A stretch of DNA of 64,000 nt from Romanomermis culicivorax (taxonomy: Eukaryota > Nematoda > Enoplea > Mermithida > Mermithidae): contig CAWUHX010000081.1 in NCBI GenBank assembly GCA_963922205.1, positions 806,001 to 870,000 on the forward strand, given 5' to 3'. The translations under genes were made by a program, and so were the position numbers. Numbering within the stretch: the stretch's first letter is position 1; the number at the start of each line of letters is the position of its first letter. The notes beneath the pieces are model-generated. The model did not search any database and was not told the origin of the DNA. It was given only the letters and a program-made list of their open reading frames with translations. This document shows positions 1 through 64,000 of this stretch, in pieces.

Positions 1-1240
1 CTCACCCCTTCGAGCAATGTCGATCGCACGATTTTACTGCTACTCGACTTTTTTCTATAAAAACCGATTTACGGCAAAGATTACCCGTTCTGAACGCCAA
101 ACTTATGCACGAAGTCAATGTCCTGAAATGAAGATAATGATGGAATGAATTGGCAACGAGCCATCTACAATACGTTCAATGAAATGTAACAATGACAAAA
201 AAGTCCAATACAACAAGCGACTATTCAGAGTTTGTCACGGACTATTTCAGTTCCTAGGTTCTTGGTTAGCCTATTAATTTTCAAAATAAGTCTTTCAAAG
301 AAATTTGTAGGAAAATGTCGACTGGTACAGTCAACTTGAGCAAGAAGTATGTTCCTTTTCGCTGCGAATTTATTGTTTGCATGAAAATCTTATTGCGTTT
401 GATGGAGGCTCAAATGGACTATAGCGCCATTCGACGCCTCATTAACATTTTCAAGAATATCGAATGTATTCACTTGCAGTTGGTGAAAGGCAAGTACAGC
501 TCAATATAATTGAGCGTTCTTTTATATCAAGTTCTCATGGAAATTTACTCACTTTATGTTCTGACTTTGCAGGTCATGTCCGCATTGTCGATCCTTGTAT
601 ATCAAATCAAATAAGTATTTGGGATAATAAAAGTTTACGATGCTGAAATTAAATATAAAGCTTTCTTAATTTTTTTAAACACGGAAAACATGCAATCATT
701 ATTAAAAATTTAGATCAATTGCGCATTGGTTCCATTTCGACATTTCATTTCCTTGGAGTAAGCGTAAAAGACTTCATGAGGTGCATTAAAGGTCTACCTT
801 TCGCCAAGTCATTATAATTTAGCGATCCGCAACGGAATCCGATTAATGATATGCTCTTTTTCGACTATATCGTCCAAAATACTTATTCAAATTGACTAGA
901 AAATCGAATCCCGCTTTTTTGAAACTGAATCCTGTTTTCTTCACTGGGATCTTTAACTGTTGGAGGGGGAGAATTTTGGAAAATCGTTGCAGGATTTGGA
1001 ACCATGGAATGCAGAGCCTAAGTTTCCTTTGTTGACTTCAGCAATGCTCCACAGTACGTCGTATTGAATAATCTTTTTTTCAATATTTTTTCAAATAATT
1101 TTTTCTAATTTTTTGAGAATATTTTTTTAAAATTTTTTGAGAATATTTTTTCAAACAAAAAACTGTTTCTCACCAAATACCAACAAAGTTATAAATGAAA
1201 AAGGCCAACTTGAAAGTGAGAAATTCAGTCTATCTATGAC
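1..1240. other. unassigned AT-rich sequence with weak exon candidates
   Basis: No gene can be supported here. A plus-strand ATG at 315 begins a short open frame that meets a GTATGT donor-like site after eleven codons. A stretch after a TTGCAG acceptor near 573 reads about 24 codons to a TGA at 646. The phases of these pieces do not join convincingly, so they are mentioned only as possible exon scraps. A T-rich tract with repeated AATATTTTTT units lies at about 1070-1160. Confidence 0.3.
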
Positions 1241-1244
1241 TTAC

Positions 1245-1484
1245 TGACCTTTCTTCGAAAGCATTGAAATTTTCGACCTCGACTCTCGGCAATTTTACAT
1301 TTTTTTCGCCGTCGGCGTTCTTCGACAAACAAGACTCTAATTCTTGACGGATTTTCGCTTCCATTGAATCGGCACATTTTTTCATATGACCGACGGCGAA
1401 CATTTCCAGCAAAACATGCTTGTCGGCAGCGTACGTCTTGACAAAATCGAATGATAGTTTGAATTCAGTGCCGACTTTTTGACA
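1245..1484 (-). CDS. candidate internal coding exon, unknown protein
   Basis: Reading the minus strand, an open frame of about 80 codons with codon use and GC content richer than its surroundings ends at a good GTAAGT donor (1244-1239). A slightly earlier GTCAGT donor would end the exon at 1249. The acceptor is probably the AG at 1486-1485, with 1491 as an alternative start. The peptide is helical and charged (MFAVGHMKKCADSMEAKIRQ in its middle) with four Cys and no domain I recognise. It could be a downstream exon of the gene whose coding exon lies at 5384-5895, since strand and order agree, but the intervening exons were not resolved. Seen: open frame and donor. Inferred: that it is a real exon. 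Confidence 0.4.
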
Positions 1485-2607
1485 CTGACTCCTTTGATAA
1501 AAAGCAGATGAGTAAATTTTTGGCAATGGTCCGATCCGATGACTGTAATGGCAACGCCACGCGAGACTTTTAGATTTTGAGATAAGGTCGACGTGATGCT
1601 CGATTTTGAGAAAGAAATATTGCATCGATCGCACTTGAAATGCATCCACTATCAATGATCACTTATGCATTAATTCAGTGAGTTTTTCATCTCAAAGTTT
1701 CGATGGAAAAATCTATAAAATTTTTTTCGGTTACAGATGGGATCGCCGTTCAGTTTAAATATAAATACTCTTTAGGGCGTTCTGTGCGGCCTCATACAGT
1801 TTCAAGCAGCTGCTAGTGAGGACATCTGGATTAGCTTCTAACGTACCGCATCGACATAAAAAAGATCAACACTAAAAATTCATGACCCAAGCTTAACCCA
1901 AAATCTTTTGAAACGAGCAATTGCGATCAAAACTTTTTTCCAGTGGAATCAGTACGGCGTGAACATGCTTTTTATTGATTTTAAAAAATAGTGAAAATCA
2001 GATCGAGTGCCTAAATGAAAAACTCAATCTAAGTGACTGTATATTGTGATTTGAATTCAAGTAATAAAAACGTGCTTACTTATAGAACTCAAACTTGAAA
2101 AATTATTCAAAATCTACATCAATCTGCGTTTAATTTTTTTAATCGCTAGAAAATATAATGGGGAAGCAAGTTTCTTACATTTTTCGCTTTTCCACGCGTC
2201 ATATAGATTTGAATTCGTCAGACAACTAAATTTATTCTCAGGGATGTTTTGAGCGAAAAATTTTACAGAAAACGCGTCGTTTATACGATTTTATAATAAA
2301 TACACATTTATACGAAATTTTCAATTGCAATAAAAAATATACTGTATAGATCATGAAGTCAAAAAAGGCTCAAAATATATCATGCGCCTGCTACTGCTGT
2401 GTGATTGATCAAACCTTTCTCTGAAAGTGGTGGAATTAAGTAAAATCATCGGCAAACAATATTCCGTTCTATTTTGTGTTTAGCTACACTGATCTTTGTG
2501 ACGAAAAGTCTGAAAATTTCGATCATTAGACCTTTTAGCTCAACAATTCTAATTCTAAACAGAATTCAGATTTGCTCTGGTAACTTATAACATCATCAGC
2601 TTCGCTT

Positions 2608-2824
2608 ACGCTGAAAAGCAATTCTGGAGATTTTTTCGAAATTCGACGAAATCACTGCTTCTGATATGAAGATATTTTTCCCAAAGTATTTGCTCGCAAG
2701 CCAACATCCCGTAAAACTGGTTATTGCATTGATCACTTTGCAAAAATTGAATCATGGTTTGTGAAAGTAAGACTAGTGCACGAAATATCGGATTCATTGC
2801 CCGGTAATATTCTCCATTTTTCAT
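2608..2824 (-). CDS. candidate coding exon, unknown protein
   Basis: A minus-strand open frame of about 70 codons begins with an ATG at 2824 and ends at a GTAAGC donor just before an in-frame TAA. The peptide looks like a globular helical protein (LLSQTMIQFLQSDQCNNQFY in its middle) and has no low-complexity character. I do not recognise a family. No acceptor with a clear pyrimidine tract was found upstream, so the 5' boundary is uncertain. It lies between the exon candidates at 5384-5895 and 1245-1484 on the same strand and may belong to the same transcript. The phases could not be joined directly. Confidence 0.3.
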
Positions 2825-2999
2825 CGGTCAAACCGTTTTGAAATGCCGTTGAATATTCATTTGTGAACTGTTTTGAATAATAATATTTCCCATAACATTT
2901 TAGGCATTCCGGGTAGAAAGAGAAAAGCTTGGATTACGGGGGGAAGTTAACCAACAGAAAAAGCTTGAATAGTAATGAAGTCATGAATTTTTGGTCAAG

Positions 3000-3240
3000 G
3001 ACATACATGCACATAGGGGGGATAGGGGGGGGGGGTAAACCCCCATACCTGAGACCCTGGCCAAAAAATCGTCAAACACCCCCACCTGAACTTTTTCCAA
3101 GACAGCTTTTTTCATTATTTTTGTGCATATTTTGTATGAAAAACAGGCTTGCAGAACTTTTTTTTTGTTTTTTTGCTCACCCACCCCCTACCCCTCAGGG
3201 AAAAAAGTCCATGGACCCTAGCCCCTAAAAAATTCTTGCC
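3000..3240. repeat. G/C-tract repeat, CATGCACATA termini
   Basis: The stretch opens with ACATGCACATAGGGGGG, contains a G run followed by CCCCCATACCTGAGACCCTGG, and ends near CCGTGCATGTC. A related copy in the opposite orientation lies at about 18880-18985 (CCAGGGTCTCAGG ... CTATGTGCATGTATGG). The inverted ends suggest a small non-autonomous DNA transposon. The Pro-rich open frames crossing it have no coding support. Confidence 0.45.
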
Positions 3241-3679
3241 GTGCATGTCTGGTCAAGGAACATAATTTTTTTCAAACAATGTTCAAACTGAATCACGGTT
3301 TATTGTTATCATCATCATCATGAGTTCATTTCATCTGCAGGTAAAATGGATGGTTACCGTTTTTATGACCGCTTCACGAGTTACCGTGTCTACGCACCGT
3401 TTGTTGTGAAAATGACGATCTCATAATTCACAGCTCAAAATACAACCTTCCTAGTAGTTGCTACAGTTTTTTCGAAAGCTAACATTTGGAATATCAGAAA
3501 TTTGAAAAGATTATTATGAGACTCTGCTCTATTTTGCTCTTTTCAAAGTGGATTCACCGTTTTATCATCGACTCGAATTAGAAAATTCATTCATCATGTA
3601 GAAAAGAAACGCAAAAACAAACCAATTACAAGCAGACATGAACATCTCAATTTTCTTGATTATCACAGGTACTCTTTTC

Positions 3680-4330
3680 CTCCGTTGGCTCATCCCGAAA
3701 ATTTCTGAAAAACAATATTAAGGTCAATGATAAGAAACTATTTCAAATAGAATAAAAGAGTGCTAAATGAATTGGTATGAGGAAAAGACTCGTGGTCAAT
3801 TCATGGAATAGAATGAAGCTTGCTTGGCAGGTGAAACTTAATGAAAAACTGATAAAAATCAGAAGGAAAAAATGATTGTACATGGAAATAAAGAATATGG
3901 AGAGGCTGTAAGCAAAAACTCAACTTGCAGAAACCAGGAATAATCGTAAATAAAAAACAAAATCAAACAAGATAGAAAAGTCGAGAATTCGAGGAACCAA
4001 TCAAACAAAAATCAAAAGAGAAAAAAAGCAATCAAAATAAAAGATAGATGAATATGAAGGAAAAGAAAATAAATGTGAAATGGTTGATGATAAGAAACAT
4101 CAATCATGAATGGTAAAAACGACAAAACTGGGCATTGGATACACTTTGACGATAATTTGATCAGATTCAGCGATATTCGGAACAATCTCAAATAAAAAAC
4201 AAATAAAAGATGGAAAAATTAGAAAAAAATTTAGGAATAGGAGAGAAGAAACGATACTATTTAAGTAAAGCTAATGAATAAAAAAATTAGGAAAAATAAA
4301 TATGTGAAAAATATTGGAATATGAGAATAA
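3680..4330. repeat. A-rich, purine-biased non-coding tract
   Basis: About 650 bp are dominated by A with scattered G (AAAAACAAAATC, GAAAAAATG and similar), with no open frame of interest. Similar composition is seen at 12300-12890 and, as the complementary T-rich strand, at 63835-64000. This may be a dispersed degenerate repeat or simple intergenic filler. Confidence 0.4.
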
Positions 4331-4333
4331 AAC

Positions 4334-4805
4334 TGTCGGGGTTACTGTGGGTGCACGTGTTCAGCTTCCGGCATGGGGGTGATTTAGCATAGATTTGTAA
4401 TGCCACTGTTTCGCGTGTTTTTGATATATGCTGGAGTCTATTTATTTTTGATGGAAAATGTTAGCGTCGCCGCCTATGGTCTTTGTTATGTATGTTTTTG
4501 ATATTTGCATTGACGGCATCGTCTTGTTTTCCCAATACAATGCTTATATGGTAATTTGCATTGTTTTGTGAGCGTAGTGGAAGGTATTTTCAAGGATAGG
4601 ATTGGAGACTGGGGTAGGAGCTCCTGAGGTATGTGTCAAGGTGTTCTGCCTGAGGTTTGGTGAAGTACTGGAGTGTATCTGGTGTTCCGTGTGAGAGAGT
4701 TTTGGTGTGTTTGTATTTTGTTAGCCTGTGGTCAGAACTGTTGCAGCGTCCTTTGTATTAACCCAAAGGTCAGTTACATCATCTTGACCCCACAGCAGCC
4801 TAACA
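4334..4805. mobile_element. solo LTR candidate, 4-bp target duplication
   Basis: A 472-bp stretch begins TGTCGGGGTTACTGTGGG and ends GACCCCACAGCAGCCTAACA, so it has the TG...CA ends of an LTR. It is flanked on both sides by the tetranucleotide AAAC (4330-4333 and 4806-4809). Its base composition is G/T-rich, unlike the A-rich sequence around it, and resembles the LTRs of the elements at 53-63 kb. No internal region is attached, so it would be a solo LTR left by LTR-LTR recombination. The four-base duplication matches that of the complete element at 53551-57554 in length. Orientation is not certain. Confidence 0.5.
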
Positions 4806-5383
4806 AAACCGAGAAATGAAATAATGCAAAGTGTTCGAAATGGGTACTGCAAAAAACAGCATTGTTAATATTGGGAAGAGTGAAGAAGTAAAAAAATCAA
4901 AGAACAGAATGGAAAGTTAGCACAAAAAGAGAAGCGGGGAAACGTAAAATCGATTTTAAGAGTCTGAAAATAAGAATGGAAGACCTGTAGTTATATTTAT
5001 TTAAAATTTTAGTCATCGCAACAACGGCAAAAAGTAGTTCAAAATCGGCACGCATTTTAACCACAGGAAAATCTCTATACTGTAAAAAAGATATTGAATT
5101 TCATAAGACCCAATGGGAGACCAAAATCAATGAAACAATGTTGTTTTACCCACTTTTCATTTGGATGACTCAAAGCTGCACTACTCGAGAATTGACGATT
5201 TGACTATGACAAAATTGTAAATCTGTCAATTCGCCGCTGGTGGACAAAAATATGTTTTTAATTCACTACAGTGATGAGATTCGTAATTTTTTCTTCATCT
5301 TTTTAATCTTCTACTTTCATCTTTTTTTCAAAATAAATGGGGTATAAGTCCATAAATATAAAAAATTGACTGTAACTACTAAC

Positions 5384-5895
5384 TTCAAATGCATCTCCTC
5401 AACATGGAGCTTGAAGTACAATTTTCGAATTTCGGCTTTCAACTCGGCAATTTTGACCAAATTTCTTCTCACTCGCTCCAATTCGATCTTTTGTTGCGCA
5501 ATAAACGCGGTCTCTTTTTCGTGGGTCAAAATCCAATTGCCGGTCAGCCGACGACCACCGTCCCTGTCTTCTTCATCGTTCAAAATTTGCAATTCGAATT
5601 TTTTTCGGTTCAAAAATCGCGATACGATATCATAGGATAATTTTTTTCTGTCGGTGACCGCCGACGAAATCGCTACGTTTTTCTCTATCAATTTCGTCGA
5701 TCGATTTTGCGAATCATTATTGTCGTCATTGCCGTCATCGATTTTCAAAGAATCATCGTCGTCCGAAATCGTCGGCGCCGGTTGAACGACCGACGGCGTT
5801 TCGTCATCTCCGATGGACGTCGTCATTTTGGCGCCTATATTTATCAGCGTCGTCGTTTCACTGTCGAAAGTTTTGCGTTTCTTGCCCGGCGGCAT
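5384..5895 (-). CDS. 5' coding exon of an acidic, coiled-coil protein (unknown)
   Basis: The exon starts at an ATG (5895-5893), encodes MPPGKKRKTFDSE... and runs 170 codons to a GTTAGT donor (5383). Reading through would give a stop at 5317. The first residues are basic (GKKRK, possibly a nuclear localisation signal). Residues ~40-75 are rich in Asp, Asn and Ser with a poly-Asp run. The last ~60 residues are strongly helical with regular Leu/Ile spacing (RVRRNLVKIAELKAEIRKL), typical of a coiled coil. GC content and CG-rich codons contrast with the AT-rich flanks, which supports real coding. I do not recognise the family. A nuclear role is inferred from the basic motif only. Exons at 2608-2824 and 1245-1484 may continue it. 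Confidence 0.6.
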
Positions 5896-5989
5896 ATCAA
5901 AATTATTGACGTTATTCCGGATGTCAGAAGTGCGAATATGCCTGATGAGCACGTTGAATACACTAAAAATCGTTACCCGGTTTGAATAG

Positions 5990-8490
5990 TAAGATATACT
6001 GTCAGTTTACTGTAGACTGAATCACACATGTCACAAGACAGGGGTGATAAAGAAAATGTCTTATGAGCCCTTAAAATTTTGTGAATATCGCGGCGTGTTA
6101 CAGTAGACTCAACCGAATGATGATAGTTCAGTCAAACGAATATAAACCGGAAGTCATCAAGGACATGAATGCTTCTGGCGATGGTATAAAAGAAAAGGGT
6201 CCAACTGCGAAAAGTTAGGGACTTCGGGAAGTAAGACCTACTGCATTTTCGGGCATTCACAGTTCCGATTCTGAGCCAAATTTCCAGACCTGCAATTCAG
6301 CAGAGATTTTTTACCAACTCAACAATTTTAAAATCGACTTTTTAGACGAATAATGACCGTTTCAGTAATTCTTGTTGCACAATGCTTTTGATGCTACAAA
6401 GTTCAAGGTTTTGGAGATCTTGTTTCACGTAGAATTTTTTCGCTTTTTGTCGAGCTATATTCTCGAATAATTCCATTCAAAATATTGTACCTTCAATTTT
6501 TGACAGTCATAATGGCTGGAATATTGGCTTGAACCACTTTCCTACAAGTCAATATTATGTTCAATAGAAGGCAAGGAAATATTTTCTTTTATTTTCTCTA
6601 CGGCTTGACATGAAAAAAATATATCACGATAGTCTTTTTTTGGCTCGAAAAATAATGACTTCAACCAACTCTTGATGACTTCTGGTTAGAAAATACTACA
6701 TTAAAAGCTTTGCGTTAACCGTTTTAAGGACAGTACAATATTTTACCGTTTACTAAATTTACGAACGTTTTTATATAAAACAGTACTTGTAATCGAATTT
6801 AGCTATTTACAAGCCTTAGAAGTGAAACAGTTAATAGAACCAAATCGACACTAGAAAAGGGAGTCAAAAATCGAGCGAATGATCTGGCATCGCAGACAGT
6901 ATTTTCAGAGACGAGAATCGGTATCGATCATGGAAGTTCTGTGTTTACCTATGAAACTAGCGTAATTGCCTAGCATTTCTTCTATTCAAGTTCAAAATAC
7001 TACCTAACTGAACCATCAGAATTTTTGATACGACTACATATTCGCAATTGAAATCGACATCAAAGGTATCATCGAGACAATTCACATTTACGACACATTT
7101 TAGCAGGTTGTACCCAAGAACGAGAACCTTAAGAGAAGACGGTTTATCTATAGTCAACGTACAACATCCATCCCACGTTTCAAAAAACTGAATCGAGGAG
7201 CAAAACACCGAGAAGACAAAATGTCAATTGATCCCAGCGTCTCTGTATTTCACGCTTCTCTGAACCACCATAAATGCTGACTTATGTCATCCTGTCCAAT
7301 GTAAACTACTAAAGGTTGTAAATATTGTCCAGTGTAAACTTCCAAAAGTTGAAAGTCTTCACACAATATCGTACTTTCAAAAAATTTCAGAAATTCCTTA
7401 TTTTACTCTAGACATATCATAACAATCTGAAACTATTGCCAAGCTTTCCTTTATTGGGTCTATTATTTTTGCGAGAAATGACGGCAGGTTTATCCGTCAG
7501 GAAGATTATGAATTTTCCACCGTGATACACGTGCGAGAGTCATCCAATGTTTCGCTGACCTCTTGCCATGTTTCTGACTGTGTTATAACACTTCAGTTGA
7601 AAAAGTGGCATTCGATTAGTCATGATCGGTACGACTGAAAACAAAAATGAAGCTTCATGTTGCAGCTCCTCATTTTTGCACCACTGCAGATAGATCCTGG
7701 GAATGTCGCCTTGGTTAGATTTTTTCCATTCACAGACGTTTCAAATTGCGGCAAGCCTTTCTCTGTGTTTGAAACTTCGAGTTAAAAAGCAACTACAGCT
7801 CCGTATATTTGTTCTATCGCAAAACTTCATCACATCTCGTGAAATTGAAAATCTGCGAGTAGATTGCTCATTTTACTTGATTAATCTCTCGCTACTTTTT
7901 TCAAAAATAATTCTACAGTTGTTTCCTAATTTTCGTATTTCGAATTTAAATTCCACAAAAAGTTAACTGAGCTTAGCAAAGGTCTGAACAAGCAGCAAAT
8001 GCTTACAGTAGTTTATAACTTTTTCTCTACATGAGCCTCAGTAGGAAAAAAATTGTTTTTCCTCGGCTTAATTGTAGCAGTTAGAAATACATTTTGCAAA
8101 CAGAAAATATTCACTGGTGATGTATGGTCATCACCTGCCCACAGGTTTCTTTGAATGTTTTTGCATACCGAGGCTCATTTAAAAATGTATGGAATATAGC
8201 AGTCACAACTTCTAGAACATTTCCATTTTTGACACTAGTTTTGTAAAAGATGATAAAGTAGGTTTCATTTGGAGCATAGTTTTCACAGAATGGAAAACTT
8301 TATACTATATAGACAAATGCATGAATTCTTTCATGACAACCGGACAACTAAGATCGAATAAACAAAATCATGCCCAGTTATTTTTGATTTGCATAGAATT
8401 ATGTCAAAATCAAAAATAAATTTGACTAGGTTATAGGAAAATTATCAGTAACGGTCTTTTTGTTGTCGAAGAACGGGAAATTTTTTTCGT
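5990..8490. other. no gene recognised
   Basis: This AT-rich stretch separates two minus-strand genes. Open frames at 6957-7208 (minus) and 7703-7966 (plus) are short, lack flanking splice signals I trust, and show no family resemblance. An AATAAA on the minus strand (8499-8504) probably serves the gene that ends at 8721. Confidence 0.4.
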
Positions 8491-8498
8491 TGATTAAA

Positions 8499-8504
8499 TT
8501 TATT
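8499..8504 (-). promoter_or_regulatory. polyadenylation signal AATAAA of the secreted-protein gene
   Basis: The minus strand reads AATAAA about 217 nt after the TGA stop at 8723-8721, a normal 3' UTR distance. No closer perfect hexamer was seen. Confidence 0.4.
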
Positions 8505-8720
8505 AGCTTACTATTTTTCCGAATTGAACTTACTTTCATCGATTCATTGCATCTGACATTTAAAAATAAATAGCCTGTCATCGTGAGGCAATACTCTGTC
8601 TATTCATCGTATTTGATACGTGAAACAATTTACTTCGAACCCCTATTCTTCCCAATCGAGAAAAAGAAAGAAAACAAATATGGACAAAAAATAAAAAACA
8701 AATGGAGTGCATAAAATTGA

Positions 8721-11700
8721 TCAAGAACAAGGATCTGTGGCCTTTGTGATACAAACATGTGAACGAACGATGTTGATGTCTCGGGCCATAAGTGTGTCCA
8801 AAATAAATTCGTTTTCTTTTAAAGCTGGATAACAATCGCCTAACATAGAGCGATAAGTCGATCTTTTGTCGTCGGGGATACATTTGCATAGGGCTAATGT
8901 AGTTTCTTCCAATGAATCTTTGCAATCGCCAAGCCTATATTGTGGAAGAAAATTATTGGGCAAGCATGTAAAGCTGTAGGATGGCGACATTCTCTGAATT
9001 CCATTTGACTGGGAGGTAAGAATGTTTGAATTCACAGACTGCCGTAAACATTTTAGCCACAATGAGTTTGATCTTACTCAAAACTAGTGAAAATAGGAAT
9101 TCTAGATCATCAAAATTACCAACTGATGAAGCTATCCAAAAGAATTTTAAGAGAGCAAGAATTTAATCACGAGGATATTAGACAGGAGAACACAACCTAA
9201 TGTGCCTGCACTCCCGGGCATGTTACTGTGGGTAATGAATTCATTATCTTTCTGCCGTTTCCTGCAGCTTACTTTTCCAAGCATCGAGCATTACAAGTAG
9301 AAACACTGTATTCTCGAGCCCGTTTTTCGAACAAATTCCAACCCGGGTAATCACGAGCTTTGTTGAAAACATTGCTAATGCACTGTCTCAATTTGTAAGC
9401 GAAATCCGGATCAGTCGTACCCATACATATGGATTTGTCCTGCGTCAAATTGAACACTGCTGTGGAATAGTAGTTGTCGATCAATCTGAATTATTGATTC
9501 TCTAAATTTTGCTGGCGACAGACGCACAACTTTTTTCAGCAAGCAGGAGTCGAATCAAGACTATAAATTACAATAACCAGAAGAGGTACTTTACTTCGCA
9601 TTTTCAGATCAATAGAGCTGTTGTCGATCAATCCTAAATATTGATTTGCTTATAATCCATGAGTTTTTCCTGCTGATCAACAATTTTTTATGAGAAAATA
9701 GCGAACGAAAATGATGTCTCGGTACTGTATTTTGAATTTTAATGTTTTGGTTTTTCAGTGCAGATCTTTTTAGCTGGCTTTATTTTTGACATGTTTTGAT
9801 AATGTGGCCCGGAATCGATAACGCAATGAATCATTCAACAAAGAAGGGTTTGGAAGATGAAGTTTGATGATGCAAAATTTGACGTCTTTACGATCGTTTA
9901 CTGTAAGTGAGCAAAGTTATAGCAAAGTATGGTAACTGACTATTCCGTGGAATGAGCAAGTCAAATTATTACTGTGTGCGACCGTAATTCACGTTACATG
10001 GCTTCTGTCAAATTCATTTCGAATAAACTCGAAACATCGTATTCAAAGTTTTTAAGAACTTACAAAACGTCGAGCGGTATTTCAGCGATTTTGTCCTCGT
10101 TTTCGCACGGCACCGTGAAATTTTGACCAAGTAAACGCCGGCCGCACTCTTGAACGTCTTCGCGGACGGCGCTGCGTATTTTCCGCTTGCATTCCATCAA
10201 TAGATCCGTGTCACCGACGAACAACGATTTCGAAGGCCAATCGGTCAGATTGACCGGCGCCCGGTTAACCAACGGTACGGAGCGGAAGCTACGTTTGCGG
10301 CGGCGCAAACGCAAGAGTTCCTCTTGCGGTTTGCAGTTGTACAAATATTTTTCGGCGTCGTCGAAAACTTGTTGCGGCGAGAGCAGTTTGATTTTTAGGC
10401 AACCGAAACTAAAAGTATCTATTTTGCGAAAAAAATCCACAGGTACATTGGGATCTTTGGTTCAACAGTAATCTATACGCAAGAATAGTAAAGTTGCATT
10501 TTTAGAAAATTAGAAAATTTTTTTCAGAAAATTTTGAAAATATGACGAACTGTCGCATTTTATAAAATGACAATATAATGCCCCGGCGACAGTAAATCAT
10601 TATTTTCAGTCGCAATCATACCGATTGATCAATTCTGTAAAAGTGACATTCTGAAGAAACTTGTAACGTCTATGTTATCAAATCGTCTAAACTTCACAAA
10701 GTTGATGTATTCCTGCAAAAACACTGGAATTCGTACATGTAATAATAGGGAGTAGTGTCATAAGAATGTTCCTGGAATCGTTGACCGCATATGCTAATGT
10801 CCTTCAATGATTTTTCGATCATACGCTACAATTGGGCTAGGGTAATGGACCTCCGCCCTTCGGAACCAAAACCAAAGAGAGCTGGAAAACTTTCATTTTT
10901 TAGAAAATAATAATTTTTCTAACAAAACGTAGTCAAAAATGTAAATGCCTTCAGCGTTTGGCGTCATTAATATGAACTCTATGGATGTTTGGGCCACAAA
11001 TTTTGTTTTTTCCCGACTTTCGAGGCTAAAATTCCAAAACTTTTCCTAATCACTTTCTACGCAGAAGTTCGGAAAAGTTCATCCATAAAAAACCTGGCAT
11101 ACTTCTCCAGACCATCGAGATCCGTTACATGTACATGTTTCACTTATTAATGACCACAAAATTTTTAACACGATCAAAGCAATTTCGTTCATCAGACTAT
11201 ACCCCATAACGAGATTTGGGTGATGGGTTTTACCCTAGTCTTACGCTTGGAAATTCGTTAACTATCTTGGTAAAAATGACTCACTGGTCAAGCGAAGTGG
11301 GAGAAAAATGACTTACTAAACAAAAGTTTGGCAAGTGTCATAGTGGGTATACCAATCATAAAGAAATGAGTCAATGGGTACTTTTATAAAAAATGATTGC
11401 TATTGGGTATTATTTGTTGAGAATTGGTGGTCAATTTGAGAAAAATACGTTCACGGTGTCCACAGTTTTGAAAATGTAATGTACTGCATATCTAATTTCG
11501 ATGTGTGGAATAGGAAAAATTGACAACTGCAGAGCCCGCCACAGTTTTTTTTAAGAAAGAAATATTTTTGGCTCCGAAAAATTTTTTTTAGTATCGTTGT
11601 AAAAAGTACATAGAAATCTTGACGAAGTTACCTGGTCGCAAAACGCTTTCTCTAGGCTCTGAAATCAGGAAAAATTTCAAATTTGATTTTCTAATTCTTC

Positions 11701-13103
11701 GGATTGATCCATCCACTATTTTTCCCAAATCGTGATTCTTGGGGAAAGAATGTTCCGAATACGGAAAAATGTTGGTGGCTCGACATGGAAAAAAAAATTT
11801 GTTGCATTTTGGAAGGTCAAAATCTAACATTTCCTAATGTTGTTGTAATTTAGTGATATCCGGAAGAAGGTTTGTATAAAAATTAACGCAGTTGGAGAAA
11901 GGTGAGAAAGAAGATTAGTATAGCAGAAAGAAACCTCCTTGTCATACAGCATCTACTTCGACATGGCACAGCGAGCGAAAAAAATCGCGGTGCGGAAATA
12001 ATTACCACCTTCAACATATGTGATTTTACCCCTGCGACCTTGTGGATGTCTGTTGTCCATTGATAAATATTGTATGTTTAAGAGTAGCACAAAATTTTTT
12101 AAAATTACCCCTGAACTTAACGATTCAGGTACAACCAAAGGTATTCAAGGAGAGGCATATTGGGGTGTCCGCTGACTATTTTAATAGTATCAAATTTGGA
12201 TAACATAGAATTTTTAATGAAACCATTCCCGTACAAGGCCTATCTATCAGAGATACCACTTCAAATCAGTGGAATACAATATGTTGAAGGAAAGAGGAAT
12301 TAAAAAAGCAAGAAAACAAGAAAACAGAAAACTAGAGTGAGCAAGATGTAAAAATAAAACGAGTGTTGGAAACAAGATGAAAGGAAAAAATATAGAATGA
12401 AAAATGATTTATACAATAAGATCAAGAAAGGTTGAAATAATAAGAAACACGATAGTTTCAGGAAAAAACCAAGGATCACAAACAAAAAATAGCAATATGT
12501 AAGGGAAAGGATGAACTGCAAAAAAAGAAGTCTAACGAAACGTATCAGAGGAGAAACGTTAAGAACAAAAACTATAACAAAGGACAATATAATAATTAAT
12601 AATGAGTGAAAACAAGCGTACAAGATATAGAAAACGGAACTAAATAGATAGTGGGAAAACAAATGGATGAGAAAAATGCACAGAAAACAAGGATAAGACG
12701 AAACGATACAACTAGAATACAAAGCAATGTTGTGAAACTAGAAGAAACGAAAGTGAGGTGAACTGAAGATAAAACAGGAAGAAAAGAGAAAATAAAGAGA
12801 ACCAGCAGATTGAGAAAAGAGATGATAGCAGAAAAAAAAATAAAAGTATGACGGAAGTATAACCGAAAAATATAAAATCGAAGGGAGTGTAGAAACATCT
12901 GTCACTCACTCTGTGAAGCATTGAGACACTGACGACTGGAATCGTTCGAAATCGACACCCCAGGGGTATCGGTTGGGATCGTCTTTTGCGAAGTCGACTG
13001 CACAGCTCGTGAAATCGCTGTACGCTTTATCACATACGATACAGTATATTTTCGGTATACTGCATATAACTAAGAGAATACAAAAATATAGTTCACCAGC
13101 CAT
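8721..13103 (-). CDS. secreted cysteine-rich precursor protein, four exons
   Basis: Four minus-strand exons join in frame. Exon 1 is 13103-12910 (ATG; GTGAGT donor), exon 2 is 10408-10064 (TTTTAG acceptor, GTAAGT donor), and exon 3 is 9485-9273 (TTCAG acceptor, GTAAGC donor). Exon 4 is 8973-8721 (CTACAG acceptor, TGA stop); an in-phase alternative start at 8991 adds six residues. All three introns are phase 2. The product is about 334 residues. It starts with a hydrophobic signal peptide (LYFCILLVICSIPKIYCIVC), then carries about 20 further Cys spread along the chain, NLT/NFT glycosylation sequons, and a RRRKRS convertase-type site near residue 100. It is therefore probably secreted and possibly cleaved. 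Cys-rich secreted proteins of this general kind are abundant in nematodes, but I cannot assign a family. Intron 1 (2.5 kb) holds repeat sequence. Confidence 0.65.
11240..11500. repeat. dispersed repeat, 'TAAAAATGACT.ACTGGTC' family, copy 1
   Basis: The string GTAAAAATGACT followed by ACTGGTC, a TGACTT block, 'GGCAAGTGTCAT', 'GAGTCAATGGGTAC', and an end with 'GTGTCCACAGTTTTGAAAATG' recur in the same order at 26600-27050. The two copies have diverged. This copy lies in intron 1 of the secreted-protein gene, the other in intron 1 of the clathrin light chain gene. Confidence 0.5.
12300..12890. repeat. A-rich purine-biased tract in intron 1
   Basis: About 600 bp consist mostly of A with interspersed G and C (AAAACAAGAAAACAG and similar). 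The long minus-strand open frames here (Phe/Leu/Ser-rich) arise because a T-rich strand lacks stop codons; they are not genes. The composition matches 3680-4330. Confidence 0.45.
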
Positions 13104-13159
13104 GATCTACGAAAATCGCCGAAGAAACGACAACACGCTCGTCCGATGGAAAAAATATT

Positions 13160-14950
13160 GAACTAACTGAAAAAGCAAATAATATTTAGAACAAAACTCG
13201 AAAAATGGTCTTGAAATAATTGTTATTCTTCTAATATCTGCAGCAAATTATAATTTATGCAATTAATTTGGAAAAAAATTTCCGCATGGCTTATCGCAAA
13301 ATACATGTTTTTTTACATAAAACTACACAATTTTCGATAGCAAAAAGAGAGCATTTTGTTTACCGTCAATAGAAATAATGTGTAAAAAATCAAACAGTTG
13401 AAGAGTAACGGAAAATTACAGCGTTGCTTATTTTTTGAGATTTTTCTTTTCTTGAAAACGTATGAAAAACAGGTAATTAAAGCGCTTTCAGATGAAAAAT
13501 TAAAAAAAATAGCCGTTCTGCTAAAAATGTGCGGAAGTCACGCATAGCAAAAAATGGGAATTTGATACAGTTCGAACTTTTTATTAGGAAATATAGTCTT
13601 ACTGTAATATATTGTTGTTGTTGGTTATCAGAAATGCGAGACAAACATGTGACGGGCAAAAAAACAAGAGTATTTTCTGGATGCGGTCGATATGGGGAAC
13701 GAATCTTGGAAGTGAATTAACGCACACAGCTATAATTCATTCAAGTCAAGGACATAAAGTTATTGTCCATTTGGTCATAGTTAATCCGGCCATATCTGTT
13801 CATTGATCCTGGATAATAAAAATAGCCAGCTTTAGCATGATAATAGATTTATAACTTCACACTCAATTTTCGTGCTTCTGAATTCTCATCAGTGAAGAAT
13901 AAAACACGAGTAGTTTTACGCATGAATTTGCTTCAAGCCTACAATTTAGCCTACATTATATAATTAAAAAAAGAGCCCAAAAGTGACCCTTAGAAGTCCA
14001 TGTTATCAACACGCAGATCAGACCTGATTTTTCAGTTTTTCGCCTATGACATAGAAAAACGAGGCCAATACGGTTCTGTATGAAACCACCCATTTATTTT
14101 ATTTTACATGAATACTTTTTCACATATTTCTTTTAAATCGAAAAATTTAAGAGAAAGTATTTTTGAGTTGAGTTATAAATAAAAAATGCTAAAAAAGATT
14201 TGCAAAGACTCGATTTTTTAATTAGCTTGGTTATGTAATTAACTAGTAGTTAAATTACATCCGATCTGAAAAGAATTTTGAAAAAGATGAGCTGGATCAG
14301 TTCCTCTTTTTCTTTTTTTAAATTTCTGACAAGTTTTCTTTTTTGTTTCTGACAAGTCGATTTGTTTGTTTGTGAGTTTGTGACAAGACAGTAAGTTTTT
14401 CGATATGAAATTTGAAAAATTCTGAAAAGTGATCGGACCCGGCTAGTGGAAATGGAGTCGAATGTTCGGTTGGATCCAGTTGCCAAGTCCCGAGATTCAT
14501 CTGGATAATGCTCGGAATCAGGATCCTGGATCCGGCAGGACCCAGCTATTGGACCGGAGCTAGATGCCCGGTTTCATTAGAACATGATATGAAGTCAAGA
14601 AACTCAGCCGGATCCGATGCAGGAAATCACAATCCTGGCGAGTTTCAGTTGTCATATTGGTTACGGTTCCTGCAGATCGGCGCAATTGGGTAGGAATGTT
14701 GTAGGGTCAATTTCTGTATTGTCTTTTCCGTGCAACTTTTACGAGTTGCGTTTTTTAACTAAATCAATCCGGACGTTGGCATAGGAATAATCAAAGGCAC
14801 AAATTTCCGCGTGATTACTGTGACTAGATGAATTGGTGAATTAATCGGTTCGGTTCACTCACCTTGTCTGTTTTTCATATAGTTTTGATTGCTTTACCTC
14901 GTCGTCTCCTACGCTGGTCCTTAATCAATCCAAAGGTTGTTCGGCACTGG
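13160..14950. other. no gene recognised
   Basis: This is the region upstream of the secreted-protein gene. A plus-strand open frame at 13529-13806 and a GGATCC/TCCGG-rich patch at 14500-14690 are visible. Neither has splice support or a recognisable product. Confidence 0.35.
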
Positions 14951-14957
14951 AGGTAAA

Positions 14958-15393
14958 GTACTCCATTCATTTTGAAATGGTCGATGCAACGAGGTCGCAG
15001 CCAAATTTTTATTCAAAGCTATAGGACACTACTTGACATTCAATAAATTTTTCTTTCATGATACAAACTCCTTGATGGTCACTCTTTTCAATGATTTCGA
15101 GATTATCGAAATTTATTTCCCTATCTCAGAGTCCACTCATATTGAAATAATGGATGCAGTGGTCGGAGTTTTGGCGAACGCAGTCTTACTAGAGATCAAG
15201 AAAAAAAGATCAATTCCGATAATATTGAAATGGTTGAAATGAGTCTGTAGTCTGCATCAAGGAGTCTATATCACGAAGGAAAATTTATTGAATAATCGAC
15301 TAGCTGTTCAAAATTTTGAATAAAAGTTTAGCCGCGACCTCGTTGCATCGATCATTTCAAAATGATGGGAGTTTAGTCGTAAAGTAAGAAAAT
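14958..15393. mobile_element. foldback MITE, family B (compound copy)
   Basis: The left end reads ACTCCATTCATTTTGAAATG followed by GTCGATGCAACGAGGTCGC. The right end, read on the other strand, is ACTCCCATCATTTTGAAATG then ATCGATGCAACGAGGTCGC. The two halves are long imperfect inverted repeats, and an internal junction near 15130-15180 looks like a second end of the same family. Related single units occur at 15909-16132, 50866-51092 and 63354-63583. No coding capacity is present. Confidence 0.65.
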
Positions 15394-15908
15394 TTAAATT
15401 ACTCCGATTTTGGTTCGGTATCAACTCAAATTCAGAAACCTTTGGTATCAATGATGGGTCCAAGTTCAAATAATAAATCTAATTTTCTGCTTTCAATGTT
15501 AAACACATCGGAATTCGAAGATCATAATTACGAAAGCCCGATGTAACGAAACTTGATATGAATTGCAGTTATTGTGAGAAAGATCATCAAAAAGCGGTTG
15601 ACCGATAAAGTTGTCGCGACAGCAAAAATAATATTGCCGTAGTGGCCAAACCAACGCCATGTCCTGAATCCCGTACCATGTTTAACGTTATAATTTAAAA
15701 TGATAGACGCAGCGGAAACTAAGAATGTAGGTTCAATTTTATATACAATTTCCACCTAGTGGAAAACTTAAAATTGTAGAAAATCGCTAAATTTTTTAGA
15801 ATGGGAAAACCATAACAGGAAAAACATATTTATCCACTGTCTTCTATTTGGAAGAATTGCTTCGATGCATGATTGCTAAAAAAATTATTCCATTGATTAC
15901 AGTAATAA

Positions 15909-16132
15909 CTGTACTCTATTCATTTTGAAATGATCGATACAGTGGTCACAGTTTCGGCAAACGCAGCGTCACTAGAGATCAGGAAATCAATTTCGATAAT
16001 CTCGAAATGATATCAGGGATTATCAAGCAATCTATATCGTGAAGACAAAATTTATTGAATAGGGACAACGAGACTTCCATAATTTCGAATAAAAGTTTGG
16101 CTGCGACATCGCTGTATCGATCTTTTCAAAGG
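15909..16132. mobile_element. MITE family B copy
   Basis: The unit starts ACTCTATTCATTTTGAAATG followed by ATCGATACAGTGG and ends with GCTGTATCGATCTTTTCAAA, an imperfect inverted copy. Internal landmarks shared with other copies are CACTAGAGATCAGGAAATC, 'TCGATAATCTCGAAATG' and 'AATAAAAGTTTGGCTGCGAC'. It is non-coding. Confidence 0.6.
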
Positions 16133-16136
16133 AGTA

Positions 16137-16380
16137 CAGTCTGTTTTTCTTAATGCTTGATAATAGTAACAGTGGAAAGCAAGTGCTGTTTCAGATTTTT
16201 ACTATTCTTTACTGAGCTCCATGTTACGTAGGACTGAAAATTTGTGATCATATACTCAAATAACTTTTGATAAGTTTTTAGAGAAAACTTCTGTGGTAGC
16301 TTTGTGTAAAGGATTTCGACGACATTCCTAATCTTTGTCGTTTTCCGATTTACAAGCATTTTATAAAAAAACAGACTACG
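16137..16380. mobile_element. MITE family C copy
   Basis: The ends are AGTCTGTTTTTCTTAATGCTT on the left and, on the right, AAGCATTTTATAAAAAAACAGACT, which is its inverted repeat. It abuts a family B unit. Related copies with the same ends lie at 20935-21462 and 33727-33978, sharing the internal strings GTGGAAAGCAAG and TTTCAGATTTT with 33727-33978. Confidence 0.6.
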
Positions 16381-16686
16381 GTAACGAGACCGAAATGCCG
16401 CATTAGTGCGAGTACCTAATTTCGTTACGACTTCACGTCGAACACATGGTAGTTATGCAACAGAACCTCGTTTGATGTTCAGCTGATGTGTGAAAATTTT
16501 CGGAATGGTTTATTTCTTCAATTTTAATGACTTTAACTCTATGAACTAGAATTAGTTTGACAGTGAAAAATCTCTTGCATCTTTGATAAAATACCAGTCG
16601 TTGTACATAAAATTTGATACCAACCAGAGAGTGGAAATTTAGGAGTGGCTACAAGGTTCAGTCTATAGGATTATATCGATTTGGAA

Positions 16687-17111
16687 ATGAAAATCGACGG
16701 CGATGTTGACTGGATCGCAGACATTCAGGAAATAAAGATTATTCAGGGTTTTCGCTTCGAAAATGACAGTTTGTATAGACGTGAGCAGAAAATTTTTTTG
16801 ATACAATAGCGTTTGTTTCAGCACTGATTATAAAATTATTAAAAAACATTTGACAGATTGTTGACTCTTCTTGCTGACATTATCTATCTTGTCCAACAGT
16901 ATAGGTGATAGAAGTGATCATCGAATTCGATGTAGAAATCAACGACGTAGAAAAAGACGACGAGAATCAAATCGACGAAACTCTGACCCACGAGGATACA
17001 TTGCACAACAGCTTCATTTTGTCTGTTCACGTGCCTGTTTGCCGTGGAATAAACGGTGTGCAAGAGGCGGATTTGACAACATTTTGCCAGCACGCAAAAG
17101 ATCAATCATAG
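16687..17111 (+). CDS. candidate two-exon acidic small protein (unknown)
   Basis: A possible first exon, 16687-16780, starts with ATG and encodes MKIDGDVDWIADIQEIK... up to a GTGAGC donor. A second, 16912-17111, begins after a GATAG acceptor and encodes an acidic stretch (DVEINDVEKDDENQIDETL in its first half) with two Cys near the end, then TAG. Joined, they give 97 residues. An alternative acceptor at 16904 reads an Arg-rich frame instead, which looks like a shadow. AATAAA occurs at about 17216. The CG-rich codons in both pieces argue for coding, but the acceptor is weak and I recognise no family. Confidence 0.3.
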
Positions 17112-17802
17112 ATTTCTAAATGCCAGAAAAACCACAACTCGTTGCACGGTTCACTATACGAATTTTTTCAAAATTGCTTATTTTTACCTGTTTTGTTCTT
17201 CTTGAAATACCTTCAATAAAAATGATGACACTTATAAATAACGAACACTGTTTCACACTTTTTTCATTTTCCTACTATACGCTTAATATAAATAAAAATT
17301 CGTGAATTTTTTCCATAAAAAACGGCCAAGTCTTGAAGAGCCGTGCTTTTTTTACCAGAATGTAGGTTTTTCCTATAATTTAATTCGAATAGTATTTTGA
17401 ATATTCGTGCCAATAGATGAGGTTTATAAATGAAAGAATGACGTTACAAAAAACCATCGAAAATACTTTGGGACACCCTGTTCCGCGTCCTAGTTTCCTC
17501 AGAATATCTTGATATCTGACACGATCGTAAAAGGCTGAAAAATGTTCAAGAATGCGAAACAAAGAATTTTCTACGTTTTAACTCTACCTAACCTAGCCGC
17601 TAAGAAAAAGTGGAAAAAAATGACTCACCACATGCAAAGGATATTATCGTATTTGAGAATTTTCTCAAAACGACTAGTAATCAATAGACCTATGATACGT
17701 AATCGGAAAGCTTTAGAAAAATGCTAGACTCTACAAAACATATTTTGATGAAATTTGAGAGGCAGAAGTTCATTTTCAACTTAGAGAAGTATAGGCAAAA
17801 AC

Positions 17803-20800
17803 TACGGAATGCGACAAGGGCCATTTGATTTTTCAAGAAATTTTGAAAACCCCGATATAATTTTACGGAAATCAAATGAGTTTTCAAAATCTTATTGACT
17901 TTCTAGGAAAATTATCAAGTTTTCCCAAAAATATATCGGTTTTTTCAAATACTGTAGGTAAAATCTATCGGTTTTTTGAAAGTAAAAACATATCGGTTTT
18001 TTCAATTCGCTAATTTGATTGGCTGAAAATCCTAGTCACATGATGATTGTTGATTGGTCGGTAGGCGGCTCTTGATGTCTTCCAATTAACTGAACGGCTC
18101 TGTACCACAATTTTGAATTATAGCTTTCCAGCGATGCGCTGCGTGAAAAATGCCCTTCAACTTCATTTCAAATGGCCAAGTTTTTTCCAACAAAAATCCA
18201 TAGTTATGAATTTGTTTCGATTCAAATAGGAAAATCAATGACTTTTTTGGTAAGCTATGCGTTCCATGGTACTAGAAATGTGTGAACACTCAACGAAACA
18301 ATCTTTTGAGCAAGCATTCTGCAGAAAGGTTTGTTTCAATAATTTGTAATTTTGCAATTCTTGAACATTTCTTGAAAGCAGACTTCAATTCTACATTTTG
18401 TAGAAATATAGAAGCTTTAATAAGCAATAAAGGCTTTCACAAGAAAGTAAGGATCCCATAAAATATGTGATAAATGTTATAAAAAATACAAAATTTGAAG
18501 AATTCAAAGCGAAACACTGTGCCAAAAAGCAACGTCCTGAATAATTTGTATAGATTTCAAAATAAAAGCTGGAATATTTTCATTTTTTCTCGACATTTTT
18601 CGTCGATGCACTGATGACTTTTTTTACTAGTGGCGTTTCCCTTTGATTGTCATCATAAAAATTTTTGTCACCGGCAGCACCTAACTTCTTTCCGCTGTTG
18701 CCAAAAACGTGACAGCGGAGCTTTCATTTCTGGGCGACCGATTGACCTATGGTGGCGGAGCTTTTGCAGCTGACATTCAACGAAGGGCTCACCAAATTTA
18801 TCCTAAAATCCGAAGTCTAGATGTAAAAATTGAGTGTTCCCATACAAAATATGCATAAAAATCATCGAATATACTATCTTCAAAAACGTTCAGGGGGGTG
18901 TTTGACAATTTTTTTCAGGCTGGGGGGTGTCCAGGGTCTCAGGTAGGAGAGTTTAGTCCCTACTCCCTATGTGCATGTATGGTTCAAATCCCCACTCTCA
19001 TCACATCATAAACCAGGAAAAAACAGAGCTGGCAAAGGCATACTTTTCTTAATTCTGAACTTCGAGTTTCCGATGGTTTTTCTGTCAGATAATTTAGCAT
19101 TTGAATCTATAATTTGAAGACTTCAATAAAACCTTAAATGTGCCAGTTGTTAGCTAGAACTAATCGAAATAAAAAATCTTTAAAATTATATGCTAATGCT
19201 GTGCTGGATTACAGAAATATGCAAATATTACTATAAACATAGCCAGCACTTCACGCCAGGAAATTTTGGAGTTTTGACCTTCTAAAATGAAGTTAAAATG
19301 AAGTCCTTTCGATTTATAAATCCTAAATTTTGTTTCATCATGTGGCGGTTGCGCTTAATTTATTTACATTGCAGAATACCTCTCGTCAAAGACGTCAACT
19401 TGGCGAAAGAAATACGCTCGGAAATGTTTGAATTATGTAACAATCTGTGGCATCACCACTCGATGATAGTGGGGCGCATATCAAAAGTTTTTTCACATGG
19501 CACGTATGTTTAATGAAAAAGGGGCCAAGAACATAAAATGAGTACGAAATTTGACATTATATATAATATTAGAATATTTTTTAAATGAACAGTTTATGTA
19601 GAAAAATATTTATGATTCGTAAAATTCTGCAGAGCGACGAGAAACAATTTTTAATTTCTGGCAACTAATATCTCAGAAAAGTCACTTCGAATGTGACTCG
19701 GCTCTTGAAGTGTGGGTTATTTTTTAGCTTTTCAGGTTGGCGATAGATCAACTAGTTATATAGCTCTAATGCAATATTGAATTAAAAAATGCATAAATTC
19801 TTTTCAAAAAACACATTAATATCTGAGCAAGAACCCAAACTTCAGTCAGACCTCTAAAAATAACAACCTCAAGGCTAAATATGTTGATTTTTATTAAAAG
19901 GTTTGAAGAAGTTGATTTATTTGATGCTTCGAACCATAAAGTGCTATTTGTGGACTTCTTTATACTTAGGAATGCATATTCGATTTTCTTTCTATTGGAG
20001 GTCAAAATTTGTGTTTTAGGGCCACATCCGGTTCGCCCCTTCCACTAATGAACCGCATCAGCTTATCCTGCACCAAAAAACGTGCTAAAGCCCTAATGTC
20101 ATGGAGTTGTTACATGCATGCTCGACGAAATAGTTCTAGCTTAGCAACCCATTTAAAAATCTTGATTATGGATTTACCGTGGTCAATCAATTCTTATCTT
20201 AAGCATTTGATTATCTCACATGATTCAAAACTCACTAGCAGAGCAGTGTCAAACAATGTTCCAAAGCGTCGCGAAAAACCGATAATCCCCATATTCGATC
20301 GACGACGTCAAATTAAGCCTAAAAAATTCTGTGATTGAACTGCTCACCAATATTCTTTAAAAAATCGGCAAGATCTTATCAAGTATCAACGAAAATCATC
20401 GATGTGATCACAGAAAAATGCTATTTTTCTGCCTTTCAAGAACCGAAAAACCCAAAACATTAGAGCAGCGCACTGCCGCTAAAAACAAAATGTAAATAGA
20501 AATTTGGGCCTGAAGACGCACAAAAATGTGGTCGACCAATCGGAAAACACAAAAGACCGCCCATCGGCCAATCGGAAGTCATCACGTGACTAGGATTTTC
20601 AGCCAATCAAATCAACAAATTGAAAAAACCGATACGTTATCACTTTGGAAAAACCGATAGAATTTACCTATACTATTTGAAAAAATCGATAAATTTTTTG
20701 AAAAACTTGATAATCTTTTGAAAAACTCGATAAAATTTTGAAAAATTAAATGATTTATGGAGAACTGTACCGGGTTTTTCAAAAAAATTTAGTTGAAAAT

Positions 20801-20860
20801 CAAATAATCGCCGTCATATCGTTTTTTTTGGAAAATCAAATGGCCCTTGTCGCATTCCGT
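17803..20860. mobile_element. candidate DNA element with ~300-bp inverted repeats
   Basis: About 300 bp at 17803-18080 are repeated in inverted orientation at about 20545-20860. Shared blocks, in order from outside to inside, include TACGGAATGCGACAAGGGCC, ATTTGATTTT, several TATCGGTTTTTTCAAA units, GATTTGATTGGCTGAAAATC and CTAGTCACATGATGA. The inverted repeats are themselves built of short repeated units. The 2.4 kb between them contains the gene model at 19375-20338 and a G-tract repeat. No target duplication was identified and no transposase is recognised, so it may be a foldback element or an inverted pair of separate repeats. Confidence 0.5.
19375..20338 (+). CDS. two 3' exons of an unidentified protein inside inverted repeats
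   Basis: Exon A, 19375-19503, follows TTTACATTGCAG and ends at a GTATGT donor. Exon B, 20020-20338, follows TGTTTTAG and ends in TGA. The codon phase is continuous (phase 2), and both pieces are open in that frame for a total of about 148 codons. The peptide contains IPLVKDVNLAKEIRSEMFEL near its start and a basic C terminus (RRREKP-like, ending KKFCD). It is not low-complexity. Any upstream exon was not found; exon A needs a phase-2 donor upstream. No known domain is recognised. It may be a gene carried by the flanking inverted-repeat element. Confidence 0.5.
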
Positions 20861-20934
20861 AAAAAACGCAAATTTTCTAATTGAGATTTCAACCACAGTG
20901 TTAGAATGAAATTTTTGATAGATTATGAATCTAT

Positions 20935-21462
20935 AGTCTGTTTTTTTTTTAAATGCTCGCAACCGAAAGAAGATGAAATGAAGTATGCATTGCTCGTCAA
21001 TTTTTGCGCGTGCGCACACTATACTGTATTACAATAAAAAACGCGGCAATTGAAGTTATTGACGGAATTGAAGGCTATTTGTTGGGCAAAAAATTGGAAA
21101 TTAGAAAAAATTTTCGCACATGTTTCTCATTTTATGAAAAAAATTCGGGAATCAAGATCGTCATACAATTGGTGCGTTTTGGAAACTGCAAATCTCAAAA
21201 TCCCGCGCATCGCGCTGGTCATTTGCTTAGCTTTTTCTGCGCGGAGCAGCGAATATTTTTTTTGGACATTTCTCGTATCGGACGGAAAGTATTTTTAAAA
21301 GAGTTATCGAGTTGAGTTGAGAGTTTAGTTTGTTTACAGCCGGCATTTGGTCGATTCATAACATACAGTCAACAACAATATAGTCTTGACACGAAACCCT
21401 GCATGCGTACTTACTTTCAGCATTTTTGCGTTACAAGCATTTGAAAAAAACAGATTATAATA
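20935..21462. mobile_element. MITE family C copy, long form
   Basis: The left end TATAGTCTGTTTTTTTTTTA and the right end ACAAGCATTTGAAAAAAACA followed by GATTATAATA are the same inverted ends as in the copies at 16137 and 33727, but the interior is about 280 bp longer. Plus-strand open frames at 21004-21315 fall entirely inside the element and are not supported as a gene. Confidence 0.45.
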
Positions 21463-21499
21463 ATGCTTCTCTATTCGATATTTTTCATATTGTTATATG

Positions 21500-22660
21500 A
21501 CCTTTTCTGACGATTTCACTGTCCTACTGTAGAAGTATTGATTTTTTAAGCTCCACCTGAATACCTAAATGTCTGAGTGTTGAGCCTCAAGTGAGTTTAG
21601 GGGTTTCAAAAACAAAGATATTCAAAAATTTTTTAGTATACTTTGATCGAGTGTTAAACGTTTACATCAACGATTCTAACGATAGTAAAGTAATATTTTC
21701 CATTAAAAAAATTGTTGAAGCATATCTGAGTATGCTCACAAGAACGTGACATATGTGATTAACAGCGCAAAAGTAGGCCCATCTATACTTATTTCTCGAA
21801 AATTTGTCGCAAGTGATTGCAACGATTAAAATCGAACGAATCCCTCATTTTTTCTGTGCGCAAGAAAGATCTTGATGAGTTCTATTCAGTGAACTATATT
21901 TTGCAAAAAAAAATTTGCATCGTCTCGCAGAAATCGGCTATTTTGTAAGCATCTTGCGTTTGTTTTTGTCAAAGCTGGATTTAAAGCACACAGTAGATAT
22001 TTGTTGAACGTGTTTGGTATCTTTCGATCGGAAATTTCAATACCAACCTTGCGATGTATTATATACTGAAATTGGTTCAATACTTGAAGAGTAAATCGCT
22101 TGCGTATGTTTTTTAGCGAAAAAGTACAGATGGGCCTTAAGAAACGGAACTTGCTCTTCATTTTATGAGTTAGAAGTTTTTTCTGTTCCTTTCTCATTGT
22201 TTTCCAGTAAATTTAAGACCTAGACTTTCAATCATTTTCGCTTCATTTTCTGTACATTACCCTTCTTTCAGTTATTGTTTTACGTGTTCTTTTTGATCAT
22301 CCTTTGTATGAAAATTGTACTGTTCTAAAATGAAACAGGAACATCAATAAACATAAAATCGGTAAATTTATGTACGATATTACATTATATAGTTGACAAA
22401 TAAAAATATGGAACGTTATACGCTTAGAAGATTACAATAATTGACTTCAGTTAACATCTTCGTAAAAACGAAATGCATGCACCACTGACAATTTTTTTTC
22501 AATTTTTTGATTGGTGAATCAAAATATTAATTGTTTTGATACTTATTGCGATCAAAAAACTTTTCTTCGAATGGTTACTGATTATCACGAACAAAAATCA
22601 TCAACACGCGTATAAACACCACAGTCCAAGATCGAAGGGCTACGTACAAGACACAATCGC
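21500..22660. other. no gene recognised
   Basis: AT-rich spacer between the inverted-repeat element and the 3' end of the clathrin light chain gene. No open frame with splice support and no repeat with clear ends was seen. Confidence 0.4.
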
Positions 22661-22675
22661 GTTTCAAGTTGAAAA

Positions 22676-22681
22676 TTTATT
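22676..22681 (-). promoter_or_regulatory. polyadenylation signal AATAAA of clathrin light chain
   Basis: The minus strand reads AATAAA about 270 nt downstream of the clathrin light chain stop codon. Confidence 0.4.
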
Positions 22682-22950
22682 GTTAGAAATTTAAAACGTC
22701 TTTTCAAAATAAACACGTTGAAAAGCATATTTTCGGTGCAGAATGTTCTTGACTGAGTCAGAATTTTTAGTTTTGAAGAAATTTAAAACTATAGTCCTTA
22801 GAATTCCAGAACTTCACGAACAGGTCCTCGATCAAGGAACTTATGCACATGATAGTTTGAAGATTAAATATTTATATAGAAGAAATTGGTTTCCAGACTC
22901 ACTCAGTCGGAAACACAAACAATAACTTTTCCGTTTGGCGCCGAAAACTT

Positions 22951-25900
22951 TCAATTAGATTTGGCTGATTTCATTTGCAAAAGCAACGTGCGCATGCGGC
23001 TGACGTCTTTCGCATTTTTGCTAGCTTTCGGATTGAATTCGCAAAGGCGCGCTATGCGTTCCCATTCTTGACCGGGTAGATCGACGTCCCGTTCGCGGAC
23101 GAATTCCTGTTCGGCGCTCCTAAGGTAAACCGGAAGAATTTTAGAGAACTTAGTTGTACGATGAGACATGCCTGAAAATGTACCTTTAAAGAGAAATCTT
23201 GGTAAGTGTTTCAAAGTTTCCAAGATTCAGAGGCATTAAAAACCAATTCAATGAACGCAAATTAACTTTTAGAGAATTTTTGTCAAAATTTTCACTCAGG
23301 GGTTTCACGACTATTCTGATAAACAATTTGAAAGGGAGCCTACGCAGCCGAATAATTTTTTACCTTTTATAGTATTTTTACGTTGTAAACTAAAAATCGG
23401 AAACGTACCTGTTATTGGGGGGGGGGGGGGATTGGGCGACTCCTCCAACTTGCTCGGACCCAGTAACCAAATTTTTTCGCATCAAACTCGTACAAACTAG
23501 GCAAAAAGCCATTTTTGAGATCATTCGAACATCTCCAACTAACCGGGAGGTCTTACAGGTGTGACCGGAAGATAAGCTGAAAGTATTACTTGTTGCTATT
23601 TTTCGTTTTTTCTAATTGCTCATCACGTATTTTATACCAATCTTCTAACTCTTTTCTTGCTTGTTGACGTAGTCTTTCTTTTTCCTTTTCTTCTTGGGCA
23701 TCTAAAGGGAGAAAATTCACATCAGAATGGATCAACACAGAACAAGAATGTAAAGGTTAAGTATTGTCGCAACAATATTGTTCGGTTACTATTATTAATC
23801 AAAAACATGTCTGATGGAAAATTATATCCAACTTACGACTCAACTTCGTCATTCAAAAAGTGAAAAATACGACTCGAAAACCTAAGGAATTAGTGTTTGG
23901 GGAAAAAGTTGAATGATACTATGTATGCATTCAAGTACAAAAATTGTCAAAAATATTTTTTTGGCCAAATCGTTAACTGTTTTTTGTACTTGGAAGAAAA
24001 ATTGTAAATTTATTTTTGTGGATAAGGAATGGACTTAAAAAACAATGTAAACTTGCTTTGATAAAACTCGATTTGTAGCCCGTATGAAAAGTGTTTCCGG
24101 AACAACGTTCTACGACAGTTTTATCAAACATACTTCAACGCCGTTTAAATTAGTCTAAAAGTTGTTTGACATGAAAAAGTTCTTTCTAGAGAGAAAACAT
24201 TCTCGTTGTAAAAGAAAAATTGCACATACTAGCCCCTTTTTCAGAATCGCATCTTTAAACCGAGTTTGAAGTTAAACCGTCTTTTAGAAATCCATTCATC
24301 ATTGTCTCTGCATTTTGAACTTATGGAAGAATCCGATGTGTAGGTAGTGATCAACCGGAGGTTCAATTTTATTTCCAGTCAGAGGTGTAATGTAATATAG
24401 TCCATAAATCTTACACGTGAACTTGAGCTGCATGAACATTTTATTTTCTCAACCACATCGCTATTTATTTCCAAAAGAGCTGACTTCATCATCACTATTT
24501 TCATTTTGACTGCTTTAAGCATTAACCCTTGAATCAATGTCTGGAGGTGAGTTTGTTGAATAACATGGCAGGGCTCAGAAACTTTACCAAATTTTACATC
24601 AAGAATAAGTCTGGAAACATTTCTCGGCTTTAACCTTACGCGACTTCCATTTGCAGCATTTCTACCACATTCGAATTCTAATACAAACCAACAAATATTG
24701 AGTGGCAACCTTAGAAATTAGTTTATTTAATCCTTTACGTAATAATTTGTATCAAGGTATGCCCCACTTTGCACAATTTAGGGAATTTCCGAACATTCAC
24801 TTTCCAATTGGTCAACTTCCAAACAAGTGATGCGCACTGTTGCCTTTTAGGATAAAAGCCGTTCCAGCCCACGTATCCGGCCAGCGCGTTTCTTGGTTAA
24901 AAATAAGTCACAATTGATGAAAATGAAAACCTTCGGCCACTTTTTAGAATACCCGGGGGTCGGAGGTCGAAAAATAGGCCGGATTTACTGGAGCTCCGGC
25001 CGGCCTAACGTATTCGGACAAACAATCACCCCGACAAGCCAACTATCAGTGAGACTGTTACATAATTATAATTTATATATTATGTTTTACTAGGATTTTT
25101 CATAGACAAGATTCAGCAAAAAAATTTTCGCGTACCCGTAGCTGAATTGCATCGAGGGACCCAAAGACCATAGTCGATGACTCACTCCAACTTTTGATTC
25201 GAAAATTTTACCCTCCAGTAGGTCGAAAATCAAGGAAAAATACCATTGTTTGGTCAAACATTTTTAATGGATCCAAAAAGTTTATAGTGTTGCCGTTTGT
25301 GTATTTAAGGGCCGCTAAAGGACATTCTTCAAGTAAACACTAGAAAATTTTTTGCGGCCCTAGGCGGCCGCCCAGTTCGAACTTCCCTAAGAACGACCCT
25401 GTCAATTTTTTGGGAAAAACTTTTTCGGTGCTTGTTGATTATAGTGTTTTTTTCTGCACAGTGCAGACTTTTTAGGCTTCGTGTAGAATTTTTTTGGTGA
25501 TTTCTGCACTGGTGCAGAATTTTTTGAGTCATGTGTTTGATCACATCGGATACAGAAAAGATACATTTTGGTGCATTTTAGAAGGTCATAAACCTCAAAA
25601 TTTTCGGGCATGTCTACTTTCTGGTCCTTCGCACGGAAAGATTAATATCTTTTTTGGGCTCTCACTTGTCATCATAGAGGACTTAACCGTTGATTTCTCA
25701 TGTAATTCAAAGTCATTATGCTCTTGTATAGTTTGCTGGGAAATTTGTTACACGATGCTTGTAGATAAAACTTCGATCAAACTCAAAATTTTCAAATGTT
25801 TCCTCGACTGAATGATGGCTCTGAAAAACAGCAGAAGGTTTGAAAAAGCTCAAAAATATATAAATAAAGCATCAGTGAACATTTTTAAGCGAAAAATGAT

Positions 25901-28900
25901 TCCGGGAAAATGGGGAAACAAATTTTGACTCCTTCTCCTATTTGGGGAAAAGGCCCGGGGAAAAGACAGTGGCAAGAGGAGAAAACCGCAGTGCAGAAAC
26001 TTTTTTGGCTTTTCTGCACTGTGCAGAAAACCGGGTGCAGAAAAAAAAACATTGGTTGATTCCCATGTAAATTTCGGAAAAATTCGGAGAATTCCCTTAC
26101 ACAAAGATTGACTTTAACCCCGTTGCGGAATACTCCTATACATTACCTTTGTTTTCTAAGCGTGTTTTTTGTTCGTCTCGCCATTTCCTGATTTTCTCGG
26201 GCTCGATTCGCGGCATTACGGGTATAGCCACGGGCGGCGTCACGGCCGATTGAGGCCTTAAGTCGCTGGCGACCGGTAGCGAGTCAAAGGACGTCACATC
26301 AGCGTTAGTCGTTGAAATATTATCATCGTTTTGGACGCCAAAAAAATCTTGTTCGTCACCGTTCAAATTCGCATGGCCGTTAGTATCAGAGAAACCGTTC
26401 AATTGGGACGTTGGGTGACTAAGTTCGTCAACTACGAGGTTACATCGAATTGCATTTTTTGGAGCACAATTTTGAGATTATGATGGGGAAAAAGTATTGC
26501 AGTGATCGGATAATTTTTTACATTTAGATACATGAATTCCGGAGCAATCCATAGGGTGCAAGGGGGAATTACCCCGATTTTAGGTTTATAAATTCATTTA
26601 CCACCCGGTAAAAATGACTAACTGGTCGAGTGAAATGAAACAAAAATGACTTTGTATGTACTGGTACACACAATTTTGGGAAGCGTCATAATGGATAAGC
26701 CAACTTGAAGGAAATGAGTAAAGGGTCATTTATAATTGTCTTTTTGGACGGAACGGAATGCAATGGACACAACGTAACCGTACGAAAGGGGAATTTTCGT
26801 TCCGTTCGGTTGGAAATTGCCGTCAGTCGTTTTCCTCCAAATCGCAGTTATCCTTTTCGACCGAAAGTGGATTTTCAGGCCGAACACATCAAACTGTTGG
26901 CGATCCGTTCCCTTCCGTCGAAAAGGGCAAGTATAAATGACCCTTAAGGGGACACTTCTAGAAGGACTGCTATTGGCTATTTTTTGAGTGCGCGGTCAGT
27001 TTGAGAAAAAAGTATGTTTACTGTGTCCACGCGTTTGAAAATGACTGCATAAATGATTTTGATGTATGAAGGTGAAAAAATTGACAGCCGTACAGAACCA
27101 CTGGTTTTTGTAGGAGGTATACATATTTGGCTGCGTGCGAAGATTTTCGTGGTATGTTTGTAGACATTTTGGCGAGATAACAGTTATCTTGAGCGTAGCG
27201 CAGAAGTCTATGAGGTAAGTCTTGGTATCGGATTATCCACCGTTTTCTGTAAAATTGTTCTTTTGGAAAAATGTTCAGAAAGTAGCCAAGGTAGTGGGGA
27301 ATAAGTGATGTGTACATTGCTGTACACCTACTGTATGCAAGAAGCCACCGAAATGTACACCACCTGCGAGCTCACACAGCGAACAAAAAAACGTCAAGAT
27401 GAGGCATGGGAAAAGTACCAGGGTTCCTAGACTACTGGTCAAAGAATCCCCTGAATTTCCCAGGTATCCATAAATATTTTCCCAGGTTTTTGACATACAC
27501 AATTGGGTTGGGACACAATTTTCGTTGTTTACACTATATACTTTTAAAGTGTGTATTGCAGTTTTTTTGGTTTTTTCTCGACAATCCATTTGGCTCCTAA
27601 GGTCAAAATTTTACAGGTCAATAGGAATTTCAACAAGCCAAAACTAAATAGTTTGTAAATAAATGTGGTAATAAAAAACAAAGTTTTTTTGCAAAAAATT
27701 TAGTCAAAAACAATCTCCAAAATCACAGGAAAAGCCCGCGAAGCAGATCAATCATTTTGAATACATTCTTAATCACACACAGAATAATAAGGCTCACACA
27801 TTAGATCTGTCATTATTCGAATCAATCATCAGGATTTTTTCGCACAGCCAGGCTGATCTGTAACTTGGGCAAGATTTGGTTGCACAAATTAATTTTTAGT
27901 TGCTCACTCTAAAATTGATAAATTTGCTTATTTAATCAGAAAAATGATCAAAAATTACTTTCCTTGTATTTCATTCATTCAGTTCCTGACTTTCAAATTC
28001 AATTTCTTGAGTTTTGGGTGCGAAATCAAAAGTCTGGCTAGAGTAACTTGTTCGGTGCCAAGCGCCGAAAAATTTTGATTTCGAGGCCTCTAAAATGTCG
28101 GAAAATTCATTTTCAGCACATTCTACTGAAACTGCCGATTACCGATCTTTTTTATTACCGATCGTTAATTATTATTAACGTTTTAATCAATTTTTTTAAC
28201 TGCTGTTCAACAATTTATAAGCAGCAAAGTTATAATACTTAAATGAAAAAATCAAAAATAACCATTTTTAACAAACCGCCCTCTGACCTTTTGTTGTCAC
28301 ACCAAGCGCTGGGCCTTACGTTTGAGCCTTTTGTATGAACATGCGGCCCAAGACAAAAATCCCCCGAGTTTACCAGGTTTCCCAGGTGCTGAAAAAAATC
28401 CCGAGTTTCCCAGGTTTCCAAGGTTGTGTAGGAACCCTGAAGTACTACCTGAACCATATACAATTTCACCCCTATCTAGATTATCGACCTTAGGGACGTC
28501 CGATGAATTCCGCATTAAATTTTTTACTTGAGATACCGAGATCATATTTCTGCCATTGATACCAAAAATTACCATAAACTAAAATAGTCATTTCAAAACT
28601 GATACATAAAATTACTGTGCTTCTGCATTACATCCTCCGTAAAATTTTTTCGACCTTTGCACTATATATAATCGATTGTCTAAGCCTAAGTTAAAAATGC
28701 GCAAAAAATTTTGCGGGGAGCACAGTACCAAAATTATTTCTCGCCTCAAGTACTAGAAAATTCTAATCCTAATATTTCTTATGTGGTTCAATAACAACTA
28801 GTCCTACATATGGGATCAGAAGTAATCAAAAAAGTTAGGCTTCACAACATACCACGACCGAATGCGTCTTCATCGTCCAAGACTGCGAATTCGTCCTTTT

Positions 28901-28940
28901 CTCGGGCGAGAAAATCGGCTAAAGGGTCGCTCGTGGCCAT
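22951..28940 (-). CDS. Clc: clathrin light chain, four exons
   Basis: The light chain binds the clathrin heavy-chain hub and regulates coat assembly in endocytic and Golgi vesicles. The minus-strand exons are 28940-28853, 26431-26147, 23701-23590 and 23119-22951. Junctions are in frame (phases 1, 1, 2) with donors GTATGT, GTAATG and GTAATA, giving 217 residues, close to other invertebrate light chains. Family marks: an N-terminal DPLADFLARE motif (residues 5-14); an acidic, Asn-rich region; the heavy-chain-binding helix with IEPEKIRKWRDEQKTRLE (about 105-122) and KELEDWYKIRDEQLEKTK (about 141-158); and the conserved C terminus with EWERIARLCEFNPKASKNAK then DVSRMR. The last is close to the family signature. 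Introns of 2.4 kb, 2.4 kb and 0.5 kb hold repeat fragments. ATG context and exon 1 length fit the family. The small second-exon acceptor (CTCGTAG) was chosen because it alone keeps the frame. Confidence 0.93.
23404..23563. mobile_element. G-tract MITE (family A) copy in clathrin intron 3
   Basis: Ends CGTACCTGTT and TACAGGTGTG, one mismatch each from the family consensus CATACCTGTA/TACAGGTATG, enclose a long G run and the family block ACCCAGTAACCAAA. Flanking octamers ATCGGAAA and ACCGGAAG agree at six of eight positions, suggesting a decayed target duplication. It lies in the 470-bp intron between exons 3 and 4 of the clathrin light chain gene. Confidence 0.55.
25440..26060. repeat. R1 repeat, partial copy with word cassettes (intron 2 of Clc)
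   Basis: The R1 core is seen in reverse orientation: TGCATTTTAGAAGGTCATAA, GGCTCTCACTTGTCATCATA, GAGGACTTAACC, then CAGAAGGTTTGAAAAAGCTC. The central half of the core is missing compared with 44290-45120. On both sides lie cassettes with short palindromic words: CTGCACAGTGCAG and CTGCACTGGTGCAG at 25455-25520, GGGGAAA/TTTGGGGAAAA at 25905-25965, and TCTGCACTGTGCAGAA at about 26010-26030. There is no coding potential. Confidence 0.65.
26600..27060. repeat. dispersed repeat, 'TAAAAATGACT.ACTGGTC' family, copy 2
   Basis: This is the second copy of the repeat at 11240-11500, sharing GTAAAAATGACTAACTGGTC, 'GGAAATGAGTAAAGGGT' and 'GTTTACTGTGTCCACGCG'. It is interrupted at 26721-26945 by a separate GC-richer insertion. 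Confidence 0.5.
26721..26945. mobile_element. short TIR element, AAGGGTCATTTATA ends
   Basis: The left end AAGGGTCATTTATAATTGTC and the right end, read on the opposite strand, AAGGGTCATTTATACTTGCC, are near-perfect inverted repeats. They continue into TTTTTGGACGGAAC / TTTTCGACGGAAG. The 225-bp unit interrupts a dispersed repeat. TTAA lies at the right edge and TAAA at the left, loosely resembling a piggyBac-type target but not conclusive. The GC-rich open frames through it are by-products. Confidence 0.55.
27840..28110. repeat. R2 repeat, copy 1
   Basis: Blocks GTAACTTGGGCAAGATTTGG, TTGCTCACTC, TTGAGTTTTGGGTGCGAAAT and GAGTAACTTGTTCGGTGCC followed by AAGCGCCGAAAAATTTT recur in order at 34900-35160. 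The end carries a GGTGCC-AA-GCGCC hairpin like those of the R1 family. It lies inside clathrin intron 1. Confidence 0.5.
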
Positions 28941-28999
28941 TATGATCAGAACAATGTGCTACTCAAAGTAAAAAAGCGTTTATCCGATAGGAGATGAAA

Positions 29000-30180
29000 C
29001 CTACAGCGAAATTGGGATGAAAGAATAAATAACCAATATTATATCTGAATATCTATATCTGAAAAGAAAACACAGCTTCGATTTAATTGAATCCGCATGA
29101 ACCCATGGAAATGTATTACACTCGACATCTTTGGTGCACAAACATAGCATTAGTTTTACAAACGTTTGCTAAGGCTAGGGACATTACTGTGGGTGAGAAA
29201 ATAGTGGTTTTCAGGCATTCCTAAGGTACTATTAGGTTTGATTCACACCTACATACACAATGGAGCATATACTAAAGGGTTTTCTTATTTCTTGGGCTTA
29301 GCTGTAAGGGCGTAGCACTAAGTCACGTCGGCGGGTCCCCAGCCCCCAATGCAGTATATTGGGTCGTTCGGTGGTCGCCGAAGGCATCCACCAATCCTCT
29401 GAATTTAGCCTAATCAGGATTATTTTGAAAGACTATGATCTGGCGAGCCTGCGAAACTTTTAATTTTGGGGAACGACGAGTTGGCGAGTTAAGACCACGT
29501 GGAGAAATGATGGTAAATGTAAAGAAAAACGGTAAAATGTCGGACAGTTTACCATATAAAAAATCTTTTAAAGTCTTTTTGAGATGAAAATAATATTTTT
29601 TTAATTTGGGATAACCTTTAGGAAAGTCTTCGGATTTTGCTTAGGCTTAAGGTGTGTTTATACTTCGCTCGAGGAGGCCCGCTCGGGTAGAACAGCTCGA
29701 GCAGTCGTGCTCAAGCATCCTATATAGTAAAGCGTATATTCCTGCTAATACAGGCATGTACGCTTTTTCGAATGCATGAAAGTAGCCGATTGGAATAAAG
29801 CTCAGTCGCAGATATTTTTATTTGTTGTGATTGTTTCTTTTCTTGGATTTGCATATCGGTTAATACGGACGCGAAGAACGCGAAAGAGTTTTTCGAATAT
29901 TCATATTCTAGAACGTTGGAAAATGAATCTAAATTACACTTACTGTATAAAACGTACCATTTTTAAGTCAGCTCAATCATTTTCCATAGTCGAGCAAAGT
30001 CATATTAAAAATATGCAACTAAAATTCAATAATCAGGCAAGCAACCGGAAATTTGGATCCTATAACCATCGAGAATTTTTAAAATTCTTCTAAAATGCAT
30101 CAAAATGTTTACGACCTCAACTTCATAAAAAAATTTTGCGTTATTCGGAGAAAGCGCTCAAAATTTTTTTCGTTAAAAAC
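29000..30180. other. clathrin upstream region; no gene recognised
   Basis: This stretch lies immediately upstream of the clathrin light chain ATG. It includes a GC-richer patch at 29320-29400 (GTCGGCGGGTCCCCAGCCCC) and another at 29650-29720. A plus-strand open frame at 29776-30093 begins with a hydrophobic segment but has no other support. Confidence 0.3.
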
Positions 30181-30189
30181 ACTGATATG

Positions 30190-30830
30190 GTGGAAAAAAT
30201 AAACAGCGTGTTTTTTGTGCGCGGACATTTGTGCCAATTAATACAAGAGGCTTAAAAAATTTGTGCCAATGGCACAAAAAAACTTTTTTCTGCTAGAAAC
30301 ATATACTGAAAAATACGAAAAAGTTTTAGAAGAAATGTTTGATAAAAAATGCCTAATTATTTTAACGCATTCATTTGTGAAAGATCGCGCCCAACCTATT
30401 TTGCAGCTGACCCGGTCAGTGAGATGAGAAAAAACTGTGTAAGGAGACTGTTTACGACGCGAAAAGAAATGGAATGCTGCAAAAATTTAAATAAAACTTT
30501 TGGATTGTTCAGGAACTTGATATTTTAATTCAATTTTCGGCTACGAATATCTTTCTAACAACGATGCAAAGACTTTGAAGAAATTCGAAAATGTGTAAAT
30601 TTTTGGTCAAAAGAATGTACCAACAATATCGACTTCTATATTTGAATCGATTAAATACAAAAAAAGTATTTCAGATTCAAATCAGAATCCGACTGAACGA
30701 ACACAGAAAATTCAGAATTCATACTAATTTATCAGTCATTAACCTATAAAGTTTGCTGCAACGATAAAATTACACTATTCGAAGAGAATTCGTTGACCAA
30801 ATACAGGTAGGTAATATTATATTCATTGAG
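30190..30830. repeat. R3 repeat, copy 1
   Basis: It begins with TTTTTTGTGCGCGGACATTT and continues through TGCCAATGGCACAAAAAAAC, AGAAACATATACTGAAAAA, 'TTTTAACGCATTCATTTGTG', 'GCAGCTGACCCGGTCAGTGAG' and 'CACTATTCGAAGAGAA'. The same blocks in the same order form 38818-39470. Short GTGCCAAT/GGCAC palindromes sit at the left end. It is non-coding. Confidence 0.55.
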
Positions 30831-31289
30831 TTGCAGTGTTTTTTTGTACTTTACAAACGAAACGGCCCAGAGTACAAACAAAAATTTTAGGACAAAAAAT
30901 TTTTTTGTCACTCAGCAGCCATCAGTATTCAGTATCAATGGACTTGTTTGTTATGCGTCCCCATCTATAACGACAAACTAGCAGCTATAGCAAAATAATA
31001 AAAGCTTTTTGTGAAGTTCACTAGTGCATGTTCTGTGAATCACGATCAAGTGTTTTATGTGTCTCGTGGAAATAGCCAACGTATTCATATTTCACAGCAT
31101 ATTTGTTGCATTTTATAACAACGAATGCCTTTTTTAGCAATTTTTCGCAGATTTTGGGGTACAAACGGTTTTTGAGAGGTCGTTTGTACCAGTACAAATG
31201 GACCCAGTACAAAAAAACACTGTTGACTTGGTGCGAAGCACCGAAAACATCACGTTTTCAGCCTAAAAATCAAGGAAATTTAGTGCTGG

Positions 31290-32260
31290 ACCAGTAAAAA
31301 TTTTTTGTACCAATTGGCACAAACGCTCAAAATTTTTTGTGCCATTTCAATTTTTTTGTGCCAAAAACCATATTTTGAAAAACACTGTGACCACTGTCTT
31401 TTTCCGCCAGCCTTTTTTCAAAATGGGGAAAGAGGTCAAAATTTTTTACCCATTTTCCTTAAGCCTTTGCTTAAAATGCTCATAGACGCATTGTTGAAGT
31501 GTTTTTGAGCTTTTTAAATCATTCTGATACTTTTAGAGCCGTCAATTCATTGAAATTGAAGAAAAACTTGAGACTTTCGAGTTTGATGTCTAATTTACAA
31601 ATATTGTGGAACAAATATTCCAGCAAACTATCCAATGACATGACTTTGAATTACATGAGAAATCGATCTCTAAGGCCTCAACGATGACAAGTGAGAGCCC
31701 AAAAAATAGACATTGATCTTTCCGGAAAAATTATTTGGGTGTGACATCCTGCGACACTGGAAAATCAATTTTCCGAACTAATATTTCAAGAATTAGATTC
31801 GAATTTTCGGTTCAAAAATAGTAATTTTTACAAATTTATCATTTGGAAAATGTTAAAAGCAGTAATTCTCCAAATTTACTTCCATGTAGTTTTTGAATTC
31901 AGTTTGTGTTAAGAAAGGAAAAGTCGCTTAAAAAATATCAGAATGTTGACATGTTTAATTTTCTCAAAAAATGTGTCAATGAAGGAGTGCGGATATTCAT
32001 TAGATATAAAGATGAAATATTGAAGATTATCAATTATAACATGAGACGATACGTTTCAGATGATGAAAACCATTAAAAGTTAAATGGTAAGTGAAGGTAG
32101 ACAGAGTAGATATGCTAGAAGCCGCGCATGAGCTTGGTAATGAATAATAATGATTATTAAAGTTATAACCGGCGCGAAAAGCCAGAAAATTTTGAGATTT
32201 AAACCTTCTAAAATGCACAAAAATGCACCTTTTCTATATCAAACAATCAAAATTTATTTC
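31290..32260 (+). repeat. R1 repeat, full copy (plus orientation)
   Basis: The core runs from AGCCTTTGCTTAAAATGCTC through TTTTTGAGCTTTTTAAATCA, GATGACAAGTGAGAGCCC and CAATTATAACATGAGACGAT to AAAGTTATAACCGGCGCGAA near 32175. It is preceded by cassettes built on the words GTGCCAATTGGCAC and TGTGCCA (31300-31370). It follows the same order as 37590-38400 and the reverse of 42601-43330 and 44290-45120. Several hundred bases of good similarity with no open frame indicate a non-autonomous dispersed element. Confidence 0.65.
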
Positions 32261-32688
32261 TCAAAATTGGGAAAGAGCCCTAAATTTTTTTCCTTTTACC
32301 GAACTTTTTCATCAAAAAGGACGATTTGGGGAAAAACAGTAGTCCTGGGGGGTGTCGGACGATTTTCTACGACTTCCTTCGGACAAGGGGGGGGGTCGCA
32401 GTTGTCCCAAAGTTTTAAGCGAGAGGTCTCTGAAGGAAGAAAACCTTTACCAAGGAAGTTCGAAAAATGTCAATCACCGTATAAATAGTATTTTCGGCGC
32501 GAAGCGCCGAAAAAATTGACGTTTTTAACCATTTTTTTCGAAAATTGACGTTTTTCATCAAAAAATTCATTTTCCAAAATTTTTCCGAAGTATGAAGGTT
32601 CCCATGACTACCATATGGCTAGCCATAGGATTGGAAAATCTGGAGGGAGTCGCCCCATGGCGATTTTTTTGTATGGGAGGATTTCTAG

Positions 32689-32844
32689 CATGCCTGTTAT
32701 TGGGGGGGGGGGGTGCTAGGGGGGACCCCGCCAAATAGGCCAACCCTCCCCCAAATCGGAAAAATAGGTAAAAAGCGCTTTTTTAAAGAATATTTTCGAC
32801 TTTTCGATACCCCCCCCCAGCTGGTCCGACCTCTTACAGGTATG
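32689..32844. mobile_element. G-tract MITE (family A) copy
   Basis: The ends are CATGCCTGTT and TACAGGTATG. Inside lies a G13 run, GGGGACCCCGCCAAATAGGC, and the family block ending GGTCCGACCTCTTACAGGTA. No matching flanking octamer was seen. Confidence 0.5.
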
Positions 32845-32984
32845 GTTCCAAGAGCACTTAACCTAAATTACATGCACGGGAGGGGGGGGGGGGGCGCGAA
32901 AAAGTCGAAAAAATTTCGAAAATTTTCCAAAAAGGTACTTTTTCTAATTTTTCCGAGTGGGGGTTCCAATCAGGGTTTTTCCGC

Positions 32985-33045
32985 ACAGTGCTGTGCGGAA
33001 ATTTTTTTGGGCATTTTCCGCACAGAACGGAAATTTCTTTGGGCG
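32985..33045. repeat. palindromic word cassette (CCGCACAG/CTGTGCGG)
   Basis: Within 60 bp the word CCGCACAG appears twice and its complement CTGTGCGG once, each followed by A/T tracts and GGGC: TTCCGCACAGTGCTGTGCGG, then TTTTCCGCACAGAACGGAAA. It belongs to the class of self-matching cassettes described in the findings. Confidence 0.5.
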
Positions 33046-33071
33046 TTTCTACTGCTGGCATTGACGAAAAT

Positions 33072-33272
33072 TATACCTGTACTTGGAGGGGGGTTGGGGG
33101 GGGGACCCCCAACTTGGCCAACCCAGTACCCAAAATCATTTCCCCCCAACCCCCCCCCCAGTTTGGAAAAACTTAAAAAAATTTTCAAAAAAGTGTATGT
33201 TTTTTGGCCTTTTTTGGGGAAAATTTCGACTTTTTTCTACCCCACCAACTGGTCGGAGGTCTTACAGGTATG
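33072..33272. mobile_element. G-tract MITE (family A), near-intact copy
   Basis: The 201-bp unit has ends TATACCTGTA and TACAGGTATG and flanking octamers ACGAAAAT (33064-33071) and ATGAAAAT (33273-33280), seven of eight identical. The interior has the family order: G-rich block GGGGGTTGGGGGGGGGACCC, CCAACTTGGCCAACCCAGTA, a C-rich block, the AT linker with GTGTATGTTTTTTGGCC, and ACTGGTCGGAGGTCTTACAG. The proline- and glycine-rich open frames across it are compositional. Confidence 0.7.
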
Positions 33273-33726
33273 ATGAAAATAGGTGCAATTTAGATGGTCA
33301 AATCTCAAATTTTTCCGGCGATCCGCGCTGGAAATGAAAATAATTTATAATATTAACTACAATTAAGCTAAAGCACAGCCAAAAAGAAGTTTAGTTTGAT
33401 TTCTCTGTTGTCCCTGATTGTTTCCATCAATCTTATATGTCTCTGCTAAAGTGAGTAAAACTCCTCACTTTGTCGTGTGAATTGGAATTCTCATATGAAT
33501 TTGCTGATTTTTCCCACATTTCTCCACACATTTATTTAATACCATCATTTTTCTAAGAAAAATCTAAACCGAAAGTATTACAAATTATCTCTAGAATACA
33601 TTTTCCAACATTTCAGTAGCTCCTTTGTTCGAAAATTCTCTGGTGTGACGCATCAGAAGTTAAGTGTGCATGGTTTTCATGATTTGAAGTTTCTCATCCC
33701 GTTTATCAATAAGTAATCTTCAGTAT

Positions 33727-33978
33727 TATAGTCTTTTTTTCTTGAAATGCTTCTAACTAATGAAGGTGGAAAGCAAGCAGTATTTCAGATTTTCACGATT
33801 TTCTGAAAAACAATATATCATATAGGACTGGAAATTTGTGAGCATACTGACCTAGACTTTAAAATTTTTCGAGTGAGAAATTTTAAAGCAGGAGTTCTAT
33901 GTTAAAGATTTATACGACAGTACTGATTCGTGTTACTTTTTCAATTTGAAAGCATTTTGTAAAAAACGGACTATAGGC
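33727..33978. mobile_element. MITE family C copy
   Basis: The left end ATAGTCTTTTTTTCTTGAAA followed by TGCTT matches, in inverted form, the right end AAGCATTTTGTAAAAAACGG followed by ACTATAG. It shares GGTGGAAAGCAAGCAGTATT and 'GGACTGGAAATTTGTGA' with 16137-16380. Confidence 0.6.
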
Positions 33979-34379
33979 TCGGATTTTGTTGAAAATTGAG
34001 ATTTAATATTGATCTTCATGAATTCTTTCTCTCACTTGAAGCTTTCTGAACTTTGTGAACACAAATTTTGTCATTGGGAAACTACACGATTCTCGACTGA
34101 AAATGCAAACCTTTTATTTTAGAGATAAAGGTTGAAAAGGCTCATTTTCCAGCATTCTAGAATATCAAAATGTAGAAATTGAATCACTTGGAAAATCAAT
34201 TGAAATCTATAAATCTTCAGCTCTAATCACAGAAATGACAGCAGCAACTATTAATTTTGCTCAATCAATCTAAAATAATGTTTTTGAGCTAGAAAAACAG
34301 ATACTTTCCATTATTTTCTTAGCAATCTATAATTTTCGCTCATTTCACACATTTTTCAAATGATTTGAACTTCGAACGG

Positions 34380-34545
34380 AAAAAATTTTCGTGTGCGGAA
34401 AAAATTTTGGGTCATTTCCGCACGGTGCGGATGAAGGCGTGCGGAAAAAAACCCTGGTCCCAATTACAGGTAGTGTTCTTGTTTTTTTGCCCCTTTTGAG
34501 GAAAAACCCCAAAAATGTTTTCCTCATGAGGAAAAATTAATTATT
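34380..34545. repeat. two palindromic word cassettes (GTGCGGAAA; CCTCATGAGG)
   Basis: At 34390-34460 the word GTGCGGAAAAAA occurs twice and TTTCCGCAC once. At 34490-34540 GAGGAAAAA occurs twice with TTTTCCTCATGAGGAAAAA. Both have the A/T-tract spacing seen at other cassettes. Confidence 0.5.
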
Positions 34546-34899
34546 TAAGTTTCTATGCTTAAAAATCGTTCAAAATCTTTTTTGATGTGTTTTTTGAACG
34601 TTTCTCAGTAACTTGCATCTTATTCCACCAAAATACCGACATTTTTTGCAAAAAGTTTCCAGCTGTGACCTGCTTATAAATAAATAAGTGAGTTTACATG
34701 AGCTAAGCAAGAGAATAATTCACCGGCATAACCTTCCTTTCTTATATTTTTTTGACGACATAAAACAACTACTAATTTCGACATAACAAGTAAATCAAGC
34801 AGTAAAATTTGATAGAAAGATAACAATGAAAAATAAAATTTTAAAACTGATTCTGAACAGCTGACAATCTGACATATAAATATGAACTTGACCACAGGT

Positions 34900-35160
34900 T
34901 TTTTTTTCTACAAAAGTCAGGTTCCAATGTGCAACTTGGGGGAAAATTTTGGTTGGGCAAAAAAATTTTTGGTTGTTCACTCCAAAATAATTTTATCGGA
35001 AAAACAACCAAAAGCTAGTTTTCTTCCATTGCATTCGATTCGTGTCGGTTTTAGGCTTTTAAAACCAAATTTTCTGAGTTTTGAAGAGAAAATGAAAAAA
35101 TTGGTGGAGTAACTTGTTCGGCGCCTAGCGCCAAAAATTTTTCAGGGATTTTGATATTCC
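34900..35160. repeat. R2 repeat, copy 2
   Basis: This copy has GCAACTTGGGGGAAAATTTT, 'GGTTGTTCACTCC', 'CTGAGTTTTGAAGAGAAAAT' and GAGTAACTTGTTCGGCGCC followed by TAGCGCCAAAAATTTTT, in the same order as 27840-28110. The terminal hairpin here is GGCGCC-TA-GCGCC rather than GGTGCC-AA-GCGCC. Confidence 0.5.
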
Positions 35161-35169
35161 AGATCGATA

Positions 35170-36270
35170 TTTTGATATTCCAAATCGATATTTTGGTATT
35201 CCTTTTCAACTTTTATTTCCTAGACAGAAGGTTTAATTTTTCAGTGAATTCAATGAATTTTCAGTCGGGCGGACTACAATTCAGAAACTAGGAAAGCAAT
35301 CAAGAATTTTGATTCTTCAACCAGCGAGAATTCCCACTTGGACTCAAAATGTTTTAGACACACAAATGTGAAAATCTTTAAAGACTGCAAAAAGACTTTG
35401 GGAAAATAACCGAGAAAAATCTTGCTTCTCGTCAAATTCTCAAAAAACGAGACAGGATCAAACATTTATCCAAAATATCTTGATAATTAAAAGCTGCAAG
35501 CACTAGCTAGAATGATATTTTCTAACCGCGCACTCACGTAAGTTCAAACGTAATCCGATAGTCAGTCGTCGACGAATATCTCAAGAACAACTCAAAACTG
35601 AAGCGCGGCAAAGGTTTACTCAAATGCAGAATAGAATTTTTCATCAGAAAAGTGTAATTTGACTAGTTCATATTGTTGTAAATTTGTAATAAAATAAATA
35701 GAACTGACAAAAAATTGTGTGGAACGGTGCGAATCTATCAGAAACTGAAATCTACAGTAACCTGAATTTTTGTCTAAAGCACAAAACTTCTGTTGTAGTT
35801 GTCCATTTTTCATGATTTATGGCTCAAATTGAAGATAAAAAGATTTTTGACAAACACAAAGAAGTTTTTTTGGATAGAGTCAGTATTCCCGCCGCAGATA
35901 AGAGTTGAACTAAGGCTATTCTGGTTCCGACAGTTTACTTTGAACTCGATCACTCTTTTATTCTTTCTATTCTATGCAACGATAGAGAATTAAAAATGCT
36001 ATCGAATAAGCTATCACATGCTTTTTAAACTGAGCATGGAGAGAAGTTTTGTAAATTCCAAGATTTCGTTAATTCCGGCTATCAAAATCATGCATAAGCA
36101 GATAAAGTCGGCGAAAAATCAAACAAGCTTCGGCCACATAACTGTGTTGGAAATGAAAATGTATCATTTTGAAGCATGTCCTTTGGTGTGCCTCAACGAA
36201 AACTCGAATTGGGTTTTGATGTAAATCTTTTTCGCTTCGGAAGTACTTGGCGTTCAAGGTTTTGTAGGAT
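35170..36270. other. no gene recognised
   Basis: AT-rich spacer with short open frames on both strands (for example 36018-36224 plus) that have no splice support. The octamer CGTGGATT at 36272-36279 is the left target duplication of the following hAT element. Confidence 0.35.
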
Positions 36271-36279
36271 ACGTGGATT

Positions 36280-37311
36280 CAGGCCCGTAACTAGGGGGGA
36301 ATAGGGGGAATTCTCCCCTGAAATGAAATCTGAAAAAAATTTTTAGCATATCTGATCGATTGCATGTATGTGAACAAGTGACTACTCTTGGCACCTGTGA
36401 ATTTTTTTCTATTCCTTTATTGAATCATAAAAATGAAGGTTAAAGGTACTTATATTTTATAATAAAATTTGCATGTCTAACAGTGTAATGCATTTGTTGA
36501 ATATTGATTGACTTTCATTTCACTGTTTCCTACATAATATTACACTTTTTCTTGCTGTACGTATTTTATAATTTGCATTGGATGTATAGTAGGGGTTGAA
36601 GTTTATAAAATTTTTTTCGGGATTGTTTCAACTTTTGAATCTAATACAATATGAAGCGTATCACTAGCTATTTTACATCTTCAAATTTAAACGACAAACA
36701 TCAATGTGTAGCATCAAATTCAGCTTCCTCACGTGAATCTAGTGCTGCGAATAATTCTCAAAAACCTTCAGAATCAACAGGTTAGTTAGAATAAAATTGT
36801 ATCATTGTTCTAATGAGTTAAAATTTATTTAAATATTAATCCAGTTGTAACACTAGCGTCGACTACCGCTTCTACAGAATCTTCGATGCCAGCAGACCTT
36901 TCAGTAGCATCATCAGCAGGTTAGTTCGATTCAAACAATAAATTTCGATGCACAATGAATTATAATTTTGAATTCAGAAAATGAAGAAATAACTGCCCGA
37001 GAAAATGAAACTGACGCCTATGCTCTACTGATCAATATTCCAGCTGCGTTGAAACCACAACCGTTGTCAAAATATGCCAATAAATTTTGATCTTGAGTTT
37101 TCTCAATTATGTATTTTAAATAATAGCGTTTTAAAAAATTCAATTTTCTGGAGCTTTACCCCAGACCCTACCAGGGGGCCCTTAAGGGCGCTACTCTTGA
37201 CCCCTCAGCCAACTGGTTGGTTGCTGCACGACCTCCATTCGCCGAGTTTTGAGTAAGTCAAAACATTTTGGTGATTCCCCCCCCTGAAAAAAATTCCTAG
37301 TTACGGGCCTG
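36280..37311 (+). mobile_element. hAT-superfamily element, 8-bp TSD, internally deleted
   Basis: The 1032-bp unit begins CAGGCCCGTAACTAGGGGGG and ends, on the opposite strand, CAGGCCCGTAACTAGGAATT, so the inverted ends share about 16 bp. It is flanked by perfect 8-bp duplications CGTGGATT (36272-36279 and 37312-37319). An 8-bp TSD and CAGG...CCTG ends are hallmarks of the hAT superfamily. The interior holds the first exons of a transposase-like gene, but most of a normal 2-3 kb coding region is missing, so it cannot mobilise itself. Confidence 0.88.
36651..37090 (+). pseudogene. truncated hAT-type transposase N terminus, three exons
   Basis: Exons 36651-36780, 36845-36919 and 36978-37090 join in frame through two short phase-1 introns (63 and 58 bp) with GTTAGT donors and CCAG/TTCAG acceptors. 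The product is 105 residues: MKRITSYFTS..., then a Ser/Thr/Ala-rich linker, ending LKPQPLSKYANKF and TGA. An N terminus of the type 'MKR..SYF' followed by a Ser-rich linker is typical of the zinc-finger hAT-like transposases (DUF4371/ZMYM6-like group). That group assignment is from memory of the family, not from a search. The zinc finger, catalytic core and dimerisation domain are absent. Confidence 0.65.
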
Positions 37312-37389
37312 CGTGGATTGATATTACTGTAACTCTTAAATGTGCGCCAAAATCCACGTGCACTGGAATCATACATAAAAATTATTAAA

Positions 37390-38400
37390 TAATTAAAATC
37401 CGACACGAAGCGCCGGAAAATTTCAAGAATTTTCAATTTTATACCGCGTAAAATGCACCTCCGAACAGGAAACCATCAAAAAATTTTCCCTCAAATTGGT
37501 GCCTTCAAAAAAATTCCTCAAAAGTGGTCGATTGAGGAAAAAACATGTGGAAAAAATTTTTTCGACTTAAAATCCTCGTTTTTTGGCTTAAAAATGCTCA
37601 CAGACGCTTTATCACACTGTTTTTGAGCTTTTTCAAGCCTTCTGGTGTTTTTAGAGAAGTTAATTCATTAAAGTTGAAGAAAAAATTGAAATGTTCGACT
37701 TAAAAGCCTAATCTACAAGCATTGTTGAACAAATTTTCTAGCAAACTATGTATCCAAGAGCATAATTGACTTGAATTACACAAGAAATCAATAGTCATGT
37801 CCTCTACGATGACAAGTGAAAGCCCAAAAAAGATGGTAATCTTTCCGGTGCGATGCGCCGGAAAATTTTTTGGGTATAATGACATTCTGGGATGCTGAAA
37901 AATCAACTTTCCGAACATTAATTTCGAGAATTAGATTCCAATTTTGTGTTCCAGAGTCGTAATTTCTAGAATTTTACTTGAAAAATTTTAAAATCTGTAA
38001 TTTATTTGTAAACTCTCATGAACTTGGTCGAAAATATACGAGTAAGAAGAGTATAAATTTCCGAAAGATATTTCCATGAAGCTTTTGAATTGATTTTACG
38101 TTAGCAAAGAAATAATCGCATCATAATGCATAGAGACTTGACGTATTGACCTTTCTCAGAAGGAAAAAATGCGAATCTTCATCAAATATTATGATAAAAT
38201 GTTGAAGATTACCAATTAAAACATGAGATACTACGTTTAAGATGATGAAAACTATTATGGATTAAGTGATAAATGAAGGTAGACATGATAAAAGCCGCGC
38301 CTGAGCTACTTAATGAATAATGATGATTATTAAAGTTATAACCGGCGCTAAGCGCCCGAAAATTTTGGGATTTGAACCTACTAAAATGTATGTTCTCAAT
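37390..38400 (+). repeat. R1 repeat, full copy (plus orientation)
   Basis: It opens with GACACGAAGCGCCGGAAAAT and a cassette whose word is CCTCAA/TTGAGG (37490-37545), followed by the core from GCTCACAGACGCTTTATCAC. A mid-core hairpin CCGGTGCGATGCGCCGG sits at about 37846. The core continues through CGTTAGCAAAGAAATAATCG to AAAGTTATAACCGGCGCTAA and GCGCCCG (38342-38357). This is the best single reference copy for the family in this window. Confidence 0.7.
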
Positions 38401-38639
38401 ATGAAAACCCCAAATTTGGAATTTTTACGGATGGCGGTGGCCACGCCGAAATTTCTCTGACGCCGGTTTTTGGGGGTTTTCACGATGAAGGGAAGAAAGA
38501 ACGAGTGAAATTATGCATGGGAAAAGCGCCAAAATTTGGACCCTTCGGGCGCAGCTGCTGTACCCTAAGCCTAAGGAAAATTTTAAAGGAAAAATAAACT
38601 CAAATTAGATTTCCAAATTCGTTGACTTTCGACAATAAA

Positions 38640-38900
38640 GCGCGTCCCTAATTAGTGTTTTTTGGTGCCAAAACATGGTTTTTGGCACAAAAAAATTTGC
38701 GGAGGCCACTGCCATCCGTAATTTACCCCCAAATTTTTCTTCCACATTTGTGGAAAGACCTCAAAAATTTTTTCCACATTATAGTGCAAATGTGGAAAAA
38801 ACAGTGGTTGCCACACAGCGCTTTTTTGTGCACGGACATTTGTGCCAATTGGCACAAGAGGCCAAAAAAATTTGTGCCAATGGCACAAAAAAAAATTTTC
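38640..38900. repeat. cluster of palindromic word cassettes
   Basis: Three cassettes are stacked. GTGCCAAAACATGGTTTTTG followed by GCACAA lies at 38663-38690. CCACATTTGTGGAAAG plus CCACATTATAGTGCAAATGTGG lies at 38740-38805. GTGCCAATTGGCACAAGAGG plus GTGCCAATGGCACAAAAA lies at 38842-38890. Within each, the same word appears in both orientations. Confidence 0.55.
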
Positions 38901-39470
38901 TACCAGAAACATACTGAAAACTGCGGAAGAGTTTTAGGCCAAAAAATTTGATGAAAAGTTAACGTTTAACGCATTAATTTTTTGTAAAAAATCGTGCCCT
39001 ACTTATTTTTCAGCTAACCATGTCAGGGAGATAACAAAAAAACTGTGCAGGAAAATAGTTCACGACGACTCGAAAAGAATTAGATGCTGAGAAAATTTAG
39101 ATAACTCTAGATTATTAAGGAAATTCAACCTGATTCAATTTTTGACTCCGAATATGAATATCTTAGGTATATATGTATAAAAACTATGTAAAGACTAGAA
39201 AGAATAAAGTCGAAAATTGTGTAAATTTTCGGTCGAAACATTGTACCACTACCAACGATATCGATTTTTCTATTATTCTATTGGAATCAATCAAACACAA
39301 AAAGTGAGAATTTCAGTTTTAAATCCGAATCTGACTGAAACTGAATGAACAGAAAATATTCACAATTTTTTTTCATTCATCAGTCGTTGACAATGACAGC
39401 CTGTAGAGTTTGCTGCAACGGTACTAATACACTGTTCGAAGAGAAATCTTTCGCATTGGGCTCAATTATA
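38818..39470. repeat. R3 repeat, copy 2
   Basis: It matches 30190-30830 in block order, from TTTTTGTGCACGGACATTTG to CACTGTTCGAAGAGAAATCT. It joins an R1 copy in plus orientation on the left (37390-38400) to one in minus orientation on the right (from 39475), forming a large inverted arrangement. Confidence 0.55.
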
Positions 39471-39474
39471 CATT

Positions 39475-39689
39475 GTTTTTTCCACATTTGCACTATAATG
39501 TGGAAAAAAAATCTGGAATGTGGAAAAAATTTTTAAGGTCTTTCCACAAATGTGGAAGAAAAATTTGGGGTTTTCATATTGAAAAGATACATTTTGGTGC
39601 ATTTTAGGAGGTCCAAATCTCAAAATTTTCCGGCGCTTCGCGCCGGTTTATAACTTCAATAATCATCCTTATTAAGTAGCTCAGGTGCG
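39475..39689 (-). repeat. R1 repeat, outer part of a minus copy (continues at 42601)
   Basis: A cassette on CCACATTTG/AATGTGGAA (39480-39560) is followed by TGCATTTTAGGAGGTCCAAA, the hairpin CCGGCGCTTCGCGCCGG (39630-39646) and TTCAATAATCATCCTTATTA. The sequence then stops at the hAT element start (39690). The rest of this copy resumes at 42601. Confidence 0.6.
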
Positions 39690-40868
39690 CAGGGTTGGCA
39701 ATGCTTTGGTTTTTTGGTTTTTTAAAAAAACCAAAAAATTGGAAAATCTCTGGTTTTTTCCAAAATCATTGGGAAACTGTTTTTTGACATTAGTCGATCT
39801 TCTAGGTATGTATTGGTGTCTATATAAATCAACAAAACAATTAACTTAGTTGAATTGAGTTCACTACAGAGTAGAAGAAAGTCGTACTTTTATGATACAT
39901 TTCGTATTCAAAAGATGTGATATAAATATCAATCGATATCCTTAGTATACATTTTGCAAGCACACATTTAGTGAGTCGAGTTTGCTATAATTTGCTCACA
40001 AAAAAATTTGACGCTGAATCTTTCATAGAGTTTACTCCAACTATGCGGGGGTGACATCTATTGTTCCATATCATCATCGAAATTTTATAAAATATGATTG
40101 AGGTTAATATCCTGAATTTATTTTTACGGTAAGCTTTTTAATTTTCTCAGCTCGAAATTTCAAAATATAAATGAGACAACAATAATAAAAATTTTATACA
40201 GATCATTTGAGAATACTGTAGGTTAAGAAAGAGAAGAGCTTTTGAGTGGCTCATTTTTACGTGACTTGACATCGCTACTAAGTAGAAAAAATTGTGCAAA
40301 TTATATATATCATGCATACCTGTAAGACCTCCGACCAGTTGGGCGGGGGGGGGGGTAGGAAAAAGTCGAAATTTTTTCCAAAAAACATACACTTTTTGAA
40401 AATTTTTTTAATTTTTTCCAAACTGGGAGGGGGGGGGGGTTGGGGGGGGGGAAATGATTTTGCGTACAGGGTTGGTCGAGTTGGGGGGAGGGGGGTCCCC
40501 CCCCCAACCCCCCAAGTACAGGTATGATATCATGCTAGCGAGAATAGTATAATATAATAAGACCCATTTGCTGTAGTTATAGCTCGCAGACAGGTTTGAA
40601 AAGCAAAAATTTGGAAACATCAGAAATGTCTATGTGTGACCTTAAAGTGCAGTTTGTAATATCAATAACATGTAATAATCTATCAATTTAAAACCCTCTT
40701 ATCGAAAACGGTATGCTTGAAAATTGTGTCATTTCAACTTTTCTGTGCATATGTATATATGTGATGCATTGATACAATTTTGTAGTTGATTTCTTTTGAG
40801 TTTTGATTACGTACATTGTGTATTGTATATTTCTCTATATTTGTATTTTTTCTTCTTTTCCTTGAATT
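39690..40868. mobile_element. hAT element, first (partial) representation before the gap
   Basis: This segment is nearly identical to 41026-42211, including an internal family A MITE at 40315-40526. It breaks off in CCTTGAATT at the N run. It is probably the same genomic locus represented twice, see the findings. Confidence 0.7.
40315..40526. mobile_element. G-tract MITE (family A) with perfect 8-bp TSD
   Basis: The 212-bp unit has ends CATACCTGTA and TACAGGTATG and perfect flanking octamers ATATCATG (40307-40314 and 40527-40534). An 8-bp duplication suggests mobilisation by a hAT-type transposase. The interior carries paired G and C runs and the AT linker common to the family. It is nested inside the larger hAT element. 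Confidence 0.8.
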
Positions 40869-40968
40869 NNNNNNNNNNNNNNNNNNNNNNNNNNNNNNNN
40901 NNNNNNNNNNNNNNNNNNNNNNNNNNNNNNNNNNNNNNNNNNNNNNNNNNNNNNNNNNNNNNNNNNNN
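40869..40968. other. assembly gap, 100 N
   Basis: Exactly 100 N, the conventional length for a scaffold gap of unknown size. The sequence right of the gap (from 40969) restarts at the same hairpin found at 39631, so the two sides overlap by about 1.2 kb. Confidence 0.99.
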
Positions 40969-41025
40969 GGCGCTTCGCGCCGGTTATAACTTCAATAATC
41001 ATCCTTATTAAGTAGCTCAGGTGCG

Positions 41026-42600
41026 CAGGGTTGGCAATGCTTTGGTTTTTTGGTTTTTTTAAAAAACCAAAAAATTGGAAAATCTCTGGTTTTTTCCAAA
41101 ATCATTGGGAAACTGTTTTTTGACATTAGTCGATCTTCTAGGTATGTATTGGTGTCTATATAAATCAACAAAACAATTAACTTAGTTGAATTGAGTTCAC
41201 TACAGAGTAGAAGAAAGTCGTACTTTTATGATACATTTCGTATTCAAAAGATGTGATATAAATATCAATCGATATCCTTAGTATACATTTTGCAAGCACA
41301 CATTTAGTGAGTCGAGTTTGCTATAATTTGCTCACAAAAAAATTTGACGCTGAATCTTTCATAGAGTTTACTCCAACTATGCGGGGGTGGACATCTATTG
41401 TTCCATATCATCATCGAAATTTTATAAAATATGATTGAGGTTAATATCCTGAATTTATTTTTACGGTAAGCTTTTTAATTTTCTCAGCTCGAAATTTCAA
41501 AATATAAATGAGACAACAATAATAAAATTTTATACAGATCATTTGAGAATACTGTAGGTTAAGAAAGAGAAGAGCTTTTGAGTGGCTCATTTTTACGTGA
41601 CTTGACATCGCTACTAAGTAGAAAAAATTGTGCAAATTATATATATCATGCATACCTGTAAGACCTCCGACCAGTTGGGCGGGGGGGGGGGGTAGGAAAA
41701 AGTCGAAATTTTTTCCAAAAAACATACACTTTTTGAAAATTTTTTTAATTTTTTCCAAACTGGGAGGGGGGGGGGGGTTGGGGGGGGGGGGGGGAAATGA
41801 TTTTGCGTACAGGGTTGGTCGAGTTGGGGGGAGGGGGGTCCCCCCCCCAACCCCCCAAGTACAGGTATGATATCATGCTAGCGAGAATAGTATAATATAA
41901 TAAGACCCATTTGCTGTAGTTATAGCTCGCAGACAGGTTTGAAAAGCAAAAATTTGGAAACATCAGAAAATGTCTATGTGTGACCTTAAAGTGCAGTTTG
42001 TAATATCAATAACATGTAATAATCTATCAATTTAAAACCCTCTTATCGAAAACGGTATGCTTGAAAATTGTGTCATTTCAACTTTTCTGTGCATAATGTA
42101 TATATGTGATGCATTGATACAATTTTGTAGTTGATTTCTTTTGAGTTTTGATTACGTACATTGTGTATTGTATATTTCTCTATATTTGTATTTTTTCTTC
42201 TTTTCCTTGAATTTACCCCTTACATTGTATCTCATGCTCTGTTCCATTTTTTTCTCATGTTCTTCACTCATGGTTCCTTTCTTATGTGCCCATTATTACT
42301 GTATTTCTATTGCTACAATAGGGATTTCCTACAGCATAAAATAATGAGACTTCCGATAAGATTAATACTTAGCTGTCATTTTAAGGCTCCCTAACTAGTC
42401 TTAGATGATACAGGGAGCTTCCAGCAGTTTTTTTACATAGTTATTTTGATGTACCAAACATTCTAAAGAATTAAACCAGGAAAAAACCACTAAAAAACCA
42501 TAGAAAAAGAAAAAAACCATTAAAAAACCATAAAAAACCACTAAAAAACCAAAAAAACCAAAAAGTCGAAATTTCAAAAGTTTGGTTTTTGCCATCCCTG
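41026..42600. mobile_element. hAT-superfamily non-autonomous element, 8-bp TSD
   Basis: The 1575-bp unit begins CAGGGTTGGCAATGCTTTGG and ends, on the opposite strand, CAGGGATGGCAAAAACCAAA. It is flanked by perfect octamers CAGGTGCG (41018-41025 and 42601-42608). It split an R1 copy whose two halves are at 39475-39689 (or its duplicate at 40969-41025) and 42601-43330. Both ends contain repeated CCAAAAAA/TTTTTTGG words, especially AAAAAACCAnTAAAAAACCA at 42480-42560. No transposase coding is seen. A family A MITE (41651-41869) is nested inside. Confidence 0.82.
41651..41869. mobile_element. G-tract MITE (family A), duplicate of 40315-40526
   Basis: Same ends and same flanking ATATCATG octamers as at 40315. 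It differs only in the lengths of the G and C runs, which is what sequencing or allelic variation in homopolymers would produce. Confidence 0.75.
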
Positions 42601-43420
42601 CAGGTGCGGCTTTTATCATGTCTACCTTCATTTATCACTTAATTTATAATAGTTTTCATCATCTTAAACGTAGTATCTCATGTTTTAATTGGTCATCTTC
42701 AACATTTTATCATAATGTTCAATGAAGATTCGCATTTTTTCCTTTTGAGAAAGATCAATACGTCAAGTCTCTATGCTTTATGATGCGATTATTTCTTTGC
42801 TAACGTAAAATCACTTCAAAAGCTTCATGGAAATATCTTTCGAAAATTTATACTCTTCTTACTCATATATTTTCGACCAAGTTCATAAGAGTTTGCAAAT
42901 AAATTACAGATTTTAAAATTTTTTCAAGTAAAATTCTAGAAATTACGACTCTTGAACGCAAAATTGGAATCTAATTCTTGAAATAATGTTCGGAAAATTG
43001 ATTTTCCAGCATACCACAATGTCAATATACCAAAAAAATTTTCCGGCGCTCCCATCTTTTTTGGGCTTTCACTTGTCATCATAGAGGACTTGACCAATCG
43101 ATTTCTCATGCAATACAAAGTCAATCCTAATGCTCTTGGATAGTTTATTAGAAAATTTGTTCCACAATGCTTGTTGGTTAGGCTTTAAAAGCGAACTTTA
43201 AATTTTTTCTTCAATTTCAATGAATTAACTTCTCTAAAAACACCAGAAGGCTTGAAAAGGCTCAAAAACAGTGCGATAAAGCGTCTGAGGTGAGCATTTT
43301 TTAAGCCAAAAACGAGGATTTTAAGACGAAAAAAATTTTTTCCACATGTGAAAAAAATTTGACCCCTTTCCACATGTGTGGAAAAAAGTTCGTGGAAAAA
43401 AAACAGTGCAAATATACGAA
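42601..43420 (-). repeat. R1 repeat, inner part of the interrupted minus copy
   Basis: It continues from the hAT insertion with GCGGCTTTTATCATGTCTAC and runs through 'CTTGTCATCATAGAGGACTTG' and 'CAGAAGGCTTGAAAAGGCTC' to 'GTGAGCATTTTTTAAGCC'. It ends with a cassette on CCACATGTG/CCACATGTGTGG (43340-43385) and ACAGTG. Confidence 0.65.
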
Positions 43421-43424
43421 TAGA

Positions 43425-43790
43425 AATCGTTGACTACGGCGCGAAGCGCCGAAAATTTTTTGCGTTTTCAGCCCCTAAAACGTCTAAAAATCAAGGAAAT
43501 TTAATGTTTGACCAGCCAATAATTTTGTGCCAATTGGCACAAACGTTCAAATTTTTTTGTGCCAAAAACCATGTTTCGGCACAAAAAATACTGTTGCCAC
43601 CAGTGTTTTTTTTTTGTGCCAAAACATGGTTTTTGGCACAAAACAATTCGAAATGGCACAAAAAATTTTGGGCGTTTGTGCCAATTGGCACAAATTTTTT
43701 GACTATTCGACTGCCGAATTTCTTTGATTCTCAGTCATTTTAGGGACTGAAACGGCAAAATTTTCTCGGCGCTCCGCGCCGAGTCAATTA
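43425..43790. repeat. hairpin-bounded block with GTGCCAATTGGCAC cassettes
   Basis: A block is bounded by hairpins CGGCGCGAAGCGCCG (43437-43451) and CTCGGCGCTCCGCGCCGAG (43765-43783). Between them the word GTGCCA or its complement occurs about ten times, including two perfect GTGCCAATTGGCAC palindromes near 43527 and 43678 with GTGCCAAAAACCATG between. Confidence 0.6.
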
Positions 43791-44189
43791 AGTGTAATAT
43801 TAGTCAAATGTCAGGAATCTGAAAGAATTGTTTTCTAATAGTAGATTTGTATGATCGCAACAAACCTTGAGATTGTCAATGATTGAAAAATGAATTAGTT
43901 AACTTCCACTGTTCATTCACTGTGATTGGAAACCGAAATTTTCATCTGTTTGATTCGAACAGAAAAATTTACCCTGTTGGCACAATTTTTCAACCAAAAA
44001 TTTACGCGACATGACTTGCGTTCTTCTTTTTTCAGGAAAAATCATATAGGACATCCTTAATTTATTTACATCGGTGTTATGAAGAAATCCGTAGCCAAAA
44101 ATAAAGAAAAATATAAAATGCCTGAAAAATTGTATAAAAATTATCTGAATTCTCGCACCATCTGATTTCTTTCCGAACACTGTTTTCTT

Positions 44190-45190
44190 TCCCAAATCGT
44201 GCTTTTTCGGGAAAAAAATTCGGAAAAGAGAAAAAAATTTTGGGCTCTTTCCTCATTTTGGGGAAGAAAAATTTTGGGGATCGGATGCAGAAAAGATGCA
44301 TTTTGGTGCATTTTAGAAGATCATAATCTCAAAATTTTCCGGCGCTCCGCGCCGATTATAACTTTAATAATCATTATTATGCATTACTTAGCTCAGGCGC
44401 GGCTTTTAGCATGTCTACCTTCATTTATCATATAATCTATAATAGTTTTCATCATCCTGAACGTATTATCTCATGTTTTCATTGGCAATCTTCAATATTT
44501 TATCATTATATTTAATGAAGATTCTCATTTTTTCCTTTGGAGAAAGATCAATACGTCAAGTCTCTAAGCTTTTTGATGCAATTATTTCTTTTCTAACGTA
44601 AAATCAATTCAAACGCTTCATGAAAATATCTTTCGGAAATTTATACTCCGCTTACTCATATATTTTCGACCAAGTATGAGAGTTTACAAATAAATTATAC
44701 TGGTTTTATAAATTTCCAAGTAAAATTCTATAAATTACGACTTTTGAACACAAAATTAAAATCTAATTCTTGAAATAAATGTTCGGAAAATTGATTTTCC
44801 AGCGTCGCAGAATATCAATCTTACCCAAAAAATTTTTCCGGCGCTACGCGCCGGAAAGGTTTACATCTCTTTTGGGTTCTCACTTGTCATCATAGAGGAC
44901 TTAACCATCGATTTCTCATGTAATTCAAAGTCATTATGCTTTTCGATAGTTTGCTTGAATGTTTGTTCCAATGCTTGTAGATTAAACTTTGAACTCGAAA
45001 ATTTCAATTTTTTCCTCAATTTTAATGAATTAACGGGTCTGAAAACACCAGAAGGCTTGAAAAGGCTCAAAACACCTAAATAAAGCGTCTGTGAGCATTT
45101 TTAAGCGAAAAAACGACTTCAGGAAAATGGGGAAAAAAATTTTGACCCCTTTCCCCATTTGGGGAAAAGGCCCGGGGGGAAAAAACAGTG
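44190..45190 (-). repeat. R1 repeat, full copy (minus orientation)
   Basis: The copy is bounded on the left by a TTTCCTCATTTTGGGGAAGA cassette and the hairpin CCGGCGCTCCGCGCCG (44339). The mid hairpin CCGGCGCTACGCGCCGG is at 44838-44854. On the right lies a cassette on CCCCATTTGGGG (45150-45170). The core between is in the same order as 42601-43330. Confidence 0.7.
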
Positions 45191-45554
45191 TTTCCGAATC
45201 GTATAAACTGCTTTCTTCATCAGTTTTTCTTATCGCACTGACCTGACGTGCTTAAGATAAAATAGAGTTGGCACGATTTGTTATGCAATTGGCATAAAAC
45301 TTTTTAAAAATTTTCAGTGTTTTCAGGCTGGAAAAAATTTTTTGGCCCTTTGTGCCAATTGGCACAGCACAAATGTCCGTGCACAAAAAAAAACGCTGGT
45401 TGCCACACGACTGGAGAAAATACAGTACTTATCTTCCAATATTCATTTTATACAAACCATATAAAAATAGTAACTTGTTGTTGCAACGAAAAGAAATACA
45501 AGGAAAATACCCACTGTCTGCTGAGCTGAATCGAGGTTATTGTCGGGAACATCA

Positions 45555-45560
45555 TTTATT
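45555..45560 (-). promoter_or_regulatory. polyadenylation signal AATAAA of the hnRNP gene
   Basis: The minus strand reads AATAAA about 160 nt downstream of the TAA stop at 45719-45717. Confidence 0.5.
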
Positions 45561-45716
45561 CGACTCACACGTACAATATACAACAGTGAAAAATGTTATA
45601 TGAGAGCATTCGATAATTTACACTCGGGCGCCGATGGGGCACTTTCAAAAATAAAGTCCAAATTTGATAGAACGATCGACCAACGAGTGACCATAAAGAT
45701 TTCGCATATCGTCATC

Positions 45717-48126
45717 TTAGTAGCCGTAGCCTCCATATCCAGCACCACCTTGTTGCTTCCTATTACCGCCGGCACCTTGTTGACCCCATCCGCCGGCTAT
45801 AAAATGGTAACTTATGGAGAATCAACAGAAAAGACCTATGTGAAATATTTATTTCTAATTTTTGTTTTATTGCTATTTAATCTTTACCTTGGCCTTGCCA
45901 TCCTTGATTACCGCCGGCGGCTTGCGCACCCCAAGCGTTCGGACCGGCTCGTTGCCCAGCGCCCCAACCCATATCGCCGCCTTGCGGAGCAGGAGCCCAA
46001 CCTCAATTGAACAATGAAAGTTAATACGAAGAGTATAGCACATTTTAAATCCAACATATACCTTGATTGCCACCCTGATAACCGCCGCCAGCACCGTATG
46101 CACCGCCGTATCCACCAGACATCATACCGGCGCTATCTGGACAACGAAAATTGTTACATGAGACAATAGGTAAATCGAATTAAAGTTTTTAGATTTTAAA
46201 GAAACGTCATCGGTTAACCGGAGGGCAAAAAAAATTGCAGGAGGAATCTAAATAATGTTACCTTTACCCCAGGATTGCTGACCACCCCATTGTTGCTGCA
46301 TTCCATTGCCGTATCCCCAGCCTTGATTCCACGAATCGGCCCCTAAAGGCATGAATAACATTGTGAAAGTCTATAAAATCTCATTAATCAAAAGAAGAAA
46401 AAATGGTGCGGAAGCCATTTTTTTGATAACACGATTCGGATTAGTACCACCAGCTAAGCAGCACTCAAATTATTTTCAGACTTCAGCTCAAAATTGCTGA
46501 CTTACCGTATCGGCCAGGTGGTCCATAATCGCCCATATTCCCTAAGAAATGAACAATCAAGATAAGGATTAAATGTTATGATTTGAAGCTAGTGTTTAAT
46601 TTCAACTTATGAATATCAGGCCAAATCGATTTACAAACAAACGATATTCATGTAACTATCTTGGTGGAATAGGTGAAGTATGGAGGTCGACCGAACGGCG
46701 GAATCTGGCTGCTGATGACAGTATCCGTATTTTTGGCGGATTTTCCTGTTCTTGAAAAATCCACATTCCGAATCCGCTATGAACACTAAAATCCGACGAA
46801 AAATGCGGATCCCATGTCCGCCGTCCGTATTTAAGACACAATCTGCAGGCTGATTCCGCCGTGTTAGACTTTTCTTATATACTTTATGAGAAGAATATGA
46901 ATTTTAATAAAACAGCTTTCTCCTATTTTCGAGAATAGTACGAGTGTCCTTTTTCGCATTATACTATTTTTATCCACGGATAAACATTCCATCCAAAAGT
47001 AGCTCCAGTTTCATCCGTTTTCATACCAAGTTTTTCTAACGGCACAACGTCACAAATCGTTCCACAACAAAATTTCTTACTTCCAGTTCCTCTTGATCGC
47101 ATATCTCTTTCGTATCTATCTCTGCCCATCTCGGATTTTTTCATTTCATCTCGAGTCAATGCTTTTTTTACGTCGCATCGCTTATTGTCGATCATGTGCG
47201 ATTTTTGAACTAATATAAAAAACATAGTCTAGTCATATATAATTATTGGAACGGTGTAAAATATGTCAAATACTTACGAACGCATTTATCGACGGCGTCG
47301 TAATCGTCAAAGGTAATGAACGCGAAACCGCGTTTCTTCCCCGTAACCTTATCGGTCATTATTTCGATTTCGACGACGTTGCCATACTGGCCAAAATGTT
47401 CGCGGAACATTTCTTCGGTGTGATCGTCTCGAACGCCGCTTACGTATAAACGTTTAACGGACAAATTACTTTCGGCTTTTCCGGAAGACTATAATAAGGC
47501 AATGATGCAGGGAGAAAAGATCATGTAAACTCGACTAAGATTTTGAGCTCCAAAATGTTCAGAAGTAATACAAACTTTTTGCTCACTTCTCTAGGGATGG
47601 CTCTTTTGGGTTCAACCTGGCGGCTGTCGATCGTATGTGGGCGGCTGGACATGGCTTTGTCGACGCTGTCGGATTCGGCGAAAGTTACGAAACCAAATCC
47701 GCGCGATTTTTTCGTAGCAGGGTCTTTCATCACTATGCAATCGACGATTTCGCCATATTGCCCGTAAAACTCTTTCAGCATTTCGTCTGTGGTTGTGAAT
47801 GTCAAACCGCCGATGAAAATTTTTCGAAATTGTTCTTCCGCTGACTAAAAGAAAGAAGACTATTAGAAGCGTGTTTCGATGAATCATGGCCACTCAAGGT
47901 AATTCTGAGCACAGCTTAAATTTTTCCGGGTGGGAATGTGCAAGTGAAAATTCAGCGGAGGTTTAAAACTTTTTCTAACAGACCAATTTTTGCAAAAAAA
48001 CGGATTTTTGGCAATTTATTGTCATTTTCTAGAAGTTCGGGTAAGAGTAAATGACATTTTTGCACGTTTAGGCAGAAGTATTGAAGGCCTCGGTACATAG
48101 TAACTTACTTTTGCTACGCCGGGCAT
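45717..48126 (-). CDS. hnRNP A/B-type RNA-binding protein, nine exons
   Basis: A nuclear protein that binds pre-mRNA and mRNA and influences splicing and export. Exons: 48126-48109, 47844-47587, 47488-47278, 47209-47081, 46541-46506, 46342-46262, 46136-46062, 46001-45888 and 45796-45717. All junctions keep frame and have GT...AG ends; the total is 333 residues, within the usual hnRNP A/B size. RRM1 (about 13-90) has RNP2 KIFIGG at 14-19 and RNP1 RGFGFVTF at 54-61. RRM2 (about 104-180) has RLYVSG at 105-110 and RGFAFITF at 145-152, then [14 protein letters not shown], the conserved end of RRM2. Residues 206-333 are Gly-, Gln-, Trp- and Tyr-rich ([16 protein letters not shown]), typical of the low-complexity tail, ending GGYGY. 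The start MPGVAK follows an ATG with no earlier in-frame candidate seen. All tail exons have phase-1 borders. Confidence 0.93.
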
Positions 48127-48129
48127 TTT

Positions 48130-49910
48130 CACTGCAAATTACGAATAAATGACGTAAAAGATGACGCTAAAAGATATAACTGTAAATATAAAATGGGTTT
48201 TACGATACAAAATAAATTCTTAAGTATAGCGAATCGTAGCTACTAACGCTAAATCTCACTTCAACCGAAGCTCAATCTGTAAATAAATATCAGCTAAAAC
48301 TTTTATTAAACATCAATAATCTCTGTGAATAGGATATCTTCCGTACTAAAATATCTCTAATAATACTGTTCGATCCAGACGCTGGTCCTCGTTCTCACTT
48401 CCTGATGATTGGCTCAAGTAGTCGAATATTAGTTTTCTTATATAACAAGAAAACTCTATCTTCCGTTATAGCTGAGCTGGAAATGTCGTCAATCAAATTT
48501 TGAGTGTTTATTGGTACTAAACTCCTCAAGTTCTCTTGCTAAATTCCAATCTGCTTAACTTGCCAACTAAGCTGCACCTGAATTCCTAAAATCATAAGAA
48601 ATAAAAGCTACGTGAATAACTCACGGTTGAATGAAAATGGACCTTACCAATTGGACCACGAAGTATGCATCGACACGATGACCCATGGCCACTTTATTTG
48701 TGATTCAAAATTCGAGTCTAAAAATGAGAAAATAGGGCTACTGCAAGACAGCACTTCTCTAAATAAGCAGAGATCCCCAAGGTCTGATTTTCAGGGGTAG
48801 GGGAATATTTTCAGAGTTAGTGTGGCTAAATGTACACTTAACAAACCGAGTTGTCCCAAAATTAGGCACCCGAAATTTGTGTGAATGACGCCTAAACGAA
48901 AATTCCCAAAATAGCCTCTGATGTGCAATATTCATGGAGCTAGGGCCACCTGATTGACCCCATACACAAAACTGTTTAGTACGCATATGAGATTTTGCCG
49001 TTTTGAATCTCTATAATTCTGTGGGATTTTTTCCAAAACAGCTATTAATTCGTTTTCTTATAGTTTCGAACATTCTCTTTCCAATTAAATCAACCACGCA
49101 TTTGACATCCTGCACCCAAGAAGTGTGTAGTGTTTTAAAAACGACAAAATATTTGTGCACTCTGAAAAAGTGTAAACTTTGCTTAGCTCTAGCATGCAGA
49201 AAAATAAAGCTGTGAACCTGTAACTCCACTTATTTGATCTATACGGGACCATGCTCAAACTCGATTAGTTTCGACTCGTTAACTTCGATCCTTGGTTTAC
49301 AGAGCAGAGTTTCAATTTTGTGTAAACTAGCAAAAAGTAGGCTATGTTTAAATCAATTTTGCAAAAGAGTCACCATATATTTTTTGAAACAAGTTCCATT
49401 AGAAAGAGCGTAGCTTAAACCCCTTGAAAGCCTATGGTGTGCTGATGAACTAATTTGACATTTAGGCTAATCGCAGCGACACAAAGTAACAATCTACACA
49501 TCGCATATTTCTTGTCACATTCTTGAGCACCTTTTGGACAAAGTTGTACTGTCGACTAGATGAGGTAATAAAAGGTAACGGCAAAATTAACAATGCTGTT
49601 CTGGGACCCAGAAAATATTCCGTCTTTCCGGCCAATAAAAATACACAGCTGAATCACGGGGATGCATCACTTTGACTAGCCCATCATTTTTGGAGCTGAA
49701 CCAAAAATTAGCCCTCCACTATTTGTTGTCACAACTTAACAACTTATAATTATCCAGTTAATTTTATTAAAGTATAAGTAATAAAAGATTAATAAAGGAA
49801 ACCAATTTTTTACCAGATGAAAGGTCCTAAAACTTCAGATCAATGGCATTGCTCAAAGTTTTAGGAACAGAACTTATTATATTGTTAGAAAGTCATCGAC
49901 CACGAAGATA
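48130..49910. other. upstream of the hnRNP gene; no gene recognised
   Basis: This contains the presumed promoter and 5' UTR of the hnRNP gene. No TATA box at a sensible distance stands out. The short open frames at 48600-49230 are present in overlapping form on both strands and have no support. Confidence 0.35.
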
Positions 49911-49949
49911 ACCCGAGTCCATACCTGAATCATTTACCTCCCCCCCAAC

Positions 49950-50299
49950 CATACCTGTACTTGGGGGGGTTGAGGGGGGGGGGACCCCCCAACTTGGCCA
50001 ACCCAGTACTCAAAATCATTTCCCCCCCCCAACCCTCTCCCCAGTTGGGAAAAAATTAAAAAAATTTGCCAAAAAGTGTATGTTTTTTGGCCTTTTTTGG
50101 GAAAAATTTCGACTTTTTCCTACCCCCCCTCAACTTGGCCAAGGCCAACCATGTACCCAACATCACCTAACAACCCCCCCCCCAGTTTGGAAAAAATTAA
50201 AAAAATTTGCAAAAAAGTGTATGCTTTTTGGGAAAAAATTTCGACTTTTTTTGACCCCCGGCCCCCCCCCCCCAACTGGCCGGACCTCTTACAGGTATG
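49950..50299. mobile_element. G-tract MITE (family A), compound copy
   Basis: It starts CATACCTGTACTTGG and ends TTACAGGTATG, with two successive interiors (C-rich block and the AT linker with GTGTATG occur twice), so it is a tandem or nested pair. A partial extra end CATACCTGAA lies just left at 49920. The right flank ACGAAGAT also occurs at about 49901-49908, a few bases outside that extra end, and may be the target duplication. Confidence 0.6.
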
Positions 50300-50865
50300 A
50301 CGAAGATCGATTAAAAGACTCACTTTTCTTATCCTTGTCTCATGAATATAATACGAACTTCAGCAAGCCGCGCCAATGGAAATGTTTCAAGTATCGGTCT
50401 GGGCTGAGAAAAATCAACGAGCAAACAGAATTTCGTTCTGGTATCAATACGCTACGCACGCCCTCTTAAACGATTTCACTGGGCACGGGCACGACCTTTG
50501 AAAAATGTTGCTGCAACTATATCAGCAAAAAGGAATGGATGAAGAGTCGGAATGGAATACAACAACCACAACCAACCGCGAAACAAGGCCAATACCAATG
50601 CGAAATGAGCATAAAGCGCACGACGAGCGGGAGATCGATAAGTCGATAATCCTCAGTACAGTAATCTGGCACTCCTAGCCTTGTTCCAATTACTTGTAAA
50701 ATTACAATCTTGCTCATCACTTTATACTTTATATAAAAGTAAGAAACATAATCGCTATTACTTTGTATGATTCGTAATCTTCCTAGTCTCATGGCTCTTC
50801 TTCTTAGATCTTGGCAAAAAAGTATGAAAGCATTTTTCAGCCTGTCCAATTGCGCTATATACTTT

Positions 50866-51092
50866 ATACACTTTGAAATGATCGATGCAACGGTCGGAAT
50901 TTTGGCAAACCCAGTTTTACTCGAAATCAGAAAATCAATTCCGACAATCTTGAAATGGTGTTGAAAAGGGTATTCATCAATGAGCCCGTATCATGAAGGA
51001 AATATTTATTGAACCGCGTCAAACGATCCTTCCGTAGTATTGAATAAAAATTTGACTGCAACCTCACTGCATCAATTATTTCCAAGTGAATA
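50866..51092. mobile_element. MITE family B copy
   Basis: It has ACTTTGAAATGATCGATGCA at the left and ACTGCATCAATTATTTCCAA followed by GTGAATAGAGT at the right as inverted ends. The internal landmarks CTCGAAATCAGAAAATC and CAATCTTGAAATGGTG match the other copies. It is non-coding. Confidence 0.6.
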
Positions 51093-51430
51093 GAGTGATA
51101 ATCAAGATAGTCTTGCCTTGACGACTTCATTGTGGTATATGAGCTTATTATTTTCTTTTGTTTTTCGATATAACGTGTGATAGAATTCCGGTAAATGGAA
51201 ATTGGCATCGAAATTGCACGCTGCGTTTTTGGGAATATGAGCAGTAAAATTTTTCCATGACTCATTGGAGTCACTGTATCTTTCAAATGTGAAGATTTAT
51301 TACATCTAAGTTGACTGAAAAAAGAGTCGTCCATCTGCATAGGACTGAGGTAGACATAAGTCCAAATGATTGGGAAAGTATTCAGTTCCATAAGCCTAGT
51401 ATTGTCAACATCGGAGTTGGTCATCAGCTC

Positions 51431-52143
51431 AGCAGCCGGTTCCACGAATATTGCTCTCCAAGAGCCAGTTTAGAGCAGAGACAGAGCCAGTTTTTTGGCT
51501 TGGCTAAGGCAGTCTCTCGAGAGACGGCTCTGATTTGGCTCTCGAAATCCGTTCCACCAATGTGCTCGCGAGCTTGCTCACGAGAGCCAAAAAGAGAGCA
51601 AGAGTAGAGCAAAATGAGAGACAGCTCTGCAATGAATTTCGCGTTATTTTCTAAGCTTTCTCGCCAATGTTTTTTCCGCTGACTTTTTCCCCAAATTGGA
51701 AAATGAGTCAAGGTTTTTTCCTCATTTCACCCAAGTCGTTTTTCGCTTAAAAATGCCCATCGACCCTTTATTTATGTTTTCTGAGCTTTTTAAACCATTC
51801 TGATTCCTTTAGAGCCGTTAATCCGTTAAAATTGAAGAACACCATTGAACTTTTCGAGTTTGAACCCCAATTAGTGAACCTTTTGGAACTATTTTTCAGC
51901 AAACTATGTAAGAGCATAATTACTTAAATTACATAAGAAATCGATCGTTAAGACCCTGTGATCACAAGTGAAAGCCTTAAGAGCCGCTGTTTTTTCGTAT
52001 GGACCTTTTCGCCATTTGACGCAAACTAAATCGTTTTTTAGGTCAAAAATTCTCTCTTTTGTCTCTCGAAGAGCCAAAACAGCGCAAAAATCGAGAGAAA
52101 GAGCAAATTTTCGCGCGAGAGACACTTTCTTGGAACCGGCTGC
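51431..52143. mobile_element. TIR element with many GAGAGC/GCTCTC words
   Basis: The left end GCAGCCGGTTCCACGAATAT and, on the opposite strand, the right end GCAGCCGGTTCCAAGAAAGT are inverted repeats of about 13 bp. Just inside both ends the words GAGAGCC, GAGAGAC, GAGC and their complements are dense (51455-51625 and 52050-52125), a pattern like subterminal transposase-binding repeats. A partial R1 copy (51740-51975) occupies the centre. No clear target duplication was found. Confidence 0.55.
51740..51975 (+). repeat. R1 repeat, partial copy
   Basis: It shares AAAAATGCCCATCGACCCTT, TGAGCTTTTTAAACCATTCT and 'AGAAATCGATCGTTAAGACC' with the 31290 and 37390 copies, and stops at AAGTGAAAGCC. It lies within the TIR element 51431-52143. 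Confidence 0.55.
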
Positions 52144-52402
52144 AGGACGACAATGCTTGTATATTGTAAAACGACAAAAAATAAGTGCCGCGTACTGCGT
52201 CGTTTTACATACGCTTTTACTGTAGGACTTTTTATACAAAAAAAAATTTAAGAATTAGTGATTGGGCTCATCAATTTCCGGTCCTTGCAACAAGGTAGCA
52301 GGAAGTGGTAAAAATCTGAAATAGTGTGCTTGCTTTCCATTATTTACAAGCATTTCAAGAAAAAAAGAATTACAATATTTATTGTAATAAAATTCACATA
52401 CC

Positions 52403-52565
52403 AGCAGAACTCGCTCTCATCAGAATTGGCGAGGTAGACCTAAAAAATAATCCTGTAGATTTATATTTCATTCGAAATTTTATGGCATCCGCTGGCTCTG
52501 CGAGAGACTATATTACAAAAACACTGCTTGCCATCAGCAGTCTGACTGGTAGCTTCAGTTCATAA
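52403..52565 (+). CDS. weak candidate coding exon (unknown)
   Basis: After an ATACCAG acceptor-like site an open frame reads AELALIRIGEVDLKNNPVDL and on for about 50 codons to a TAA. The peptide is protein-like, but no partner exon was found and the flanks are repeats. It is listed only because the composition is unlike its surroundings. Confidence 0.2.
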
Positions 52566-52998
52566 AATGAGAATTTTATTACTACCACGATTTTTGTTTT
52601 ACTTCTGTACCACTTACTGACAGAATGATCACTTTGCCGAAAATTGATAATTTTCCAGTTAATTTCCTATATAAGGAAAACCTACCCCCCTCAAGAGTAA
52701 CTTGCAAAAAAATAGTCTGCGGGTTAAAAATAAATACAGTACACCTTATAGTCGACACTTCTTTTGGCGATAAGGGGTTTCATTTCTGTTCGAAAATTTT
52801 TCTATGAATATGATTTTTTGTCATCGCTTTTTTGTCATATTTCTATGGAAAATTCCGCGCCGGATAGTGAAGAAATTGCAATCACAATATTGCGCCCAAC
52901 TTGGGAAATAGCGTCATAGATACTGTATTAAAGTTTGGTATGCTGCACTTTGTAATGCCCGATTCCTACTATACTTTTACTTGTTTCGATTTATTCGG

Positions 52999-53262
52999 TC
53001 CATGATGCCCTCAGGGCGACAAAACGATAATGACGATAAGATAATACGATATGATAATAAACGACAACTTATACGAAGACACAACGTCGCCGACGGCTTA
53101 TACTTCAGCATCGATGGTAACAACGTCCCGATTTATGTGAATACTCGAACCAAGCTTTTACATGTGGATTTTAAAAGAACACACAAAAGACTAAACTATT
53201 GCACTTTGCTTCTGCCTTTTATACTGCTTCCTGTTGATTGTTATGTTTACTTCTCTGCTTAG
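52999..53262 (+). CDS. weak candidate ORF next to LTR sequence (unknown)
   Basis: From tandem ATGs at 53002-53007 a frame encodes MPSGRQNDNDDKIIRYDNK and continues about 85 codons to TAG, with a hydrophobic C-terminal stretch. Codon composition is richer in C and G than the surroundings. Its 3' end runs into the start of the LTR-like sequence at 53239, so if it is a host exon it has been disrupted there. No family recognised. Confidence 0.2.
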   Translation, partial: SMMPSGRQNDNDDKIIRYDNKRQLIRRHNVADGLYFSIDGNNVPIYVNTRTKLLHVDFKRTHKRLNYCTLLLPFILLPVDCYVYFSA

Positions 53263-53550
53263 GTCAAAAGGCGTCAGCAATATAACTCAAGTACGATCGG
53301 CTTGTATTCAACTGACTACTGTAGGTTACTCAAAGGAGCTTCCTATTAGCAATCAACTAAACACAGTGCAACAGTCCTTAAGCAGAAAAAAACACAACTT
53401 TCAGTCACTAATAAGTAACTGGAAACTCTAACTCTTGCAATCGAAGGGCAATCAGGGTCTCCCCAGATGCCTCCTAAAGGTTTACACAAATAAAGAGAAC
53501 TCACTACGATAATATCCAAAGGAGCTGGGGCTTTACCTTGGCATCGAATC
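53239..53550. mobile_element. left half of a diverged LTR-like sequence (second family)
   Basis: Blocks AAGGCGTCAGCAATATAACT, GGTTACTCAAAGGAGCTTCC and 'ACAGTGCAACAGTCC' correspond in order to GATGTCAGCAATATGACT, GGTCACTCAAATGAGCTTCC and 'ACAGTGCAACATTTC' near 62210-62310. It is interrupted at 53551 by the complete LTR element 1 and seems to resume at 57559. Confidence 0.55.
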
Positions 53551-54444
53551 TGTAACGACCAGATTTCTGTGAGGTACTTTACTTGGACCAATCGGTCGAT
53601 ACCGCGGGGTAAATAACGGGACGGGGGCGCGGGCGTACGATTACAATACAACAACGGGGATCGACGGTCGCTTGAACGTCGACAATAAACGCGCTTTGAA
53701 TTAAAATACGGACGGGGGCCTCGGTTTAAATGCTTTCGAATAGTCGGCCGCTTGCAAATGTATAAAGACGGGGCGAGCGCGGAAAACACAAGAATAAGAA
53801 TCAGAATCAGAATCCGAATGATCAAAATCACGCTTTGCTTCTTTTTATACGGCGATTTTGGCCACTCCCTGGGCGCTGCGGGAGGTCGAGCTTCTGTCCA
53901 TCTTCTTCCACCAATCGTCGTTTCCGGCTACGCTTTTTATGCTTTCTTAGTTACGCCTCTCTAACGCTTTTCTGGTACCGTATGCTTTCTGTGCTTCACT
54001 TGCTTTCTACGGTGGGCTTGGCCACACCTCTGTGCTTCTGTGCATGCTTCCTGTATCGGTTTCTCTGTATACACATGTTTTGTGGGGCCGCCGCTACTGT
54101 TACACTTGAGACTACTGTATGGCGGGGCTTCTACGTATTTTACTGTGTGCAGGTGTTGTTTACGATTTTTACGGGGGATTACGGTAGCTGTGGAATGTGT
54201 AGTTTAGTGTGGGTTCTAGGGGAACAGCTGCCATTTGTGCAAATTAATTAGGGCATCTTAATTGGGCTACCGGGGTGTGAACGGATCAAAATAAAGTACT
54301 TCACGTAATTTTGTAGGAATGTTTGGGTGTGAATCCCAGACATCCTTGAGACGATAAAATGTGAAAATAAAATAATATCTAATAAATGTCTATTACATAC
54401 AGTATGCTACATGTTTACAGTACTGCTTTAGCAGGTACGTTACA
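53551..54444 (-). repeat. 3' LTR of element 1
   Basis: 894 bp, ends TGTAACGACC...GGTACGTTACA. The open frames in it (for example 53835-54251 plus) recur in the other LTR and are not genes. Confidence 0.92.
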
Positions 54445-54457
54445 TTTCCCTCCTTCC
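54445..54457 (-). promoter_or_regulatory. polypurine tract of element 1
   Basis: The minus strand reads GGAAGGAGGGAAA immediately before the 3' LTR (TGTAACG), the primer position for plus-strand DNA synthesis in LTR elements. Confidence 0.85.
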
Positions 54458-54475
54458 GGAGTTGAACGTCCTCGT

Positions 54476-54790
54476 TCAAGGCTTTCGAGGTTGAGGAGGG
54501 GTGGGGGTAGATGCGATAGGTGCTTTCCGAGGGTAGAAAGGGGTTGTCTCGTTTACATGCACCCTAAAGGTAATATTCTTATGGGGGTGTTTGAGTGTAA
54601 CGTTGGGGTACATGAAATTTGTAACTGTATAGGGACCGTTTTGGCGAGGGAGGAATTTGGGAGTCAATCCTTGTTTACACGAATGATTTTTATAAAGAAT
54701 AAGATCACCTGCCTTGTAATGTATGTTCTGAGCATGCTTGTTATACTGACGGGTATAGTGGGCTTGGGCTTTTTGCAAACTTTTCTGCAC
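54476..54790 (-). pseudogene. integrase C-terminal remnant of element 1
   Basis: A 105-codon open frame with KAQAHYTRQYNKHAQ followed by HYKAGDLILYKNHSCKQG and a short C-terminal domain is characteristic of the tail of Ty3/gypsy integrases (the 'Y...A....GD.V.' segment after the core). The catalytic DDE core is absent. The frame overlaps the 3' end of gag in another frame, so the deletion fused gag to the last part of pol near 54790-54830. Confidence 0.7.
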
Positions 54791-56417
54791 GGTTGAGAGT
54801 GCCTCTAGTTGAGTTATGGGATGGGGTTTGGACTTGCTTACTTATGGGGGTCGGTAGAAGTGTTTGGCGGGGGCGGAATTGGTAGGGTTCGGGGGTCAGG
54901 CCGTGTAAGAGGGACAATAAATTGCGACCTGTTTTCGATGGGGTTTCGGGGGCGTTGGGCGGCGTAGTGTCTTGCTTTCGGGGGATCTTGTAGCCTACGG
55001 GGATGGTGGGCGGCGATTTTTCGATTTTTACGGCTTCAGGCGTGGGGGGTGGTGACATGGCGCACCAATCGGGTACGTCCAGATCAAGGACGTATTCGTC
55101 GCTACGGCGGTGGGTGTTGGGCATGATAGTTCCTAAAGTAGTCTGAGGGCCGTTAGTTATGGCGGGTAATTTTGAGTAAAATGCGGGGTTGTCAATGTCC
55201 ATGAGGGGTTGGGGTTGCCTGTACTCAATGCAATTTTGGATATTACGACTCTGCTGATTTGGACAATACCTGCTTGTATGACCTCTCTGCTTGCATAGAA
55301 AACATTGGAAATTGGAGTAGGGTTTTGAAGGGCAGTTATCTGATCTATGTCCTGTTTGGGAGCAGTGGATGCATGGGCTTTTACAATCACGTGTACTGTG
55401 ATTATTACGGAAACAGATTTCACATGATTTTCGGGTGCCTACTGATTTACAATTACGAGCTACGTGTCCGATTTGTCCACACTGGAAGCATGTGGGTTGC
55501 CTAGGGGTGGTATTGTTCCTGTAAGCATTATTCCTGCTGAAAGTATTGTTACTGAAATTATTGTAGCTACTTTGTTGTGGGGGTTGAGGTTTTTGTTTGA
55601 TCTGCAACTGTAAATCTTTTACTTGTTGTTCTAACTGATGCAAAAGATCCTGTTGGTCTGTATTTTTGGTTAGGGAAAAGATGGGTTCGGGTTTTGGGGG
55701 TATGAAGGGAAGGACGTTAGATTTTAACTCATTTCTAAGAATTTGCTGTTCAATGTAAGCGGCTTCGTCTGACATTTCTTTTAGAGTCGCGAACCTTCTA
55801 TACTTAATTGCTTCCCTGATTTCGTTTTGCATGCCTTCTACAAAGAGGGGTTTTATGATCATTTCTCGTGCGTCTGTGTTAAAATTAGGGTAGGCGAGGG
55901 TTGCGAGATGTTCTAGATCAAATAAGAATTCCGTTACTGTTTCTGATCGCTTTTGTTTTCTTTCGTGTAAGAATTGCTGATGTAGCTCATTATCTCTATT
56001 GTTTGGGAAAAATGCCTGTAATGCGACTTTATACTGCTCGTATGTGTGGGGAGGGTTTTCGGAATTTGCTAAACTTTTGAACTTTGCTAACGCGGCTCCT
56101 CCTAAATGAATTTCTAAACATGCCAACTTTAACTGTACGTCTGTATCTTTCATGCCTTGGAGTGCCATGAATTGTTCTAATCTTTTGTTCCATTCACCAA
56201 AATGTTGGGTCACGCCGCCCGTGAATACTGTAGGTTTCGCGTAGAAATTATTTGCCATGTTATTACGAATGTTTGCTGTTCTTAAATCGTCTATTAGGGT
56301 AGGGTTTACTGTATTCTGATTCAATTGTGTGCGTAGGGTACGAAAATGTTCTGAAAATAAATCGTTTATCTGTTCTCTAATGATTTCTCCTAAATGATCT
56401 TGCGTTTGGTGGGTCAT
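54741..56417 (-). CDS. gag: Gag polyprotein of element 1
   Basis: 558 codons from ATG (56417) to TAA. Residues about 60-240 form a Ty3/gypsy capsid-type region (FFPNNRDNELHQQFLHERKQ, then SETVTEFLFDLEHLA). Four zinc knuckles follow at about 309-390: CFQCGQIGHVARNC, CEICFRNNHSTRDC, CIHCSQTGHRSDNC and CFLCKQRGHTSRYC, all CX2CX4HX4C. Then comes a Pro-rich tail. The reading frame is intact. The last ~25 codons read integrase-derived DNA out of frame, which shows where pol was deleted. Gag assembles the particle and packages RNA. Here reverse transcription would need enzymes from another element. Confidence 0.9.
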   Translation of the reverse strand: MTHQTQDHLGEIIREQINDLFSEHFRTLRTQLNQNTVNPTLIDDLRTANIRNNMANNFYAKPTVFTGGVTQHFGEWNKRLEQFMALQGMKDTDVQLKLACLEIHLGGAALAKFKSLANSENPPHTYEQYKVALQAFFPNNRDNELHQQFLHERKQKRSETVTEFLFDLEHLATLAYPNFNTDAREMIIKPLFVEGMQNEIREAIKYRRFATLKEMSDEAAYIEQQILRNELKSNVLPFIPPKPEPIFSLTKNTDQQDLLHQLEQQVKDLQLQIKQKPQPPQQSSYNNFSNNTFSRNNAYRNNTTPRQPTCFQCGQIGHVARNCKSVGTRKSCEICFRNNHSTRDCKSPCIHCSQTGHRSDNCPSKPYSNFQCFLCKQRGHTSRYCPNQQSRNIQNCIEYRQPQPLMDIDNPAFYSKLPAITNGPQTTLGTIMPNTHRRSDEYVLDLDVPDWCAMSPPPTPEAVKIEKSPPTIPVGYKIPRKQDTTPPNAPETPSKTGRNLLSLLHGLTPEPYQFRPRQTLLPTPISKQVQTPSHNSTRGTLNRAEKFAKSPSPLYPSV

Positions 56418-56660
56418 TCTTGGTTTACGATGGGATTTCTGCTTAAATGCTTCAATTTTTGCTTCACGCTGTATTCGTTTAAATGTATCGCTTAATGTTT
56501 CGTTAGAGGGGATTTCCAGTTTGCTTTCTACGAATACTGTCTTACTGTAGGAAATGATTACTACTGTATTATCTAATGCTTCTAAATGCCCGGATAAGAG
56601 TACACCTAACTGGGGGCAGGGAGTTCCACTGGTTAACGTAACGGTACGGTCACCAAAATA

Positions 56661-57554
56661 TGTAATGACCAGATTTCTGTGAGGTACTTTACTTGGACCA
56701 ATCGGTCGATACGGCGGGGTAAATAACGGGACGGGGGCGCGGGCGTACGATTACAATACAACAACGGGGATCGACGGTCGCTTGAACGTCGACAATAAAC
56801 GCGCTTTGAATTAAAATACGGAGGGGGGCCTCGGTTTAAATGCTTTCGAATAGTCGGCCGCTTGCAAATGAATAAAGACGGGGCGAGCGCGGAAAACACA
56901 AGAATAAGAATCAGAATCAGAATCCGAATGATCAAAATCACGCTTTGCTTCTTTTTATACGGCGATTTTGGCCACTCCCTGGGCGCTGCGGCAGGTCGAG
57001 CTTCTGTCCATCTTCTTCCGCCAATCGTCGTTTCCGGCTACGCTTTTTATGCATTCTTAGTTACGCCTCTCTAACGCTTTTCTGGTACCGTATGCTTTCT
57101 GTGCTTCACTTGCTTTCTACGGTGGGCTTGGCCACACCTCTGTGCTTCTGTGCATGCTTCCTGTATCAGTTTCTCTGTATACACATGTTTTGTGGGGCCG
57201 CCGCTACTGTTACACTTGAGACTACTGTACGGCGGGGCTTCTACGTATTTTACTGTGTGCAGGTGTTGTTTACGATTTTTACGGGGGATTACGGTAGCTG
57301 TGGAATGTGTAGTTTAGTGTGGGTTCTAGGGGAACAGCTGCCGTTTGTGCAAATTAATTAGGGCATCTTAATTGGGCTACCGGGGTGTGAACGGATCAAA
57401 ATAAAGTACTTCACGTAATTTTGTAGGAATGTTTGGGTGTGAATCCCAGACATCCTTGAGACGATAAAATGTGAAAATAAAATAATATCTAATAAATGTC
57501 TATTACATACAGTATGCTACATGTTTACAGTACTGCTTTAGCAGGTACGTTACA
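56661..57554 (-). repeat. 5' LTR of element 1
   Basis: 894 bp, same length and ends as the left LTR. Differences visible by eye include CGACC/TGACC, TACCGCGG/TACGGCGG and TGTATAAAG/TGAATAAAG. Confidence 0.92.
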
Positions 57555-57558
57555 AATC

Positions 57559-58263
57559 CCATGTAAGACAACTCCCGCTTCTGCTTATTGCGCGAGTAAT
57601 AAAATAGTAAAAATAATAACTAATAATAATAATATTATTATGTAAATATGTGTGTCGGGCTGTCGACGCTCCCCTTTATTGGGCGTAAAAGAAATAATAT
57701 AAAGAAAATGGACGCGACTCGCCCACGACACACCAAAGTACGAGAATGATCAAACATTGCTCTTTTTGGTCGAATCATAACTTTGTCGATTCACCAATTT
57801 TGCATAGATGTGGGATTGCTACTACTGTAAGTACATCCACAACATCCCTCGGGCCTTGAAACTGACCAACGGGAGGTGAAGAAGGAAACCGTGAGCAGGA
57901 CTTTTACCTTTTATGGTGTGACCTACTACTGGATCCCAACTCCATAAAAGATTATGATCCGACCCCGAAGGGTGTACGGGTCATGACTACCCCCAACGTC
58001 AAGTCTTTTACAAGGTTACCCAGGTCTGTCCACTAAGATGCCGCGGCAGGATCAATCATTGATCCAGCATCTGACGGATCGACGACTCTGCGCCGGCTTG
58101 ACTTTCCCTGGCTTCGCCAGCGTGCCTTGAGGCTCCTAGGTACCTTCCTCCACAATGGATCGTTTCGTCCCATTGAGTGATGTGGAGTGTCTTTGGTAGC
58201 AGGTCCATATATCCTGCATAATTGTGTTGTTATCGTCCTTTCCACCAGTGTAGTGGGTGACAT
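57559..58263. mobile_element. right half of the diverged LTR-like sequence
   Basis: It continues from 53550 after element 1 is removed. It shares GATCAAACATTGC, CCAATTTTGCATAGATGTGG and 'CTACTGTAAGTACATCCACAACAT' with GATCATAAAGCATC, 'CAATTTGCATGGATGGGAT' and 'CATAAGTGCATCCCCAACAT' near 62586-62705. The last ~350 bp have no match that I can see. It is AT-microsatellite-like near 57600-57640. Confidence 0.45.
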
Positions 58264-59845
58264 TTTTGAGTTTGAAAAATCTAAATAAAATAGACATCAA
58301 ATCACATGAAAAACAACAAAATTATTCAAAATAATTTGAAATCAAGAATAAATGTGTGATGTACACATAAATAAATTTTAAAAGATCAAATGCAAGTCAA
58401 AAAGTGTTTTTTAAATTTGGATTTGAAAATTTATGAATTTTGAATGAAAAGTTGATAAAATTGAATGAAAATTTGAATTTTTGGATAAATTGTTGGGGTT
58501 AAATTACTGCTGTTGTCCACCGCCTTTAAACTGCTACTGTATCCTTGTATCTGTGACCTTATTTTCAGCTTGGTTATGCCATTTCTAGCTCCATAGCCTA
58601 TTTCCCGGTGTACACTTCAACCTTTCAACATGAGCAGTTTTTTCTCTTCCATGAATTCAAATTCTATGTGATCCAGACTTCACTTCAAATATCGAGTTCC
58701 CTAAGCAACCATAGTTGCTATACAGAGTCCTATTGGTTTGATGTGATCATCTGGTCATAAATGGGGTCATTGCTACTTTGCAGGTATACCTGCAGTTACA
58801 GCTTGACTTACCATAAACATGAATAACTATCATTTAGATTTGACTCAAATCTGTATGGACATATACACATCACTTTCTACCATGAACAACTACTTCAATG
58901 CAGGGGAAAATTGTGATTGGTAGGTGCCATAGTCATGGAATTTGGTTGGCTAGTAAGAAAATAAGGAGAATGCCACCTTTATGGATACCCACACTCAATC
59001 CAAACTCTAACCACTCGACTCTGCAGTGTCTCTATCCAACATTCTATTGACAACTCCATGCCTCGGAATTCCAAAAATTGATTTAGATAGAACCCTTTCA
59101 GGTTCAGTTTTTAAATGAGAAAATTTGAAACCAATGGCTTTAAATATATAACATTAATGAATACAGTTTGGTCAGTGACAAAATTTAAAGTTCTGGCATT
59201 TCTGCCGTGACTCTGTAATTTCATCTTGACTATTCCATAGCATACTCAATCTGATACACTTCATTTCTCATTTGCTCTTTGGTCACCCATTAAGCAGTAT
59301 GAGCATGAAGTCATCATTCCCATAGCACCTAATATGGACTGACTCTTCCCACTGAAAAATGCAAAAACTAAACTCACCATCAGCATAGAAAAGAAAATTT
59401 GATTCATTGCCAATATCCTGGCTGACTTGCCTGATGCGCTCGTCCAATACAATTTTTTTCATGATCGAGCAAATTGTTCCCTCGTTTTTCAATTTGGAAA
59501 AATCTAAATTTCTAAATATTTCTAATGACAACATTAAGGCAGTAAGACAATCTTGAAAAATTTGAGAGTTAAAAAAAGAAAATGAAAAAATTTGATTTTG
59601 AGTGCAGAAATATTTAAAAATTTGAAGTGTAAGAATACAAAAATAAAATGCAAAAATACTATGCAGCTGTGTCAACTGCATGAACTGCTATAAGGTGCTG
59701 TTCCTCCTTTCAGAGGATTATGGCACCTTTGGCATTCATATCACCTTTCACCATCATACTTTCTCTTGAACATGAATACCTCATTGACCTTGAGGTGATT
59801 TATTTCCAAATCACAATTCTCAGTTCTTTCAAAAATCATTTGATC
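58264..59845. other. internal region of element 2 without recognisable pol
   Basis: The stretch between gag (minus strand) and the left LTR-like sequence should hold pol in an autonomous element. No RT, RNase H or integrase motif is readable. Open frames at 59283-59681 (minus) are short and unrecognised. The composition is plain AT-rich. Confidence 0.45.
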
Positions 59846-60670
59846 TCATAACTTCTGAGGTTGTTTTACCCTTTTCAGGTGTTCAACTTCTTCTGTTTGA
59901 GTCCAGTTTGACTTGAAGTGACCTTCGAATTCACACTTTTCCTTCTCTGACAATTCTCCGTTCACATTCTTCACCTTCACTTTAACACTCTGTGGCATTT
60001 GATTCTGTTCTATGATGCTGCTTATCACTTCTGGCTTCTTCCTTTCACTCTTGTCTTCTTTCTTAGCTATCACATTTTCACCACAATTAGCTTTCAGATC
60101 TGTCCCTAAAGACGTGACTGATTGCTTCTGAGGCTCAGATGACAGCCTTGAAATAGGACTGATGAAATTAAGCTTTTGACTCACAGGTAGTGATTGCTGC
60201 ATATGCCGAATATTGAGCTTCTCTCCTCTGATACATTCCTGAAAATTTGCAGACCATTGATATTTATCTTGATTTGCAGTATTTCCAAGGTATCTGACTT
60301 GATTGGCTCTCTCAACATTTGCTGCATTACTACCTACAGTGTGTCCAGACTGTATACAACAACCAAATCTACTGTCTCTACCATATTCATTTTCCCACTT
60401 TGTCTTTTGTCTGTTCCTGATAAAATTCAGGCTTCGACAGTCTGATGTATCATGGGAGTAATTCCTATGGTAATTACAGTATGGCTTCTTGACCTTTCTA
60501 CCTTGTTGATTCAGGATTTTTCCCTCCTCAACAGTTGCAATCAAGTCTTTTAAAGCTTGGCTGTTAGCTATAGTCTTTTCACACAAACTTTTGAAACTTT
60601 GCATCATCTTGGCAAGCAAAATAGATATCTTCAGTATGAGGGATTCACTATTAGGTTCATCTGAGTTCAT
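59846..60670 (-). pseudogene. gag: nucleocapsid part of Gag, element 2 (frameshifted)
   Basis: 274 codons. Near residue 60 it carries the knuckle YCNYHRNYSHDTSDCRSL, the C-X3-H...GH.T..C pattern common in gypsy-type Gags. A Ser/Lys-rich region follows. The ATG at 60670 overlaps the stop of the upstream ORF (ATGA). However, the same frame is open upstream as far as an A-rich run at about 60732-60760, so the break is better explained by a one-base frameshift in that run than by a real new start. Confidence 0.65.
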
Positions 60671-62139
60671 TCCTGATTGAGGAATATGCTTTTCAATCCC
60701 CTGTATAGCGGTATTCTCGTTTGAAGTATCAGTTTTGTTTTTGTTTTTGCTTTTGTTTGTTCAGCTTTTTGTTGATCAGTTTTTCTTTGATTTTGCCTTT
60801 TTCGGGTGTAAATCGAAATGTTCCTGTCCACATTGGCTACACCTTCTTGCCTCTTCTCCTTTGCCACACTTGAAACATTCTTTCCTTCGTAAATTTTCGA
60901 AGCAAGACTTTTCCGCTTCTCAATCTTGTAAACTTCTTCTGCAAGATCATGCCAGCTTTTAAACTCATTACTTTGATCTTGCAACTCCAGCTGTAACTCT
61001 TCTGAACTCTTATACATGAATGTCTCAATAATAAAGCCATTTTTAAACTCTTCTGACTCATTAGCATAAATGGCTTCTACCAACTCACTAATTCTCATGA
61101 GGAATTGAACTGGATGTTCATCAGGTTTCATTTCAATATTAGCTAGTTTTCTCTTCTGCATCCCAATATTGTATCCTGGTGCATACACTTGAATGATTTT
61201 CTTTCTGGCAATACCATAAGAGGTACAGTTTTTAATTATACTCTTTGGTACACCTTTGGAAAGTCTTCGTAGTGCTGCAATTTTGATCCTATCTGGGGTA
61301 TTCAGCAGAAATTCTCCTTCTAGCTCATTGAAAAAACTAACTACTTGTGGCTCTGTCATGTCATTGAGAAGTAACTTTGGTTCAACAGCTCTAGCTATAT
61401 CTGAAACAGTAATCTCAAATCCATCAAATGAGGAATCAGATCCATTAGAATCTGATATATCTCTTTTGATCTTCCTGGATCTATGCTTTCTCTTTCTAGC
61501 TTTTTTGTTACTAACCTGATCACTGTCTGTTGCTGCATCACTTGTTTCATGAAAATTTTCTCTCACTGTACGACATTCAGCTTTTGGGCTGATTTGCCTT
61601 TTAGCTTGAGGTTTTTTCACAATAACAGTGGATGAAGCAGTATTAGACAATGCCATAACTTTTTGCACTGACTCATCTACTCTGGACTGCTGCAACTTTT
61701 GGTCATCAGCAATTGCCTTTGCAAACGTCATTGGCAAATTTTCTGCCACACTCCTGTCTTGCAGATCACCTTGACCCAAAGCTACTGATCTCAGATATTC
61801 ACCACTCACCATTGATTCCTGACATTTTTCGCCATTGATCTTGGACAATATAGCAAATAGTGAATTGATCATGGATTGCATCTTCTCCATATTTTGATCA
61901 ATTTTCTGGCACCAATTGTAATAAAATCCATGGTAATTTGGCGAATTTCGATGGTGATAATAATCGTAATTTGATGGCAGTTGATTACAATAATCGCCTG
62001 GAATCTTTGCCAAAAATGGATCGGCAATATTGTAATCAATTCCAGAATTGGGATCATTTTTCTTACTTGGCATCTCAACTTCCCTTCTTTTTGAGAAACC
62101 TTCAGGCATATCAGAACTCTGGGTGACTGTGCTTTTCAA
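60667..62139 (-). pseudogene. gag: Gag N-terminal and capsid part, element 2
   Basis: 490 codons from an ATG at 62139. The first third is Asn/Tyr/Gln-rich. A basic stretch (KKARKRKHRSRKIKRD) is at about 220, and a capsid-type helical domain follows at about 250-400 (FFNELEGEFLL, then EHPVQFLMRISELVEAIYAN and SWHDLAEEVYKIEKRKS), like Ty3/gypsy Gag. After an A-rich run its last ~20 residues look out of frame and the frame ends at 60667. The zinc-knuckle part continues in the overlapping ORF. Confidence 0.7.
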
Positions 62140-62140
62140 T

Positions 62141-62160
62141 GATGCAAGTGTTAGAAGCCA
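62141..62160 (-). promoter_or_regulatory. primer-binding-site candidate of element 2
   Basis: Ten bases after the LTR end (TTCTAACA) the minus strand reads TGGTGGCTTCTAACACTTGC, starting with TGG as required for pairing with a tRNA 3' CCA. The tRNA type is not determined. Confidence 0.45.
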
Positions 62161-62170
62161 CCACTTATTA

Positions 62171-63326
62171 TGTTAGAAGGTCTTTGCTGAAGTCCGAGGA
62201 TGTCAGCAATATGACTAAAGAGTCTATTGGCTTGTACCAAACTAGCTACCGTAGGTCACTCAAATGAGCTTCCTATTGGTAATGGCTGATACAGTGCAAC
62301 ATTTCTTTGGCAGATCTAACACAACCTTCAGTCGCTGTTCAGCAACTGGAATCCAACAGCTTGCACCTGAAAAACTACCAAAATACACCAGAGAACCTTA
62401 CCCAATGGTTCTCGCAAAAGTCAGGGATGTGAGACGCTGCTGCAGAAAAGTATATGTGACTCAATATAAAAGTCGATAAATAAACACCACTTGGCAGCCC
62501 CACTTTACTGGTGTAAAAATAACAATAACAAAGGATGAGGGATGGGGGGGGGGCTCACACAAAATAAACATAAAATTATGAGAGAATGATCATAAAGCAT
62601 CACATATTGCCTTATAAAGGCAGTCATGCCCACGTAATGATGCCTTCTCGCCATTTTCACAATTTGCATGGATGGGATGCCTGCTACCATAAGTGCATCC
62701 CCAACATGATCACACCCTTGGTCCGTGGGGGGTCCGCTTTCGAAATCTTCTTCCAACCAATCGTCGCTTCTTGCTTCATGCGCTTCTGTGTACTGTATGC
62801 TTGCCTAACCACACCTTTATGCTTCCTGACTATAGTATGCTTCACCACACCTTTTTGTGTTATGCTTAGCTTCTCTATCTATGTGCTTTGAACTTATTGT
62901 AGGCTTAGCCACACCTATGTGCTTCCTTCTTAATAATTATGCTGTATGTGCTTCTGTAATGTAACCCAGCTACTGTTCGACTTGAGACCAGTGTCTGGGT
63001 TGGGGTTTCTACATTTTATTATGGGACAGGTGTCTTTACGATTTTGGGGGATTACTGTACCTATGGGAACGTATATTTCGACTGTGTTATGGGGGCCAGG
63101 TGCCGATGTGCAACTTAATTATGTAATGTCTTTAATTGGGTCAATAACGGTTTCTGGGTGTGAGACGTTCAAAACAGAACACTTCAAAGGAATTTACAGG
63201 AATGTCAATACAGGGTAACTCAGATATCCTTGAGACAATAAATCAGGAAATAAATTTATATACAGTAATTGGATATGCATATCGTACATTGTGAATTTAC
63301 ACTGATGGATTAGCACCTATATTACA
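62171..63326 (-). repeat. 5' LTR of element 2
   Basis: About 1156 bp, beginning TGTTAGAAGG and ending CTATATTACA. The right half follows the LTR of element 1 block by block (CTTGAGACC..TGT..GG, TTTACGATTTT.GGGGGATTAC, 'TTAATTGGG', 'GGGTGTGA.ACG', 'ACTTCA..', 'ATCCTTGAGACAATAAA'), so the two elements are related families. The right boundary is approximate. Confidence 0.6.
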
Positions 63327-63353
63327 ACTTTCATACTCAAAAGTGACTCCAGG

Positions 63354-63583
63354 TATTATACTCCATTTGTTTTGAAATGATCGATGTGGCGCTGTGAGTT
63401 TCAACAAACCTACCCTCAATATAGACTAGGAAATCAATTTCGATAGTCTTGAAATGGTCGAAAAGAGTGGTCATCAAAGACTCTGTATAATGAAGGAAAT
63501 TTTTCTGAACCAACTAGCCTTCCATAATTTTAAATAAAAGTTTGGGGGCGATCATGCTTTCAAAATGAATGGCATTTAGTATT
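63354..63583. mobile_element. MITE family B copy
   Basis: The ends TACTCCATTTGTTTTGAAAT followed by GATCGATG and GATCATGCTTTCAAAATGAA followed by TGGCATTTAGTA are inverted. It shares GACTAGGAAATCAATTTCGA, 'AGTCTTGAAATGG' and 'AATAAAAGTTTGG' with the other copies. Confidence 0.55.
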
Positions 63584-63599
63584 ATCTGATGCTGAGCAT

Positions 63600-64000
63600 T
63601 ATTCCATCTGATATAAAAATTGTTGAAGGGGTACCGAGACATTAGAGTACGGGACAATAAAGTGAAGGACAATTGAGGGCAGGACAATAGAGCTCAGAAA
63701 CATTAGATCAGAGCAAAATGAAAAAACCGGGAGTAAAATAATTTAAAAAATAACTACATTTTAGCTCGAAAATGATGATTCTTCACATTTTTCATGACTC
63801 TGGAGAAGTTTATGTCAATACATTTTTTCCAACACGCAGTGTTTTTTCTCGTCTTTTGTTTTTTTTCTTTTTCTTATTTCGCTATTTTTACTTTTTTCGT
63901 CTCCTATTCTTTAAATAATCTTGTTTCTTTGTTTTCATTTTCTTTTGTTTTTCTCTTTTATTCTTTTTATATTGTGTTGATCGTCCACTGTCTCATTACT
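63600..64000. other. no gene; T-rich tract at the window end
   Basis: After a short tandem-like patch (GGGACAATAAAGTGAAGGAC, then AATTGAGGGCAGGACAATAG) the sequence becomes pyrimidine-rich (63835-64000), the complement of the A-rich tracts at 3.7-4.3 and 12.3-12.9 kb. Confidence 0.4.

Follow-up and report, generated by a model that had tools for sequence, protein, structure and literature searches.

Short-word cassettes in a Romanomermis culicivorax contig: probable ends of non-autonomous hAT-type transposons

The window, a 64,000-nucleotide stretch of Romanomermis culicivorax DNA, contains cassettes in which a short word is repeated in both orientations between A/T tracts. These cassettes are very probably (about 85%, by our estimate) the termini of non-autonomous hAT-type cut-and-paste DNA transposons, the words being putative subterminal sites of a transposase. 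They were originally predicted to belong to no described element class, but the kind of transposon is a known one: we place them with hAT elements bearing subterminal repeats because of their 8-bp target duplications, their CANNG termini and the existence of hAT transposase loci with word clusters of their own. With words exchanged on a layout that stays constant, they show unusually clearly how putative recognition sites can change in concert.

Results

The word cassettes are real and lie at, or a few bases from, nearly all of the positions originally given for them. There is a cassette at 25905, but its copy has decayed (CCCC) and the full CCCCATTTGGGG sits at 45153; the one at 31305 actually reads GTACCAATTGGCAC, and that at 39480 has a loop longer than the predicted NN. 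Palindromes of the form TTT-arm-(0 to 6)-arm'-AAA occur 11 times within 25200-45500, in clear excess over 60 dinucleotide shuffles (mean 0.03, largest 1), and not once in the remaining parts searched, 1-25000 and 46001-64000. Leaving out two interior hairpins, GGCGC..GCGCC, at 32492 and 44835, nine of the 11 are words. Where 'ACAGTG' comes after the words, as it often does, it is the transposon terminus (CACTG / CAGTG), and decayed ends are also present outside 25440-45390, at 11714 and 51665. Since a sample of contig C1 (20 x 10 kb) yielded only three such palindromes, a count that pools words with interior hairpins, pattern searches of the genome, the 359-Mb assembly holding the window, were used instead; GTGCCAATTGGCAC occurs there 4387 times and its reversed control 0 times. 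Rfam at gathering scores gave no matches over the window, an early generic end pattern none in the window and a tRNA scan none, and one R1 string searched in viral_contigs and one in genome_contigs returned 0 each.

Each end holds a single 5-6 bp word in about four copies at set positions, giving these elements several short repeats close to either terminus. In the left end, CANNG is followed by a T run, the word and its inverse, an A/T spacer, TTT, and the word with its inverse once more. In the right end, CANNG and a T run are followed by the word, about 7 nt, TTT, the word/inverted word, a spacer, another T run and a further copy of the word. The two layouts differ and each is fixed, the word being common to both. 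Genome-wide counts of end patterns were set against reversed controls. The family words are CCCCA, CCACA, CCGCAC, CTGCAC, GTGCC and GTAC. The top word was identical at both ends in 10 of the 12 elements with both ends readable, and E1 and R1b have no clean word common to their ends. When left and right words were compared in a 6 x 6 matrix, the elements' own pairing was the best of 720 permutations by the stricter count; it was also the best of 720 by a looser score, narrowly (21.44 vs 21.28), with the left end of E4 not best matching its own right end.

Ten window elements were tested for 8-bp target duplications, which were found at 7/8 or 8/8 identity in seven, with E7 as an eighth once its boundaries had been corrected; none was found for X3 or R1b. 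Among the R1-family elements, E1 (44178..45190, plus strand) is a complete non-autonomous element, CACTG...CAGTG, nested in X2; its word, CCCCA, is clean in the right end and decayed in the left, and its duplication is TTTCCGAA (8/8). E2 (39471..43408, plus strand) has the word CCACA at both ends, with CCAC four times in each, and the duplication CAATTATA/CAAATATA (7/8); it is nested in X1 and is itself split by E7. The latter (39690..42600, plus strand; CAGGGTTGGCAA...TTGCCATCCCTG) is hAT-like, with repeated AAAACC words near its right end and an assembly duplication within its interval; its target duplication, CAGGTGCG, is 8/8 with the corrected boundaries and was 4/8 with the first ones. 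Another CCACA element, E2b (37546..38806, minus strand), has its left end intact at 38806 and its right end truncated at about 37546, as judged by eye, and in the window self-comparison is 89% identical to E2 over 37543-38303. The old R1-family copy R1b (31392..32341, minus strand), whose words have decayed from CCCC, matched E1 at 72.5% over its own length in the self-comparison.

Three elements carry the GTGCC word. X1 (38816..43593, minus strand), with CAGTA at its left end (43593) and CAGCG at its right (38816), is split by E2, and X2 (43601..45398, plus strand), with CAGTG at its left end (43601) and CAGCG at its right (45398), by E1; GTGC occurs 4 and 4 times in the ends of X1 and 5 and 3 times in those of X2. 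Both have the duplication GTTGCCAC, 8/8 in each case, for X1 with both boundaries shifted by one base, and the middle GTTGCCAC is common to the two. X3 (30204..31387, minus strand; GTGC 3 and 4 times in its ends) is a decayed element that matches X1 and is split by E4, a 389-bp CAGTG...CACTG element (30834..31222, plus strand) with the word GTAC 2 and 4 times in its ends and the duplication TTGAGTTG/TTGACTTG (7/8). E3 (32971..34456, plus strand) is a CAGGG...CCCTG element with the word CCGCAC, CCGC three times in each end and the duplication GTTCCAAT/GTCCCAAT (7/8), into which a G-rich repeat has been inserted at about 33070-33276. E5 (25442..26054, plus strand; duplication GTTGATTA/GTTGATTC, 7/8) is a composite in which CTGCAC-word ends surround an R1/CCCC fragment (25545-25971). 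To these can be added a CCTCAA-word element end (37430..37545, minus strand), its words read by eye, and a CCTCATGAGG cassette (34496..34540, no strand assigned) with the palindrome TTTCCTCATGAGGAAA at 34519-34534.

Copies elsewhere in the genome also have 8-bp duplications (8/8 at L021, L009 and L017), as do GGATCC-type loci (L042, 7/8; L043, 8/8), and duplications of this length are made by Hermes as well. The consensus of hAT terminal inverted repeats begins YARNG, which the termini CAGGG, CAGTG, CAGCG and TAGTG match and from which the CACTG of the R1 families departs at position 3.

Of 1837 candidate hAT dimerisation domains in the genome, 150 were scored and all 150 were over the cut-off, some of them with internal stop codons. 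Long open frames also occur among the hAT genes, for example frames of 864 aa at C77:1206770-1206988 and C126:717442-717660. Near the domain, a 200-bp window with at least six copies of one 6-mer was present at 17 of 20 fetched hAT loci and in 11 of 140 random segments, and one with at least ten copies at 11 of 20 and in 1 of 140, the 20 loci amounting to about three independent cases because many are near-copies of one family. L037, L039 and L040 had no such word-dense window, and the maximum at L034, L043 and L044 was only six copies; the word at L034 is part of a CCGCA miniature element near the hAT domain and is not placed as the end of the hAT element. The words that hAT transposase loci carry near the domain are their own, GGATCC and CGGATA, and L032 encodes both a zf-BED (E 2.2e-8) and a Dimer_Tnp_hAT domain (E 1.3e-21) beside GGATC words. 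No transposase for the CCNCA, CTGCAC, GTGCC or GTAC words was found among the 20 fetched loci, which carry other words.

The original prediction that direct and inverted words had changed together is borne out between families, where covariation of word positions across aligned copies is positive: genome-wide, the CCACA palindrome has 1374 sites and CCCCA 816, against 25 of mixed form. In 100 listed copies the third base of the two arms was A/A in 58, C/C in 35, A/C in 1 and other in 6, a comparison that is independent of the first words, which are sometimes mis-parsed by one base in this listing. There are 27 sites in the CCGC state, counted with a loop of 2 or 3 rather than the loop of 2 used for the other words, and the CCTC state is weakly supported, its 15 sites being fewer than the 25 mixed A/C ones. 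Within the CCAC and CCCC families, by contrast with the change between families, the words decay largely independently: a changed word is present in 40 of the 93 rows assigned to them, and in only two of the 40 is a change common to two words, both apparently one-base mis-parses. This comparison took in all 71 strings of one listing.

Discussion

Several other explanations of the cassettes can be weighed against these results. The CACTG with which the R1 families terminate, together with the many subterminal repeats, would suit a different superfamily in which each family has subterminal repeats of its own, for instance CACTA/EnSpm with its CACTA or CACTG termini; CACTA/EnSpm target duplications, however, are 2-3 bp long and not 8 bp, and related ends here finish in CAGGG, CAGTG and CAGCG. 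We rejected membership of CACTA/EnSpm, which is largely refuted by the 8-bp duplications and seems to us extremely improbable. The agreement of the arms (2190 concordant sites against 25 mixed ones at the A/C position) might instead come from selection for a hairpin formed by the cassette as single-stranded DNA or as RNA, which would keep the arms complementary, and selection on a paired structure had indeed been proposed. It is not supported, because copies of the word also stand as direct repeats and the word recurs at the other end, hundreds of bases off (about 1 kb between left and right ends); within families, moreover, a change in one arm has no counterpart in the other among the listed rows of the 100 copies, and we judge a hairpin highly unlikely. 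Local gene conversion or template switching, likewise proposed, would copy a word onto its neighbours and so need no selection to make all words within a cassette the same, but as ongoing processes neither is supported, because a change is shared between words in just two of 40 changed rows, the apparent mis-parses noted above. Spacing and layouts are also constant, and copying of this kind appears scarcely plausible.

If the cassettes are hAT ends, two courses can be considered for the change of words between families. We tentatively suggest, at somewhat less than even odds, that a hAT group may have split into mutually independent families, one word having changed at all of its roughly eight copies at once with the layout, dictated by the transposase oligomer, kept fixed. 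In places the change would be of a single base (CCCCA vs CCACA on a nearly identical end, CCGCA and CCTCA being rarer), and the families would constitute natural orthogonal pairs of transposase and end. It is unlikely, though worth serious consideration, that whole ends were instead swapped as modules by insertion or recombination, so that an interior came to be carried by foreign ends without stepwise mutation of words. E5 speaks for such a swap, as its R1 interior retains even the right end of R1, with CAGTG at 25971, inside CTGCAC ends; its CTGCAC element exists in an R1-free copy (L009:7354-7691), a second junction of an R1 right end with a CTGCAC end is found at L009:1-230, and a comparable case is the coral CMITE-IN, as described in PMC2872659. 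Against swapping, the CCCC and CCAC right-end consensus sequences, compared by eye, differ at 4 of 42 positions, three of them matching word positions, which resembles base-by-base change on one chassis.

For the hAT ends themselves, we propose that the words are predicted subterminal sites at which a single oligomeric hAT transposase takes hold through its BED zinc finger domains, and that the A/T tracts and the fixed spacing would reflect the geometry of that oligomer. The word would then follow the DNA-binding specificity of the transposase and the layout its geometry, copies presumably decaying independently after insertion. Each family would answer to a different transposase, which would be why the set of words differs between families and the layout is kept. 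As in Hermes and Ac, each family's own hAT transposase would most probably bind the words as its subterminal sites. We infer that the word is a protein-binding site read by the BED domain, and that a transposase mobilising the window's own words exists or existed.

For a transposase and its many sites to change together, a new specificity is needed at every site and at both ends. Here a single genome offers many hundreds of copies and several words on nearly one chassis, so that it becomes directly testable whether the protein or the sites changed first or whole ends were swapped. Because the words of two R1 families differ by one base, the one-base logic of recognition by BED fingers becomes testable too. 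The hAT reading also accounts for a repeat signature that is otherwise puzzling and might be taken for that of an RNA element.

The closest known counterpart is Hermes, the hAT element of the house fly, whose BED domains, as described in PMC10368747, bind a subterminal quasi-palindrome and depend on A/T-rich flanking sequence and on rigid phasing, with the left and right ends used asymmetrically. The elements described here are similar in their short subterminal words, one pair of which is quasi-palindromic just inside the terminus, in their A/T-rich flanks and rigid phasing, and in the different arrangement of the two ends (PMC10368747). In contrast to Hermes, which is presented there as a single system with the word AAGT/AAGC, several families here have different words on near-identical layouts. 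Maize Ac/Ds elements, as summarised in PMC3260210, share the 8-bp duplications; their non-autonomous members have terminal and subterminal repeats in common around unrelated interiors, and Ds-like elements without subterminal homology failed, where tested, to respond to Ac. Unlike Ac/Ds in that summary, the present elements form a set of families that run in parallel, with words exchanged while the layout is kept. According to PMC8097297, hAT-derived BED-type proteins have diverse specificities and the motifs of hAT-encoded proteins match their own subterminal regions; that work on CGG-binding proteins from hAT domestication is a protein study, whereas concerted change of the words is the feature seen here. 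Coral CMITEs, in the account of PMC2872659, resemble the present elements in an interior conserved across families with differing terminal repeats and in a composite made by the insertion of one element, and differ from them in being piggyBac-like, with TTAA targets and, as described, without word cassettes.

Element boundaries and layout

In the original prediction, short words repeated in both orientations and differing between cassettes had been placed at a series of sites in this region, and we found these words there or close by. Eleven TTT-arm-loop-arm'-AAA palindromes, in which the arms are the direct and inverted copies, lie in 25200-45500 (mean of 60 dinucleotide shuffles, 0.03) and none in 1-25000 or 46001-64000; two of the 11 are interior GGCGC hairpins, not words. 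Outward from every cassette, a T run is followed by a CANNG pentamer, with an inverse counterpart at matching distance. The cassettes are the ends of elements, which we read as non-autonomous hAT-type transposons.

Element E1 (44178-45190) has TTTCCGAA on both sides, and a flank repeat of 7/8 bases is found at E2 (39471-43408), E3 (32971-34456), E4 (30834-31222) and E5 (25442-26054). Among the X elements, whose word is GTGCC, X2 (43601-45398) is flanked by GTTGCCAC and X1 (38816-43593) by the same repeat, shifted one base at each side. E7 (39690-42600), with AAAACC words and the flank repeat CAGGTGCG, is a hAT-like element of a type other than the word-cassette families. The null frequency of a flank match at the exact boundary is 0.00015 for 8/8 and 0.00115 for at least 7/8 bases, rising with boundary jitter to 0.0013 and 0.0153. 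Flanking duplications were sought and absent at the old copies X3 (30204-31387) and R1b (31392-32341), and exact 8-bp duplications were present at three copies from other parts of the genome in which both ends could be read (L021, CCAC; L009, CTGC; L017, GTAC).

The 8-mer GTTGCCAC occurs three times (38807-38815, 43594-43600 and 45399-45407), bordering X1 and X2, adjacent elements of opposite orientation; apparently, one of them inserted into the target that the other had already duplicated. One copy is also the end point of E2b, a right-truncated CCACA element (37546-38806). A direct duplication (39632-40868 and 40969-42213, 98.9% identity, separated by a gap of 100 N) is probably an assembly artefact.

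Left ends are built differently from right ends, and each layout is seen again in other families. Both ends could be read in 12 elements, nine of them in the window and three from fetched loci. In 10 the left and right ends have the same commonest word; the other two, E1 and R1b, are CCCC-type elements with decayed left ends. When left and right ends of six word families were paired in all 720 permutations, the pairing of each family with itself scored highest (60; mean 11.5). The terminal pentamer varies more between an element's two ends than the word does, as in L021 (CACTG vs CAGGG).

Word states across the genome

The genome searched, which contains the window, comprised 359,112,060 bases in 595 contigs, and the DNA of the window has an animal-like character. 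All pattern counts are inflated by overlapping matches: two arms plus a third word, letters free, gave 2339+2559 matches (reversed pattern, 102+100), spacer-anchored right ends 1405+923 (21+35), the left inner hairpin 1192+558 (1+0) and the terminus plus two words 910+868 (6+3). In 100 listed rows of the last pattern, from contigs C1-C7, the two arms had A/A at their third base in 58, C/C in 35, A/C in one and other combinations in six. Whole-genome palindrome counts were 1374 for CCACA, 816 for CCCCA, 12+13 for mixed arms, 27 for CCGCA and 15 for CCTCA, with no matches for the reversed controls. By eye, the CCCC and CCAC right-end consensus strings differ at 4/42 positions, three of these being the same base in each of three words.

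A word-agnostic search for CAGGG ends gave 82+71 matches vs 16+14, and its left-end layout carries four or more different words (CCGCAC, CCGTAC, GTGCAC and CTGCTC), of which CTGCTC comes from a single intact row. In 71 listed strings, first word and inverted last word agree at 3.08/6 bases (shuffled 2.25; maximum 2.83 in 20,000), and in the 43/71 layout-filtered rows at 3.49 (shuffled 2.80; maximum 3.51, the observed value being reached in 1/20,000), although each related copy enters these shuffles as a case of its own. A more reliable argument is how many independent word states there are.

By type, the 100 rows comprise 58 CCAC, 35 CCCC and seven unassigned. In this small sample, from the first contigs only, at least one word was changed in 40/93 CCAC/CCCC rows, and two rows had a change common to a pair of words; in both rows the word start seems to have been mis-parsed by one base. 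Word decay inside these families is mostly independent; therefore joint change dates to the founding of a family and not to cassette upkeep.

Transposases and the origin of words

The Pfam hAT dimerisation domain gave 150 scored matches, all above cut-off, among 1837 candidates; some of the domains are interrupted by stop codons. A single 6-mer occurs six or more times in a 200-bp window near the domain at 17/20 fetched hAT loci vs 11/140 random segments, and 10 or more times at 11/20 vs 1/140, the 20 loci representing about three families and not 20 independent cases. At none of the 20 do the words seen in the window form the end of the hAT element itself. At one of the 17 word-dense loci (L034) the word is part of a separate miniature element; the remaining words are GGATCC types and CGGATA, placed between A/T tracts, and several GGATCC-type loci terminate in TAGGGATG or TAGAGATG. 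L032 has both a BED zinc finger and the dimerisation domain. GGATCC-type copies in L032, L033 and L037 lie near X or CCAC elements, and families may therefore insert close to one another.

In Hermes, BED domains bind a subterminal quasi-palindrome and require an A/T-rich flank, precise phasing of the sites is essential and the two ends differ in use (PMC10368747). In maize, Ac elicited no response, where tested, from Ds-like elements that lack homology with it in the subterminal region (PMC3260210). With Hermes as a model, the layout would correspond to oligomer geometry and the word to BED specificity, and by this analogy a transposase most likely binds the words.

E5, in which an R1/CCCC element is captured within a CTGCAC element, shows that capture is one route to new words; the CTGCAC element is also present without R1, at L009:7354-7691, and L009:1-230 holds a second R1/CTGCAC junction. 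The CCCC/CCAC pair suggests in-place change as another route, and we give the two no firm ranking. hAT subterminal repeats as such are already known; among the matches listed from the open-access full-text literature, no title or abstract opening describes one layout with exchanged words, and such a description may still exist.

Other repeats

Interior GGCGC-NNN-GCGCC hairpins occur within R1 and X elements (32492, 43437, 44343, 44835 and others), their loops and partly also their stems varying from copy to copy. Some have the loop GCGAAGC, a highly stable DNA mini-hairpin. Direct repeats of 904 bp (53547-54450 and 56657-57560, 98.6% identity) enclose a 558-aa open frame on the minus strand (54741-56417), an arrangement that resembles the remnant of a young LTR retrotransposon. 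A dispersed G-run-rich repeat (33070-33276, 40310-40528, 41646-41871 and 49950-50307), often within other elements, also matches L001-L004, L009, L014 and L018, and a further dispersed family, made up of inverted halves (69-75% identity), lies at 14960-15372, 15912-16140, 50860-51096 and 63359-63572.
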